This document shows, in pieces, positions 1-64,000 of a stretch of 64,000 nt of DNA; position 1 is the stretch's first letter; the number at the start of each line of letters is the position of its first letter. A model generated the notes under the pieces. It made no database searches. It had not been told where the DNA came from and saw only the letters and a list, made by a program, of their open reading frames with translations. The stretch is taken from positions 1-64,000 of the forward strand of contig JAKSZP010005278.1 of assembly GCA_022478985.1 (NCBI GenBank). The letters run 5' to 3'. Both the position numbers and the translations under genes were made by a program. Origin of the DNA: Massospora cicadina. Taxonomy: Eukaryota; Entomophthoromycota; Entomophthoromycetes; Entomophthorales; Entomophthoraceae.

Positions 1-1189
1 AAAAATTCATTGTTTTGGTTGCATTGGGTTATATGTGGGGGATCTGATTGGTTATTCCGCTGTGCTGCCATGGCATCTGCCTGAATCTGTTATGGGGAAA
101 TTGTGGTGCAAGTTTGGGTCTCAGCAGAACTTGCAGCCTGCTTGTGGGCAGTCTGTGCGAAATGACAGTCCTTGCGCAAAATGGGCTCAACCAAAGTAAC
201 GTCAGCTCTTTCACCCCAATAGAAGGCGAAAGTGGAGTCCTTAATTTTGCTGAAAGTTGGGCTTGTTTTGTCCATATTGTCCTAACAAAATTCCAGTGCT
301 TCAATCCCACACTTGACGGAGCATGCATGGTCTTTGTGGCCTATAGCTGAGCAGAATTTGCAGATAGGTGGGGTGTGTTCCAGTGTGATGCGGAAGGGGT
401 GAGATATGCTGCCATCGGGGAGGTTGATGGTTGCCATGCGTGGAATGAGGGTGATATCCTCTACCATGTCCTGATCAGGTTCTATAATGGTTATTGCCTT
501 CCCTGTACACAGGTGGGGCAGGAGGGGGAATTTCTCAAATTTGAACTAATTGATTACACTGTAACCTTTGAGGCCCCTGTGGAGCTCATCCGCGAGGATA
601 TCACGGTGCATGGTGCTTGGGATTTGGTCAAATATGATGAATGGGTCATTTGCCTCATTCCATCATATGCGCACCGTGCAGATGGTGCAGTCTTTGTTGT
701 TAATTTTTATGGAGAATATGACTTTTGCTGCTCTCGCTACTTCTTCCGCGGACATGAGCCAACATCCACCCATCCTCTATGTAAATTTTTATAATTTACT
801 GAGATAGTGTTTGGGAAAGTCGCGGAGAAGGCCTCCCCCATTTTTTCCCATGATTTGAGGGAGGTATCACTGACCATAATTCTAAGGCCATGCTCAAGGG
901 AGGACAGGGGTTGGGAGTGTTCTATTTTGGTATATGCGCTCATTTTTTGCAGAAATTGCAAAACTCTGGGTGCAGTGCTGTACTCACCCTTTTTGGTGAG
1001 AGGGTGTGTCAACATTCCACCAGGGCATTTTCCCCAGAGGGTTGGGAGGGCTTCAGGCCTTTTGCGCTGGCCACTTTCGCCCAACTGGTGTTGTTGCGGA
1101 CAATTTTGCTCATATTTCCTGGTTGATTGTCAATCTTGGAGAAATTGCATAGAATCGTGCTACTAAAAGTGATAGTAATGGTAAAGAAA
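1..1189 (-). mobile_element. Tad1-like LINE copy A, 5' part, runs off the left edge
   Basis: A non-LTR retrotransposon in minus orientation. Its 5' end is placed near 1189 because the block around 1159-1186 (ACTAAAAGTGATAGTAAT and following) is nearly identical to the block at 7451-7480, the 5' end of the second LINE. Inside it, broken minus-strand frames match the ORF1 of that second copy in order: an N-terminal part (1084-737), then a zinc-knuckle part (467-282), then a short tail (275-90). The 3' three quarters (endonuclease, RT) lie beyond position 1, so the matching target-site duplication cannot be checked. Confidence 0.8.
90..1084 (-). pseudogene. LINE copy A ORF1 (gag-like, zinc knuckle), broken
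   Basis: Decayed ORF1 of LINE copy A. ORF1 proteins of Tad1-group LINEs bind the element RNA. The N-terminal stretch (1084-737) resembles the same region of copy B: both share a segment ending in SQPLSSLEHG here and SHLQPLSLVEHR there, followed by GWVD. Further on (467-282) is a CCHC-type knuckle, CKFCSAIGHKDHAC, spaced C-x2-C-x4-H-x4-C. The last part (275-90) keeps a FYWGE-type motif seen as FNWGEHG in copy B. At least two frameshifts separate the three parts, so no full-length protein is possible. The plus-strand frames over the same bases are antisense shadows. Confidence 0.7.
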
Positions 1190-2218
1190 AATATGGTTGG
1201 ATTTAAATAGACTTTTTCATAAACTTTAAAACTGATTTTAGATAAGCTATAATGTTGATAATTTTATTGGGAATTTCCGAAAAAAGAAACGGTATGTTTA
1301 GTTGCGTTTTCCTCATTATAAAGCTCTTATAAAAGCAGTTTTAAAGTTTAAGAAAATGCTAATTTAAACTTTTATATGACATCCAAATCATCATTTGCAA
1401 CAGCCACACATCCCAGTGTATTGGTATTCAACAATTTAAGAAACTGGTCATGACACATACCAGATTAGCCCCCATTCTCAAATCCTTAATCCTTATTTGC
1501 AATTCCAGACTCCATTTGTTCTCCCGCCATCTCAAAAACCCCAAACTTGACCTCAGGATTTGGAGCCTAATCCAAAATTTCATTAATGAGGTCAATCTGT
1601 GGATCAGGCTGGTCCCAATTTTTCACAAAAGTCGCCTTTATTTAAAAGTATAAAATGACCATAATCTTGACTTAGTCAATGACTATTGGGTTTTCCTGTA
1701 AATGGGGTATAAAAATTTTCAAGTTTTTAAGTAGAGTATTGATTATCACACCCATCTTTATTGTAAACTTAAAGTCTGTTTGTGGTCTACTTTCTAGTCC
1801 CAAATTCTTAAACAGCTGCTGAGCTTCATAGTACTCCTGCAAGCTGTTATATTGTTGAGTTCCTGCAGCTAAACACCTGCGAGCAGCTCCTTGATAGGAT
1901 TTCAACACCACATAACCAATGAGGTTTATAGTATATTCTTGCCAACTATGCTTTGATCATATATTAGACTTCCATTTTCTCAGATGTGTGATAATACCTA
2001 TATCTGCAAATGAATCTGTCTATTTAAGCAAATTAGGTTTACTTTAATTTAGTTGTTTATAAATTGAGAATCCTGGTATGCTTGCACAAAAATATATTAA
2101 GCAAAACTTTTATTTTTTAATATTCACAAAAATACCCATGATAGAAAGCTAGAAATTCAAGATTTTGGCTTGAGTTATTCCGTGATTTTTTACAATGTGG
2201 GTCAACTTTAGGGCAGAT
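1190..2218. other. Spacer between two LINEs, no gene seen
   Basis: AT-rich sequence between the 5' end of LINE A and the target-site duplication of LINE B. Short open frames (for example 1450-1653 plus, 1672-1911 minus) have no recognisable motif and sit on low-complexity composition. I see nothing I can name here. Confidence 0.5.
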
Positions 2219-2235
2219 ACAATTTAAACTTTTTA
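2219..2235. repeat. Target-site duplication of LINE B, left copy
   Basis: The 17 bp ACAATTTAAACTTTTTA occurs here and again, identical, at 7480-7496, exactly bracketing the LINE. Length and T-rich character fit target-primed reverse transcription. Confidence 0.9.
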
Positions 2236-2391
2236 TTTATTTGGGAAAGGTCAACCAGGGGACAAGCACTTCCGATATAATGGAGATAAACTAATTACCT
2301 GTGAAAATTAAGGACACTTTAGAGGGTTTGAAGCCCCTCTTGTTGTCTCCAGGACCACCAAGTTTAGGACGGTAGGGGGGTACATGCTGTC

Positions 2392-3509
2392 TTATCCTTG
2401 GATGCAGCATGAGTGAAGAAAAGCATCAATCTTTAGGAACCATATGAGAAACCATGTATTGATTGTCCTTCTGTTACGTGGGGTCATGTTTCCAAAAAGC
2501 CATGATTGGAAATGTTCTAATATATGGTAGTGGAAACGATTGATTGCTTCTTGGATTGTAGGCGTTGCTCCTGTAAACGATTCCAGTACTATTGTATGGA
2601 TTGTCCATAGTGCTATTGCTACTATTAACGCCAAGAGGGATGGGTTGATAGGTGACTCCATGTTTAGAGCGAACTTGTTACTAGCTAGACTGAATGGTTA
2701 TCCACTTTCTTGGCGGAATAGGAGCATGACCTCTTTCCATATGGCCATTGATGTTGGACATTGTTCTAAAAGGTGTACTAGGCTTCCATACTGACCACAT
2801 ATTGTACATGAGGAATGGGCTGCATTTGACCGTTCTGCTGTGCAGTATACTCTCCTCATGCATCTCCACACATGTGCTCTTATCCTGGGTTGAATTAGTG
2901 AGTGATGTGTGTATCTCCAGAATTTTCTTTGGGTCACCAGGTTGTATGGTATATCCATATGGTCCAGGTAATCAATTCTGGTTATGGTACTCGGATTTCT
3001 GCATATTATGTTATCTGTGACTATTTGGACATTAATTTCCTGTCTGTGAGTTAGTCTTGGGCGTCCTCTGTGACTGATCTGATCACATATGTGGATCCTT
3101 CACTATGCTCTTCTCATGGCCAGAAGTATTCATTTGAAATGCGCAGGAGTGCCATTTGGTCCTGCAGCTGTAAGATGAGACGCCAGATAATTGATTAATG
3201 TGTTTGGGTGATCTGATTTTCTTAATTGGAGTGCTCATGTAAAGTTATATTTTGATTTCTGGCCCAATGTATATCTGGAATATCTGGGCTAGTCACCTGA
3301 GCTATCCAGGATCCTATTATATGAGTCGCTTGCTCTACATAATTAATAAACCCTATACCTCCATTCCTCCTAAAGCCAAATAGGGTTTGAGGCATATAGG
3401 GGGGTTGTAATTGGACCAAAGCCATCCTTATAATAAGGCTTAATTTTATTAAAGAAGGCCGGCTAGAAAGCAATGAATGGGCCGTAAGCCATATGATTGA
3501 TAGTATCAT
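2392..3509 (-). pseudogene. LINE B ORF2 C-terminal region with Cys/His motif
   Basis: Remains of the region downstream of RT. The clearest piece (2958-2698) contains a CTICGQ...HLLEQCP...IW pattern, the Cys2-His-Cys element that follows RT in many Tad1-group and other LINE ORF2 proteins and is thought to help bind nucleic acid. A further piece (2661-2392) and one upstream (3509-3222) are in other frames. An RNase H domain could lie in the 3509-2958 part, but I cannot identify its catalytic residues. All pieces are broken by frameshifts. Confidence 0.6.
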
Positions 3510-3579
3510 GGAGTTGACAACCGTGACCTTTCTCTTAGACCTATTTGATGTCCCTGTAAGGAGGCAATGCGTCTTATTA

Positions 3580-4809
3580 TTTAATCCAGAAGTTGATTTT
3601 TCATCATGGAGTTAGCGTAACCTCCTGCTTCCAACCATACCCCCAAGTGACGGACAGGTCCAGCTGTCATCTTGGTAGTGAAGGGAAGTTTCAGTGGAGT
3701 TAATGCTGCTTTAAGCCTTCTATGTCTGGTGAGAAGTCTTAATGATGTATTGGTTTTTTGTCCCATGGTAGATGGCGTCCTATGGGTCTGATATTTCCCC
3801 AGGAGTAGGATTTCTGTTTTTTCAGTGTTAAGTGATGCGTTGCTTATGGCTGAATATTAAAGTATTATTTTCTCAATTCTGTAAGCATCATGGTTATTGG
3901 ATATTACCACCACACAATCGTCAGTGAAGGCCATCATTTTGACTGGTGGTTGGCCCTTAACATTGATTCCATTGAGAAGTGTATTTGTATTCTGAATTAG
4001 GGGATCCAAACTAAAATTTTATAGTAAAGCTTAGTGGGTACCCTTGTTTGAGTCCTCTCTGTGGAAAAACTTGGTTAGTTAGGAAACCTGCTCCACGCAC
4101 AGCCATGGTGGCTGACTCTGTGAACATCACCCAGTCTAAGAACCTATTTGGGAGTTTGAATTATTGAAGGCAGGCCCTGAGATAGGTCCAGTTCACTCTG
4201 TCGTATGCCTTCTGTTGGTCCAAAAAGACAAGCGCTCCAGTGGTTTTGGACTGGCAGACATTTGCAACTGTGTTGATATTGTCCCATATGGATCTTCTTG
4301 GAACAAATCCTTATTGTGATGGGGATATCACATTAGTTGAAATTTCCCCTAATCGTTTGGCCATTATTTTTGTGAATATTTTTGGTATCTGTGTTGGTTA
4401 GGGAGATTGTGCGCTAGTTAGATAGGTTTATTCTGTCTCCTTTTTTGAATAAAGTGACAGTGTAAGCTTCTTTGCCTCCAGGTAGGAGGCATGTTTCCAT
4501 ATTACACTTGTTCATGGAAGCTAAAAGAATATTAGAAATGTTAGTAAGATATTTTATATAAAATTCATAGGGAATCCCATCAGGTCCAGGGAATTTCACT
4601 CTTGGTGCTCTGCATACTACTTCCCATAATTCCTTGCAAAATATTAGGCTGATTATATTGTTATTTTGAGCTGTGGTGTTAATATATATTTTCAAGGATT
4701 TTTTCAATTTTCCTTGTTCAACCTGTTCAAATTTATATAAATTTGTATAAAACCTTGTACTTCGGTTGTGACTTCTTTGGGTGTTTCTGCTATGGATTTG
4801 TCCAGTCAT
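3580..4809 (-). pseudogene. LINE B reverse transcriptase domain, broken
   Basis: LINE-type RT, the enzyme that copies element RNA at the nicked target. Visible on the minus strand in order: an N-terminal RT motif PGPDGIPYEFY (about 4595-4560) followed by LFKKGDRINLSN (4445-4414); motif A as ALVFLDQQKAYDRVNW (about 4240-4190), catalytic Asp kept; motif C as AFTDDCVVVI (about 3945-3905), both Asp kept. A later piece (3766-3581) contains the region that normally follows motif D. The motifs lie in different frames, so the gene is dead although the active-site codons survive. The strong PGPDG plus FxDD pattern separates it from the LTR-type RTs elsewhere in the window. Confidence 0.85.
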
Positions 4810-5183
4810 CAGACCTGTGTGAAAGCTATTGTATTTTTCTGGGTTGAAATCAACGGAAAAGCAGCTTAAGCAAGTTTCTCCATCTTTTATGTTTTTTGCT
4901 CTATATTGAACCCCAACTCAGTGTTAGTGTTTGCATATCAGGGTCTTTAGTTGAGCAGAAACCTCCGCCCATTTGTGACCCCATCCATGGCTGTATCCTG
5001 TTCTTGGTACGTTGTTTTCTAGATGGTCAATTTCAGCCAATGTGTGTTTGATAATGGCTGAAACTGCCCTGTGTTTTCTAGACGATGTATGCTTAACTTA
5101 TTGGGTTGTTGATTTTTTGAAGTTTTCCCAGGTGGTTAGTGGGTCCAAACAGAAAGGTGTTTGAAGTCCCGTGTTGAGGATAT

Positions 5184-5975
5184 TTAATCCATCCAGGATT
5201 GAAATTCTGAGTCAGCTAAACTTTCTGGGCGTATTCTGCACCACTTGGGTGCTTGGGTAGTTGTTTCCGCTGGTGTGTAGGACACCAAAACTAGCCAATG
5301 GTCAGAAAATTTGATTTTTGTAGTTTTGAATTTATGAATTTGGTGATGGAAAATTAATGATGCAAATATTAGGTCTATCCGTGACATTGAGATATGTGCA
5401 CCGTTGTGTACATGTGGGCGTGTCATGTTTTGTAGTAGGGATGACCTTTTAGGTATCAGATCATATAGTCCCAGGCTGGCCTTTAGCACGCGAAGTTCCA
5501 CTTGCCCTTGTGATACCTCCATTGTGTATGGCCATTGGTCAGTATCTGGGTTGATCCAGCAGTTCATATCTCCCATGACAAAAGTGTTTGCTGGAAGATG
5601 GAACTGTGTTAGAGCTGTTAAAAACTCTTGTCAGTCTAGTGCACAGTTTGGTTCATACACACTGGCTATTGTGTGCAATTCTTTGTGCCATAAAAAGGTA
5701 ACGGCTAGTATGTGGCCATCCAGGAACAAATTTTTATTAATAGATTTAAAGTTTTGGTTCATGCGTACTATCACCCCACAGTGTTGTGACCAAAACAATA
5801 TTGTTGGGAGGAGCATGTTATCTCTTGCCTCCTCCTTTCCCTGTGGACAGTGGGTTTCCTGCACCTCCAGGATATCCATAGGTGGATTTCTTAGGAGACT
5901 CAACTTCTTGGCCTGGGACATTGAGGCCTTGAGTCCCGCTATGTTCAACGTCCCTATCTCTACTGAGACGCCCAA
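5184..5975 (-). pseudogene. LINE B APE-type endonuclease domain
   Basis: N-terminal domain of LINE ORF2, which nicks the target DNA to prime reverse transcription. The frame starting at 5975 has a beta-strand motif GTLNIAGLK, then DILEVQETH with the catalytic Glu of the QETH motif. After a frameshift near 5630 the second frame starts with GDMNCWINP (catalytic Asp/Asn), then SRIDLIFAS, then FSDHWLVL with the catalytic SDH. All four hallmark motifs of the exonuclease-endonuclease-phosphatase fold are therefore readable. The 222-codon plus-strand frame covering 5404-6072 is the antisense shadow of this domain. Confidence 0.88.
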
Positions 5976-6261
5976 TGCGCCTCAGGAGCAGTTAGCAGGG
6001 CCCCAGGCCCTGCTCCCTCACTCACATACCTCTACATTGCACCTCTGCTGCGGAGAGCATAACCATGAGTAGGAGTTGGGGTGTATTCTGCCCCTTTCAT
6101 TGCCGCTGTTTTTGTTCCTCTCTTGCCTTTGCTGGTTTTCAATTTATCATTGCAGTACTCTTGTGTGCTCTTATTGGCACATGTTTCTCTAGCGCATTCC
6201 ATTGTTGATTTTCCTTCCCAATTGGGTTATGCTCCACAATTTTGGGGGGTGTGCTGAACCC

Positions 6262-7401
6262 CTATCTTGCCGCATTTATATACAAATTGTGTTCCGCCAA
6301 ATCCATTCTGTTTGGGTTAGTTGTTTGGTTTTCCGCGGGATTTGATTGACTTATTATTTCAAGTTCATCCATGTCTTCCTGGATCTGTTCCAGTGATATG
6401 GATGATACCGCCGATGCCTTTGCCTTGGCCACAGCCAGCTTGTGAGCTTGTTTGGACATTTTTCATTCTTTTGGGTAAATTGGGTCAATTATCTTATATT
6501 GCCCATGTTCTCCCCAGTTGAATGCTTGTGTGGTATCTGTGATTTTGGCATACTCTAAGTCGTCTTTGCACATTTCTTCCTCAATGAAAACCATTTCTCT
6601 TTGGCCTAATTTTATGGGACAAGCATGAATCTTGTGCCCAAAGGCCTGGCAGTGGTTGCATATGGGGGGTGCGCTCTCTACTGTTGCGTGGAATAGTGGG
6701 ATTTTTCCCATTAATAGTGAAGGATGCAATGTGGGTTTTTTTTTGATATCCTCCACTACCTCCTGGTTCAGGGAAATGACATCAATTGTCTTCCCAGTGC
6801 TAAGGTTCAGCATCAGCTGGAATCTTTGCATTTCAATTGTTTAATTTCTCCATAGGCTTCCAAGCCTTCCCAGAGATGTTGTTCAACTACTGTGTGCGCC
6901 AGTGTAGTCAGAAGGTAATCAAAAACTATAAAAATATCTTTGAATTCTGTCCAACATGTGCATTTGGTCGATACCAAATGCTGAGCATTGGTAAGGTCAA
7001 GTACCACTATGACCTTTGCTGCTTCATTTGCTTCTTCTGAAGTTATAGACCCAAGGTCTACCCAACCTTTGCAGATAGTATGGGTTTTAAGTACACCGCA
7101 TGAGGTAAACTTAAGTTGGACTTCAACAAACTTTATCCCACATTGTTGGTTATTCTATTCCCAGGAAAACTCATATCCTGTGTTCTACCAATGACAGCGG
7201 TTGCAAGTGGGATACTTCCATGTAACTGCAATATTTCACTAAAAAATTCACAAAACCTGTGGGGTGCGCCACCCTGGGTTTTTTGTTTTTACTGATATTT
7301 TCGTTTGTTTCTGTGCACTTGGTACTTTTGGGCGGTGCAGATCCAGGTCCGCTGCCCTTTACCACGTTTGCACAATTATTTGTTTTATTACTCACGCTCA
7401 T
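6262..7401 (-). pseudogene. LINE B ORF1 (gag-like, zinc knuckle), broken
   Basis: ORF1 of LINE B. The start is taken at the Met at 7401, about 80 bp inside the element, because the matching frame of copy A lies at the same distance from its 5' end. Middle part (6831-6463) ends in a CCHC-type knuckle CNHCQAFGHKIHAC preceded by an ESAPPI stretch, and is followed by FNWGEHG. A last part (6459-6262) is Ala/Lys- and Glu/Asp-rich. Frameshifts near 7171, 6820 and 6460 interrupt it. The arrangement of a beta-rich segment followed by a single CCHC knuckle fits Tad1-group ORF1 better than the three-knuckle ORF1 of animal I/Jockey elements. Confidence 0.75.
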
Positions 7402-7479
7402 CTCACCTGGTATTGATTATCAAATTGTACTGTTTGAATTGAATTGTATTACTAAAAGTGATAGTAATCGGAAAGAAAA

Positions 7480-7496
7480 ACAATTTAAACTTTTTA
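7480..7496. repeat. Target-site duplication of LINE B, right copy
   Basis: Identical 17-bp partner of 2219-2235. It marks the true 5' end of the LINE at 7479, just beyond the A-rich GAAAGAAAA. Confidence 0.9.
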
Positions 7497-8080
7497 GAAA
7501 ATCAAATTTGAACTTTTATTTTAATTTAAACCCTACTAGATAGAACATTTTATAAACTAATACCATGATATAGTAGAGAACATAAAAATAAGAATGATGG
7601 CTCATTGTATACAAACCCAAATTATGCTATTATAAACTATTTAAGTGTACTATTGGTGTATCAGAGAGTTATGACTTAAGATTTGTAGCCCTAGAAGTTA
7701 ATTTAGAATTAAGGTTATCTGTAGTAAATCAGTATAGTTAGTGTAAGACATCTGAATTCCTTTGTCTTTAATAAAGAATCTGAGGAGCAAAGTATCAAGC
7801 ATCTTTATATTATTAAACGAGTATTAATATTAAAATTTTGTTATGATATTCTTACTTAGGAGGACCTGCTACAATATGAAAGTTTAATTCTGAATCTATA
7901 CTTTTTGTCATTGACTAAGCATTTGGATTGGATTTTAAGTATTTAATAGATATCAAATTGATATGAGTGCCAAACCATGACCTCAGTTGATGAACCCCTT
8001 TTTATAATTATTGATACAAATGGTGATAATATCACAAATATTTTACAACTCTCCTTTATGTCATACCCATGTATATCCTA
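7497..8080. other. Spacer between LINE B and element G, no gene seen
   Basis: AT-rich DNA that held both insertions. No motif-bearing frame, repeat or RNA recognised. Confidence 0.5.
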
Positions 8081-8085
8081 CCAAA
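8081..8085. repeat. Target-site duplication of element G, left copy
   Basis: CCAAA directly before the TGTTAG start of the LTR. The same five bases follow the CATGACA end of the other LTR at 28880-28884. Confidence 0.8.
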
Positions 8086-9370
8086 TGTTAGCCAATTGGT
8101 CCTTGCTTGCTTAAATTAAGTGGCTGAATTTCTAGTAGGTTTTCTGTCAAAACACAGATTAGACATTATGCAACCTTCTGAAGGGACATGGAATCATAAC
8201 TGAGTAGATCTTCTTCTTTTACTACATAGTATAGCATCAATGGTTGAACAGAACTGCTTATTGCCCTGCTGACAGTATTCTTGTTGAAGCTCTTAAAGAT
8301 AGTTTTTGTACATTGGTCTATAGAAAAATACTTAACAGAAACCTTGACTAACCCCAAAGATCGATGTATCCCTCCATTAGGTTGGGACCAACTAGTGCTA
8401 AAATAGAAACCTTGACCAACCTCTCATTTGATGTTAAGCAACCAAAATATCCTTCCTCACAAGTGTCCTGTTCCTTAGATCTCAGACTGGTCACTAACAA
8501 TCTCTTCACTTAACCCAAATAAGTGTTAACAAAAAATAAGCTTGATTTTCTGTGGTGAAAGCTTCTTTATTGAAATAAATTAAAGTATTTTTATACTTTA
8601 GGCTTAAGTTCAAGATTTAAAGTATATGTAAAATGATATAATGGGAATATGGTATAAATATATTTTAGGGGCTTCAAAAACGTATTGACAGTCTCTTTTT
8701 AATCTCCACCTTTGTGGCGGCATTAATTGACTTAATGCTTGTATCTGTAAGCTCTGTCTTATGGTGGACATCCCTAAACCAGGATGGTTTGGCTCCTTGC
8801 TCAACCCACTTCAGATTTAAGGCTGCAGTATTGCTTCTGATTATTGCTCCTTCCCCTAATTTGGAATATGCTAATCAGGCCAGGATTTGTATGATAGCGC
8901 TGCTCCAATGCGCTTTGATTCAAGGTTTTGATTGACCTTCAATATTACAAAATAGTCTTTTTGGGTAATATTCAAGTGAAAGGTTTGATTGCTTTTATTA
9001 GGGGTAACTTAGTTTGACTAAATTTCAGTAATCTTTTGTCATTGCCCATTTTGGAATGAATTAATCTATTAATCAATTGTAAATTGTCACGCCCAAGGGC
9101 TTAAAAGGGGTCAAATTTCATAGTTGTTAGCATTGTCATCATCTTTATATTCTAAATCTCTTTAGTAGCAGGTATCAAATTATCTTGTTTGACATCATCC
9201 TGAATGACTGATAAATTTCTGAGACGGCTGTCATCTGTAAAAGGGGATTCATATCCCTTATCTGAGTTTTGATATGCAACTGTATATCTTGTAGTGGTTG
9301 TATACTTGCGGGGTTCCTTCCAGAGGGTGAGGAATTAATTTCCAGTATCTTCATGGTAGTTTTCATGACA
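8086..9370 (-). repeat. Element G 3' LTR (1285 bp)
   Basis: Starts TGTTAGCC and ends TTCATGACA. It aligns with 26617-28879 once the insertion in that copy is removed. Shared blocks include CACAGATTA (8152 and 26690), TGTATGAT (8889), GGGTAATATT (8961) and GAGGGTGA (9325). It carries a 52-bp retroposon at 8354-8405 that the other LTR lacks. The short open frames inside it are not genes. Confidence 0.87.
8338..8421 (+). mobile_element. 52-bp retroposon with 16-bp TSDs (empty site known)
   Basis: An insert at 8354-8405 ends in GGGACCAACTAGTGCTAAAA and is bracketed by GAAACCTTGACTAACC (8338-8353) and GAAACCTTGACCAACC (8406-8421). The sister LTR of element G has a single GAAACCTTGGCCAACC at 26864-26879 and no insert, so this is a genuine insertion with a preserved empty site. 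The 3' end matches the inserts at 18994, 27482 and 40510 and the ends of two longer copies. Confidence 0.88.
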
Positions 9371-9399
9371 CTTCTCCCAATATAAGACCAGGCGAAGGA

Positions 9400-11217
9400 C
9401 CTAAGGTTCTGGGCATGTACTCATTTAATTACTATATTGGTGTCATCATCTCTTATGGAATACTTGGCTCCTCTCTTGTAAAGTATAGCTGCAGGTCTAG
9501 TCCATATGACTGACAACTTTTCAGGCTGGCTTCCTCATACATGGTAGATAGGACCTTGTCTCCTAACTTGACTCTGGTAGTCTAATCTATCTTATTCACA
9601 TGTTGACTCTTGTAAATAGTGGCATAGATGTTCTGGGATAATTCTGGCTGAATTTTAATTAACTCAACATAACTCTTGATGATAACTCCCAAGTAGAAAG
9701 ATTTCAAATCTGCAAAGATGAATGGTGAAAGTAAGGTAGGTAGCGCTGCTTCTTATCCTACAGGGTCTTTTACAGAAACATGTTAATAGTACAGTAATGT
9801 CTATGTTGGTAGCTAGCAGAGAGGATGGTAGCAGTTCTCACTTCAACCTGTAATTCAAGGCATTCTTTTCAGTATCCTAAGGTTCCATTCACAAATTCTA
9901 TGCTTCTGTTGGTGGATGAACTATATGGAGTGGTAAATTGTTGTCATACACCAATTAGATCCATTAGATTTCTCATGACATTAAAGAATAATTCTTGCCA
10001 TTATCTGGTAGCAGAGTCTGAGGGCATCCATGCCTTGCTACCCTTGGTTTTAAAGGAATATGTTGAATGATCATGTGGTGTATGTCTTGACTGCTGATGC
10101 TTCAATCCTTTTGTGAGATGGTCGATAGCCATTAAGATATAGTTGGATTCATTTGAGGAGGTAGTCAGTGGTTCTATCACGTCAATGGATACATTGTAAA
10201 ATATAGGTATAGAAAGAATTAGTTGGAACTCAAAGCATTACTCTGTGGGTCTGAAGCTCTTTAAGGGTACAAAGAATTTCAGGGCGTAATGTGCTTTGTC
10301 AGACATAGACTCATAATAGAATTGGTCTCTTAGGTATGCTGATACTCTCTGGAATTGTCCATGATCAACATGCTTTTGAGCTTCCATAATAAAGTCCATA
10401 ATATCACTAGTTCAGATGTATGGGTACCACTTGTACTCATTATTCTTCTATAGGTTCCCATCAATATGCTAAATATATTTAAATTTTGTGGACATTATTC
10501 ACATAGTCAGTCTCATCTTGTTATTCTCCTCTGGTATTCAATTTAGTCATAAAGGGAATCACTCTCATGTGCTTGGAGGTGGAATACAGGCAATCAAAAA
10601 AGTCCATTAGCGTTGATATGTTTGCTGCCTACTCAATGTATTATATCAAAATAATACCTTTGGAGTTTTACTGCCCATTGGCTAAAATCCATATAATTCT
10701 TTCATGTTGCGCAGCCAGCAGAGTGATGTGTGATCCATACAGCTTTACATTGTAGACATATAAGTAGATTTAAAAATGCTTCACTGCTCTTATCACCGCC
10801 AGGCATTCTCTTTTCGTCACTAAGTAGTTCTTTTCAGCTCTGATAAAGACATTGTAGTAGTACTCAATGTTGATTTATCCCTTCTTCATCCAATTTGGGC
10901 GAGTACTGATCTTAGCCATTTCACTAGCATCAGTAGACAGGCAAAATTTAATGTTGAAGTCAGGGTTAGTTAGGATTGGTGCCTCTAACAATCTAGATTC
11001 CACCTCTTCAAAGGCCTACTCTTAATCCAGGCTCACATTTAAACTTGGTCTCCTTGGTTAACAGGTAGATATTCGATGCAGCCAAGTCCAGAAAATGGTG
11101 GATAACCTGCTGATAGCATCCCACCATACCAGAAATACTTTGATGTTATTTATACATTATGGCAGTTCCATGGCAACTATGGCTTTTATCTTTCCTTCCT
11201 GAGGCTTGATTTCTTTG
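9400..11217 (-). pseudogene. Element G RT end, RNase H and integrase, broken
   Basis: C-terminal half of the G polyprotein. Reading downward from 11217: the end of RT, continuing the frame left at 23454; RNase H with LSTDASEM (about 10940) and, further on, AEKNYLVTKRECLAVIRAVKHF-like sequence (about 10840-10780); an integrase zinc-binding region near 10440-10300; and the integrase core with SIDVIEPL (about 10190) and IDHLTK (about 10120). RNase H removes template RNA and integrase inserts the cDNA. Stops and frameshifts interrupt every domain, and the second and third integrase acidic residues cannot be placed with certainty. Confidence 0.8.
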
Positions 11218-11223
11218 GGGCTG
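11218..11223. repeat. Target-site duplication of element P, left copy
   Basis: GGGCTG just before the LTR start TGATTC. The same six bases follow the 3' LTR at 23448-23453. One copy plus the flanks gives back an open RT frame in element G. Confidence 0.82.
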
Positions 11224-11949
11224 TGATTCTCAAAGCGTTTCCTGACTGCCACATTGCCTTAATATCCCAATGCAAGGGCATTAAGCCAGTGGCAGAAGAT
11301 TGAAAAGCTGAAGTATTTATGCATTTGAATGCCAGTCTCAGGAGAGTCTAAAAATTACAATTAACAAATGTTTTCCAAAAAATCGATTAACTCATAACTA
11401 ATGTTAAATTAAATATAAAATAATTCCAACAATGAAAAGTCCATTTGACGCTTTGAAAATCACCCATCACTTGAAAATGGATCGAGATGAGGTGAACAAC
11501 ATTCCAGAAGTATTGTATTTCGCCATAGTGACCCCCAACACATGAGGCTCATGTCAGAGGCCAAGCTGCTGCTCCTATAAAAGCCACCAGTGACAAGAAT
11601 TATCCTACCTTCATCTTCTAGTATGTGCGATAAATACAATAAAAAAATAAATTATCAATCTTTATTGATAATATCAGGGACATCTATTGGGATTTATTTC
11701 AGATAATTATAGATTGCACCTTGGATCAGGAAAAGGCCCTCGCAGCCTTGTTCTCCAACTCCTGCGGACAAGCCATGTTACTAACCATAATAATAATGCT
11801 CACCTTTTCCAGGGTCTCTTTGTTAAATCTACCAACAGCCAAAGGACTAGGGACCTTATTTTTGGTGTCCTAACATTCTATGTACCATCATTTTGGTATT
11901 GCCTCCAAATCGTTTCGTTTCAATGGAAAGAACCAGTTCATCATATTAG
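11224..11949 (+). repeat. Element P 5' LTR
   Basis: About 726 bp, starting TGATTC; the exact end is uncertain by a few bases. Parallel blocks in the 3' LTR include TTTCCTGACTG, CATTGCCTTAATAT, GCTCACC and AAAGGAC. It carries a TATA-like TATAAAA and an AATAAA in the same places as the 3' copy. Confidence 0.82.
11576..11643 (+). promoter_or_regulatory. P LTR core: TATA-like box and AATAAA signal
   Basis: CTCCTATAAAA (TATA at 11576-11582) is followed about 60 bp later by ACAATAAAAAAA (AATAAA at 11638-11643). The 3' LTR keeps both in the same order (TATA at 23079-23085, AATAAA at 23133-23138). Conservation in two diverged copies supports a promoter plus polyadenylation region and fixes the plus orientation of P. 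Confidence 0.55.
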
Positions 11950-12437
11950 AAAATGTTCATATAACCTACTTTTTTCTGGCGCTGGACAAGGTGGAGAGAC
12001 CACATGGAAGAGAATTACCAGCTTGTTGTGAACACACTACCATCCTCCTCATCATTATTTTCTCAATCATGTTCTTGATTAGGGATACCAAGAGGCTTTC
12101 CTTATCACACAATCAGATGCCAGCCCACAAAGCCTCTCCACCTTCTACAACCAAATAACTCCATGCCCTTTCTGTAAAGGAACTGAGTGTAGTGCACAAG
12201 ACTTTTGCTTGCATGAGACTCCAAGTTCAGTTGATGATAGCGTCAGGAAGAACTACCGCGGCGTCACTTTAGATTGCCCAGGTAGTGGCTACTCTTCCCT
12301 TAAACCTCTATAACTGGTTCAAAGATCTCGTGGAGACTCAGTAAGCCCTACAGGCCTCACTGGATGAATGGCACAACTTGTGGAATGAGCCGCCCCGCCT
12401 AATGACTCATAAGACAGCAATAAGTCTTGGAAACTCA
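11950..12437 (+). pseudogene. Element P gag remnant
   Basis: Stretch between the P 5' LTR and the insertion point of Q. One plus frame around 12240-12420 reads as a gag-like capsid segment, with LPLNLYNWFKDLVETQ followed by LDEWHNLWNEP. This resembles the capsid pattern of an aliphatic residue, then W-F, then a later W, found in Ty3/gypsy gag. The frame is interrupted by stops and then cut by Q. The rest of gag should continue after 18388, where only scattered similarity is visible. Call rests on pattern and position. Confidence 0.5.
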
Positions 12438-13413
12438 TGTGGCTTAATAAAAAAATAACTTTTCATACTAAGAGGAGGAGAATGCTGGCGGCCATCCCTC
12501 TTGTTACTTTGGGCGATTTGCACATGCTGTAGATGAGAGGTAGTTGAAGGCATATTATTGAAGATCACGTCATTTTACATGCTAATCACCAATGAGTTGG
12601 TCCAGAAAATTCGGGGGCGTGAGGGGAAGTGGTGGCGTTCAGGGGCCATTTGCAGCAGAGGGTTGGTAGAGATTCTCCCCCTTAAAAGGTTGTCTCTGGC
12701 AGTTTGAATTCCGCCAATAAATCTAATTTGATAGCCAGCAAAAATAGTTTGAGTAATCAATTAAAGGCTTGGAAATCCTCAATCAGTGCTACCCTTAATT
12801 GCCAGCAATCACAATCCTGTCGCTGATAGTATCAAGTTCAATAAACCCTTTTCCAACTCAATGGGACTGGCATATGTGTCCTGGCTATGAGCATGCCCAG
12901 TTTCCCGTTGGATGAACCATCACCAATTTTCCAAGTGAAATCTTGTCAGGAGGAAAATTTGGTGGCAAAATTTGAGCTTAAGTCAGCTGTCCAGGCCGAG
13001 CACAATCAAGTGTCACAATGGTTTTCAAATATCAATCTAATTTATTCAAATTATGTGATTATTTGTGATATTGAGTGCAATTGTTTCCTATCCCTAATTT
13101 TTGTTTGTGAGCTTATAAGGCAGCAGACCCTGACTTATTCCATTGTCACTGTATTTTCCCCTTTCCATCATTTAGTTCCAATAAAAAACGATTATTAAAA
13201 ATAAAACTTTATTTGTGAATTTAGCAGTCCACCAGAAATTTAGTAATTATGATTGTAAATTTTGGAAGTCTCAGTTTGGTGCTCAAGGCTGCCTTACTAC
13301 TGTTTCACTCCACACTACAGATGTCTGTACCAGAGGTATACTAGCTGGTGTTCTGGGTGGTCACTCACCCTGATTCCAGACCAGTCTTATTATTATCAGA
13401 ACGCTCCATAACA
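12438..13413 (+). repeat. Element Q 5' LTR
   Basis: Matches 17408-18388 throughout; shared blocks include GCGGCCATCCCTCT, AATGAGTTGG, AGAGGGTTGG and GAGGTATACTAGCTGGTGTTC. An open frame at 12887-13198 falls inside it and is not considered a gene. Confidence 0.85.
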
Positions 13414-13843
13414 TAATTGAGTGACCCAAATTCTTATCCTTCTCCATCCTGCCCTTTAGGTGGGGTGTTGCATTGGTTTTGTTGTCTGAGCAGAAGGTTG
13501 AACCTAATGTTAGGGCGCTGTCTGAAGAGAGGATGGCCTGTTCATAGGATCACACTTCTTATGCTGCAATTAGAACATATTTATTTACATAAACACTGGA
13601 AGGTTCTACCCTTGGGTCAAGTGCAAGAGGATTCAGGTTTCCCCTTTTTCCTCAAGCTGGCCGGTGAAAAGGAGCTCAAGCGTGGGTAATTGTTTGTTCC
13701 TGTGGTCACCGATCTACCCCTGTTCCACAGTTGTAGGTTCTGATGCTAGTATTCTTGTTATCAACTCTTCCACTTCTGTAGAGCATATGAAATGAATCCA
13801 CTGGTGCTACTGTTGTTTGCGGAAAATTTGGCATAGTTAGGGT

Positions 13844-14140
13844 TTGTTCAGATGGTTGAGATCATGGCTTCTTTTTTTAGAAGATGGGCTGATAGATGGT
13901 TCAGTAAATATCTCTTCCCACACAGTCACATCTTACAAAATGGCTGACAAACAAGATCAGGATTACTTTCTGTTATCAGTTAAGATCCAGGTGGACCTTT
14001 ACGTGTTCTCTGTTGAGGCTCTCTTGGACACAGGAGCTACAGGAACTTTATAAACTTGCAGGTCGCTCAGGAGTTGGATCTTTATTTAACATATGGTCCT
14101 TAGTTTTAAGTGCATCGTCAAACTTGACTTCCTCAAGGTA
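13844..14140 (+). pseudogene. Element Q retropepsin (aspartic protease) relic
   Basis: The protease cuts the Gag-Pol polyprotein. The open frame at 13844-14053 ends with VEALLDTGATGTL, which holds the DTGA catalytic loop with its Asp intact, preceded by an LSVKIQVDLYVFS strand typical of Ty3/gypsy proteases. A stop follows directly, and after a shift the expected NLQVAQELDL-type helix can be traced in another frame. Upstream, 13414-13843 should hold gag and a zinc knuckle; an open frame at 13417-13689 has no motif I recognise. Confidence 0.78.
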
Positions 14141-14399
14141 GATGCCCTGTACCAATCTCAATGCTTGGGTTTGGTTTCTGTGATTCGTTTACCGCTGTGC
14201 CAGAATTTTTATTCTTCAGTATCCTTTGGGTTAGTTGGTGGTGGTGGTAACAGGTTAGTATTAACCTGGAGCCCAACATTTTGTCATTTGAGAATCTGTA
14301 CGCAAGTGGTAAATTTCCACTGGTTAAACCTGTTTCACCTGCTGGAGAAGTGGTTTCAAATGTGTAAACTCCTTCCTCTACAGCGTTGTTAGTAAACAT

Positions 14400-15620
14400 T
14401 TCTTCTAGCTTGGATCAGTACAGAACTTTCTAATATGGAGAAGGCCAACCGTCTTCCCTCCCACTCCAAGTGTGATCTGGACTTCCAGCTGACATTAAAT
14501 GTCATCAATATCAATTATACTCTGTGCCTTTATACAGAGCAGGTAGACAAAGCCCTGGAGGTGTGGTTGTGTGATATGCTCGTGAAAGGGTGAGTGTTTA
14601 AGAAAACCTCACCTATTGCTTCTCCCATAGTTTTCAAACAGAAATCTGACAGGACGTTGCGCCCCTGCGTGGATTATAAAACTATAAATTATTTTACTAT
14701 TTATGATTTATACCCCCTTTCCAAAAGCAGACAATTAGTTAGTTGATTGTAAAGTCCTGTGTGTTTTCAAAGCTCATCTCATGAACATGCCTAACTATAT
14801 TAGGGTAAAATAAGGTCAAAGATGGCTTACAGCAGTTCATACCAAAAGAAGTATCTTTCAGTTACATATGATGCCATTTGGCTTAAAAAATGATCCGACC
14901 ACATTACAGAGGATAATCAATGGCATTCTCATTGATCTTGAGTTCACCTGTGTGGTAATGTATATCAATGATATCCTCATACATTCCACCACTCCTGAGC
15001 AGCACAAGAAGGACCTGGAGGCGGTTCTGGCTGCGTTGCACAAGGCCAACTTTATGTCAAACCCTCTAAGTGTGAGTTTTTCAGGGATGAGGTTATCTTC
15101 CTAGGCAACTTGGTCCTGAAGGATGGTTATGAGATTCCTCCCAGCAAGCTTGAGGCCATCCTTGCATGGTCTACCCCACCACCAAGAAGAAGTTGTGGAG
15201 CTTCTTGGGCACCACCATATTTTTGAAAAAACTTCCCCACCCTCTCACAGCTGGCCATGCCGCTGTACTCCTTAATGGGGTAGAATGTTTCATCATGATA
15301 AACGGAGGAATGCCAATGGGCGTTTGATGCAATCAAGGAGGTGTTCATTGCACCTCTCATTCTCAAACACGCTGACCCTACTAAAACTTTCATTGTAGCA
15401 TGTGACGCATCATTGTCTTCCGTGGGGCAGTGCTGCTTCAAGAGAAGGACAGATTAGAACATACAGTCACTTAATCTTGTGCAAGTTTACCTTGTATAAA
15501 CAGTCCTGAGCCAAAAACAATAAGTAGTTAGCTGCCATATTATGGTTGTTTACACATTAGTAGTGCCTCCTTCAGGGCATGTGACATGAAGCAACCATGT
15601 GGACAGAACATTAAGTCTTA
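14400..15620 (+). pseudogene. Element Q reverse transcriptase and RNase H, active site altered
   Basis: LTR-type RT. Around 14640-14700 is the KQKSDRTLRPCVDYK-type finger region, and at 14868-15104 the palm: MMPFGLKNDPTTLQRIINGI, then MYINDILIHS. The usual YxDD box reads YIND here (14961-14972), so one of the two metal-binding Asp residues is lost. Next come DLEAVLAALHKANF and a FLG-type region with a frameshift near 15100. RNase H follows: an ADPTKTFIVACDAS-like sequence near 15370-15412 and weaker remains to 15620. A zinc-binding integrase start is not recognisable behind it. Confidence 0.83.
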
Positions 15621-15790
15621 ATGTATTTCCAAAAACTGCAGAAGCTGAAACTTTGACAAACCCAAACTTACCACGACCTCTTCAGTTTTAGTTTTTAATA
15701 AAAAGTTTATCAAAGGATTCTTGAATGATCTCCCAAATTTGTTGAACCAAAACCCATCTTTGAGTCTGTAGGAGGAAGAAGGACAGGAGC

Positions 15791-16237
15791 TCACCAAGGT
15801 ATTTCCACTGGCCCAGATTCTAGTCCCTGCTCCTTCAACAATTTTGGTGTCATAGTGAGGTCTGGAGGTCCTATTGGTCTCTTGGGTATTAGCGGTTCAA
15901 ATGGCAAGCATGGAGGAGTAGGAGCTAATTGACCAGCTGGTGCTTCCAGAGCATTGGCGTACTCATTATTTGTTGGCAGAAAAAGAATTTTTAATTTCGA
16001 GTTTGGGTTCCACCTCAATTTTTCAACGAGGTGATTTTGGCTCATCATGGCCCTCCAGCGGTGGATCACCCAGGTAGTAAAAAATGCCTCAACCTGATGA
16101 AGTGAATGTATAACAGGCCTTAGATCTTTAAAGATATCCCAGAGTGGATCAATAGTTGCATAACGTGCATGTGGGCAAATCAGATAGATCAGGCCATAAT
16201 GGCTTTCTCCATCCCTTGTAACAGGCTGAGGGTCCAT
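15791..16237 (-). CDS. Unidentified 148-codon open frame inside element Q
   Basis: An uninterrupted minus-strand frame starting MDPQPVTRDGE and ending GLESGPVEIPW. It lies between the RNase H and integrase remains of element Q, in opposite orientation. I do not recognise the protein. It has a Trp/His-rich middle (FFTTWVIHRWRAMM) and a Pro-rich end (about residues 105-148), a layout that could suit a gag fragment of another element. Surrounding frames are full of stops, so 148 clean codons stand out; it could be a younger insertion, though I found no flanking duplication. It could also be a chance antisense frame. Confidence 0.3.
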   Translation of the reverse strand: MDPQPVTRDGESHYGLIYLICPHARYATIDPLWDIFKDLRPVIHSLHQVEAFFTTWVIHRWRAMMSQNHLVEKLRWNPNSKLKILFLPTNNEYANALEAPAGQLAPTPPCLPFEPLIPKRPIGPPDLTMTPKLLKEQGLESGPVEIPW

Positions 16238-17330
16238 GATCCCCTATATCTGTCAACTTTATTTGTTTAGCTTCCCAGCTCCAGTAGGTTTAATGTGATT
16301 ATGTTAGTTGTAGACCGCTTTACCATGTTTTCACTGTATATCCCATGTTCGTCTGCTATTAAATCTGGTGAACAAACTGCTCTTTATGAGGCATGTATTC
16401 TCAATGTTTAGGTTGCCTCTGGAAATCTTGGTTGACCAGGCTGCAGTTTACAGCGCGTTTTTTGGAGAGCACTCCTAGATATATTGAAAATAAGCTGTGC
16501 TGTTTCACCGCATAACACCCCAATCTGATGAGCAAACATAGTGGTCAACCAGAACCTCAAACAGTATCTCCAGTGTTACGCCACAGGTGTGCAGGATACC
16601 TGAGAAGATGACCTTCCTTTGGCACAATTTTCATATAATAATGCCTCCCACAAGTCTATCAGGTTTTTCTCCTTACAAAGACATGTTGGTGTACAACTCC
16701 TCATTTTACCCTAGCTGGTGCCTTCGACCAGAAGTCCCTGTTGTAGCAGATCATGCGCAGAAATTCTGGAGCACACAATCCCTGGTCGGGGAGCATCTGA
16801 CCGAAGCCATCAGAAATTACAAGAAGTTCATGGATTAGAAACACCTTTCACCCTTAAGATAAATAAGATTCATTGGTAAGACTTGATATGCGCCACCTGC
16901 TTATGAAGGTGCCCTTGCAGAAGTTTGAGAGCAAATGCTTGGGTCTTTACATGGTCAAAGAAGATTTGGATGATGGGTCCTTTCTGATGTCTCTTCCCGC
17001 TCATTGGGAACAGCACCCTATCTTTCATGATTTCCAGTTGTTTGCATTTAAAGGCACACCGCCAGCAGATCATGAGCCTTTGGTGATCAAAGATTTGACG
17101 GAGGAAGAGGTGAAGGCCATTCTGGCCTCCCATCACTTGCATTGCTCGGTGCAGTATTTGGTGGCATAGAAGAGATTTCCTTCAAATGAAAACAGCTGGT
17201 TTAATTCCAAACTTATTCAATATTTCTTAAGCTGGTGTAGGACTTCAACGTTGCACCTGGACACTCCCCATCCTCCCCAGAAGGTTGCCTCCATCTTGGC
17301 AATCAAGCTCCCAAAGGCCCATAAAGATGC
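16238..17330 (+). pseudogene. Element Q integrase and chromodomain, broken
   Basis: Integrase core begins near 16290 with VVDRFTMFS (first catalytic Asp region). It continues with FWRALLDILK (about 16460-16490), a NLKQYLQCYATG stretch (about 16550-16590) and a QFSYNNASHKS-like segment (about 16620-16660). The C-terminal part (16873-17169) is a long frame with PLQKFESKCLGLYMVKED, then PIFHDFQLF, then VQYLVAWKRFPSNENSW across a stop at 17167. The last pattern is that of a chromodomain, the chromatin-binding module of chromoviruses. The middle acidic residue of the integrase triad cannot be placed. Confidence 0.82.
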
Positions 17331-17407
17331 TTAATGGCCCAAGTTCACGGTGGGGATGCTCCCCCTAACTTAAGGGAAGGGTAACGCAAGTCTTGTGGAG
17401 CAACCCT

Positions 17408-18388
17408 TGCATCTTAATTGGGAGAAATTCCCATTTTGTAATAAGAAAGGGCAAAGGCTAGCGGCCATCCCTCTCATCACCCTGGGAGATTTAGCCCATG
17501 TGGTGGATGAGAGGTGGGTGATGGCATATCCCTTGAAGATTGCGTCCTTTTCCCCATGTTAAACACTAATGAGTTGGCCTAGAAAATTCAGGGGGTGTGT
17601 GGGGAAGTGGTAGCAGCCATGTGCCATTACCAGAAGAGGGTTGGCTGTGATTTCCCCCTCAAAAAATTATTTCTGGCAGTTCAAGCTCTGTCAATAAACT
17701 AAATAGATATCTGGTAAAATTAACTGAGTAGTTTAATTTTGGGCTTGAAACTCCCCAAACGCTGTTCCCTTTTGTCAAAAGCTATCAAAAGCCCATCCCT
17801 GATAGATATGAGCACAATATACCCTTTCCTTACTTAATGGGTCTGTCCATATATGTACTGGCCATGGGTGCACCTGGTTGCTCTCCAGATGAAGCATTGC
17901 CAATTTACCAAGCAGAATCGCATCAGGAGTGAAATTTCTGGCAGAAAAAATTTAGCGTAAGTCAGCTGGCCAGGCCAAGATCAATCTGATTTTGTAAAGG
18001 CTTCGAATATTGATCATCATATCCAAATTAGGTGATTAATCCCTATGGCAGTGTAATTGTTTCCATCCCCCAGATTTTGTTTGTGAGCTTATAAGGCAGC
18101 GGAACCCAACAAGCTTCGTTGTCACTCTATTTTTCCCTTTTTCATCCTTTAGTTAAAATAAAAAAATGATCCTTAAAATCAAATTTATTTGTAAATTTAG
18201 CATTCTGCTGGACATTTAGTGACTATGATTGCCAATTTTGGAAGTTTCTGGCTGGTGCTCATGGATCCCTTACTCAAAATTTTATCCCAAAATATGGATG
18301 GCTGTACCGGAGGTATACTAGCTGGTGTTCTGGTTGATCACTCACCCTGAGGTCCAGGCCAGTCTTATTATCAGCAAGCTCCATGACA
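17408..18388 (+). repeat. Element Q 3' LTR
   Basis: 981 bp, ends CTCCATGACA, then ACTTA as right target duplication. A purine-rich stretch, TTAAGGGAAGGG, lies about 35 bp upstream and may be the remnant of the polypurine tract. Confidence 0.83.
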
Positions 18389-19419
18389 ACTTACTTGGTC
18401 TACTCTTCTGTTGCCATCATAGGGCTGTATGTCCATCATCAAATAATCTCAAGTTTTCTGACCTCCTCTAAAGCAGCCAAAGTCACATCCTCTTAACTCT
18501 CCAGTATGTTCCACCGGAACCTGCACCCTGAAATCCTATCTGCAATGGCAGCCACCCGCTTAGGCTCCAACTTGGAAGAAGAGATTTCATTGCCATGAAA
18601 GTGTAAAGCCAACTGGTCCTGGTACAAGCAAAGATATATTTGCCTACCCCATATAGAAGATTTTGCAGCTGCCGCGCTAAGTCAGAACCGCCTCTGCTTC
18701 TCTCAACTGTATAACCTGCCATAGTGACACCATTCCATTCTGAATCCACTCAGACAAACACAGACCCTGAGGCACCACTTTCCCTTCCAGAGTACAAAGA
18801 CTACTGCATATAATTTTTATTTTTACTTTAGCCTACATCAATGCTATAAATAAAGATCTTGTTTTGCTTTACTTTTTTGTGCCGTTTACGCTGAGTTGTT
18901 ATGCAAAAAGGAAAAATAGGCTCAATGAGAAATTATGGGCCCTGGTAGACATGGAGTCAGAGGAGAAATACCAAGAAAAAGAATTATCAACTATCTAGTA
19001 CTAAAAAAAAGAATTATCAACTAATTTGTATACTAGAAATACACCTAAAGCGAAGTATCACTCTCACAGACACTAACAAATCCTTGATTTGTTGAAAAAA
19101 TCCCTTGTCTTACCCTGCTAAGGTCCTCACTAATCTTAGGGAACCGCTCATCGCAATAAGGAACCTCCCTACCCCAACATCCTAGGTATGTAGTGGTGGC
19201 ACTGGTCTCTCTGTAGTTTAACGTAGAGGAGCGTTAGGTCATGCTGCACCCTATGGTGGGCCGCAGTGGTGTTGGATCTCATATAAACCAACAAGAATGG
19301 GCCTGACATAAATGCCCTTTAACACGTGGATATGACTTTGGATATTCCTAGGAGTTCCATTTTTTTGACACCTTATATGGAATAATCACTCCACCGCAGA
19401 TTCTCCAAAGGGGACATAC
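18389..19419 (+). pseudogene. Element P internal region after Q (gag end to protease), unreadable
   Basis: P sequence resumes after Q. By position this should hold the end of gag, the zinc knuckle and the protease, but no DTG or CCHC motif can be read. A short PLSLPEYKDY piece near 18770 resembles the linker that precedes RT in chromoviruses. A short retroposon copy lies at 18994-19005. Identification rests on location between the recognised P parts. Confidence 0.45.
18976..19023 (+). mobile_element. Ultra-short (about 12 nt) retroposon with 18-bp TSDs
   Basis: AAAAAGAATTATCAACTA is present at 18976-18993 and again, identical, at 19006-19023. Between the two lies only TCTAGTACTAAA, which matches the last bases of the other retroposon copies. 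The simplest reading is target-primed insertion of an extremely 5'-truncated transcript. A plain 30-bp tandem duplication would not explain why the inserted bases equal this family's 3' end. Confidence 0.8.
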
Positions 19420-20560
19420 TTGTTCTCCTTCAAGTTCAAGCCTAACGCCAAATTTCCGCGGGGGTGTCCTGTGTACCCACTAAATCCCATATAAGAAATA
19501 CTTAACGTATATGTGAAGGATATAATGTAATGAGGAATTATTATGACTTATAAATTCCCAGTAGTTTTCCCCATTCTGCTGGACCCAAAGCCAGTAGAGT
19601 ACTCAGTCCGTGTGTAAATTATTGGAAGCTGAATTTGATAATGGAACCTGACCTATATCCTATTTTGCTGATGGAAACATTTCACAAATGATCTCCGGGA
19701 GCCAAGCCTTCTCTAAACTAGAACGTGTCAACGCTTTCACCCAGGTGCTTGTAGCACCCAAACACCAGCAATATAAAACATTTAAATGTAATTTTAGTGG
19801 TGTTTTAATACTGAGCCATGCCCTTCAGGTTGAAAAATGCAACAAAGGTTTTTCAGCGTACAATGGACCATTTTCTAGGGGACCTCATTATAAAATGATA
19901 TTTTGCATATATTGATGACATCCTCATTTTTGAGGTTCAAGAAGGAGCACCAGTGGGACATTTTAAAAGTGATTAAGGCAATTGACCAGGCCAACCTCCG
20001 TCTAAAGCACTTAACATGTTATTTTTACAAGGACTCAGTAACATTTTTGGGAAGCATTATAGTCAGTAATTGCACCACCATTTTCCCGGACAAGCATGAA
20101 GCAGTGGAATAATGTTACAGTTTTAATAACAGAACGTGAACCAGAAATTTTTAGGAGTGATGAACTTCCTACGCCACTTTTCCAAAGATCTCTCCAAGAT
20201 GGCTACACAATTAACTAGACTTACCAGTCAAGTCCTACATAATTGAAGAGAAGACTAGGAGCATTCATTCTAGGCCATTAAGAGGCTCCTTCTCACTGCC
20301 TCCATCCTGGCACACCCAGACAAGAACAAACAGTAAGTCGTTGATAATGAAGCATCTAACTTCATTTTTGAGGGCGGTCCTCTTGCAGAAAGGGGAAAAT
20401 GGAGCTGACCATCCAGTATGAAAATTTAGTCATAAGATGCTTCTGGTGGAGATAAACTACTCAGTGCACAATAAGGAGCACTTAGCCATTGTAACTGCCC
20501 TGGAGGGATGGCAACATCACCTTCTCTACACTAGGCACCCTTTATTGTTTTAATTTACAA
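19420..20560 (+). pseudogene. Element P reverse transcriptase and RNase H, broken
   Basis: Starts with FKFKPNAKFPRG and VYPLNP (about 19430-19480), the conserved lead into chromovirus RT. The frame at 19688-19915 carries SQAFSKLERVNAFTQV and HQQYKTFKCNFSGV (motif A region). The YIDDILIF box, catalytic Asp pair intact, straddles a frame change near 19905-19930. It is followed at 19935-20112 by WDILKVIKAIDQANLRLKH and the SVTFLGSII motif. RNase H remains include EINYSVHNKEHLAIVTALEG near 20450-20510. At least four shifts or stops. Confidence 0.85.
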
Positions 20561-21279
20561 TAAGGTGCTACAATTCTATCTGTTCTCATAGTGGATGAAC
20601 CAAAGTCAATCCGCTGAAATATTTATTTGTCTCATTCCAATAACTAAATAATAGTACAAGCTAGGGGAGAGCAACGTATTGCCTGATCTATCTGTTGGAT
20701 TTTCAGGGGAGGAACTCCAACCCAATCCCTACTAACAGGTCCTAAAAGCCCCCAGCGAGTTAAGAGGCCATCAAGGCCCAAAGAAAAGCTAAAAACGGAA
20801 AGGGAATTGGAAGAAATGGTCCTTTTAATAAAAAAATCCTCGAGGTATTTATATGACCTCAATGGATTGGGAAGGAAAGGATCAGAAAGTTTCAGCATTT
20901 TTACTGACAACGAATGAGAAAATAAAACAAAATAATATTGTAATGGGTGCATCCTTGGCATAAGTCGCCAGTGTGCCCAAAAAGGATAATTGATTGGGTG
21001 CGAGCACCAAAAGGGATTTCGCTGCTACCTGATTGAGTGGTTAGCATCCTTGGCATTAGTTGCCAGTGCCAAATTAAATAAAAGATAATTCACTTATTGG
21101 GGTTAGTCCCTGGTTTTTTGGATTGGGCTTACCCCAAGTTAATGGGGAGCCCAATCCAGAATCCACCCGTAGGTAGGTCAAGACTCCAAGTCAGGGCTTC
21201 CCCCAATTAATGGAGAATCTCAACACTATTAAGACAAGAGTCAAAGATGACGTTTTAGAAAGAGGAACTTGATGTATAT
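20561..21279 (+). other. Element P, RNase H end to integrase start, no clear domain
   Basis: Lies between the recognised RNase H and integrase of P. It contains two close copies of a GCATCCTTGGCATWAGT block (about 20948-20965 and 21047-21063) and two similar stretches around CCCCAAGTTAATGG and CCCCAATTAATGG (about 21132 and 21202), perhaps from local duplication. The minus frame at 20644-20961 has no recognisable motif. Confidence 0.4.
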
Positions 21280-22729
21280 AACATCGCTACCATGCTACCA
21301 CAACATTGTTTGTGACATTCAAGGAAACCAATGAGACCTGATATGCAAGGTACGTGTGGTCCAACAAAGCTCTACCCATAGGAATGAATTGTCAAAGAAC
21401 CTAGTGCAAGGGGAGGATCACAAATATTATAAAAACCATTGGAAGCAAAAGGGCTTATACTTAGTAACGGCCATGTATGGGTTCCCACCCCCAAGATATA
21501 GGAGGAGGTGACCCAAGCTTGCCACGATCACTCTCTAGAGATTCACCCTGGGGTTAAAAAAGGATGGAACTGCTATTAGAAATTTACTCATGGCCAGAAA
21601 TGATGATTACCATCAGAGGTCATATCACCTTCTGCCTTGCCGCAAAGGCCAAAATACTCTATTAGCAAACTGGATGGGAAACTCAAGCCCATGCAGATCA
21701 CCAGGCCACCATAGTCATCCTTGAGTGTGGACCTCATCACCAGCCTCCTAAAATCAAAAGATATAACGTCATCATGGTCATAATGGACTGGTTTAAAGAG
21801 TATGCATAGTTTTACTCCTGTATAACCAACATAACGGTGAAGGAAGATAGGGAGTTTTTTTATTAAGGAAGGTGTTCTCCAGACACAGACTCCTGAAAAA
21901 AGTCATCTCTGACAGAGGTCCCCAGTCGTTTCCTGCTTCTAGAAACACCTGCTCAAAAACCTCAAGATCATGCCTTGCCGCTCATCTGTTACCAGTCCCA
22001 ATTGTACAAACAGACTGAGAGAATGAACCAAACGTTGGAACAGTACCTCCAGTGTACCTACCTTCAACAAGGACGCTGTATCAATTGGTTAAAGCTTGCT
22101 CAATTTACATAAAACACTCTCACTCACATATCCATCTGTTGCCGTTTTATGCCAGCCACGGTTTCTACCCAAGTACAATGGAAGGATCCCCCAATGGATT
22201 GTACCCTGATGCTAATGATTAAATAAATGAGTTTTTTTCTGAGATCCAACTTAGAAAAGGCTGTGAACGCCCAAAAATTTAAGCGGATACCCACCACTCT
22301 GAAGCCCCCACATAACAAACCAATAACCTGGTCATGATCAGCGCTAAAAGTACTTAGTCTCTTCCTGTTGCAAGAACTTCAGTACTTTTACCTTAAACTT
22401 TTTAGAGTCTCACGCCATGTAAACAAGGTGGCTTATGTAATAGGAATTCCAGAAGTTTCTCACACACCCAGTGTTGCACATGTCACTAATCAGGAAGTTT
22501 GAAGGTCCCATTCCAGAGAAAGTGGAACTTGTAAATTCCAATAACCCGGGGAAGTGGAACACAAAGCTAAGGAAAACATTGACAAAGATGTCTCTAAAGT
22601 TCTGGTACCTGATTATGTGGTCTAGGTACCCTGTTGAGGAATTCTCCCGGCAGATGGCCAATGACTGCACCAATTTCCCACAGAAGGTGGAGGAGTTCTG
22701 GGAAAAAAGGGACTCATCTCTGAGGGGGG
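21280..22729 (+). pseudogene. Element P integrase and chromodomain, broken
   Basis: Around 21430-21560 is the integrase zinc-binding region (an H-x-H-like SLEIHPGVKK segment). The core follows: VDLITSLL near 21730, ISDRGPQ near 21910 with its catalytic Asp kept, FWKHLLKNLKIMPCRSS near 21940-21990, TERMNQTLEQYLQ-type sequence near 22015-22060, then a C-terminal region to 22330. The open frame at 22471-22737 contains MSLIRKFEGPIPEKVE and then WYLIMWSRYPVEE, the chromodomain pattern YLVKW-x-YP. It ends against the polypurine tract GAGGGGGG and the 3' LTR. Confidence 0.84.
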
Positions 22730-22734
22730 TGATT

Positions 22735-23447
22735 TGATGGTCAAAGAGTTTCCTGACTGTCACATTGCCTTAATATTCCTCTGCATGGATACTAAGTCAG
22801 TGGCATAAGATCAAAAACCAGTGTATTTATGCGTCTAAACGCCGGTCTCAAGAGATTACAAATTTTCAATCAATAAAAATATGCCAAAAATTTATTGACT
22901 TGAAACTGATTTTAAATAAATAAAAATGCTAACAATTATAAGCCCATTTAAGCCTCAAGGGATCAAAGGTGTCCAAAAATAGGTCAATAAGAGGCAGGTG
23001 TTTTTTCAGAAGTATTAAATCTACTGTTCTGAACCCCAAACCTCACAAGTATCACAGCTGAGGCTAAGCCGCCACTCCTATAAAAACTTAACAAAAATGG
23101 TGATTATCTTAACTGTGTCTCAAAGTATGTACAATAAAAAAATTAAAATTAAACTTCCAAGATTTATTAAGTATTATCAGGGAAGTTTATTGAGGATAAT
23201 ATTTTGGCTAATAATAGATCACACCTCAGAATTACTAAGGCCCTCGTAGCCTTATTCTCTCTCCAATGGACAAATGCTGTTATTTACTGTCAGCATATTG
23301 CTCACCATTTTCCAGTGTCTCTTTTCTTGATCTAACGGCTGTCAGACAAAGGACCTTCTTTTAATACTATATCATTTCTGTGGACAATCATTTGAGCATT
23401 GCTCCAAAAATGTTTTGTCACAATATGGAGAGAACCCATCAATCACA
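22735..23447 (+). repeat. Element P 3' LTR
   Basis: 713 bp, starts TGATGGTC, ends AATCACA. It aligns with 11224-11949. It is followed at 23448 by GGGCTG, the right target duplication, and then directly by the RT of element G. Confidence 0.84.
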
Positions 23448-23453
23448 GGGCTG

Positions 23454-24170
23454 ATCTCATGTCCTAGGAACTCCAGCTTCCTCTTGAGAATGGTGTAAGT
23501 GATTTTTTTCAGCTTCAGTTAAACTCTCATAGTTGGGTAAACACTCCCTGTAAGTTTTCTAGGTGCTTTAGGAAGGTGAAACTGAACACTGTTATATCAT
23601 CTAGATAGACGACCACACTAGTCAGCTTGGTATCCCCAAAGATCTGGTCCATTTCTCTTTGGAAGGTTGCAGGGGAGTTACATAGCCCTGTGGAATCCTT
23701 GTAGGTTTAAACAATCCCTGACTAATGATTAGGGCGTACTTCTCTTGATCCTCAGGAGAGAGCTTCATCTTCCAGTACCCACTGGCCAGATCCATTGCCA
23801 AAAAGTACTTTTATCCTCCCAAGAGCTTCAGGGCATCATCTAAATGAGGATGCAGGTACAAATCTTTCTCAGTAAGTTCATTTAATTGCCAGTAGTCTAT
23901 AACCACTTATTGCGTTCTTCCCTTCTTTTTTACTAGTAGCAGTGGCAAAGTCCAAGGGCTCTTAGAAGGTCTGACTAAGCTGACTTCAGATAGCTTATAC
24001 TACTCTTTGGAAATAGCTTCATCTTTAGCTCTGAACGGCGGTAATGTTTAGACTTAAAAAGGATGAAAGTCTTGCGTCCATCTTATAAACTTCTCCTTTG
24101 CACAATCTATAGTTTTTGATCAAGTGCTGAAAATGTTTTTCCCTCATCCAGGACTCGTCCAATTCCTTCT
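23454..24170 (-). pseudogene. Element G reverse transcriptase, N-terminal and palm part
   Basis: Reading downward from 24170: MREKHFQHLIKNYRL region, then a QRVVIDYRQLNELTEKDLY-type motif (about 23920-23870). Next comes motif A as YFLAMDLASGYWKMKL (about 23805-23755), then PEDQEKYAL, a GLFKPTRIPQG segment (about 23705-23675), and motif C as VVVYLDDITVF (about 23632-23600) with both Asp kept. The frame ends in EFLGHE at the P insertion (23447) and resumes at 11217. The PQG after RI and the lack of MPFGL separate it from the chromoviruses P, Q and T. Confidence 0.86.
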
Positions 24171-26616
24171 GCTCCTTATTAGTAACATTCTCAAATCCCA
24201 ACTCATTGAAATCTCCAACAGCATGTATTGACTCAATGGCTTGTAGCTTGTCAATCTGGCTTGGGAAATAACTTGTACTTTCTCTGCGTGGCTAGGACGA
24301 GTAGTGATGTTCCCCAATATGACAGTCAATTATACGGTATTTTTGATATCAAAGAACCCAGGCAGAACTCTTTGATCTTGCTCTCTTATCCCATAGCAAC
24401 TGTAAACTTCAAGTATGGATTTTGGAGGTATCTTCGCACTAATTGATAGTAGCATACATCATTATTATCCAGGTCTGATCTCCATGGACTCAATAGCGCT
24501 TAATAGTGGGTCTTCTTCTGCGCTAACCATGGCAGGTAGTTGTTTTAAGCAAATCTGCTTAAAGGTGTAGCGAAAGTGTATATGACTGATTGGATCTTAC
24601 TAAACATATTCTCTGCTTGCGTGACTTAAAATCTTAGTCCTTGAACACCAGTGACAGTTGGTAGCTGAATATGCTCATGGTACTTGTGGTGAAATCAATC
24701 TCTACACCAGACTTGAGTAGGATCTGGATGGCAATTAAGAAATTATAGTGATTATTGTCAAGAATCACTGCTGGAGCTATCAGAACAACGCATCCAAAAT
24801 GTAATTATGATGCTGAATATGCTACTAAGGCGCGCGTGACATCTGGACCGGTTGTCTGGTATTTAAAATTATAGTCTATATTTGGCATAAGCCTCAATTT
24901 TCCAACAACATGAAAATAATATTAACAGGAGCTCTGGTATTCAGTACAGTAAGACGCAGACCATCTGTATCATCACTTTGACCAGTAACGCTCATTCCAA
25001 AAGGGTTCCCAGTCATTAAAATGTCAGTGACTAAATCTTCAAACTTCTTCAAAACTTTTCTCTTTGTTGTGAACTTAGTGGTGTCCTCAGTATCTGGTTC
25101 TATGCTCTTGAAGATAGACTTTACAGGGTGCTCTCCTTCGTTAAAGGTATTGATGATCCTGGTAGGTGGGTGGCCTATGCCAAGTAGGTATCTTTAAATT
25201 TGATTCCATCAAAAATTTCATTCACATGTAGTCTAGAAAATACAGCCAAAACGCTAGGTGCCTCTAACACGTAGTATCCTGCACTGACTACATCCTGATC
25301 TTCATGATTGTCTTCTCCTTTGGTGTGTAGATCACCCTTTCATTGCTTTGGTGGCATCCTCTTTAAAGGGCAATTTTATTCTCAACACCGTTCGTTGGAC
25401 AATAGTGCCAAAAGTGTTCATCGTTTTTAGTACTTGTTGCAGGCAAGTTCCCTCTAAGGCTGTCTCTCTAATGGTTTTAAAGTTTTATATATAGGTTTCT
25501 TTATATATCCATGAAAGGCATAGAGAGCGTTGCTTGTTCTTCAAAGAGTGTACTGACGCATTGTATTCCACCTTATAAGTTCCTTGGACATTAAGTAAGG
25601 CCTCCTTGATGGCCTTCAGTGACATTGCGGTCTTGATGGCTAAGGTCATGTGCATCTTTAAAGTGGAAAGCATCTCTAGAGAGCTCAGTAACACCGTTTG
25701 AATTTGGTAGATCCAAGGCTCCTGCTGTCCATAGTTGATAATTCTTGAGGTGTTAATCAGCAGTATAGTTAGCAACTGACTCGCACTTTGCCATATTCAA
25801 GAGCAAGAAGTTTTGTTTCATGTATTAGAATCTTTATCACTTTCAAACTCTGTAGGAGAATGTTATTACTTCAGTCTAGGTTAATCCAGGGCACAAACTT
25901 TCACTGAGAATCTCTTGTGCCTCACGACTCATGCAGCCTTGTACATGGTGAGCCTTATAGAGATCACTTACACCATCCATACTGTTTTTGTACGTGTTTA
26001 AGAAACCTGCGATAGTTCTCTAACCAGGATATACATGGTCTTGAAGTATGGCTTAAAGTTCAGCTACTCTTCAAGAGGTTTGGCATGCACCAAGAGCGAT
26101 ACTGCAGCAGTCAGTTGAGTAGCTATAATTGGTGTTTCTAACCAGGTAACTGCTTGAGATGAAGTAGGGTTTAGCTGAGGCGCAACTTGTAGTTTAGCTT
26201 TCACTTATACAGACTCTTGTCAAAGGTGTATAGCATTAAATTGTGCCAGTATAAACGATCTCCACAATTTTTCAAGGTGCAGATGTATACCCCATTCTCG
26301 TATCAAAGAATCAAAGTCTGTCCTCAATTTCTTTAAAGATTAGTATTCTTTACATATGAAGGTCCTCTCAAAATTGGTATGGAAGCAGTGCGGGCTCTTC
26401 TTGAGGTCTATTAGACACACTCAAGTTAATAAATTATATCTGATGCTTCTAGTTTTGATGTTCATAGTCTTAAACGGATAGTATTCTTCTCTCTTTCCAG
26501 GATTCAGAAGAGTCTTAATCATGATAAGCCTCCATATCTTCAACATCTATTTACTCTTAAGGGATCTCGTGTTTTAAACTCTGGTATGATGGTGTCACCT
26601 CTTTAGTGAGCGCCAC
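24171..26616 (-). pseudogene. Element G gag and protease region, strongly decayed
   Basis: By order this holds gag (towards 26600) and protease (towards 24600). Near 24780-24690 a frame gives VILDNNHYNFLI, then IQILLKSGVEIDFT; this fits the C-terminal part of a Ty3/gypsy retropepsin, where a DILLG-like motif is followed by a hydrophobic strand. A gag-like helix segment, GFLNTYKNSMDGVSDLYKAH, is readable near 26010-25960, followed by MSREAQEIL. The protease active-site DTG and a zinc knuckle are not visible. No frame stays open for long. Confidence 0.55.
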
Positions 26617-27465
26617 AGTCAGCTCATCAGTCCTTGCTTACCTAACTTGGTCATATATTTTTCTGTGGATAGCTCTGTTCCACACAGATTAAACATCAGG
26701 CGCCCTTCTAAAGGTGCGTGATAATCCTCACCTCATTATTTTCTTCTGATGCTATCCAATGTAGTATTGTGGCTGGTTCAAACTGTTCTTTGTACAATTG
26801 CTGGTTTATCACTGACATTCTTAGACATATCTTCAATATGCTGGTCTAACACAAGACTCAACGGAAACCTTGGCCAACCTCGCCCTTGTTGTTATCAGCA
26901 ACAAAAGTGTCCTTCTAAATGAGTTTATATTCTTTAGATCCCAGAATGGTTATTGGCGATCTCTTCTGTTTCTTAGATCCCATACTGGTTACTGGTGATC
27001 TCTTCACTTAAACATAATATTAAAGAAAACAAAGATTAAATCATTAGATTCTGTGGTATAAAGCTTTTATATATTGGAAATTAAACGATTCTATTTCAGG
27101 CATAATTTAAAGATATTAAATCTAATGTAAATTTATAATAAATTGAGTTTGGGGTATGTTGATATTGTAGGGGCTTCATGAAACCCTGGTCAGTCTCTTC
27201 TATATCTCCCCTTAGTGTTGGCATCCATCTGAATAAATTATTGTATCCAAAAGCTCTGTCTCGCAGTGGACATATCTGAGCCAGGATGTTTGATGGCCCT
27301 TTGCTCAATACCTATTAAGGGTCTGAGGCTGCAAACCACTTTTGTTTATTGCTTCTTCTCCCAATTTGGTAATGTTCCTATTGTGTCAGGATCTGTATGA
27401 TGGCACTGTTTAATGCGTCTCACTTCAAGTTTTTGACCTAGCTTTAATAAAGATTGCTTGTATTG

Positions 27466-27518
27466 GGTATTGGTCCTCCCAGACCATCTAGTACTAAAAA
27501 AAGGTATTGGTCCTCCCA
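27466..27518 (+). mobile_element. 21-bp retroposon with perfect 16-bp TSDs
   Basis: GGTATTGGTCCTCCCA at 27466-27481 is repeated without change at 27503-27518. The 21 bases between them, GACCATCTAGTACTAAAAAAA, are the 3' end of the retroposon family. It sits at the 5' edge of a longer copy of the same family, so a short copy has landed in a long one. Confidence 0.85.
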
Positions 27519-28453
27519 CCCCCACCCTTGAACGCTGTGGGTGATGCTCCCACTTCTCTGACTAAACAAGTTTTGACCGCCTGACCCACTCCTGAGCATA
27601 TGTCAGCTCATGCGCAAGAAGAATTAGTGTGGTCTAATGTGCGCTGCCAATAAGCGCTGCCACCCCACCAACTCCTGTTGCTGTCCCATCACTCGTCATG
27701 TTAAATCCTTTTGAGGCTCTTGAATGGATTGAAAATGCAGACTGCTTCTACAGAATAAATCCCAATTTTGACTGGTCGGAATTTTTCATATAATCCATCA
27801 ATTTGACTCCCCATCACCACTTCCATCCTTGAGACAGGTTCTCAATTTACAAAAATATTCATCAAAAGGTTGTCAATGCAGCCACTGCCCCACTAAAACC
27901 CTCCTCCGCCAAGCTCTCCCTATGGAAATTGAGCCACTGTGCAAGAAATTTCCTATACCTAACTTCCGTGTTGATTTCCCCAAGGACGCCAAATTCTATA
28001 TTGTGAATAACTGGCATTTGCAGCTGGACGTATGTGCATCAACGCAGCAAGGGCATTTACTCTATGACCCCAACTACCCCCAAACCTGCCAACGCATTAG
28101 ATCCTTCATTTGTTCTTGAACTTTATCACATTTGCTGAGTTTTAACTCGCCAATACGTTGAGGCAATACACACCGCTGCCCTCATTTGTAATATAAAACC
28201 CATTCTTTCTATTTCTGCCACATGTCTCTGATGCTCTCACCCACCTTTTGTCCACATTTTCCCACCACCTGAAGCTGACGCCAGATTATAATCCCCCAAC
28301 CCCTCTACCCCTTCTAGAATTAGTGCTTAAACTAACGCAGTGGCACCATGTAGAATTTTTTTATTTTATTAATTATCCCTTTGTTTAGAACACTCTATGT
28401 AAAGATGCGTAAAGGACACCCACTTATGGTTGAGCACCACTAGTACAAAAAAT
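27468..28453 (+). mobile_element. Long retroposon copy (about 0.97 kb) in the G 5' LTR
   Basis: This block interrupts the LTR and ends GAGCACCACTAGTACAAAAAA, the family 3' end. Flanks are similar: GATTGCTTGTATTGGG before (27452-27467) and GATTGTTTGTTTTTTTGGG after (28454-28472), read as an aged TSD with T-run growth. The body has several Pro/Cys-rich plus frames, the longest at 27829-28119, and shares blocks with 53137-53784 in inverse orientation (GCCACTGCCCC, CCTCCGCCAA, CCCCAACTACCC, GGCACCAT, TTTTTTATTT). I do not recognise a protein; a short gag-like EALEWIENADCF segment is seen near 27720. Confidence 0.72.
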
Positions 28454-28879
28454 GATTGTTTGTTTTTTTGGGTAATATTTAGATAAAAGGTTCAATCACC
28501 TACATCTGGGAAACTTAGTTTGGATGATTTTTATATCATTATTTTAACATTGGACATTTCTGATAGAATTACTCCATCATTGGGCGAGTTTAAATTTTAC
28601 CCCCTAAAGGTATAAAAGAAGTCAAATTTCATAGTCTTTTGTATTGACATCATTGCCTTTATATTTTAAACCTTTTTTCCAGAAGGTATCAAATTATTGC
28701 TTATGAAGTAATTCTTCTGGTGGGGGATTTAAATACTCATCATCATCTAAAAAGGGTTCATCTCCCTTATCTACATTTCAATTTTGAATATGTAATTCTT
28801 GAGATAGTTTTATAATGGCAGGTTTCCTCACAGAGGGTGAAAAATTATTCTTCGGTATACTCTGGTAGTTTCCATGACA

Positions 28880-28884
28880 CCAAA
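28880..28884. repeat. Target-site duplication of element G, right copy
   Basis: CCAAA directly after the LTR end CATGACA; identical to 8081-8085. Confidence 0.8.
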
Positions 28885-29983
28885 CATAATATTTATTGCC
28901 ACGTATACTTATTATATATAAGTTTTATAATGATATCACTAAAATATATTTTCTCAAAGTAACTTTTTGAAAAACTTGTTATTGGTTTTTGTTTATCAAC
29001 TAGTTCCTCAAAAAGTATAATACTTATCTCTTACTTTTTGAACACAATACTTGCCTTTTCTCCAAGCTGTCAATTTTGGTCTCCAAAAATACAGACAGTA
29101 TCAAGCTTTCTTACATTCTTGTTTATGCTTTTGTAGACTTTTTTTGGAAATTAGCACTTGTGGGAAACTGTAGAAGAAATCCTTGAAGAGTAGTGCTCCC
29201 TACTGGGGTCACTAAATCACACTTAAGCAGCTTAGAAATAGATATTACCAAATACAGAATAATCGTTTTACCAATGTCTAAAATTGTATGATTGATTATA
29301 ATTGTGAAGATGATGACCATATGTATAGTCCTTCAATGACGAGAAGGAGTCCTACCAGACCTCTTAAAGATCTTTGAGTCCATAAGGATTATTTGGTATA
29401 AATTGAATCCTGTCAGAGATCTACCCTTTGAATTATCAACCCTGAGGCTAAGAAACTGGTAATGAAGTTCTTCAGTAAAAGAATACTTAAAGATCTTACA
29501 CAAAACATTTACACTTATACAAACTACGGTTATACTTTAAATCATAATGATATGGTTAACAGTTGTTACATCTGATCTTAACAAATAAATCATTTGACTT
29601 GCACATATTATAGCTTCTTTCAGTAGATAAAAAACAGGAAGCTCTGAAAAACTGATGATCATAATTAAGGCTTACTCTTAACATATTAGTAATGTAAGAG
29701 CCAATGTGGGTGCTAAGCTAGAGTATATCACCCAACTCCATAATAAAGTTGTCTTCTTGATTTGTGAGTAATCAAATATATTGAAGAGACCATGAAAACT
29801 AAATGTTATTATTTAGACAATAAAAAGTAAAGTAACATTTACTTCTAAAATATTTTTCTGTAGAACTTAAGTGATAGGTAGCTCAAATATATGGCTAAAT
29901 GCAGGCTCAAACTACAACCATATAAAGTAGCAAAAATGAAAATCTTTTTCAACTTGAATTCAGCTTTCCAAGGGTTTATAAAT
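28885..29983. other. Spacer between elements G and T, no gene seen
   Basis: AT-rich DNA with short frames only (for example 29123-29320 minus, 65 codons). No domain or repeat recognised. Confidence 0.5.
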
Positions 29984-30868
29984 TGTCATGGTTACATGAC
30001 AAAATTGAGGGTACTGATTGTAGGGATAAGGATGGACGTGAGGAGGCCAAAAAGAATAAAGTTGGCAGGCCTCCCTGACCTGATTCATACCCTGGACCAC
30101 CACTGGTAAAGGCAAGATATGCTTAAGTTGGTCCTGGGGTGTGCATGATGGCCAGTCCAGCATTACATATAAGGCGTTAAACGCACCAGCTTTGTGATGA
30201 AAAATAACAGTTTGTTATGTGGCTTGGAGAATGGAGGTTTGAGACCCATTTATTTTAAATATTACCAAATCTGGAGAATTCAGGTACAAATAAAAACTTG
30301 AGTTCAGGTTACTTGAGTTACAGTAACACAGATGCTGGTGATCTGCACTCATTGTTTCGTTATGGCTTAGTACCTCTCCTAATAACAATGATTCCCCCTA
30401 GTGTTTATTAGTGTTTCCTTAGGACCAACCTTCTTAGTTGGTCGACTTGCTTCATTAAACCCCCGTTAGTTTTACATTTTAAATGGTCGTTTAGTTTGAC
30501 CTGTGCGTGGACCTCTTCATGGAGGTCTCTAACAACGTAGGTCATTTTATTTTGTCAAAAATAGCGATGTAGTCTGGAGCACACCTGGTCTGTCCTGGTC
30601 CCCTCAGGATTGAGGCACCCAAGCACCCCAACATTGATCTGCACTGGGTTAAAGACTCCTCTCTGAGATCCAACAACATATTGTTATTTCTTGGATGCTT
30701 AGTTGTTTATACAATCTTTTACACCTTGCCCTTGGGCCCCCTGTGCTCAGGAACCATATGAGGTACCCTCTTTCCGTTTTTTACTAGTGAATAGTTCTCT
30801 TATAGTGTGGCTGTGCATTCCGCACCACCTTTCTGGGAATTGAGAGAATCGCAGACATTCACCTGACA
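29984..30868 (+). repeat. Element T 5' LTR (family S)
   Basis: 885 bp. It matches 36774-37662 almost base for base in places (for example CCTAGTGTTTATTA, CACCTGG, GATTGAGGCACC). It opens with the palindrome TGTCATGGTTACATGACA and contains two short hairpins at 30423-30443 and 30510-30527 that recur in other S copies. Confidence 0.87.
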
Positions 30869-32338
30869 TTATGTGACCAACCTTTTTACTATATGTGCAT
30901 GCATCTTATCTGTATGGGGCTTTCTTTGAGTGTGAACTGGGTGTGCTGCCCATTTGTCATGGTCTCAATGTTGCTCACCTCTATTTTTCATTTAGGTTAT
31001 TAATAGTGCATCTCAGTATTATTATTTTTATCGCCAACTGGGAAGTGTCCACCCTTCCTGCTTGAACCTGATGGACTAGGACCCTCATGATCCTGTTATT
31101 GCAAGTTAACTGACTTTCTTACAAATTATATTCAGAAATTTAAAACGTGCTTGCTTCCCTTTATTCAGAAGCTTCTTTTAATAACAAAAATTTAAATGTT
31201 TCATGTCTACCCTTGTGTGGGGTGTATTTGCTGTATCTGATGCCTCTTATGCAGCTGACTGTTTTCGCCATGTTCTGCATACAGTCACTCTTTTGGAATT
31301 CAATGGAGGGTTTGGAACATTTCCTGAAGCAGCAGAGCTGGATGTGTCATCCTTCCAAACCCTCTATGAGTTATTTGCCTTTCCCCATGCTCAAAGCCCT
31401 TTGAAATTATAGTAAATAAATTTTGTGACTGGGATGACCCTAACACTAACTGATATAGTAAAAATGTCATTCCTCCGTTCAACATTGAATGCTTCCACAA
31501 GGAACACTGCAGTATGGCAGGCTCCCCATGCCAACTTCAATCACATGATTAAAGCTCTTTAGGGTAAATCTTCCCATCCCAACCGGAAAGGGCCAGGTAA
31601 TTTGGCCATCATTGTTTCACCTGGGAAGGCCTCTATAAATATGAGACCCAAAAACTCGCGCCCTTTGTATGGGAGGAACCTTACCCTTACATCTTTTAAG
31701 TTTAGCAGAATTTGAAGGTGAGCAAGGGTCTAGCCTAAGATCTTTACTAAATAAGTCAGTTGATTCTGCCATGATGTTATCACCCGCTTTGGTCCCTATA
31801 AACATGGCGCCCAAACTTATTAGTTTTCCTCTGAATGAGGCTGGGCCTCTCACCAAATCTCCCTCCATTTTGCTGAAATTCAGGGGTTTGGATGAATCTA
31901 GTCCCAAAGTAAAAATAAATCAGCCATCCAATAGCATTTTCCTTTCGTAACTTGTTCCTGTGGTGCCTTCCAAATCATTTCAGGATGGACTAGTGGTGAT
32001 GGCCTTGGATATTGAATAATAGCTAGCTATTGGATTGTATATGGTGTTAAGGTCATCAGAAAACGCGTTTTATAACGAAAATTTTGTCAATTCAAAATGA
32101 GCTGATTATTAGCTCTTGCAGCTTTCGTATGGAGCCCCTTTTCTGTGTACCAAATAACCCCTAGAACCCGCAGTTGACTCTCACCATGATTTGAAGGACT
32201 CAAAAGATGGAGAAAAAACGTTTTACAATATAAAAATGTTGATGCAACTGCTGAGGATGTGGTGGGGTATGTGTTTTCAGTGATAAGAGTGGCCAATTAT
32301 CCCTCTCCATTTTTAATGCAAAAACAAATCCTGGTAGC
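30869..32338 (+). pseudogene. Element T gag region, not readable as one protein
   Basis: Between the 5' LTR and the protease. Open frames at 31147-31404, 31203-31412 and 31669-31950 show no capsid or zinc-knuckle motif I can name. A Pro/Ser-rich part (31780-31950) would suit the gag-protease linker. Assigned by position only. Confidence 0.4.
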
Positions 32339-32761
32339 ATGATTATGCCTGGTAAAGATTTTAGTGGTGAGGTATTCATGTCATCTGCTATGAATAACGA
32401 ATATCCTGGTTATTTTTTTGTCTGCTACTCTTTCTTCCACCTTAGGGAATTGAGCATAACCATATTGGTGTATGCAGGAGCCTCTGAGAATTTTATCGAT
32501 CAAGACCTATCTAACTACCTTAAGTTGAACTTCTTTCTTGGTGGTATGGTTAGGGGAAGGGCCTCCCAGGGTATTCTCACGCTGAAGGTTCAAAAGTTGG
32601 TGGATTATCAAGTTGGTAAATACCACTTGACTGACCACTTCCTGTCAATCAAAAACCTCTTGTACCCAATTATTTTGGGAGTGGTGTGGTGGCGCAAATT
32701 TTATGTCAAAACTAGTTGGAAAGCCAATACCTTGGCGTTATTTCTGAAGAATGGCAAGTAA
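32339..32761 (+). pseudogene. Element T retropepsin, catalytic Asp lost
   Basis: A 140-codon open frame. Residues near 45 read ITILVYAGASENFIDQDL. This is the retropepsin flap-loop motif in which the expected D-S/T-G-A reads YAGA, so the catalytic Asp is replaced by Tyr. Then come YLKLNFF, a long strand region, and LYPIILGVVWW, corresponding to the C-terminal ILG motif of this protease family. Length and order fit a Ty3/gypsy protease. It ends at a stop (TAA) at 32759-32761, about 340 bp before RT remains begin. Confidence 0.75.
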
Positions 32762-33099
32762 TTAGCCATCCCCATGTCTGAAGCTGACACTCAGTGCAAT
32801 TTGCCCTTTGGCCAAAGGTACACAAGATCAGCCTTGAACCTCTGCTGAAGCCACTTTAAAGGTACCCTTACTTCCTGTCTGGAAGGTTTTGGAATCTTCA
32901 TTTTGATGAGGCTTCTGTCAGTGTGTTGCCAGATCATTCAGAGTTTGATTGTAAGTTAAAAGGCAATTTAATCTAGTGTATCTATCTTCTCTCAATTACC
33001 CTTAGCTTGTATGTGAGGAAGCAGCCTTAGTCATGTGGGTTAAGGTGAAGTTAGCTAAAGGCGCAATATTTTAGCGTACCTCTCCTGTATTCTCCTCAC

Positions 33100-34130
33100 C
33101 TCTTTTTGTGGAGAAAGCAGATGGTACTCTACGCCCATGTGTAGATTATGGGAACCTAAACAACTTCATAGTACCATATTTGCATCACATCCCAATGGAT
33201 TCACAAATTGCTCGCTAACTATTTAAGGCTATAGTCTTCTCTTATATGGTTTAATCAAACGCATTTAATCAGATCCATATCAAGAAGGGCCAAGAATGGC
33301 TCATCGCGTTCCAAACCAGAAAGGATATCTTCCAGTTTCAGGTTATGCTTTTTGGGCTAAAAACGCGCCTGCTATCTTCAAATGGCGTATAGATGTGGCT
33401 TTAAGGAAACTATTGGATGTATGCGTGGTGGCCTATATGGATGTATTCTGGTGTTCTTACCCAATCAAGCATCCCATGAAATCCACCTGCAGCAAGTGGT
33501 GGAGCGTTTGAGGGCAGCTAACCTTACGTTAAAAATTAATAAGTTTGAGTTCTTCAAGTCCCAGGTCAGCTTCTTGGGCAACGTTGTGTTTGACCAAGGC
33601 CACATGATAGCTCTAGGCATGGAGAAAGAGTTTTTAATGCCCACCCCAAATTCAGTTAAGGAATTGAGGAGCTTTTTGGGGACTTGCACGTTCCTCAAAA
33701 ATTTCACACAAAATCTTTTTGAGGTAGCGGAACACTTGTATAAGTTGAGAGGAGCCAAAGTTCTCGGGTGGTTCTCTGTTTTGGAGGATGCCTTCCAAGA
33801 GGTAATTTGCACCCTGTTGTCTACGTCGGTCCTTCACCATTTGGATCCTGAAAAAGAGTTCATTGTGCTACTGATGCCCACAACTTCGTGATAGCGGCTG
33901 TCTTGTTACAAGTGGGCGAAGATTTGATGGAGCTTCATGTAGGAAAATTTTCTAGAATTTTTTTACTAAGTTAAACTACGCCATTTATGACAAAAATTAT
34001 TAGCAGTGGTAGAGGCACTGACATATTAGCGTCACCATTTACATGGCTTATTCCAACCATTCCTGGCTCATACAGATCACCATGCCCTGTTGTACTACCG
34101 AGCCATTATGCCCTGAAACCATGGCAAACC
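33100..34130 (+). pseudogene. Element T reverse transcriptase and RNase H, broken
   Basis: RT begins near 33110 with VEKADGTLRPCVDYGNLN (33110-33163). It continues with SNAFNQIHIKKGQEWLIAF (33247-33303) and then a VMLFGLK segment (about 33340). The metal box near 33431-33442 reads YMDV rather than YMDD, so one Asp is gone. The frame at 33382-33891 (169 codons) covers VVERLRAANLTLKINKFEF, then QVSFLGNVV, then VKELRSFLGTCTFLKNF, the connection region. RNase H starts near 33868 and can be followed to about 34130 (YHLHGLFQPFLAH-type end). Two or more frameshifts. Confidence 0.85.
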
Positions 34131-34639
34131 CACTGACATGAGACCCTAGCCCAATGTATGTTTTTTTATGAGTTTACAAAGGGCAGGGAGAATGGTTTGG
34201 CGCATGATTTGAGTCAAAACCCTGCTTTAGCTACAGATCTTAAGAAGTTGGAGGTACATAATAACCACTTGGTAACCTCCAGGTAAGATTATATCCCAAC
34301 AGCCTCTCCTCATGGCATGCGTGCCAGCTTTTGATCCTCTGGAAAACGCGGAGGAATATGGCATGTTCAGAATGTTGTTCTTTCTCAGCCCTTGTCAGCA
34401 TAGTATACTGTTGTCCTCGCCAAGAGCAAGTTAAATCAGGAGGAGATTACCAGGGGTTACCATTTTAAGGATAGGAAGGTGTGGTTTTAGGGATCCTTAT
34501 GGGTTCCTGACAGATTAATCCGCCTGGTTTTCATCCAGGACCATCATGTTGGGATCACCATCAGGTACCCTAAGAAAGTGAAAATTTTAAGGATGATTTG
34601 CTGCACTTTATAAATGGAAGTGATTAGATGCACAGGTTG
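34131..34639 (+). other. Element T between RNase H and integrase core
   Basis: Should hold the end of RNase H and the zinc-binding integrase start. A KGRENGLAHDLSQNPA piece near 34180-34230 resembles the segment just after RNase H in chromoviruses (a KPDALSR counterpart). The rest is scrambled. Confidence 0.5.
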
Positions 34640-35184
34640 CCAGGTACTGTAAGTAGTGCCTGGTTTGCAATTGGATGAAACAAATTGCCAGTTCCTCGTA
34701 GGGTTGTTAAACAGTTCAAAAGTCCAAAAGCCATGAACTTTCTTATTTGGTAAATTCATTGTGGAGTTAACTGCGTCTGAGGGCTATGATGCAATCATGG
34801 TAGTGGTGGACCAATTTACAAAGTTAGTCCATTTCATTCCCTGAAACACCACAGTAACTACGGCGAAGATGGTTAAGTTCATTGTTTCTCAGGTCTTTTT
34901 CCTTCATGGGGTACCCCAAGAAAAAATTAGTGATTGTGAACCTCATTTCCATTTGTATTTTAGAAAGTTGTGTAAGACTCTTCGGATTCATCCATGCCGT
35001 TCTACTGCCTACCACACACAATCTGATGGGCAAACAGAACGAGTAAATCAGGCCTGAAACAGTTCCTGCAGTGTTACATTGCCGCGGATCTTTCATATTG
35101 GGCTTCCCATCTTCTGATGACTCAATTAAGCTATAACAACGCCCAACATGCATCCATTGGGTGTTCTCCATCTTTCACCAACTA
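34640..35184 (+). pseudogene. Element T integrase, part before the solo LTR
   Basis: Integrase core. AIMVVVDQFTKLVHFIP lies at about 34792-34842 and contains the first catalytic Asp. The frame at 34869-35057 has VSQVFFLHGVPQEKISDCE with the second Asp, then FRKLCKTLRIHPCRSTAYH, then TQSDGQTERVNQA with the Glu. The triad is thus complete at sequence level. The next frame (35117-35184) gives QLSYNNAQHASIGCSPSF, then is cut by the solo LTR after ACTA. Confidence 0.85.
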
Positions 35185-36074
35185 TGTAAGTAGAGTATAT
35201 GTAACTCTCCCGTTCCCTGAAAGGTGGTGCGAGATGCACCGCCACACCACCTGTGAACTAGTTGTTAGGATAATTTTAAACAGGGAAATGCGAAGAATGC
35301 CAGAGCCAAAGTAACCTAGTGTAAGTGTGTATAACGCGGTATAGAGTAGTTGGAACAAGTAAACAGCAACACTCAGGTGGACCTCACAGGGGAGCACATA
35401 ACCAAGCAAAGATCTGTGCTGGAGGGTTTGGGTGCCTCAGTATGGAAAGGACTAAGGGAACCCAACGGTAAACTTGATCTTGTAGATAATTTAATAAAAA
35501 TAGAACGGCCAACATTGTTAGAGACCTCCCCAAGGAGGTCAGCGCACAGGTTCGCCCAATGAACCATAACAAAAAATGTAAACTAATGGGATTTTTTATT
35601 AAGGAAGTCGACCACCAAGGAACCTTGGTCTTGAGGAATCATACTTAAACAATCAGAGGGGATTTGTCAATTGGAATAAGTGGTGCTAAGCCCAAGTGCA
35701 CCAATAGGCGCACCTTCCATCAGCCAGGGTACTATATCTTGAGATTGACTGAACTTGTGTTAGTGATTGTAGGCATGGCTGCCCCAGTTTCAAAATTTTT
35801 AAAAATCAAATGGGCTTTAAACCCCCATTTTTCCAAGCAGCTGAAAAAATCGTCGCCGTTAAGAATATAAATAGTGAGTTTTAACGCCCTTGCCTTAACA
35901 CAGGGCTGAGCTTACGCACATCCCCTAGACCAACGTGGGAATATCTTGCCTGAACCCAGCGTTGGTCCAGGGTATTTTTTTTGTCAGGAATGCCTGCTAA
36001 CTTAACCATTTGGCTCTGATGACTAGCTTTATCTTTACAGTTGTTACCCTCAATCATGTCATCAGGCCATGGCA
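35185..36074 (-). repeat. Solo LTR of family S inside the element T integrase
   Basis: 890 bp in minus orientation: its end, TGTAAGTAGAGTATATGTAAC, is at the left and its start, complementary to CCATGGCA, at the right. It is flanked by a perfect 5-bp duplication, AACTA (35180-35184 and 36075-36079). The integrase frame resumes after it as EFNPSS. Hairpins match those in the LTRs of T itself: 35523-35540 (GACCTCCCCAAGGAGGTC) and 35610-35630. The family has therefore inserted into one of its own members and then lost its body by LTR-LTR recombination. Confidence 0.92.
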
Positions 36075-36079
36075 AACTA

Positions 36080-36770
36080 TGAGTTTAACCCCTCCTCAAA
36101 CATGGAGCCCAGCTGCGAATCCAAAGTGATAGCGGTTGTGTAATTTGCTAAAACCATTTAGAAAATACACAAAGAGGTTATTACAGACTTGAATGCAGCT
36201 ATGCAGGCTTATAAGGAGAACGCTAATAGTAATAGATGGGTAGGTCCAGCGTACAAGGAATAAGATCACGTGATTTTTGATTCTAAATCAATCCCAATCA
36301 AGCAACCATGCAAAAAACTGGGACCAAATAGGATTGGCCTTACCGTGTTGTCAAAAAGGTGGTCCCTACCTCATACCAGTTATATCTACCCCTATTATTC
36401 CAGATTTAAACCGTATTAATTGAAAGTAAGCTGACTTTATTTGAAGGCTCCCGCCAGAGACTCCAGAAGCATAGCTCATTGATAAGGCACCATAGTATGA
36501 AGTTAAGTAACTTGTAGCCTCTCGCCATGTAAGAAGAAGCTTTATTACCTGATGTCATGGAAGGGCTTTATTGTGGCTGAGAACAGTTGGATACCAGAAC
36601 GCTATTTCATCTATGGCTAAGTTCTCTGTAGGCTTTCCATGAGCGTTTGGCTGAGGCAGCAGGACCTAAGCCTAAACAAAGTATCGCCGCCATGAAGATG
36701 ACCCCTTCCCACAAAAACTTCCCCCTGGCTGAAGCCACTGGAGGGGTGGAGCCTAAAAAGAACGTGAGGG
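36080..36770 (+). pseudogene. Element T integrase C-terminus and tail
   Basis: Picks up the integrase frame after the solo LTR: EFNPSSNMEPSCESKV, then IHKEVITDLNAAMQAYKENA (about 36170-36230), then HVIFDSKSIPIKQPCKKLGP, the SH3-like DNA-binding C-terminal domain. A chromodomain is expected at about 36540-36640, where only fragments such as FHLWL remain. The last open frame (36647-36773) runs KPKQSIAAMKMTPSHKNF directly into the 3' LTR at 36774. Confidence 0.75.
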
Positions 36771-36773
36771 TAA

Positions 36774-37662
36774 TGTCATGGTTACATGACACAATTGAAG
36801 GTACTGATTGTGGGGATAAGGATGGGCGTGAGGAGGCCAAAAAAATAAATTTGGCAGGCCTCCCTGACCTGAAGCATACCCTGGATGAACACTGGGTAAT
36901 GGCAAGTTATGCCCAAGTTGGTCGATGGAATGTGAATAATGGTCGTCCAGCATTACATCCAGAGCGTTAAAAATGCACCAGTTTGTTATTAATAACGATG
37001 GCTCATTAAGTTTGCTTTTAGAACGGGGTTTTGAGACCAGTCCGATTTACAATATTACCAAAAACAAGTAGAATTCAGCTACAGTTAACAAATTAAGTTC
37101 AAATTTTCTCTAGCTATAGTACCATAGAAGCTGGTGATCTGCACTTATTGGTTCGTTTGGGCTTAGTACCTCTCCTGAGAACGATAATTATCCCCTAGTG
37201 TTTATTAATGTTTTCTTGAGACCAACCTTCTTCTTGGTTGACATGCTTTAATAAACCCACCGTTAGTTTTACGTTTTACTTTGTACTTTGGTTTGACATG
37301 TGCTCAGACCTCCTCAAAAAGATCTCTAACAACATAGGTCATATTATTTTGCCAAAAATAGCAATGTAATCTGGTGCACACCTGGGCCGTCCTGGCCCCC
37401 TCCAGATTGAGGCACCTAAGCACCCCAACATCAATCTGCGCTGGATTAAAGACTCCTCTCTGGGGTCCAACAAGTTTTATTATTTCTTGGATACCTAGTT
37501 ACTTATACAATCTTGTAAACCTTGTCCTTGGGCCCCCAGTGCTCAGGCACCTTCTGAGGTGCCCTCTTCCCTTTTTTATTAGTGACTAGTTCCATTGTGG
37601 GGTGGCTGTGCATTCTGTACCACCTCTCTGGGAATGAGAGAGTTACAGACACTCTCCTGACA
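36774..37662 (+). repeat. Element T 3' LTR (family S)
   Basis: 889 bp, starts TGTCATGGTTACATGACAC, ends CTCTCCTGACA. The first hairpin, GACCAAC...GGTTGAC, is at 37220-37242; the second hairpin (near 37307-37326) has lost its 3' arm. Confidence 0.86.
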
Positions 37663-40359
37663 GAACAGATCAATGATACTGAGTCATGAACTTTTACTGA
37701 ATTTCCCTGGCTTCCTTTAACCTCATTGTGAAGATACGTCAATCGAAAAAACTCCCTAAAGAATATCAGAGCTTTAATTTTTTAAGCAAGTGAAGTCAAA
37801 CAAGAGAATCTAGGTATTAGAGATAACAAAAAGTGATATTCTGATAGATGCATGCAAATTTTGGACTAGTCTGAGGGACACTGTGACAAGTTATAAGCCA
37901 AGCTTTTATAATTTGGAAAGCCTCACTTAGTGAATTACTGGTTGAAGATAAAAATCAGTTATTAGTATGTATCAAGTCACTAGAAGCACAACAATTAAGT
38001 TTGCTGATGTCTAGAACTACTAACAGAGAGAATTTGGACCAGCTCAAAACTTTAGTTGAGACGTTTAAGGGAGGATCCCACAAAAGAGCAACTAGTACAA
38101 CTATGTGCTGCTCCATCTCTTAGTGTAAAGATGTGGAAAAGCACCAAAACCCAATAAACTACTATATATCAACCAAAGTGCTTGAGTTTTCAATAATATT
38201 GACTACATACTGATGGTACTGAACGTGAGACTCTTTTTGTTAATGTATTACAAGGAGCATAAATGACTATTTTTAAACGCTTTCGGTAATTAATAAATCT
38301 ATAACTGGGAAAGGCATAATTACCTCCTTCTTATATATATAAAAAGTCGCCATGGAAGGAACCACAGACTAGCAAAAAGGTGCGACATATTCTTTTGTGT
38401 CTATTTCGTATAATACAAGCAATGGCTTCATATATAAACTTAAACACCTGGCGAGAGGTTGAATATTCACCATAAAGAAATAATGACCAAAACAGAACAT
38501 GGCTATGAAGAAGCAAGACTTTATAGGTATTAACTTATGACATGAAGAAACCACTTCTGCCATTTATGAATTCTTTAAAATTTTAAGCTCAGACATTAAT
38601 GACATCATAAATGCTTGCCATGGATGGCGCCGTAGCTGCTGTTATCTCTGGTTAAAACTTTAACATGAAATTGGCCTTATGCATTACCCCTGTCAAGCAA
38701 GGCTTATAGTCAGTAAATAATATTATGGGATCGCTATTAAGCGTGGCATGTTTTTATAAAGCACAATTACACTAGAAGCTCTACTAATAGGCCAAAAGTT
38801 CTGACCTAGAAGAATTACAGCTTAAGCCCACTAAGAGGACTAATTGTAACTTTTTAAATGAACAAGATATAAGGAAAGCAAACTTCAAGAGAAAAAGGGC
38901 TAATATAAGTAGAGAAAGGATTTGTCAACTTAGGGAAAATAAACCTACACCTAATGAACCTATATTACCTGACAAAAAATTCAACCAAATTATGCACCTC
39001 TAAGATATTAAAAAACTTCTGATGACAACACTAAAGTCGTTGAAGCGGCGAACTGGATACTACATACAAAGAGCTCCTGTTGGTAAAAGTTTATCAATAA
39101 TAGATGTCTGTAATTTTGACATAACTCTGGTTCCAGACAATTCTTATCTTGTAAGGTCTTCTAAATCATATATTAAGCTGGATAGGACCCTGCACCTTTT
39201 TATAACCAAGAAGGGTAACAACCCTGGGGTATACCTCTTGTAAAGCTTGATGACTTAAGGGCATATCCTAGGTGAATGTTAGTTAGCAGCGGTCACTACG
39301 TTTAACACATCCAACTCTACAATCAAACCCCAAAAATAGACCCTCTATCAATTATTAATTCACTATATTGTTACGTGCTAAAAAATAAGCAACTCTGATC
39401 TAAATTTAGAAATATCCATAAAGTATGTGGAGAAAAGGCAAATCCCACTTTCAAACCAACAGCTCAAACAGGAACATCATTTAGTGTAAAAAGCTTGATA
39501 CATGTGGCAACCCCAGATAATAGTATATATGTGAATGGACATAACAATAAAAATTCAAACAAAAATCGGTCAACAATAATATATAAACACATCAACAATT
39601 TCTGTAAATTCCAAGGAATAATTTTTTTATTAAAATTCTAGTTCTTAATGATTATACTTCAAAGACATAAAAATAGATTTAAAATAAAATAAAATAAAAA
39701 ATAGACCTGTTTGGGAAAAATAGCTCGTTAAAATGGTTTTGATATCAAGTAAACCATCTCCCCTTCCCATCTGTATAATACCCCAATAATCTGAACCTTA
39801 TAGATTGTTGGGTTATCTTAGTATTTAGTTTAGTAAAACAATGTACACAAAATCATTTTCTCCTAAAATAGATAAACTAGAAGTTTAAACTAAACCACAA
39901 ACTTAATAAAGCTTAAGGAAGGCTCAATAAAATGTGTTGGTGTTAGTTGTGACTCTATCATCTTGTTTTTCTAATTTGATCTCTGTTTACAAAAGGTGCA
40001 AACAACCCAAAAAGTAGAAAAACTATCTGAAACCCCCACCACAACCACTCTTAATTCCAGTCCAACTTAAACATTATCCTTCATCCCCTTCTTAACAGAA
40101 CGGCAATTCCTTGAGGTTTTAAAATTCTGGGATCAACTGCACAAGATCTCAAAATGGAAGCCAGGTTTTTCCTTAGAGCGCCAGTTCTGAAACATCTAAA
40201 TTAGATCCATGGAAACCCTGTCTTCTTGAATATTACTAGAAATGCTTATCAGATAATTAACCTTACTTGTTTGCTCAATTAAAGCTGTTCATAGTTTGGT
40301 GAAATAACGAATCATCCCAAGGGTATGAGGATTCTTTATGGCCCTTCTTGAGGAAAATA
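37663..40359. other. AT-rich stretch without recognisable gene
   Basis: Contains frames up to 73 codons (39022-39243 plus, rich in basic and Ser/Thr residues, ending LHLFITKKGNNPGVYLL), none with a motif I can name. The 38040-38180 part has a VETFKGGS-like reading that could be a gag remnant, but this is too weak to call. Confidence 0.45.
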
Positions 40360-40740
40360 TTTCTTGCCTTACAGCCAATTTATGATGCAGCTACCACAAA
40401 AGTCAAAGTGGTAATCAATAATGTCCAAATACTAGAGATTTTCAACATGGGAACTCCTATCAATTTTATCTCTTCTAAACTAATTAAGAATATTAGCTTG
40501 CCTGGACCTTAGATCGGTGTATCCCCCCTATAGGTTGGGACCACCTAGTGCTAAAAAAGCTTGCCCAGACCTCAAATATGCTTAAGACTATGCAATTTAT
40601 GAGCTTAATTCTATAGAGGTCTGGAGCTTATCTTCTTTACCAGTCCTAGTTATTAAACTGATTCTCTTAGCTCCTGCTATGATGTTATACAATCACCACT
40701 ATGACCTTCTTAATGAAACACATATATGCTTTATAATATA
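40360..40740 (+). pseudogene. Isolated Ty3/gypsy protease relic, split by a 48-bp retroposon
   Basis: The frame around 40372-40509 reads QPIYDAATTKVKVVINN, then EIFNMGTPINFISSKLIKN. This follows the retropepsin pattern (strand, then D-x-G-S/T-x-I-N-x-I-S, then K-L/hydrophobic). The catalytic Asp reads Asn. A 48-bp retroposon then interrupts it, and a second part (about 40573-40735) keeps VLVIKLILLAPAMMLYNHHYDLL, matching the distal strands. No RT is recognisable downstream. It differs from the proteases of Q and T in sequence. Confidence 0.6.
40495..40572 (+). mobile_element. 48-bp retroposon with 15-bp TSDs
   Basis: The insert at 40510-40557 ends TTGGGACCACCTAGTGCTAAAA and is bounded by AGCTTGCCTGGACCT (40495-40509) and AGCTTGCCCAGACCT (40558-40572). 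The insert is close to that at 8354-8405 (GATCGRTGTATCCC, AGGTTGGGACCA), showing a common source sequence with different truncation points. Confidence 0.87.
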
Positions 40741-41929
40741 AGTTATTAAATTAGAAGAAGTATTTCTATCCCTCTAAAGTTATATTGCCCCCTTATTTTA
40801 GTTATGAAAAGAACGTAAAAAACAAATATTCTGGTAGGAAAGCCAAGCTTTCACAATAGCTTAACTCTATACAACTTTGAGTTAATAAAATAAGGAATTT
40901 CTGGTTTACATAGAAGCTTTTGATATACTCTATTGGAGATCAGTATATTGAAATAGACAAAAATTCTTTTTGATTTTATCATTTTACTTCAAACCATGCT
41001 TTTTTTGAGTCTAAGCCTAAATAATGAGATTTAAGATATTTAGTATAGTTAATAATTTGATGATATGTCTCTTTGAACTGAAGATAAACAAAATTACAGT
41101 GGTACACTCTCATGTATATGAATTTGCCAAAAATCAAACCTGGCTAGTTGTTTCTCATGCATAAAAGTTGAATCAAAATTTATATATTAGTCAATTGTTC
41201 TATTGTATCAATTAATTGACGCTAAAATCTATTTTTTTGAACTGAATTTCACAGGCGCCACACTCTTGTAATTTGGGTCAAGTGGAAAATATTATTTAAA
41301 AGTTTACTGCACTTAAACTTAAGTGTTTTTTAACTATTATATGACTTAATTATTGACAAAGGTAAGATTAATTTAGGAACAATAAAGGAGTAGCATATCT
41401 GGTTTACATTAGAAAGCCTCCAGTGCAGAGCCTATGTCCTAAATGTCCTGCCCATAAGCCACTGGTTAGGTGAAGATGCAAGGAGGGGAAATGGGGGTAG
41501 CGTATATAACAATGGAAGTATCCCTATGAGTACTACTGGATTGAGAAAGCTAACCAGTGCTATAGCTGGAAAAATATTATTATATAATATCTCAAAAATT
41601 TACTTTTACTGTACATACATCTAAAACTTGTCCAAGAATAATACTAATTTTATCACGGAGATCATATGGTGGATCATTATAATATTTTAGTGTAGAAAAT
41701 ATCATCTTAATTGCAAAAAAGTAACTTTTATACAAGTATACCTGTCAAGTATACTGCCTCTATACATTAGATAAACAGTGAACCAACCATTAACTCAAGA
41801 ACAATGAACTACTCCATTATAGTTGGTAAAACTTTAATACTGGCGCTAATGGATAGGATGATGGATGGTTTTAATGAAATGGAACAGAGAAGCTTCCCTG
41901 GTCCAGATCAAATCTTATGTTCAATTGCT
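40741..41929. other. AT-rich stretch, no gene seen
   Basis: No motif-bearing frame. Composition is similar to 37663-40359; it may be further eroded gypsy sequence, but I cannot show it. Confidence 0.4.
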
Positions 41930-42069
41930 CAACGTACATGGGTAACCCAAAAGTAAGGTTTCCAAAGGACTAGAGCCAAAGGTATTTTTGGAGGCAGTTG
42001 GCAGCACTGCTGTATGCGGCCATCTCCCTCTTTTAAGCAAGTGGTCGCTGTGCTTGCACAGTCTATTAT

Positions 42070-43975
42070 TATTGGCTTGGAAGCTGTTAATAATGGAGCT
42101 CCTTGATTGCTGATCCTGCCAAGTGCAGACTTTGTTAAGTCATTTGATTTCTTTATGAAAACGGTGTTCATCCTAGTGAAATTCATATAAAGCTGAATGA
42201 AGGGTATGGTGCGGGTTGTATGGTTTTCAAAAACGTCTGCAAGTGGTTTAGAAAGTTTAAAGCTGTTGATATAGAAATTTATGATTTGAAAAAGAAGCAG
42301 GAGACTGTCAGTGTGTCATGTTTACATGACCTTGTTAAGGAAATCAACAGCAAGGACAAGGCTGGTAGGCAGAAGGTCCAAAGGGTAAAATTGCAAAACC
42401 TTCCTGAAATTTAAGCACACCTTGGATCAACGCTGGTTACAGGCTAGGTATGCCCAGGCTGGTACAAGTGAGGTGTCTAAATCCCAGCCCCTTTTTTGGC
42501 TCTGGCGCTAAAATGGACAAGTTTTCTATTAAATGATAATGGCTCAATACAGTTAATCAGTGAATGGGGGTTCAAAAACTGTTCTATTTATGAAAGTGAA
42601 AGCTCAGGTCAGGTTCAACTTCAAATAATAAAATGAGTAAAATCAGTTTTGAAGTATGTTACCCAGTTGGATGGAAGCATGCTCCTATTGGTGCACCAAG
42701 GCTTAGTACCACTTTCACTGATACATTATTACCCAAGTTGGCTTAATTATGTTTGCTCAAGACCAACGTTTCTTGTTGGTCATCTTCCCTAATAAAACCC
42801 CTATTCAGTTTACATTTTTTCCCATATGTTGACTTGGGTAGACCTGTGTGCAGACCTCTTCGAGGAGGTCTCACAACGTGTCAGCCAATTATTTTATAAA
42901 ATATTTCAGCCTCAGGTACACCGCTGGGCCTTCCAGGTTCCCTCAAAACAAGGTCACCCGTGAACTCTAGCCCTGTTCAAAACTCAGTTATGAGCTACTC
43001 TTTGTGGCACAGCCAAGTTTTGCTTATGGCTCAATATATTATTACTTTTATTATGCTCAATACCCTCGCCTCATGTCTCCTTAGCTCCAGCTCCCTCTGC
43101 TTGGCTATTCTTATGTTCACATTGATGACGAGTTCCCTTGCTTTGGTCCAGTGCTTTGTGCACCGCCACGCTGGGAACTGGAGAGGTATAGACACTCTCT
43201 TGACACATTGTCAATTGAGATGATAACAAAACTTTACAAAGTCATGCATGAAGATTGGACGATCACTATCCATAAGCTCTCTTGTTTTCTTCCTGAAGTT
43301 ACAAATTCCACCATTCAGAGGTTTGTGACTAAAGAGGTAAAATATTGGAAGGTGTGAGTAATATGGGTTCCACAAATTCTTAAAGAAGATCACAAATGGG
43401 AACGGGTTAAAGTTGCCCTTTAGAAGGAGCACTATGCAGATGAAAGTGATGATTTTTTGAATCTCATTGTCACAGGTGACAAAACGTGGGTTCACCCCTT
43501 TACACCTGAATCCAAATAACAATCATTTGAATGGCGGAATCCAACTTTGCCAAGGCAGCGAAAATTCAAACAAACACCATCTGCTGGAAAGATCATGGCA
43601 ACTGTGTTTTGGGATTTTAATTATGTATTATTGATTGAATTAATGCCTACTGGGACCACAATGAATGCAGACGAATTTGTTGAGACACTCAAAGAACTGA
43701 AATGGGAAATTAAGAACTAGAGAAGAGGAATGCTCACCAAAGGCATGTCCATTCTTCATGACAATGCTTGCCCTCATGGCGCACATGCATTTGCCAATAT
43801 TCTGAACCAATTTGGATGTGACATTTCACCCACCCCCCTATAGTCTGGACTTGGCACATTGTACTACTATTTGTTTATGCATTTGAAAGAACATTTGTGT
43901 GGAAGGCGATTTGATGATGATGACAAGGTAAAAGATGAGGTCAATTGCTATCTCAATTTCATGGCTGAGTATATA
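42070..43975 (+). pseudogene. mariner-type (DD34D) transposase, broken
   Basis: Transposase that cuts and pastes its element at TA sites. The helix-turn-helix part before the LTR reads HPSEIHIKLNEGYG, then VCKWFRKFKA, then KKQETVSV. After the LTR: SIEMITKLYKVMHEDWTI, STIQRFVTKEV, then VPQILKEDHKWERVKVAL. Catalytic region: VTGDKTWVHPFTPESK (Asp codon 43478-43480), MATVFWDFNYVLL, MPTGTTMNADEFVETLK, RRGMLTKGMSILHDNACPH (Asp codon 43760-43762, exactly 94 codons on), then PPYSLDLA (Asp codon 43848-43850) and LKEHLCGRRFDDDDKVKDEV. All three Asp survive; stops occur near 43423, 43517, 43720 and 43842. Most similar in pattern to metazoan mariner rather than to fungal Tc1/Fot1 families. Confidence 0.88.
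42314..43205 (+). repeat. Solo LTR of family S inside the mariner
   Basis: 892 bp, starts TGTCATGTTTACATGAC and ends CTCTCTTGACA. Flanked by CAGTG (42309-42313) and CATTG (43206-43210), a 5-bp TSD with one change. Removing the LTR and one duplication brings the two transposase parts into one frame. Both family hairpins are well kept, at 42761-42781 (GACCAACGTTTCTTGTTGGTC) and 42853-42870 (GACCTCTTCGAGGAGGTC). Confidence 0.88.
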
Positions 43976-43985
43976 TGACCTGAAA

Positions 43986-45047
43986 ACCAAAACTGCCATT
44001 TTGGCTCAAAATAAATGCATTTAATGTAATGGCTTTTATGTTGATAACAAGTATTCTTATTCTTCACAACCATATTAAAGTTTTATTATAAAGATTTATA
44101 CCTAGTTTTAAAGCATATAGAGATCTTATTTTGGGTTACCATCATATGATGAGTACTGAGAAGACAATGTTCAAAGTTTAATTAATATGATATGAATATG
44201 GTCCTTTTTCACTGAAATTAGTCTCACAAAAAAGCTTGAACATCTGGAGAAACAAGTCTTTGAGGGTTTCAACTGGGATAAGGCTTGGAAGACACCTGAA
44301 GCTGCCCTTCCCAATAAAAAATCAGGCTCCTTTATTGGCCAGATACTTGGCCTTTAACAACTGAGCGTAGCTTAGATTAGGAACAATTTAATTGTGATTA
44401 GAAGAAATTTTCCAATACTTAATCAAGAAATTTGCACCTGAATTCCAGTATTGCACAATTGAATATAAACTAAAACATGCTGCAAAAAATGAACTTATCA
44501 AATTTTTTTTGAAGTAGAGTTAGCATCTCATAAATAAAATAATTGATCAGAATCTAGTTTGTGGAGTTTATAAAAAGCATGGAAGATACCTTTACCTTGT
44601 CCTCATGGGCCAAATGAAGAGTGACAGTTGGCGCAAGGGTTAAACGTCAACTTTTGAGATACTTATGAGTCATTACTGGACAAATAAGGAGTCAAGTAAG
44701 ACTGGATTACTAGTAGGACTCATAATATTATGTAATACCTAGAGTATATGAGACTGTATAATGTGGTCAAGGGAAAATGGTCAAAAATGACTCTAGTATA
44801 TCAGGAGTAATAGCTTAGGGTTTTTTCTTAAGTTTGCAATTTAACAATGACCTTAATTGTAAACTGACAACTTGTGTACAGAAATTTTTTATGAAAAAAA
44901 TTAAGCGGTTTAAATTCTTTGATATCATGAAGTTATCAACTACCAAGTTAAGGAAGTTGAATAAATATGACACTACTAAAATGATTCAGAGAATAATCTT
45001 CATGGTGCCATCCAAGAGTTTCAAATACTGGTTCAGGATCCGTCCTA
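43986..45047. other. AT-rich stretch, no gene seen
   Basis: Short frames only; the longest, 44834-45061 (75 codons, Lys-rich), runs into the following LTR-like repeat and has no motif. Confidence 0.45.
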
Positions 45048-45850
45048 TGACAAAACAATAGTCGATCCATAATCTTCCTATAAGTCTAGATAATAGTAAA
45101 AACGTTTAATGGTGGTTGCAATCCAAATTTCCCATTCAGCTATTTCAAAAAAAACTTTATATAAATTTATATTAAAAAGTGAATTCTGTATACCTTAAGT
45201 TTTTGCCATAGCTTAGCGATGTGAGAATTAAAATAGGTTATCCACGCCTAAATTGGTTTATAAATTTTACTCTTTGGTTTACTTCATATTGTTGAGCTTC
45301 ATTCCCATTATGCCCAAGTTGGAATTCTATTTCGCATTACTTGAACTATAATAACTTACCAATTTTGCACCTATTTATTATCTGTTTCAATTTGAAATTT
45401 GGTTTTTAAGTTAAAAATATTAATGAGTTGTTGACATTCCAAGGAAAACCCTCAGCACTGTTGCTTGCTCTGATGACAGAGGATCAGCAAATAATTCCTC
45501 ACCAAGCCCAAGGTAACAAAGGCCATCTTGATCATGCAGTGGCACCACACCTCGACCTGTTGTTTACACTGATTGAGATATCAGTACGAGTACATAGTCA
45601 GTAAGAGCATGCTCCTAAAGTCTTCACAAGTGGCTAAAGGCTGAGTATAGCGTGCTGCCACACCATACCTTGGCACTAGGTCTAAAACCTGATGGGAGAA
45701 GACCAGCAAATTTAACAGATTTTATCAATATAAATTGACACTTACCTATTTTGCTGTATAGTTATGGCGACTCTATTTTGGCTGATTATTTTTACAAGTA
45801 GCAATTGAGGCTTGATTAAACTCAACTTTGCACTATTCCAACCTCAAACA
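45048..45850 (+). repeat. Left long direct repeat of the small element
   Basis: Matches 46181-46965 throughout: GGAAAACCCT, ATTCCTCACCA, TGCTGCCACACCATACC, TTTTGGCTGA and AAACTCAACT occur in the same order. Exact right end uncertain by about 10 bp. Confidence 0.72.
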
Positions 45851-46180
45851 TACCTTGGTGGGTTGTTATCCTGTCGCGCTGTAATATGGGGCATGACCAA
45901 TGTCCCATGAAAAATCTAATACCATCTCTTTTCCACCTGTTAAGTTGCCTCAATATGGTAGAGGGAGGTTTGGAGTTGCTATTTGACTGCTGGAAGTTGA
46001 GGCTTCATGAACCTGTCAGAAGACCTCCAGGAGAAATGGTAATGCTTTCTGGGAACCTTGTACTTCCAAATAATATTCTCCAAACCTCCCATTGCTAAAA
46101 AAGGGCCTATGCCAGAAAATTATTAGGGAAGCGTTGCCAGAGCTCAGGTAATTTACAAATTTAATTAGTGAGGAGTGATG

Positions 46181-46965
46181 TGATAAAGCAATAGTACATA
46201 ATATATATATAAGTTGGTATAATGTGAAATGTGTGTAGTGGTGGATGCAATCCCTTATCCATTAAGAAATTTTGAGTAAAAATTATACTTAGAAATAGTT
46301 GATTTTTGGATACTTTGGTTTTGCCCCAGCCTAGCAATGTGGTAATTGACTAGGTTTTCACGCCTAGGTCATTTCATCAAAATTGACTCTTCAATTCACT
46401 TTATATTGTTAAGGCTGAAATTCATTGAGCTCAAGTTGGTATTGTATTTCATATTTCTTAAACTCTAATAAAATTGCCTAATTTTGCACTCAGCATTTAT
46501 TTCTTTAGTTAGATTTGGTTTTGACTTATAATTTTTTCTATCAAAGGGTAGTTGGCGTACCAGGAAAACCCTTACACTGTTGCTTACATATGTAACAGCA
46601 TATCAGCGCCAAATTCCTCACCATATCCAAAGAAAAAAGAGGCTGGTTTTATAAAGCAATAGCCTCGCACCTCAACCTGTTTGTTGACACCAACTGAGAT
46701 GTCTGCTAAGAGCTTATTTCCAGTAAGAGTATACTCTTTGTTTAACACAGCTGTCTAGAGACTAGTAGAGACTGCTGCCACACCATACCATGGCCTTAGG
46801 TTTATGAACTGGTGAAAGGAGACCTGCAACTTTACCAGATATTAATTAAAATAAAAAGGATATTATCTATTTTCCATATAAATGAGGCATTTCTCTTTTG
46901 GCTGAGTATTTTGCCAAGTAGCAATTGGGGCTTGGGTAAACTCAACTGTTACAAGACCCAAGACA
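46181..46965 (+). repeat. Right long direct repeat of the small element
   Basis: Partner of 45048-45850. It begins TGATAAAGCAATAGT after GGAGTGATG and ends near CAAGACA. It carries a short TATATATATATA run at about 46201 that the left copy lacks. Confidence 0.72.
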
Positions 46966-49900
46966 TTTACTGCTCTTGACGTTCCACTTCCAACATAAAG
47001 GATAAACTTTTTGCTCCTAAATTATAAAATAGAGCCATAAAGCATGTAAAAACTATTGAAGCAGACTTGAGATTTAGACAATAGCTAATGCCAATGAAAT
47101 CAAAATATATCTGAAAATGGACATCCTTTGAAAATTCTAAAGGCAAAGCTTTGGAGCAAGGCCACAATGCCTGCCAAGATCAACACCAGAACATGCTTTT
47201 TCATAGTCTCTTTACTCACCTTAAACAGAACGCCTCATGGAGCAGGTCCCCAGAGTTCTAACCTGACCTGCAGAAATTATGGAAATGAATATTATAGTTG
47301 GATCCATACTAGTGCAATATGGATAGTGATAACTACAAGCTATTGCGACACTCCTGACCTTTAGTAAAATATAAATGTTATCAATTTCTTTAAGAGATTC
47401 AAATGGCCATATTTGAGGCATGAGATCAGAATAAAGTGGCCACATTTGTTAATTGCTTAAAGATGAAGTTTTGAGATTATAAAATAACTATTTAGGTGAT
47501 AACTTACCTGTGCTGAGTATAAGAAGGCAATCCATGTGAATTTAACAGTCCCAAATTTGGCAACTAAAAATGTTTACGTTTATGAAATAAACTTTAGAAA
47601 AATTTTAGATTATTAACTGTTGCTGATCATTTATACCATAGATCCCAAGTACTTCTTGGCGTTATAGACATTATTGACCATATATGATGATTGCATTCCA
47701 GCTTGCATTGTAACTCTATTGTATTCTAATAATTACTGTTTATCATAATTCATATAAAACTTGTATAATTTCAAAAATAGCCAATTATTAATGCATATTT
47801 TAGCAGGCCTAAAGACCCCCAAACACATGCGTAAATCCTAAATGAGGGGTATATCATGAATACCCTGATAGCCCAAAATCTATCCTAACAATGACGAGGT
47901 CAAAAAGAGTCATCTTAAGCTGGATCTGCAAATATGCTGCAGCCAAGATCAGAGGCCACTTGCTATAGAACAATCAAAAGCAATTATTCCATGAAATGTT
48001 CTAAATATAGTATTAAAATTATTACTACAGAAAAACCTCAGCAGGAGGGAAAAGCAGTTCACAAAAGAAGTGAGAGGATCTATTGTAACAAAAACCCAGT
48101 ACCCCTGATTCAGATTATTACAATAGCATGTGTGACAAGGCTTTGACATTAGGAAAAATGGTAATGAATATATTACCCATCATGTGCATACACTATTTTT
48201 AATGATTCTCACGTGGTGACACGTTCTTAGAAGAAGATTGATGACATAAAGGGAATAGATGTGGTATCTAAACCATATGTACACCAAATCATCACGAAAC
48301 TTTTCAGCTAATGGGATAAGAAAACAGTGATACCCAAGTTTTAGTTTTGTGAACATATTGATATCCATTATATGCTCCTTAATGTATCCCCCAGAATTAG
48401 CAAAACCCATAAGACAGCACTAAATTTCTAGATCCATCACATATTCATCAAGCGAATTTTACAATTTCTACTAAGGTATACTAAAGAAATAAATAAAAAA
48501 TGATCAACGTATATAATGCTAATTTTATAAAGTTGGTTTATTTTGTGCAATAAAATTTAATCCATGGAATCCTCAGACTTGATGTAATCATCTAGTAGAA
48601 TCAGAAATCTCTTCTTTGGAAGTGGAGGTGTTTCAGCTGGTTTAGTTAATGCGAGAATAAGGGACAATCTTGATGAATATAAAAAGAGACTACATCAAAA
48701 CTTTAAAAATTCTCTAAATGTCTATGCCTTGTTTTCATTAGTTTAGGCCAAGGCCTAATATCAACTAGGCGTCACCCTGATTAAGCCAAAAAGTGGTCAA
48801 AAAAGCAGAGAAATGGCCATTAAAAATGGGCTACAAAAAGTCAAGGTAGGTTTCACACTTGAGTAAGGCAGCAAAAAGAAATAGGAAACTGATTAGAAAA
48901 ATTTGCAAGAGAGGTACAACACCAAAAGGTTGTGTTTGGTACAAATCATTTATAGACAGGCCTCATCTAATAGTTTGAATATGTCACAAACAGTCTTAAA
49001 AAGTAAAATGACAAAGGAGGATGACAGATACAGGCTAGTAGTATCATCTGTATTAGCTATCATCCATAAATCTTTTAGGGCAAGCTTTCAAAAAGATCGC
49101 TATAAAAAATCTGAATTCAACACATACCTTGATTTTCAACTTTTGAAGCCTAAAATGGCATGTAATCTGCAATTAATATTGATGGTGCGAGCCAGAGTTT
49201 GGTAATGGAAATGACAAATTTCTAAGCCTATCTTGCAACAAATGAGTCAATGAAAGCAAAGATTGGACCTGAGGCAAGAGCAGAAATCATATTGGCTCAA
49301 CAAGGTCAGTCATTACATAAAGAATAAGGCCAATATGGATAAGCTGCCATCATGATTAAATAGAGAATTCTCCTAATGGAAAATCTTGTATTTGGATTGT
49401 ACATCAGATTATGATTTCATTGATATGGTTCAGATTAGTATTTGGGTGGTTGGGTGGTCCCTCTAATTATATAGTAGTAAGTTCATTAATCTCTATTTTT
49501 TACTCATTGTGTTCATTTCCTGATGACTGTTTATTGATCAAAAATTCTGGGAAAAAGCCTTAAATTTTGATTAAAGCAAGGAAGTTCAGACTTAGCTAGT
49601 TTCTCATTTACTAAGATTAAAGTATTTATCAAAATTATTCAATAGCTTTCAGTAAACACTGCTAATAATACTAATAACTCAATTGTTAGTAACACTGCCT
49701 CACAATTTGATTACGTCTTGTAGAACTCTATTCCTGGATTTGTTTTGAACCTTGAGTTAGATTGAAAAATAAATTTAATTGCCTTTTTGAGTAAAAGTGG
49801 TTTAATAACAGATATGTTAATATAAATTTACCATTCATCACATAGGAAGTGGGAATTAAATATTAATTTGTCACCTATATAAACCCATTCTTTCATCATT

Positions 49901-51693
49901 GTTAGATTGACTTAATTTAAGGATTTTTATCTGATAGTTTTTGATATATATAAAAAAAGTATATCTGTTTATCTATTCATATTGTAAGAAATGTTTGCCA
50001 AATAATTTTAAATCCTTTTACAATTTTTATTGTTATAAACATTTTTTCAGATTAGCTTCCTATTTTCATACTGTGAAACACTTAATAACAAAACCTCTTT
50101 ACAAACTTGTGCAAGAATCCGTTTTTTAATAAGTGGTGCTCACTGCAGGGGGAGTCTGAGTTAAATTATCAAGAAGTGAGAAGATGAACAAAGAGTCATT
50201 TTTAGAAAAAGTACTCAATTTTTAGTTGGGATAGCGTAATTACCCACACTAAGTGATCCTGTGGTACATTGTATTGAAGAAAACCGCCATTGTTATTTAT
50301 AAGAAGCTAATGGAGAGAAATATTGAGAGCTTTAAAGATGTTAGGTAAACACTGATACAAAGGTTCCAGTTGCTGCCAAAATATACCATTGATAGGGCTT
50401 TGGTCTTTTTCCTCACCTTATAATAAGGAAGAAAGAAAGTAGTTAACATCTTATCTTACACTGTCACCTTCTAGGCTTGTAGGGAATTTGCATAATGCAT
50501 GACAACTAAAATAGTATATTGTAATTTTGTACAGTCAACAAATTGGAATATGTAACTAGTTCTAGGCATCAGGCAACAGTTGCCAATCTAGTTTTGTATA
50601 CTTGCAAAATCTATTAGTTTCACAAATTGATTGACCAAATTGATTCTAGATACTACCAAATTAGGTATGGGTTTAAGTTAACATCTCAAAGTGTGCTTTA
50701 AGCCAACAAATAAGTCCAGGGACTAGTTGCCAAACTAATACAAAATTAAGCAGCATTATAAAGGATGCATTGGAACAAAATTTGGTACACACCAAAATGG
50801 AAACATAATATGGACATTAGTCAACAAAAAGCTTAGGGAAGTATTGCCAACTTATACAACAATAAACTAGCTGCTATACCGCTGACACAATGCACAAAGC
50901 TGAAGCAATATATACTCACTTTATGCCAACACAAGTAGTCAAAAGATATTATGAATTACAGCTTATTAGCAACCTAAAGACACAGTATTAGGATTCAATC
51001 CAGAAGCTGTTGGCAGGATTTTTTAGCACACTAGGTTTAGGGCAGTTGATTTGGATTTTGAATTAAAATCTAATATATAGATGGAAAAGTACTTAAACCC
51101 TATAGAGGTTCAGCGGTACTAATGTATCAAACTTCAAAGAATATAAAAATATGATGCAAGGAAAATTTTTATGAGAATAGCTAGTACTAATTATAGTACT
51201 AGTATAGCACTATATTAATTTATGGGAAAAGGAGAAATGTATATCTGAAAGGGTTATATAAGAAAATCCCACATTAGTATTTACTAGATTATAGCTCATG
51301 TGATATTATGGGAGAATTTTAGTCATAAAAATAACACCACCCAATCTCATCAGTGGATCACTAATAGAGCAATTTTATGTTTAATTTGCTAATCAATCCA
51401 TGACTATTAATTCCAATGTTCTTGATGATAACTACTATTGCATAATTAATAAATTATATATATTAAAGATTAATACCTAGTACAATCTTCACTCTAAATA
51501 AGGAAAATCCAAACACAGAGATACTTAGAAATTAAAGGAGTGTGGGCCTAACTGAAAGAGCTTGAAAACCAGATGCTGGATTAAATATCTATTGAACAGG
51601 CTGAAATATTGTTAGAAAGAGTTGAATATACTGAATTTAATATGTAAAAACATGAGTTAAAAATTTCAGGGACTCAAGAACAAATTATGATAT
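46966..51693. other. 4.7-kb AT-rich region without recognisable gene
   Basis: Several frames of 60-100 codons (47128-47364 plus, 48180-48410 minus, 48903-49205 plus). None carries a domain motif. The 48903-49205 frame is Lys/Arg-rich and could be an eroded retroelement part. No repeat partner within the window was noticed. The last five bases, GATAT, may be the left target duplication of the following LTR. Confidence 0.45.
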
Positions 51694-52827
51694 TGTTAAG
51701 TTTATAGCGATGGTGTAAGCTAAATTGACTTAACAAGGGATTTGAGGATATAAATTTGCTTTTCTAATAAAAGCTCCTTCTTGTAATTGGGAAGTAGATC
51801 CTCTGATAATACCCAATAATAGCCAAGTAACTCCGGTATGCTCACAATTCTTAAGTCTACTGACAACAACAATTACAAGACTTTCTGTCTTTGTAAGAAA
51901 ACTAGGATCTAATCTTTTTATAATTGGGACTACTTCTCCATCAGGTATAATTGAGTTCTTCTCTTTAGAAAGTATAAACACACACAACTATCTAATATAG
52001 AAATAAAGGCAGCTGAGAAGAATAACAAATGGATGACAGATGGACAACAATAATTAAAATAGATATTGTATGATGATCTTAAATGATGATGAAAAATAAT
52101 GTTTTTATTTAATTGCCAAGTGCCAGTATTATATACCTCTCAGGAATCTCCTGGCCAAAATCATCTATTAGATGAGTTAATTCAAGATATTTCAATCCTC
52201 TTCTGGTCATTGAAATAATTATGAAATATCCCCAAAACAATATGGCTCATGCTTTGACTAAAAATCATAATTGTTCTGGCCCAATCAATGGCAATTTTAC
52301 TCCTTTAATTGGGTCAATTTTAAATGAGAAACTCAACATTAAAATCTTTCCAATTAAAGCTACATAATAACTTGAAAAAGAACAATAATTAGGGATAAAA
52401 ATATATATGACTCAAAAACATGGTGCACCCTAATTGGGACGTTGACAGACCTCTCATAGCACTAAGTACGCCTATAATCATGATGTCTATATCCAAGTGC
52501 TTAATAAATTGATTTTATTAATTGAACCCAAAATTCCGCCCTAGTGCATTAATATTAGTGCACTAATTTAGGAGGTGCAATTCAGTTGATGCTGTGAGAT
52601 CACTTTTCACCCAAGTGGCCTTTAATTGGGCATAATAATATTATATCATAGATAAGATTAGCTATAATAATTGGGACAATTTAAGTACAATTGAGGCAAT
52701 TTTGGGATGGATCTAACTATGCAGATAAATTGGGAAGGATTAAAGGATCCATCAATGGGAGTAATCTATCATAATTGATGGTTTTCTTGAAGGGTTTATT
52801 TTTTGAGTCAACCATCAAAATCTAACG
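51694..52827. repeat. Solo LTR of family R, copy 1
   Basis: 1134 bp, starts TGTTAAG, ends TCTAACG (final CA decayed). It matches 55948-57084 from end to end: AGCTAAA...GACTTAACAAGG, AACACACACAACTAT, CATCTATTAGATGAGTT, AGTGCACTAAT and ATGGTTTTCT are shared. Flanks GATAT (51689-51693) and GTTAT (52828-52832) agree in four of five bases. The 85-codon minus frame at 51730-51987 lies inside and is not shared as an intact frame with copy 2. Orientation is undetermined. Confidence 0.78.
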
Positions 52828-53136
52828 GTTATTAGTAGAACTAATGGGAAAAATGATTACAAGAATTGCAACTGACTAAAGAATTAAAAGAATTGTACCA
52901 AACCCCAGAAATTGGAATCATGAAAATGAACCAAAAGTGATAGAATTGACTAGAGCCCATTTTTCATTAAGGAGAAAAATGCATGACGCTATATTAAGAA
53001 GTTGGAGAAATTGAGATGTATATGGAATTTCCAAACCTGATAGTGAAAGTAATATAAGATCCAATTTAAAAACTTGTGGAAGGTTTTAAATGTATTGGGC
53101 ACCCTTCTTATTCTTTGGAAAATTGTCTGACCGTCA

Positions 53137-53784
53137 TTTTTGGAACTAGCGTAGAACAGCCCAAGAGTAGGGCGTCCATGCTCTTTTCTTGTAATACCAA
53201 TTAGATATTGAAATAAAAAAGTCTCTATATGGTGCCTCAGAGGCTAGCTTAAGCTGCTATATTGGATGTGGAAGAGGAGGGCTTGGGCTCTTTGTCTGAC
53301 GCAAACTTGAGAACACATGTTAGAGCAGATAATATGGAAAGGGGGTATTGGTGGTATGGGGTTAGATGGTGAATTAACTAAATTATTTTTGTTGATGATG
53401 TTTGAAGTGTACATTGCTTTGACATAATGGCTGATCTGATGCTTAACATATTTTATAAGTTTGGGTAAACTATTGAAACACTTGATTTGTTGGCGTGTTT
53501 GTGGGTAGTTGGGGTTAAATAGGGACAACTTTGTGGCATTGCACATGCACAGCCTGCGCAAACACAAAATCTTCTGTTTCATTTTTATTAATCTCAGGAA
53601 AGTTAGACAGAAAATTGTGACAGGAGATCTCATTGACAAGCAGCTCCATGGCCACATGGAGGGATTGGCGGAGGTGGACATTAGTGGGGGCAGTGGCCAC
53701 TTTAACAGCAAGTTGGTAGTGGGTCCAATAAACTGGGAAGCCTGGTAGTGGGCGGAATAGCATGGATGAGAAGGTTTAGCGTCT
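53137..53784 (-). mobile_element. Long retroposon copy (0.65 kb), minus orientation
   Basis: Its 3' end, at the left, reads on the minus strand TACGCTAGTTCCAAAAA, a diverged form of the family tail. Flanks are an aged direct repeat: GGAAAATTGTCTGACCGTCA (53117-53136) and GGAAGAACTGGCAGACCATAA (53785-53805). The body matches 27880-28370 in inverse orientation. A minus frame of 155 codons (53711-53244) includes FNPNYPQTRQQIKCF, while the other copy has YDPNYPQTCQRIRSF. Conservation of that frame hints at coding ancestry, but the protein is not recognised. Other frames overlap (53763-53515). Confidence 0.72.
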
Positions 53785-53805
53785 GGAAGAACTGGCAGAC
53801 CATAA

Positions 53806-54437
53806 ATGAACCAAAAAAATCTATTAAGTCATATATATAAAAATATTGGCAATAAACCCTAAAAATGTATCTTTCAAACCAGCTATAAAGCTGCCATAAT
53901 TCTAAATAGTTAATGCACAGCATTTTAAACTTTTTTAAAGAGAATATAGTGAGATATGGCAATTATAAAAAATCTGCTAATATAATTCATTGCCTATATA
54001 TGGAGAGTCAAAATCTTGGTCTGCTAAGATTAGCAACAAATTAGTTAATTTACATGAGGCAAAGGATGTCGTTATGGTCAAATTCAGCAGCCCAGGATGC
54101 ATTGCAAATCAAAAAGCAAAAAATTTATATTAGTAAATATTTTAGAAACAAAAGCTAATTGCCTTTGATGATAGGTTCTAAAAAGAAGCACATATATTCA
54201 ATTGAAAAGAACGCTGAATGACATTGATGCACAAATCACAATGAGATTGTCACTCTATCTCTATAAAGAATTATATTGACTCATTTTACCAGTCTCATTT
54301 ATTAGTATGAAAATATTGTAGATGGTTAAAATCTAAGTATTTATGAATTAATATTTGATACATCAAACAGAAACAGAAAAGATGTTGATTATATGGGACA
54401 TTTTCTAATAAAAAAGAGCGGCTGTCAATAAAGGAGT
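53806..54437. other. AT-rich spacer, no gene seen
   Basis: Low-complexity sequence without motif-bearing frames. Confidence 0.45.
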
Positions 54438-55309
54438 TGTGAATAGAGTGTCTGTAACTCTCCTATTCCTGGAAAGGCAATGAGTATATAAAATCAGAAA
54501 CCCAAGGAGCATACTAATAAAAGAACAGGAAACAAGACATCAAAGATGTTGCCCACGCCTAAGTGATTTAAGTAAAGTATATACAAAGTTACAAAATAGC
54601 CAGGTATTCTAAGACGGTAACAACTTGTAAATACTCCAAAGGTGATTTAATAACCAAATGTAGATCTGAGTCTAGGACTTCAAGAGCTTTAATAAGAAAT
54701 GGTCCAAACTCCACCTATGGCGGTATAGGTTCATTATGCTTTTTTGTAAAATGGTTTGCATTCATGGATACTTCCATGAGGGGTCCACGGCAAAATTAGA
54801 TAAAGATTCTTCTAATAAAAGTCTTCATTATTTTTTAATAAAAGGAGCCAACCAACAAAGAAGTTGGTCTAACAAAAGGTGGCTATAAAAATTGGGGGGA
54901 TAGACATAATAATTTTGTCATGGCACTAAGCCATATCTAGCCAATAATATAAGACTATCATTGATGGTAGCCTATAGCTCAAGTAAGCCCAAACTTGATT
55001 TTGTAAATTATAGTTCAATTTTGCCAAATTTGGTAATATTATATCTAAAATTTTACCTAAAATCCGCATTTAGAAATTAAACATAATAATCCATTGAATT
55101 GGCCATATAACGTGTAAATCTCATGGACACTAATATAACACAGGTAACCTCATCATGCGACCCCTTGGTACCAACCAGGGCATGCTTGGCCCTTACTCAG
55201 CGTTGATACAGGTTTTTTGGGGTCAGAAGGGGCGGCCAACTTAATACCTTTATAATTAGTAATTTCTTTTTTGTTCCTACAGTTGATACCAGTGATATGT
55301 CATGAGACA
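54438..55309 (-). repeat. S-family LTR, minus orientation
   Basis: 872 bp. Its left end, GAATAGAGTGTCTGTAACTCT, matches the LTR end of element T in reverse, and its right end is complementary to TGTCTCATGACAT. The first hairpin is recognisable at about 54847-54869 (CCAACCAAC...GTTGGTC); the second is degraded. Outer bases (GGAGT and TGAAA) do not form a TSD. It pairs in orientation with 61063-61948, but the sequence between them carries an RT on the opposite strand, so they are not called one element. Confidence 0.8.
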
Positions 55310-55795
55310 TGAAAGGATCCTCTATTAACTCATTAATAAATTTTAAAGAATGCTGATGCAAGAGTCCAACTTACCTGTCATAGATTTAGCAAGGAAGGCC
55401 ACATTTTGAAGTTCTGCTTAACAAAAGGATTAAAGGATGACGTTAACATGATTATACCTAATGACAATTGGAAAAAAGTGACTTCTTGGTAGTAACTAGG
55501 CAGAATAGATGTGGAACAGTATATGTACGTTTGTGTTAAAGTTCCATCCAACCTATAAGAACAACAGAACAATGTAACTGTAGCACACCTCTTTATGGAA
55601 GAAGACCCCAAAACACATATATACCAAGTAATGAATAAAGTAAGCACAATGTTACTCACTAAGAAATGATAGCAACCAATTTTAAAACAATTGAAGAAGT
55701 GACACGCCATTATGTGAAGCAGCTTCAGGAAATGAAAAAACAAAGAAGGACAATTATGCACTGGAATATGGCTGTAAATCTGGGGGAGCAAACCT
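55310..55795. other. Spacer between an S LTR and a Q LTR
   Basis: A 137-codon minus frame (55791-55378) spans most of it. Its Cys/Phe/Leu-rich composition is what the antisense of a Lys/Glu-rich coding strand gives, and the plus strand is full of stops. I see no known motif on either strand; possibly eroded pol. Confidence 0.4.
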
Positions 55796-57900
55796 TGTGG
55801 CTTAATTGGGAGGGATACCCGTTTTAAATCAAGATGGGAATTAAGCAGGCGGCTAACCCTCTTGTTACCCTTGGTGATTTAGCCCATTTGGTATATGAGA
55901 GGCGGGTGATGGTGTACCACCTAGAGAGCGCGCCTCTTTCTCCTCTGTGTTAAGATTTTAGATGATGGTGCAAGCTAAAATGACTTAACAAGGAAATTAA
56001 GGATCTATAATCGCCTTTCTAATGAAACTTCTGCTTTTAATTGGGAAGTAGATTCTCTGATAATCCTTGATAATAGCCAAGTAGCTCTAGTACGCTCACA
56101 TTTCTTAAGTCTACTGGCAACAACAATTATGAGACCTTCTGTCTTTATACAAAATTAGGAAATATTTTTTTATAATCGGGACTACTTCTCCAGCAATTAA
56201 ACTGAGTACTTCTCTTTGGGAAGTATAAACACACACAACTATATAATATAGACATAAAGGCAGTAGATACGAATATCAGATATATGACATATGGACACCA
56301 ATAATTAATAAACTAAAGTGCAGTAGTTATTAACGATCAATAGATAAATGCTGATGTTTTATTAATTGGCCAGGCGCTGGTATTATATACCTTTTGGGCA
56401 TCTCCTGGCTGAACTCATCTATTAGATGAGTTCATTCATATTATGCCAATCCTCTGCTGGTCATGGAGATAATCATGATTTATCCCCAAGTTAATTCAGC
56501 CCATTAATTGATTAAAAATAGCAATCATTTTAGGCCAATTGAAGGCAATTTTAATCTTATAATCGAGAAATTTTCGTTGCAAACCTAACACCAATATCTT
56601 CCTGATAAGAGCTATGTCATAAATTGACAAATAACAATAAATGGGGATAATAATAGATATATGAACAATAGAGATGATGCACCCCTAATCAGGACGTTGG
56701 CAGGCCTTTCATAGCACTAAGTATGCCATAAATGGGACGTCTATGTTCAAGTGCTTAATAAATTAATTTCATTAATCAAACAAAAAATTTCGCCTTAGTG
56801 CATTAGCATTAGTGCACTAATCTAGGAGGTGCAATTCAGTTAATGCCGTGAGACCACTTTGCACCCAAGTGGACCCATAATTGGCCAGAATGTGTTTATA
56901 TGATAGCTATTATTAGAAACGTAATCAGGTTACTTAGATGCAATTAAAGCAGTTATGAGGTGAATCTGATTTATCAGCTTATGCAGACAAATCAGAAAGG
57001 ATCAAAGGATCTATCAATGGGTGTAATCTATCAGCATTGATGGTTTTCTCAAAGGGTTTATTTTGTCAACCATCAAATATGACACTCTGTTCACCACCCA
57101 GTAGTTGGTGCAGAAAATTTCATGAGGGGGTTCAGGAGTAGTGATGGTCAGAAGCCATTGTCAGCAGAGGTGTAGTAGCAATTTTACAAAAGATTCCCTC
57201 CATCAGTTTGGTTCTGCTAATATAAGTATTTTGGTAACCAGCAAAAATAAACAAGTTGAGTCTCTCTCAGCTTAGAAAATTTTGACCTTTGTTCCCCTAC
57301 ATTGTTGACAAAGTGAGCCTATCCCCTACAGGTATGAGTATGATAAACCATTTCAGTATGCAATAAGATCACCCATACTTGGCCTAGCCATGGGCACAAC
57401 CTGCCGTCCACTGAAGGAGTTGTTGCCATTGTGTCAAGCGCAATTGCAGCAGAAGAAAATTAAAAAAGGATATAGATACCAATCCACTTGACAGGGCAGA
57501 TCCAAATTGGTGACGGTAACAATTTATGGTGTTGATCTGCTGTGACTAAATTGCAAAGATATTATGAACAATAGTGCACCTGGTCCCAAGTTCCCTATTC
57601 AGCGAGCTTACAAGGCATTGCCCTCAACAGTTTTGTTGTTGCTTCATTTTTCCCTTTATGTTCCTTAGTTTTAAATAACACTTCTTTAGAAAACCAATTT
57701 TATTTGTAAAAGTAAGGAGTTTGTTGTGTATTTAGTAGCTATAGTTTACAATTTTAGGATTTCCTGGATATGGATCATGGATACTTTTTCTGCTTTATCT
57801 TTAGTATGGATGGCCATAACAGAGTTCTTCTGACTGTCACTTTGGGTGATAATTCACTCTTAGTGCCAGAGTAGCCTTGCTATTAGCACGTTCCATGACA
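55796..57900 (+). repeat. Q-family LTR interrupted by a solo R LTR
   Basis: Two parts, 55796-55947 and 57090-57900, together about 963 bp, match the 976- and 981-bp LTRs of element Q: TGTGGCTTAATTGGGAG start, CTTGGTGATTTAGCCCAT, CAGTAGTTGG, and the TTCCATGACA end. Outer flanks AACCT and ATGGC do not match, so it may be a remnant of a longer element rather than a clean solo LTR. Confidence 0.8.
55948..57084. repeat. Solo LTR of family R, copy 2, inside a Q LTR
   Basis: 1137 bp, starts TGTTAAG, ends ATATGACA. A perfect 5-bp TSD, CTCTG, flanks it (55943-55947 and 57085-57089). Joining the flanks restores the alignment to the uninterrupted Q LTR at about 17551. Internally it has the inverted repeat TTAGTGCATTAG...AGTGCACTAA (about 56796-56820), also present in copy 1. 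Confidence 0.9.
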
Positions 57901-59029
57901 ATGGCAATATTATATATAATTACTAACATTAAGGAAATCCCACAATACAACTGAGTAAATTATGCGATCTCTTGAATTGGCATTAAATGCCTTTATTGTA
58001 AAAATAAACAGTATCTACACATATCTAAAGTTATACATATGTTAGTTTTTGGTAAATTAAGTTAAGGTTTTAAATCTATTAAAAGTGGGGCTTTAATGAA
58101 TACAATATATATGAAGTTGATAAAGAAATTGGAACAATCAGACCTGGACCATAAGAAGGAAGATGTGACTACAAGACTATAAACTACAACTTATAAAGGG
58201 CCATACATTGCCTTGCTACTAAACTTTCGTCACTTTAAAGTTAAAGTACTAGTGAATGTTTTGCTAAACTAGAATTACAATTTCTATTAGCACTGAGTTA
58301 ATGTTACAGTATGGGTTTGGTGTTTTTTATGTCTCTTAAAATTATAGAGCAAACTTGTCGCTGGTATATAACTAAAACGTTGATCCACTTGAGCAGAGGA
58401 TGTACAAGCCTAGTATACAGATGTAAAATCACATGAAATTTGTGCCATACTGTTTGACGCTAAAATAAGCTGCATGATTAAATTTTTAAGCTATATGGTT
58501 TTCCTTTGAAGGTATGAGAAACAATGATTGTCAACATAAAAAAGAAGTGCATCAATGAAACTGGCGTAATGCTAGAAAATAATTTAAAAATTTATGCTCA
58601 AGTCCATGCACCATGGAAGAAAGTTAGAATTGAGCTATATATTACACCTAGGATTTTAATTCTTGCCCATGTTGAAATTCAGGTATTGGTTATCAACATA
58701 TTGTATAGCTCAATATGAATAGAAAATAATAAGTCATGACATATGTATAATTTATTCTGATTGATGATTTTGTATTTATTCTATGACTTTGGACGCTTAA
58801 AAAAGATAAGGTTACCTGATATTCCGAGTTAATGCAATTTTTTTATTATACAAATAGGGACGAACTCACTTATATCTTAGAGCGTAAGGATAAGGTCCTT
58901 AAATTATTTAGAAACTGTGAAGTTTACTCATGATCTTTATGACTTCGTATGTGTCAAAGTATAGAGTTTTAAAGTCAAAGTTTGGGATCAAACGTTGATT
59001 CAAATTAGAGCAATCCAATGAGTGCAAGA
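57901..59029. other. AT-rich region upstream of an RT relic
   Basis: May contain the eroded 5' part of the gypsy element whose RT follows. A 64-codon plus frame (58524-58718) has no recognisable motif. Confidence 0.4.
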
Positions 59030-59640
59030 AAGTGAGACAAGTTGATGACAAGCTTGGCAAGTTATTTGAGCATAAATTGATGGTTCCATCTTTAGTCTTT
59101 GATAAAATTTTATATCAAGTATTAAAAAGAAAAATGGACCCAACTAAGTTGTTATATTACCTCTGGATGATTAAGTTAAAATCATGTTCACTGGCTCACA
59201 TAGATGATTTCTGAACTGCCTAAAAGGCACTCAATCTTTTCAGTCATGAATTTCATTTTAAGCTATTGGGAGATTGGTATACCAAAGTAAGAACAATAGG
59301 ATTTTGATGGTGGCACATCAAAAAATTATATTTAAAAAAAAATTTTTTCAATGCCTTTGTTTTACCAAGTAAATTTTGAACAGCAATGGATGCTATGTTA
59401 GGAGTCTTAAAATTATGGCGCTTCCTTGTCCACCTATATGATATCAACATCTTTAGTTGCACATTTGTAATCAATATGAAGTATTTGGAAGAAGTATTTA
59501 AGTAGTCTTTAGCATCCAACCTGAAGATAAATCCTCATAAATGCCACATTTTTAAAGAAAGAAATCAATTATCAGGTTTTACTGTAGACACCAAGGGATT
59601 AAGGCACTGCAACTAATTCTTTAAAGCAACTTGGTCCATA
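59030..59640 (+). pseudogene. Ty3/gypsy reverse transcriptase relic
   Basis: RT pattern spread over shifting frames. LGKLFEHKLMVPS begins at about 59047, the spot where RTs of this group have a KE-x-L-x-x-G-x-I-x-PS start. After it come LKRKMDPTK, a degraded DFHFKL near 59240, FFNAFVLPSKF near 59346 (the MPFGL-NAPATFQ region), LWRFLVHLYDINIFS near 59413 (the metal box, YxDD now reading LYDI), YLEEVFK near 59482, LKINPHKCHIFKER near 59523 and SGFTVDTKGL near 59573. The order is correct and complete for the palm, but no frame is open throughout. Confidence 0.72.
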
Positions 59641-61062
59641 TTAAAAAAGAATATCTGCGATAGACAAGTATACTTATGCTTGGTTAGGTACAACTATAAT
59701 CATTATGATCTTTGCTTCCATCGCTGAGCCACTTTATAATTACTAAAGAATCAAAAAAGGTTTTGAATGGAATTAGGAAGTGCAGATATTGCTGATGAAT
59801 TTAAGATATACTTAACGCCTGAACATAATGAAATACTTAGATTTTGTCATCCATATATAAAACAGATAAATGATCTTTTACCACCAATTAGTGCCGTGTT
59901 GATTCAGATGGAAGAAACTGGTTATGAACACCTATAGCATAAGTGAGTCAAACTTTATGCAAAAAGAATTGTTAACTTCCATCTTAATTAAATAGTCAAT
60001 CACCTCTGATGTCAGGATTAAACTTAATCTTAAAAAAATTATTATTTTTTCTGTCAGGGTTCAAACCAAATCTAAAGGACTAGATACGACAGCTGTTGAT
60101 GTTCAAATTGAATATAATATTAATAATTCAATTTTGAAAAGACCAAGTAAAATTTGCTGAAATTGAGGAGAAAATTGTAATAAAGATCTTGTCTTGGAAG
60201 ATTTTGGAAAATTTTCCTCAAAGATTGGCACTTCATACTCTATAAATATTACTCCCTATAAATAAAGTGATTATCACAGATCATACACAAATAGATTAAA
60301 TTTCTACTAGTATTCAATTAAACTAGAAGGTATTTTACAATTAATAAAAATTTTATTTTGATAATAGAATTGTTAAAAAAACCTTTTTCTAGGGTCTTCA
60401 GACACCCTAAACTCTTACTTGTATAAATTGAGTTTTATTCCTTCTATCAACAAGGAGAAAAAATAAATTGTGACTGAGTGAGAATTCATTGAAGAAATTA
60501 TGCTGTAAGCAGTTCAGAGTATACAGCCACGGGGATCACTAAAGTGGTAATGGACTTCTCTTTTCTAGATGAATGCATAAATCTAAAGAGCTTGAAGGAA
60601 GATAGGCCTGTTGGGATTTATAGTTACATATTTGCACCTTTAATATTCTACAATGCGCTGGTACTGAATATCAAATCATATTTTAATTATTTCATTTGTT
60701 AACAATCTAGCTCTCAAAGTGAATCAGACGCTTTGTATAAGAAAAAATATTAATAAAAATATTATGGATGAGCTACCTTAAATTCACCAAGCATTGATTA
60801 AAGTGATGGAAAAAGGTTATTAAGGTACAATTATTAAAGATAGCTGCGGAAAGCCCCCTGATCTTCCAAAAGACCATTGATAAGTCAAGGTTACTACTAT
60901 TATAGCCCTAAATTAATGAACATGGAGGCTTATGTAAACCAATAGAACATGTTTGTTTTGAGTGATAATGGCAATAGCTTAACTCTGATGTTGTATAAAC
61001 AATTACATGTTTTGCAATGTGTTAGGGACATAAGGTCTATATTATTGACCACTTTCTGACTA
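59641..61062. other. Eroded sequence downstream of the RT relic
   Basis: Should hold RNase H and integrase of the same element, but no catalytic motif is readable. Around 60520-60590 a short KVVMDFSFLDECINL reading resembles an RT finger segment and might come from another element. Otherwise nothing to report. Confidence 0.4.
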
Positions 61063-61948
61063 TGTCAGGAGAGTGTCTGTAACTCATCAAATCACAGTAT
61101 GGTGATGAGAGATCTAAATACAGATTACCATGGAATTTAATACTAAACATAAAAGATAACAAGTCATACTGGATGGTGCCACAAACTTGTTGACATAGAT
61201 GAGTGATAAAAATATTTTAAAGATCGCAAAGTTGCAAAGAAAGGCAATAACTTGACTAGACTCTAAGGTGGAATTCGATTCAATCTATAGTTTTGATCTA
61301 GGCTTTGTAGATCCTTAATTAAGAGTGTTCCTGATTCAATTTGTATGGAGTTAATACAGCATTCTATCTTGAGAGTATAAAAAACCTATTATTTGGATAC
61401 CTCCTTAAGGAGGTCTGCGGTTAGGACGACCCAAAAGCTCGTAAAATAGTAATTTTCAATAGCATTATATAGTGAAGTAGACCAACAGAGTAGTTGGTCT
61501 AAAACAAAAGATTATAATGTAAATTGGGGGCTATGTCACATTTGGTTAGTAATGGTACTAAGAAAATTTTATCCAATGAAAGTAACTACCAACAATGGTA
61601 TTGCAGTAGCTCTGGCTTAGGCCCAAAAATGAGATTTAGATTTATTCATATATTTCCTAAAACTTAGGAATACCTTTTGTGTTTTCTGATTGAATCTATA
61701 ATATAAGATTAAACACAATGACCCATTTTTATTGACAATGTAAATTGTTGTCTATAACGCTATTGATATAATATTTATAAAACCTTTAAAAACACCTTAG
61801 TTTCCAACCTGAGCATGTTTAACCCTTAATCAGAGCATTTCCATGACATTTTTCATGTCATTAGAGTAGCTAACTTGAAATCAGTATATGTAGCATCCTA
61901 CCCTTATTCTTGTAGTTTACAACAGAAATTATGTCATGAAGCATGACA
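61063..61948 (-). repeat. S-family LTR, minus orientation
   Basis: 886 bp, left end TGTCAGGAGAGTGTCTGTAAC, right end GTCATGAAGCATGACA, i.e. the terminal palindrome of the family. Hairpins at 61399-61414 (ACCTCCTTAAGGAGGT) and 61490-61509 (GACCAACAGAGTAGTTGGTC) are intact. Flanks GACTA and TTACT give no clear TSD. Confidence 0.86.
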
Positions 61949-62779
61949 TTACTCACTAGTCTTAGAGGCACCTCCACCCCTCTAAGAGAGTTAGCAATGG
62001 AGAAGTTTTTGGGCTGAAGTACTTCAAGTTGGTAATTGCTGGTGTTTTCTTAGAGCCAGCAGCGTCTGTAAAGCACTTGTAATAGAAACAAAAATAAATT
62101 TTTGTGAATGGGTAAAGTTGCATCCAGAATTCGTATGGTTTCAGAAGCATTAAACCCTTTATAAGATGTCAGGTACTAAAGCCATCACTTCACTGTGACA
62201 ATCAAGACTATACCTGATTGGTACATCGCCTCAAAATACCCCTGTAGGGTTACTAAGGATGTATTTCTAGATCCTGATGGCAAAAGAAATTTGAAACTAG
62301 TGGTTGAAGGATTTGAGCAGTAGTTTTAATAGATTCTGGAACTGAAACAGAGGAAAACTATTGCCAACCAAGAAGGTCAAAATTGGGGCAAAATTCTTTA
62401 AATTCAAATATGAGAAAATGCATCTGATGCCTCGATAGTTCAATCAGCGTTAAAAAAGTTTTTAGAAGAGGCCAGAGTAACTCCAGAAACCTCAGAATCC
62501 GCTGTATAGCCCACAACACCACAGAATTACAGCGACAACCAAACTGCTACCCCTATATATCACCAATTAAAGTTTCTTAAATTTGGCTTTATCTCTCTCT
62601 ACAATATAATGTTCCCTAATAAAACTACTCTAATTCCAGATAAAATACTTAATTTTATAATTATTTATTTTCAGAACCCTCAAATCTGGCACCATGGATT
62701 CATAAAGTACACTTCAGAGCTAGGAATTAATGTTGCTTGTGTTGTGGCTCCTTAGTGAAAACCCTTAACTGTAAATAAT
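61949..62779. other. Spacer, no gene called
   Basis: A 62-codon minus frame (62150-61962) and scattered plus-strand pieces without motif. It may include the eroded 3' end of the integrase-bearing element that follows. Confidence 0.4.
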
Positions 62780-64000
62780 CAGTTTAGGACTCTCTTTGAT
62801 AGTACTTTTCTTTCTTGGACGCCAGTGTAACCAATGGACCCAGATTTCTCTCATGGTGCTCTATCCTGTTTGGTTGTCTGACCGTAACCCTATTAGAAAA
62901 CTATGCCCAGCAATCATTAGAAGTTATTATTAGTCATATCCACTTGATGGTAGTCCATTATCTCCTACATTTTCCATTATAATGCCCCTCTACTAGGTAC
63001 GCTCTGGGATCTCAGAAGGGAGCCCACAAACAAGGTCATCTTACATTTATGAAAAGTGACAAAAATTAGAAATCTTAGTTTAAGATCCAAGTGGTAGGAG
63101 GTGTGAACCGCTTTTCTGACAATGTAGTAGGGTCATATCCTCTTAAGTCTTAGTTTTCTACATGGCTATCCTATTGAGGTTGTTTCTGGAATATAGCATC
63201 ACGAGGTCTCCAGCCTTATATTTGGTGCCTACCCTTATCTTCCTATCCATATTCTCTTTATAAGTCATTATTTTAGTATTTAGATTAGTAACAAAACCAA
63301 ATGTTATTTCTTAATTAACTTTTCAAATTACACCACAGCTTTCACCTTGATCAAACACTGATTTCATGTTGAATGAGGGTTAAAGCCATAGTTTGCAAAA
63401 GAGAAGAGCTACCACGTGAAGAAAAATGTGTGGTTTATAGCCTAATTCATACAAAGGTAGGTGCAAAGACCAATCTGAGTGATCAACCGCAGTTTAGAGC
63501 CGCAAATATTGTTCCAAGCATTTATTTACTCTTTCCATCTGTCCATCTGATTGTAAGGGAAGTAAAATGATTGTTAGGAGTGAACTGATGAGTTTACTGA
63601 ACATTTCACAATATAAGGTAGTGAAATGAGGCCTACAGTCACTGATTATCTTTTTTGGCACACCATGGGCGGAGATGAAGTGGAATAGGAAGAGCTTAGC
63701 CATATGAGCAGCTGTTACTATGGTGTGTCAGGGATGAAGTGTGCAAAATTGGTAAAATAATCCATAACTATTATGATGGAATCATAAACTCTGATAGGAG
63801 TAGCCCCACAGTAATCCACTAAAAAGGAAGTCCAGTGTCTTCTATTTATGTACTAAGACCAACCAACCAGTAAGGGGAATACAATTTTGGTTTTATCTTT
63901 TGCTCATCATACACTTCTTGCTATACCAAGCCACCTGGGCTATAAATTCCTTAAAGTTATATGTATGGCGGATAAGCTCTGGGGTTTCCACCTTTGAGTG
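62780..64000 (-). pseudogene. Ty3/gypsy integrase relic, runs off the right edge
   Basis: Minus-strand element whose 5' part lies beyond 64000. Reading downward: a zinc-binding remnant near 63980-63890 (IRHTYNFKEFIAQ); the core with VDYCGATPIRVYDSIIIVMDYF (about 63822-63757), which holds the first Asp region; the frame 63703-63494 with FHFISAHGVPKKIISDCRPHF (second Asp) and then LQSDGQMERVNKCLEQYLRL (Glu region); then ANYGFNPHS near 63385; and a C-terminal segment with KYKAGDLVMLYSRN (about 63228-63187). It resembles the integrases of Q and T but not closely. Stops lie between the parts. Confidence 0.8.

Follow-up and report, generated by a model that had tools for sequence, protein, structure and literature searches.

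Six inserts of a family with a common 3' end, copies a to f, are present in the window, i.e., the whole 64-kb stretch of DNA that was analysed. The sequence CTAGTRCTAAAA occurs four times against an expected 0.04, a count reached in none of 100 shuffles, and the two longer copies, d and f, have the ends CTAGTACAAAA and CTAGTTCCAAAA; the common 3' end that an earlier note on this DNA had claimed for the six is thus borne out, and its coordinates (27468-28453 for copy d and 53137-53784 for copy f, for example) were correct within a few bases. Copy a (8354-8405, plus strand; CCAAAGATCGATG...CTAGTGCTAAAA) belongs to subfamily I, is cut near the boundary AATAA/A, and lies between target site duplications (TSDs) at 8338-8353 (GAAACCTTGACTAACC) and 8406-8421. 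Copy b (18994-19006, plus strand) has 12-13 nt with a subfamily II type tail, TCTAGTACTAAAA, the final A of which possibly belongs to the TSD; its perfect 18-bp TSDs are located at 18976-18993 and 19006-19023. Copy c (27482-27502, plus strand; 21 nt including the A tail), with the subfamily II type tail GACCATCTAGTACTAAAAAAA, sits inside copy d at the 5' edge of the latter; its perfect 16-bp TSDs are located at 27466-27481, where the 5' junction of d lies, and at 27503-27518. Copy d itself (27466-28453, plus strand) is about 0.97 kb long and contains copy c, and copy e (40510-40557, plus strand), of 48 nt, is a subfamily I member of the AATAA/A boundary class with TSDs at 40495-40509 (AGCTTGCCTGGACCT) and 40558-40572. 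Copy f (53138-53790, minus strand), of about 0.65 kb, has an uncertain 5' edge. The tails of copies d and f form a third, more divergent group (III), for which no LINE body was seen in the pieces searched.

For each TSD, the remaining 1,658 AAAA anchors in the window served as the comparison. No anchor was equally good for copies a, b and c (0/1658 each), whereas for copy e the number was 4/1658 within 70 bp and 188/1658 with 1,100 bp upstream allowed. For copy d, an open search gave a TSD without significance (646/1658), and comparison of the expected 5' edge with random windows gave 26/3000. Two paralogous repeat copies bear on these inserts: the repeat at 8406-9371 (plus strand) is without insert d, its empty site lying at about 8938-8960, and the repeat at 26864-28880 (plus strand) carries inserts d and c but is without insert a, the TSD sequence of which is single-copy at the empty site near 26.86 kb. 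For copy f, the repeat was marginal (155/3000 against random windows), and the top-scoring repeat in the anchor test (454/1658) differed from the one claimed. Flanking direct repeats had been claimed for all six inserts; the TSD is strong in three of them, good in one and weak but accompanied by an empty paralogous site in one, so that five of the six are supported and the sixth, at 53 kb, is marginal. The body of copy f is homologous to copy d (27.5-28.5 kb), and copy d is homologous to the fetched loci L031 and L041. The degraded, coding-like body of copy d had no Pfam match in the piece scanned, and when pieces of copies d and f were compared with PDB, one gave no match and the other matched only two designed barrels, at E 0.006. 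A viral origin of these two copies was rejected, two pieces having no relatives in viral_contigs.

The family is genome-wide. In the 1.47-Gb assembly, the 22-base tail had 19,262 matches with up to 2 mismatches and the second tail type had 24,564 exact matches, two overlapping sets for each of which the reversed-pattern control gave 0. Two further counts are low: the 262 exact 34-mers, which miss the TTGGG variant, were not taken as the reference total for subfamily II, and the 783 matches of another pattern are affected by variation in the C run. No exact match to the tail was found in viral and prokaryote collections. Most of the fetched tail matches have flanking repeats, so that the retroposon reading withstood the refuting condition set in the earlier note: TSDs were detected in 46 of the 68 fetched copies compared with 27 of 1,360 mismatched pairs, and by a stricter score in 35/68 compared with 0/1360, the sampled places being the first 100 by contig number and not a random draw. 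Of the 22 copies in which no TSD passed the threshold within 110 bp, 12 were LINE copies too long for the search and 10 were short. An independent sample picked on the 5' core gave TSDs in 9/20 copies (3/380 in the controls), and subfamily II copies picked on 34 bases gave 9/20 (1/380), the nine being all the short copies in that sample and the other 11 continuing into the LINE. The TSDs are mostly 15-22 bp and variable in length, the 5' ends are variable and the 3' end is constant, this constancy being partly by choice since the copies were selected by their 3' end. The sampled copies end in AAAA, and selection by such a tail would miss tailless copies; tails of types I and II carry 4-8 A. 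Most sampled inserts are about 11-46 nt long, in agreement with the bias to tiny copies that had been noticed in the window.

Inserts of types I and II are the 3' end of an L1-like LINE, because long copies with these tails carry or adjoin endonuclease, reverse transcriptase (RT) and zf-RVT pieces; this answers, for the two well-sampled tail types, the question left by the earlier note, in which SINE, LINE 3' end and retrotransposed gene were all candidates. The type I tail is present on the long copies L008, L015, L026, L037 and L047, and the type II tail on an older copy in L009. Two matches exceeded the curated cut-offs, RVT_1 in L009 (2611-3195, minus strand; E 4.8e-17) and Exo_endo_phos in L051, the stretch directly upstream of L009 (8.1e-6); those in L047 (6.3e-6 and 3.4e-4, the latter to endonuclease) and to zf-RVT in L026 (1.1e-4) were below theirs. 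Type I protein pieces are 55-83% identical to those of L009. The five best relatives of the L009 RT are 37-46% identical, and named ones lower down include plant RT-domain proteins; together with zf-RVT, although below its cut-off, these relatives suggest a placement in the L1 clade. Frames are broken in the long LINE copies that were read, so RT activity in them is putative. A LINE in the window itself (2236-7479) was considered as the source, but its 3' end, CCCAAATAAA, resembles the tail only weakly, shuffles being as good in 3% of cases for copy e, 6% for a, 69% for d and 80% for f, and the L047/L009 type was preferred. A gypsy-type RT piece in the window had no protein match with an E value of 0.001 or below.

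Truncation of these copies is non-random, a feature absent from the earlier note, and a large class ends at one nucleotide in AATAAA. The sampled insert lengths are not smooth and fall into three classes: copies ending within the last ~35 nt (11-35 nt), copies stopping at the A5/A6 junction in AATAAA, which lies 45 nt from the 3' end in subfamily I and 44 nt in subfamily II, and the remainder, which extend into the LINE body. When short copies with TSDs were walked along the template, agreement with the LINE ended at A6 in 28/39 in subfamily I and in 7/10 in subfamily II; the match was one base longer in 7 and 2, respectively, two or three bases longer in 3 and 1, and one base shorter in a single copy of subfamily I. 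The longer matches are about as frequent as expected if the next base agrees by chance. In the 68-copy sample, 30 copies ended at 45-46 nt and none between 53 and 63 nt, the 13 aligned past 63 nt including an alignment artefact, L028, for which the TSD gives 27 nt. The AGATC core was kept in 52 of the 68, with 40 ending at the core and 12 continuing. The boundary was seen again in the 5' core and subfamily II 34-base samples, and the share of read-through was 12/52, 5/20 and, as a majority in the last of these (type II), 11/20. Of 1,052 exact cores in the whole genome, 185 had exact AATAA directly before them, so that read-through is at least this frequent. Among the 36 boundary copies with a TSD, 24 were direct joins, 13 of them without a shared base, and 12 had 1-4 extra bases, ending in T in 7 cases. 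A hairpin in the tail was dropped as unsupported: neither single-sequence folds nor the consensus of 22 rows favoured it (RNAalifold, -1.28 kcal/mol, covariation -0.02). CTAGT and AAAA were invariant in these 22 aligned tails, which had been partly selected by them.

We consider it probable (roughly 0.85) that the inserts are LINE 3'-terminal pieces inserted by target-primed reverse transcription (TPRT) with a frequent early stop. The LINE bodies on long copies and the TSDs agree with the LINE-driven TPRT advanced in the earlier note, and this route, which we infer from the anatomy of the inserts, is well supported. The target would be nicked, priming would take place on the short A tail, and copying would proceed from the 3' end, with joining leaving TSDs mostly of 15-22 bp. 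As the sampled lengths show, the polymerase frequently halts early, either within 11-35 nt of the 3' end or at A5/A6 of AATAAA, and other copies continue into the LINE body. For the fixed stop, the likeliest cause, at about even odds, is that the RT reaches the 5' end of a template RNA beginning at A6 and runs off it; this RNA might arise by cleavage of LINE RNA within AAUAAA, or might be a short RNA of its own that covers the LINE tail. The extra junction bases ending in T fit run-off, since addition of a non-templated A to the cDNA would produce them. The template RNA, of 44-45 nt, is a prediction. Run-off at A6 does not explain the stops at 11-35 nt, for which another cause, for example low processivity, is required; the absence of a supported structure in the 22 tails that would explain pausing or processing, and the majority read-through in the type II 34-base sample, also count against run-off. 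A bolder version, to which we give rather less than even weight, is that the LINE RNP has a fixed template boundary, TPRT being usually templated by a 44-45 nt RNA or limited at AAUAAA.

Alternatively, RT on full-length LINE RNA may be halted at the hexamer by a bound factor, such as a cleavage and polyadenylation factor that has stayed on AAUAAA or a LINE protein that grips the RNA, much like the template boundary of telomerase, and the copy then closed. This is a tentative possibility with which the partial read-through, as from a leaky block, is compatible, and the stop is fixed relative to AATAAA in both subfamilies despite 3' distances differing by one nt. However, a factor bound on AAUAAA is expected to cover the sixth base of the hexamer, and this base is copied; in addition, the extra junction bases suit run-off better and the 22 tails revealed no structure. 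A further alternative is ordinary 5' truncation caused solely by low processivity, the peak then being due to chance in sampling or to microhomology. The inserts of 11-35 nt, and others several hundred nt long, would fit it, but it is improbable to a high degree given the gap at 53-63 nt beside the 30/68 copies at 45-46 nt, the 13/36 direct boundary joins without a shared base and the recurrence of the boundary in two more samples.

The inserts of types I and II are not a SINE and not an ordinary retrogene. An independent mini-SINE of 44-45 nt with its own master copies would explain one 5' end common to many copies, yet it is unlikely: internal variants (C5/C6 run; TTTAGG, CTGTAGG, CTATAGG and CATTAGG) are the same in short and LINE copies, short copies from both LINE subfamilies are cut at the same base, a scan of the window detected neither a tRNA nor any Rfam family at the gathering score, and the copies would be too short for an internal Pol III promoter (A and B boxes). 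Least probable, and very much so, is a processed pseudogene family templated by the poly(A) mRNA of a cellular gene; the coding-like, degraded bodies of copies d and f, with no known domain in the pieces searched, would suit it, but the tail reaches 44-45 nt past AATAAA with few A, and LINE copies carry an identical tail (types I and II).

Telomerase offers an analogy, and only that: its RT halts at a fixed position set by a template boundary, as does the stop described here, which differs in lacking repeated copying and any boundary structure that we could find. Tailless retropseudogenes are reportedly cut on the 3' side, whereas here the LINE 3' end and A tail are kept and the cut is on the 5' side. 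Those of therian mammals, described in sections of PMC5322556 as being without oligo(A), resemble the present inserts in being short RNA pieces with TSDs and defined cut positions. With L1-clade LINEs, the family shares a source with endonuclease, RT and zf-RVT, an A tail, TSDs mostly of 15-22 bp and 5' loss; however, truncated copies are of 100 to 1,000 bp according to part of a review (PMC3747384), and most sampled copies here are of 11-46 nt, many ending at one base of AATAAA. As in SINEs that share a LINE 3' tail under stringent recognition, also treated in part of that source, the tail is common to short copies and the LINE, but here it stands alone, without a separate 5' body or Pol III promoter.

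A paper on Entomophthorales (PMC11105155) describes fungal genomes of giant size in which old Ty3 elements are present. A literature search found no report of LINE micro-copies with a stop in AATAAA, which is weak evidence of novelty as several queries returned nothing. The cause of LINE copy truncation is a long-standing question; one truncation class here has a single-nucleotide address in two subfamilies, and the cause is therefore testable. If the template boundary is fixed, the element would mostly write its own recognition tag into the genome, being itself copied in only a minority of events, and a telomerase-like use of the LINE RT would have led to tens of thousands of micro-insertions. 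Ordinary repeat annotation would miss inserts that are shorter than their own TSDs, and genomes may therefore hold uncounted LINE events; short scars consisting of a direct repeat plus filler in other places may share this origin.

The earlier note had placed six inserts of a retroposon family between direct repeats in the window. Their shared 12-base 3' end, CTAGTRCTAAAA, occurs four times in the 64 kb, against 0.04 expected by chance. With 1,658 other AAAA anchors of the same window as control, no anchor (0/1,658) equalled any of the direct repeats flanking the 8354, 18994 and 27482 inserts, and 4/1,658 equalled that of the insert at 40510 within 70 bp, or 188 if 1,100 bp were allowed. The claim stood for these four inserts and was weaker for the two long copies, which look older than the short inserts: the repeat of the copy at 27.5-28.5 kb was equalled in 26/3000 trials of a position-limited test and 646/1658 of an open test, and that of the minus-strand copy at 53 kb in 155/3000 of the position-limited test. 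In addition, the 27.5 kb copy has the insert at 27482 nested in its 5' junction, and two inserts have reciprocal paralogous empty sites: of two related repeats, at 8.3-9.4 kb and 26.8-28.9 kb, neither has the other's insert.

The tails of the short inserts derive from LINEs, with two 3' tail subfamilies, types I and II. We found that extended type I copies at five fetched loci (L008, L015, L026, L037 and L047) hold among them reverse transcriptase (RT), endonuclease and zf-RVT pieces, as does an older extended type II copy in L009 and the adjoining L051. Specifically, the L009 RT and the L051 endonuclease passed the Pfam cut-offs, with the L047 and L026 pieces scoring below them; L047 and L037 were 34-83% identical to the L009 pieces, and the L009-type RT is akin to other LINE-type RTs, its five best relatives being 37-46% identical. 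The long LINE copies read have broken reading frames; L008, 309 bp long, is flanked by a perfect 15-bp target site duplication (TSD). A third group with a more divergent tail, including the two long window copies, L031 and L041, is defined by tail, with no LINE identity claimed. In both LINE types the hexamer AATAAA precedes the tail (AATAAAGATCGG in type I, AATAAACATCGATG in type II); the type II copy in L009 reads AATAAACGTCG in this region.

In the assembly holding the window (1,469,884,898 bases, 16,968 contigs), 22 bases of the type I tail with at most two mismatches gave 19,262 matches and 18 exact bases of the type II tail gave 24,564, with 0 for either reversed-pattern control; these counts also take in long LINE copies and are not additive because the two match sets overlap, the tails being two letters apart in the stretch searched. 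The earlier note had also called for scoring repeats around genomic matches to the 3' end, and here its reading was borne out. Among 68 type I places, fetched in listing order from 100 exact places listed, a TSD score of at least 9.5 within 110 bp was found at 46, versus 27/1,360 mismatched pairs, and a score of at least 12 at 35, versus 0/1,360; 12 of the 22 places without a TSD are LINE copies exceeding the 110-bp search reach. Twenty places picked on the 5' core gave TSDs in 9 (controls 3/380), 15 ending at the core and 5 continuing. For type II, 20 places picked on 34 bases gave TSDs in 9 (controls 1/380), all of them short copies, the other 11 extending into the LINE. Read by eye, the first 20 type II places listed for 18 bases divided into 10 inserts some 18-31 nt long, 5 ending at the hexamer boundary or at most two bases away, and 5 extending upstream, one (L125) to only about 60 nt; by this reading, which has no scored control, a TSD flanks 15/15 short inserts.

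Two fetched loci carry adjacent insertions. At about 3480-3590 of L019, two micro-insertions lie in series with a near-identical TSD present three times, the result of either repeated insertion into one site or duplication; near 201 of L034, a type II micro-insertion directly adjoins a boundary copy of type I, and their repeats are linked.

Inserts not length-selected beyond about 12 bases, from the fetched flanks and the window, measured 11, 13, 16, 16, 18, 18, 19, 20, 26, 41 and 50 nt, these being 11 of 47 short inserts in a set restricted to 8-60 nt with a TSD; the shortest is flanked by a perfect 20-bp TSD. Of 17 non-anchor motif matches listed, 12 had a TSD and the others had none nearby. 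At the 68 type I places the end of the LINE-tail match lay between 22 and 35 nt in 13, at 40 nt in 1, at 43-53 nt in 41 (30 of them at 45 or 46) and beyond 63 nt in the other 13, which include one artefact. Insert lengths therefore form classes, which rest on 68, 20, 20 and 20 places in contig listing order and a few exact genome counts. Published figures put truncated LINE copies at 100 to 1,000 bp (a review, PMC3747384) and the median human L1 insertion at 394 bp for somatic and 1,240 bp for germline events (PMC12016303). Unlike the tailless retropseudogenes described in PMC5322556, the micro-inserts retain their A tail. Our literature search, with most subscription journals outside its coverage, found no report of this pattern.

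Other features of the window include a frame-broken minus-strand LINE of another family at 2236-7479, with zinc knuckle, endonuclease and zf-RVT matches and an RT resembling that of the type II LINE; its tail ends CCCAAATAAA, and a perfect 17-bp TSD flanks it (2219-2235 and 7480-7496). Three pairs of repeats with 74-81% similarity resemble the LTRs of old elements (29984-30868/36774-37662, 12481-13413/17454-18388 and 51694-52819/55948-57077), with RVT_1 pieces between the members of the first two. We also located a plus-strand Mariner/Mos1-type HTH_48 remnant at 42148-42411 (Pfam 1.2e-6); a 25-bp direct repeat flanking a 70-bp segment that has no A tail at 20949-21068, perhaps a tandem duplication; a 39-bp tandem duplication at 26934-27005, seemingly absent from the related copy at 8.5 kb; and two tandem repeats of about 0.8 kb each, with 69% similarity, at 45048-45827 and 46181-46947. 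Across the window CpG observed/expected is 0.30 and CAG and CTG are undepleted, counts suggesting CpG methylation without CHG loss.

In short copies with a TSD, the 5' end falls between bases five and six of AATAAA. The match to the LINE reached only the sixth base, A6, in 28/39 type I and 7/10 type II copies, one base beyond it in 7/39 and 2/10, two or three beyond in 3/39 and 1/10, and one base fewer in 1/39 type I copies. The distance from stop to 3' end differs, 45 nt in type I and 44 nt in type II; the stop therefore follows the hexamer and not a set length. Exact AATAA directly precedes 185 of 1,052 exact cores genome-wide. Of 36 boundary copies with a TSD, 24 join the target directly, sharing 0 bases in 13 and 1-2 in 11, and in the other 12 there are 1-4 additional bases, with T as the final one in 7 copies. 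Before AGATC, T occupies 18/40 boundary copies at -1 and 24/40 at -4, against a background of about 30%, perhaps reflecting a second-nick preference or non-templated bases.

Inserts this short, with LINE-derived tails, TSDs and a fixed stop, would have been made by target-primed reverse transcription, the 11-35 nt class probably representing early dropping off. As to the cause of the stop, the main rival explanation is a block to RT at the hexamer; a hairpin in the tail found no support. We favour a template RNA starting at A6, from whose end RT would run off, on three grounds: the precision of the stop, the copying of the last A and the additional bases at junctions.
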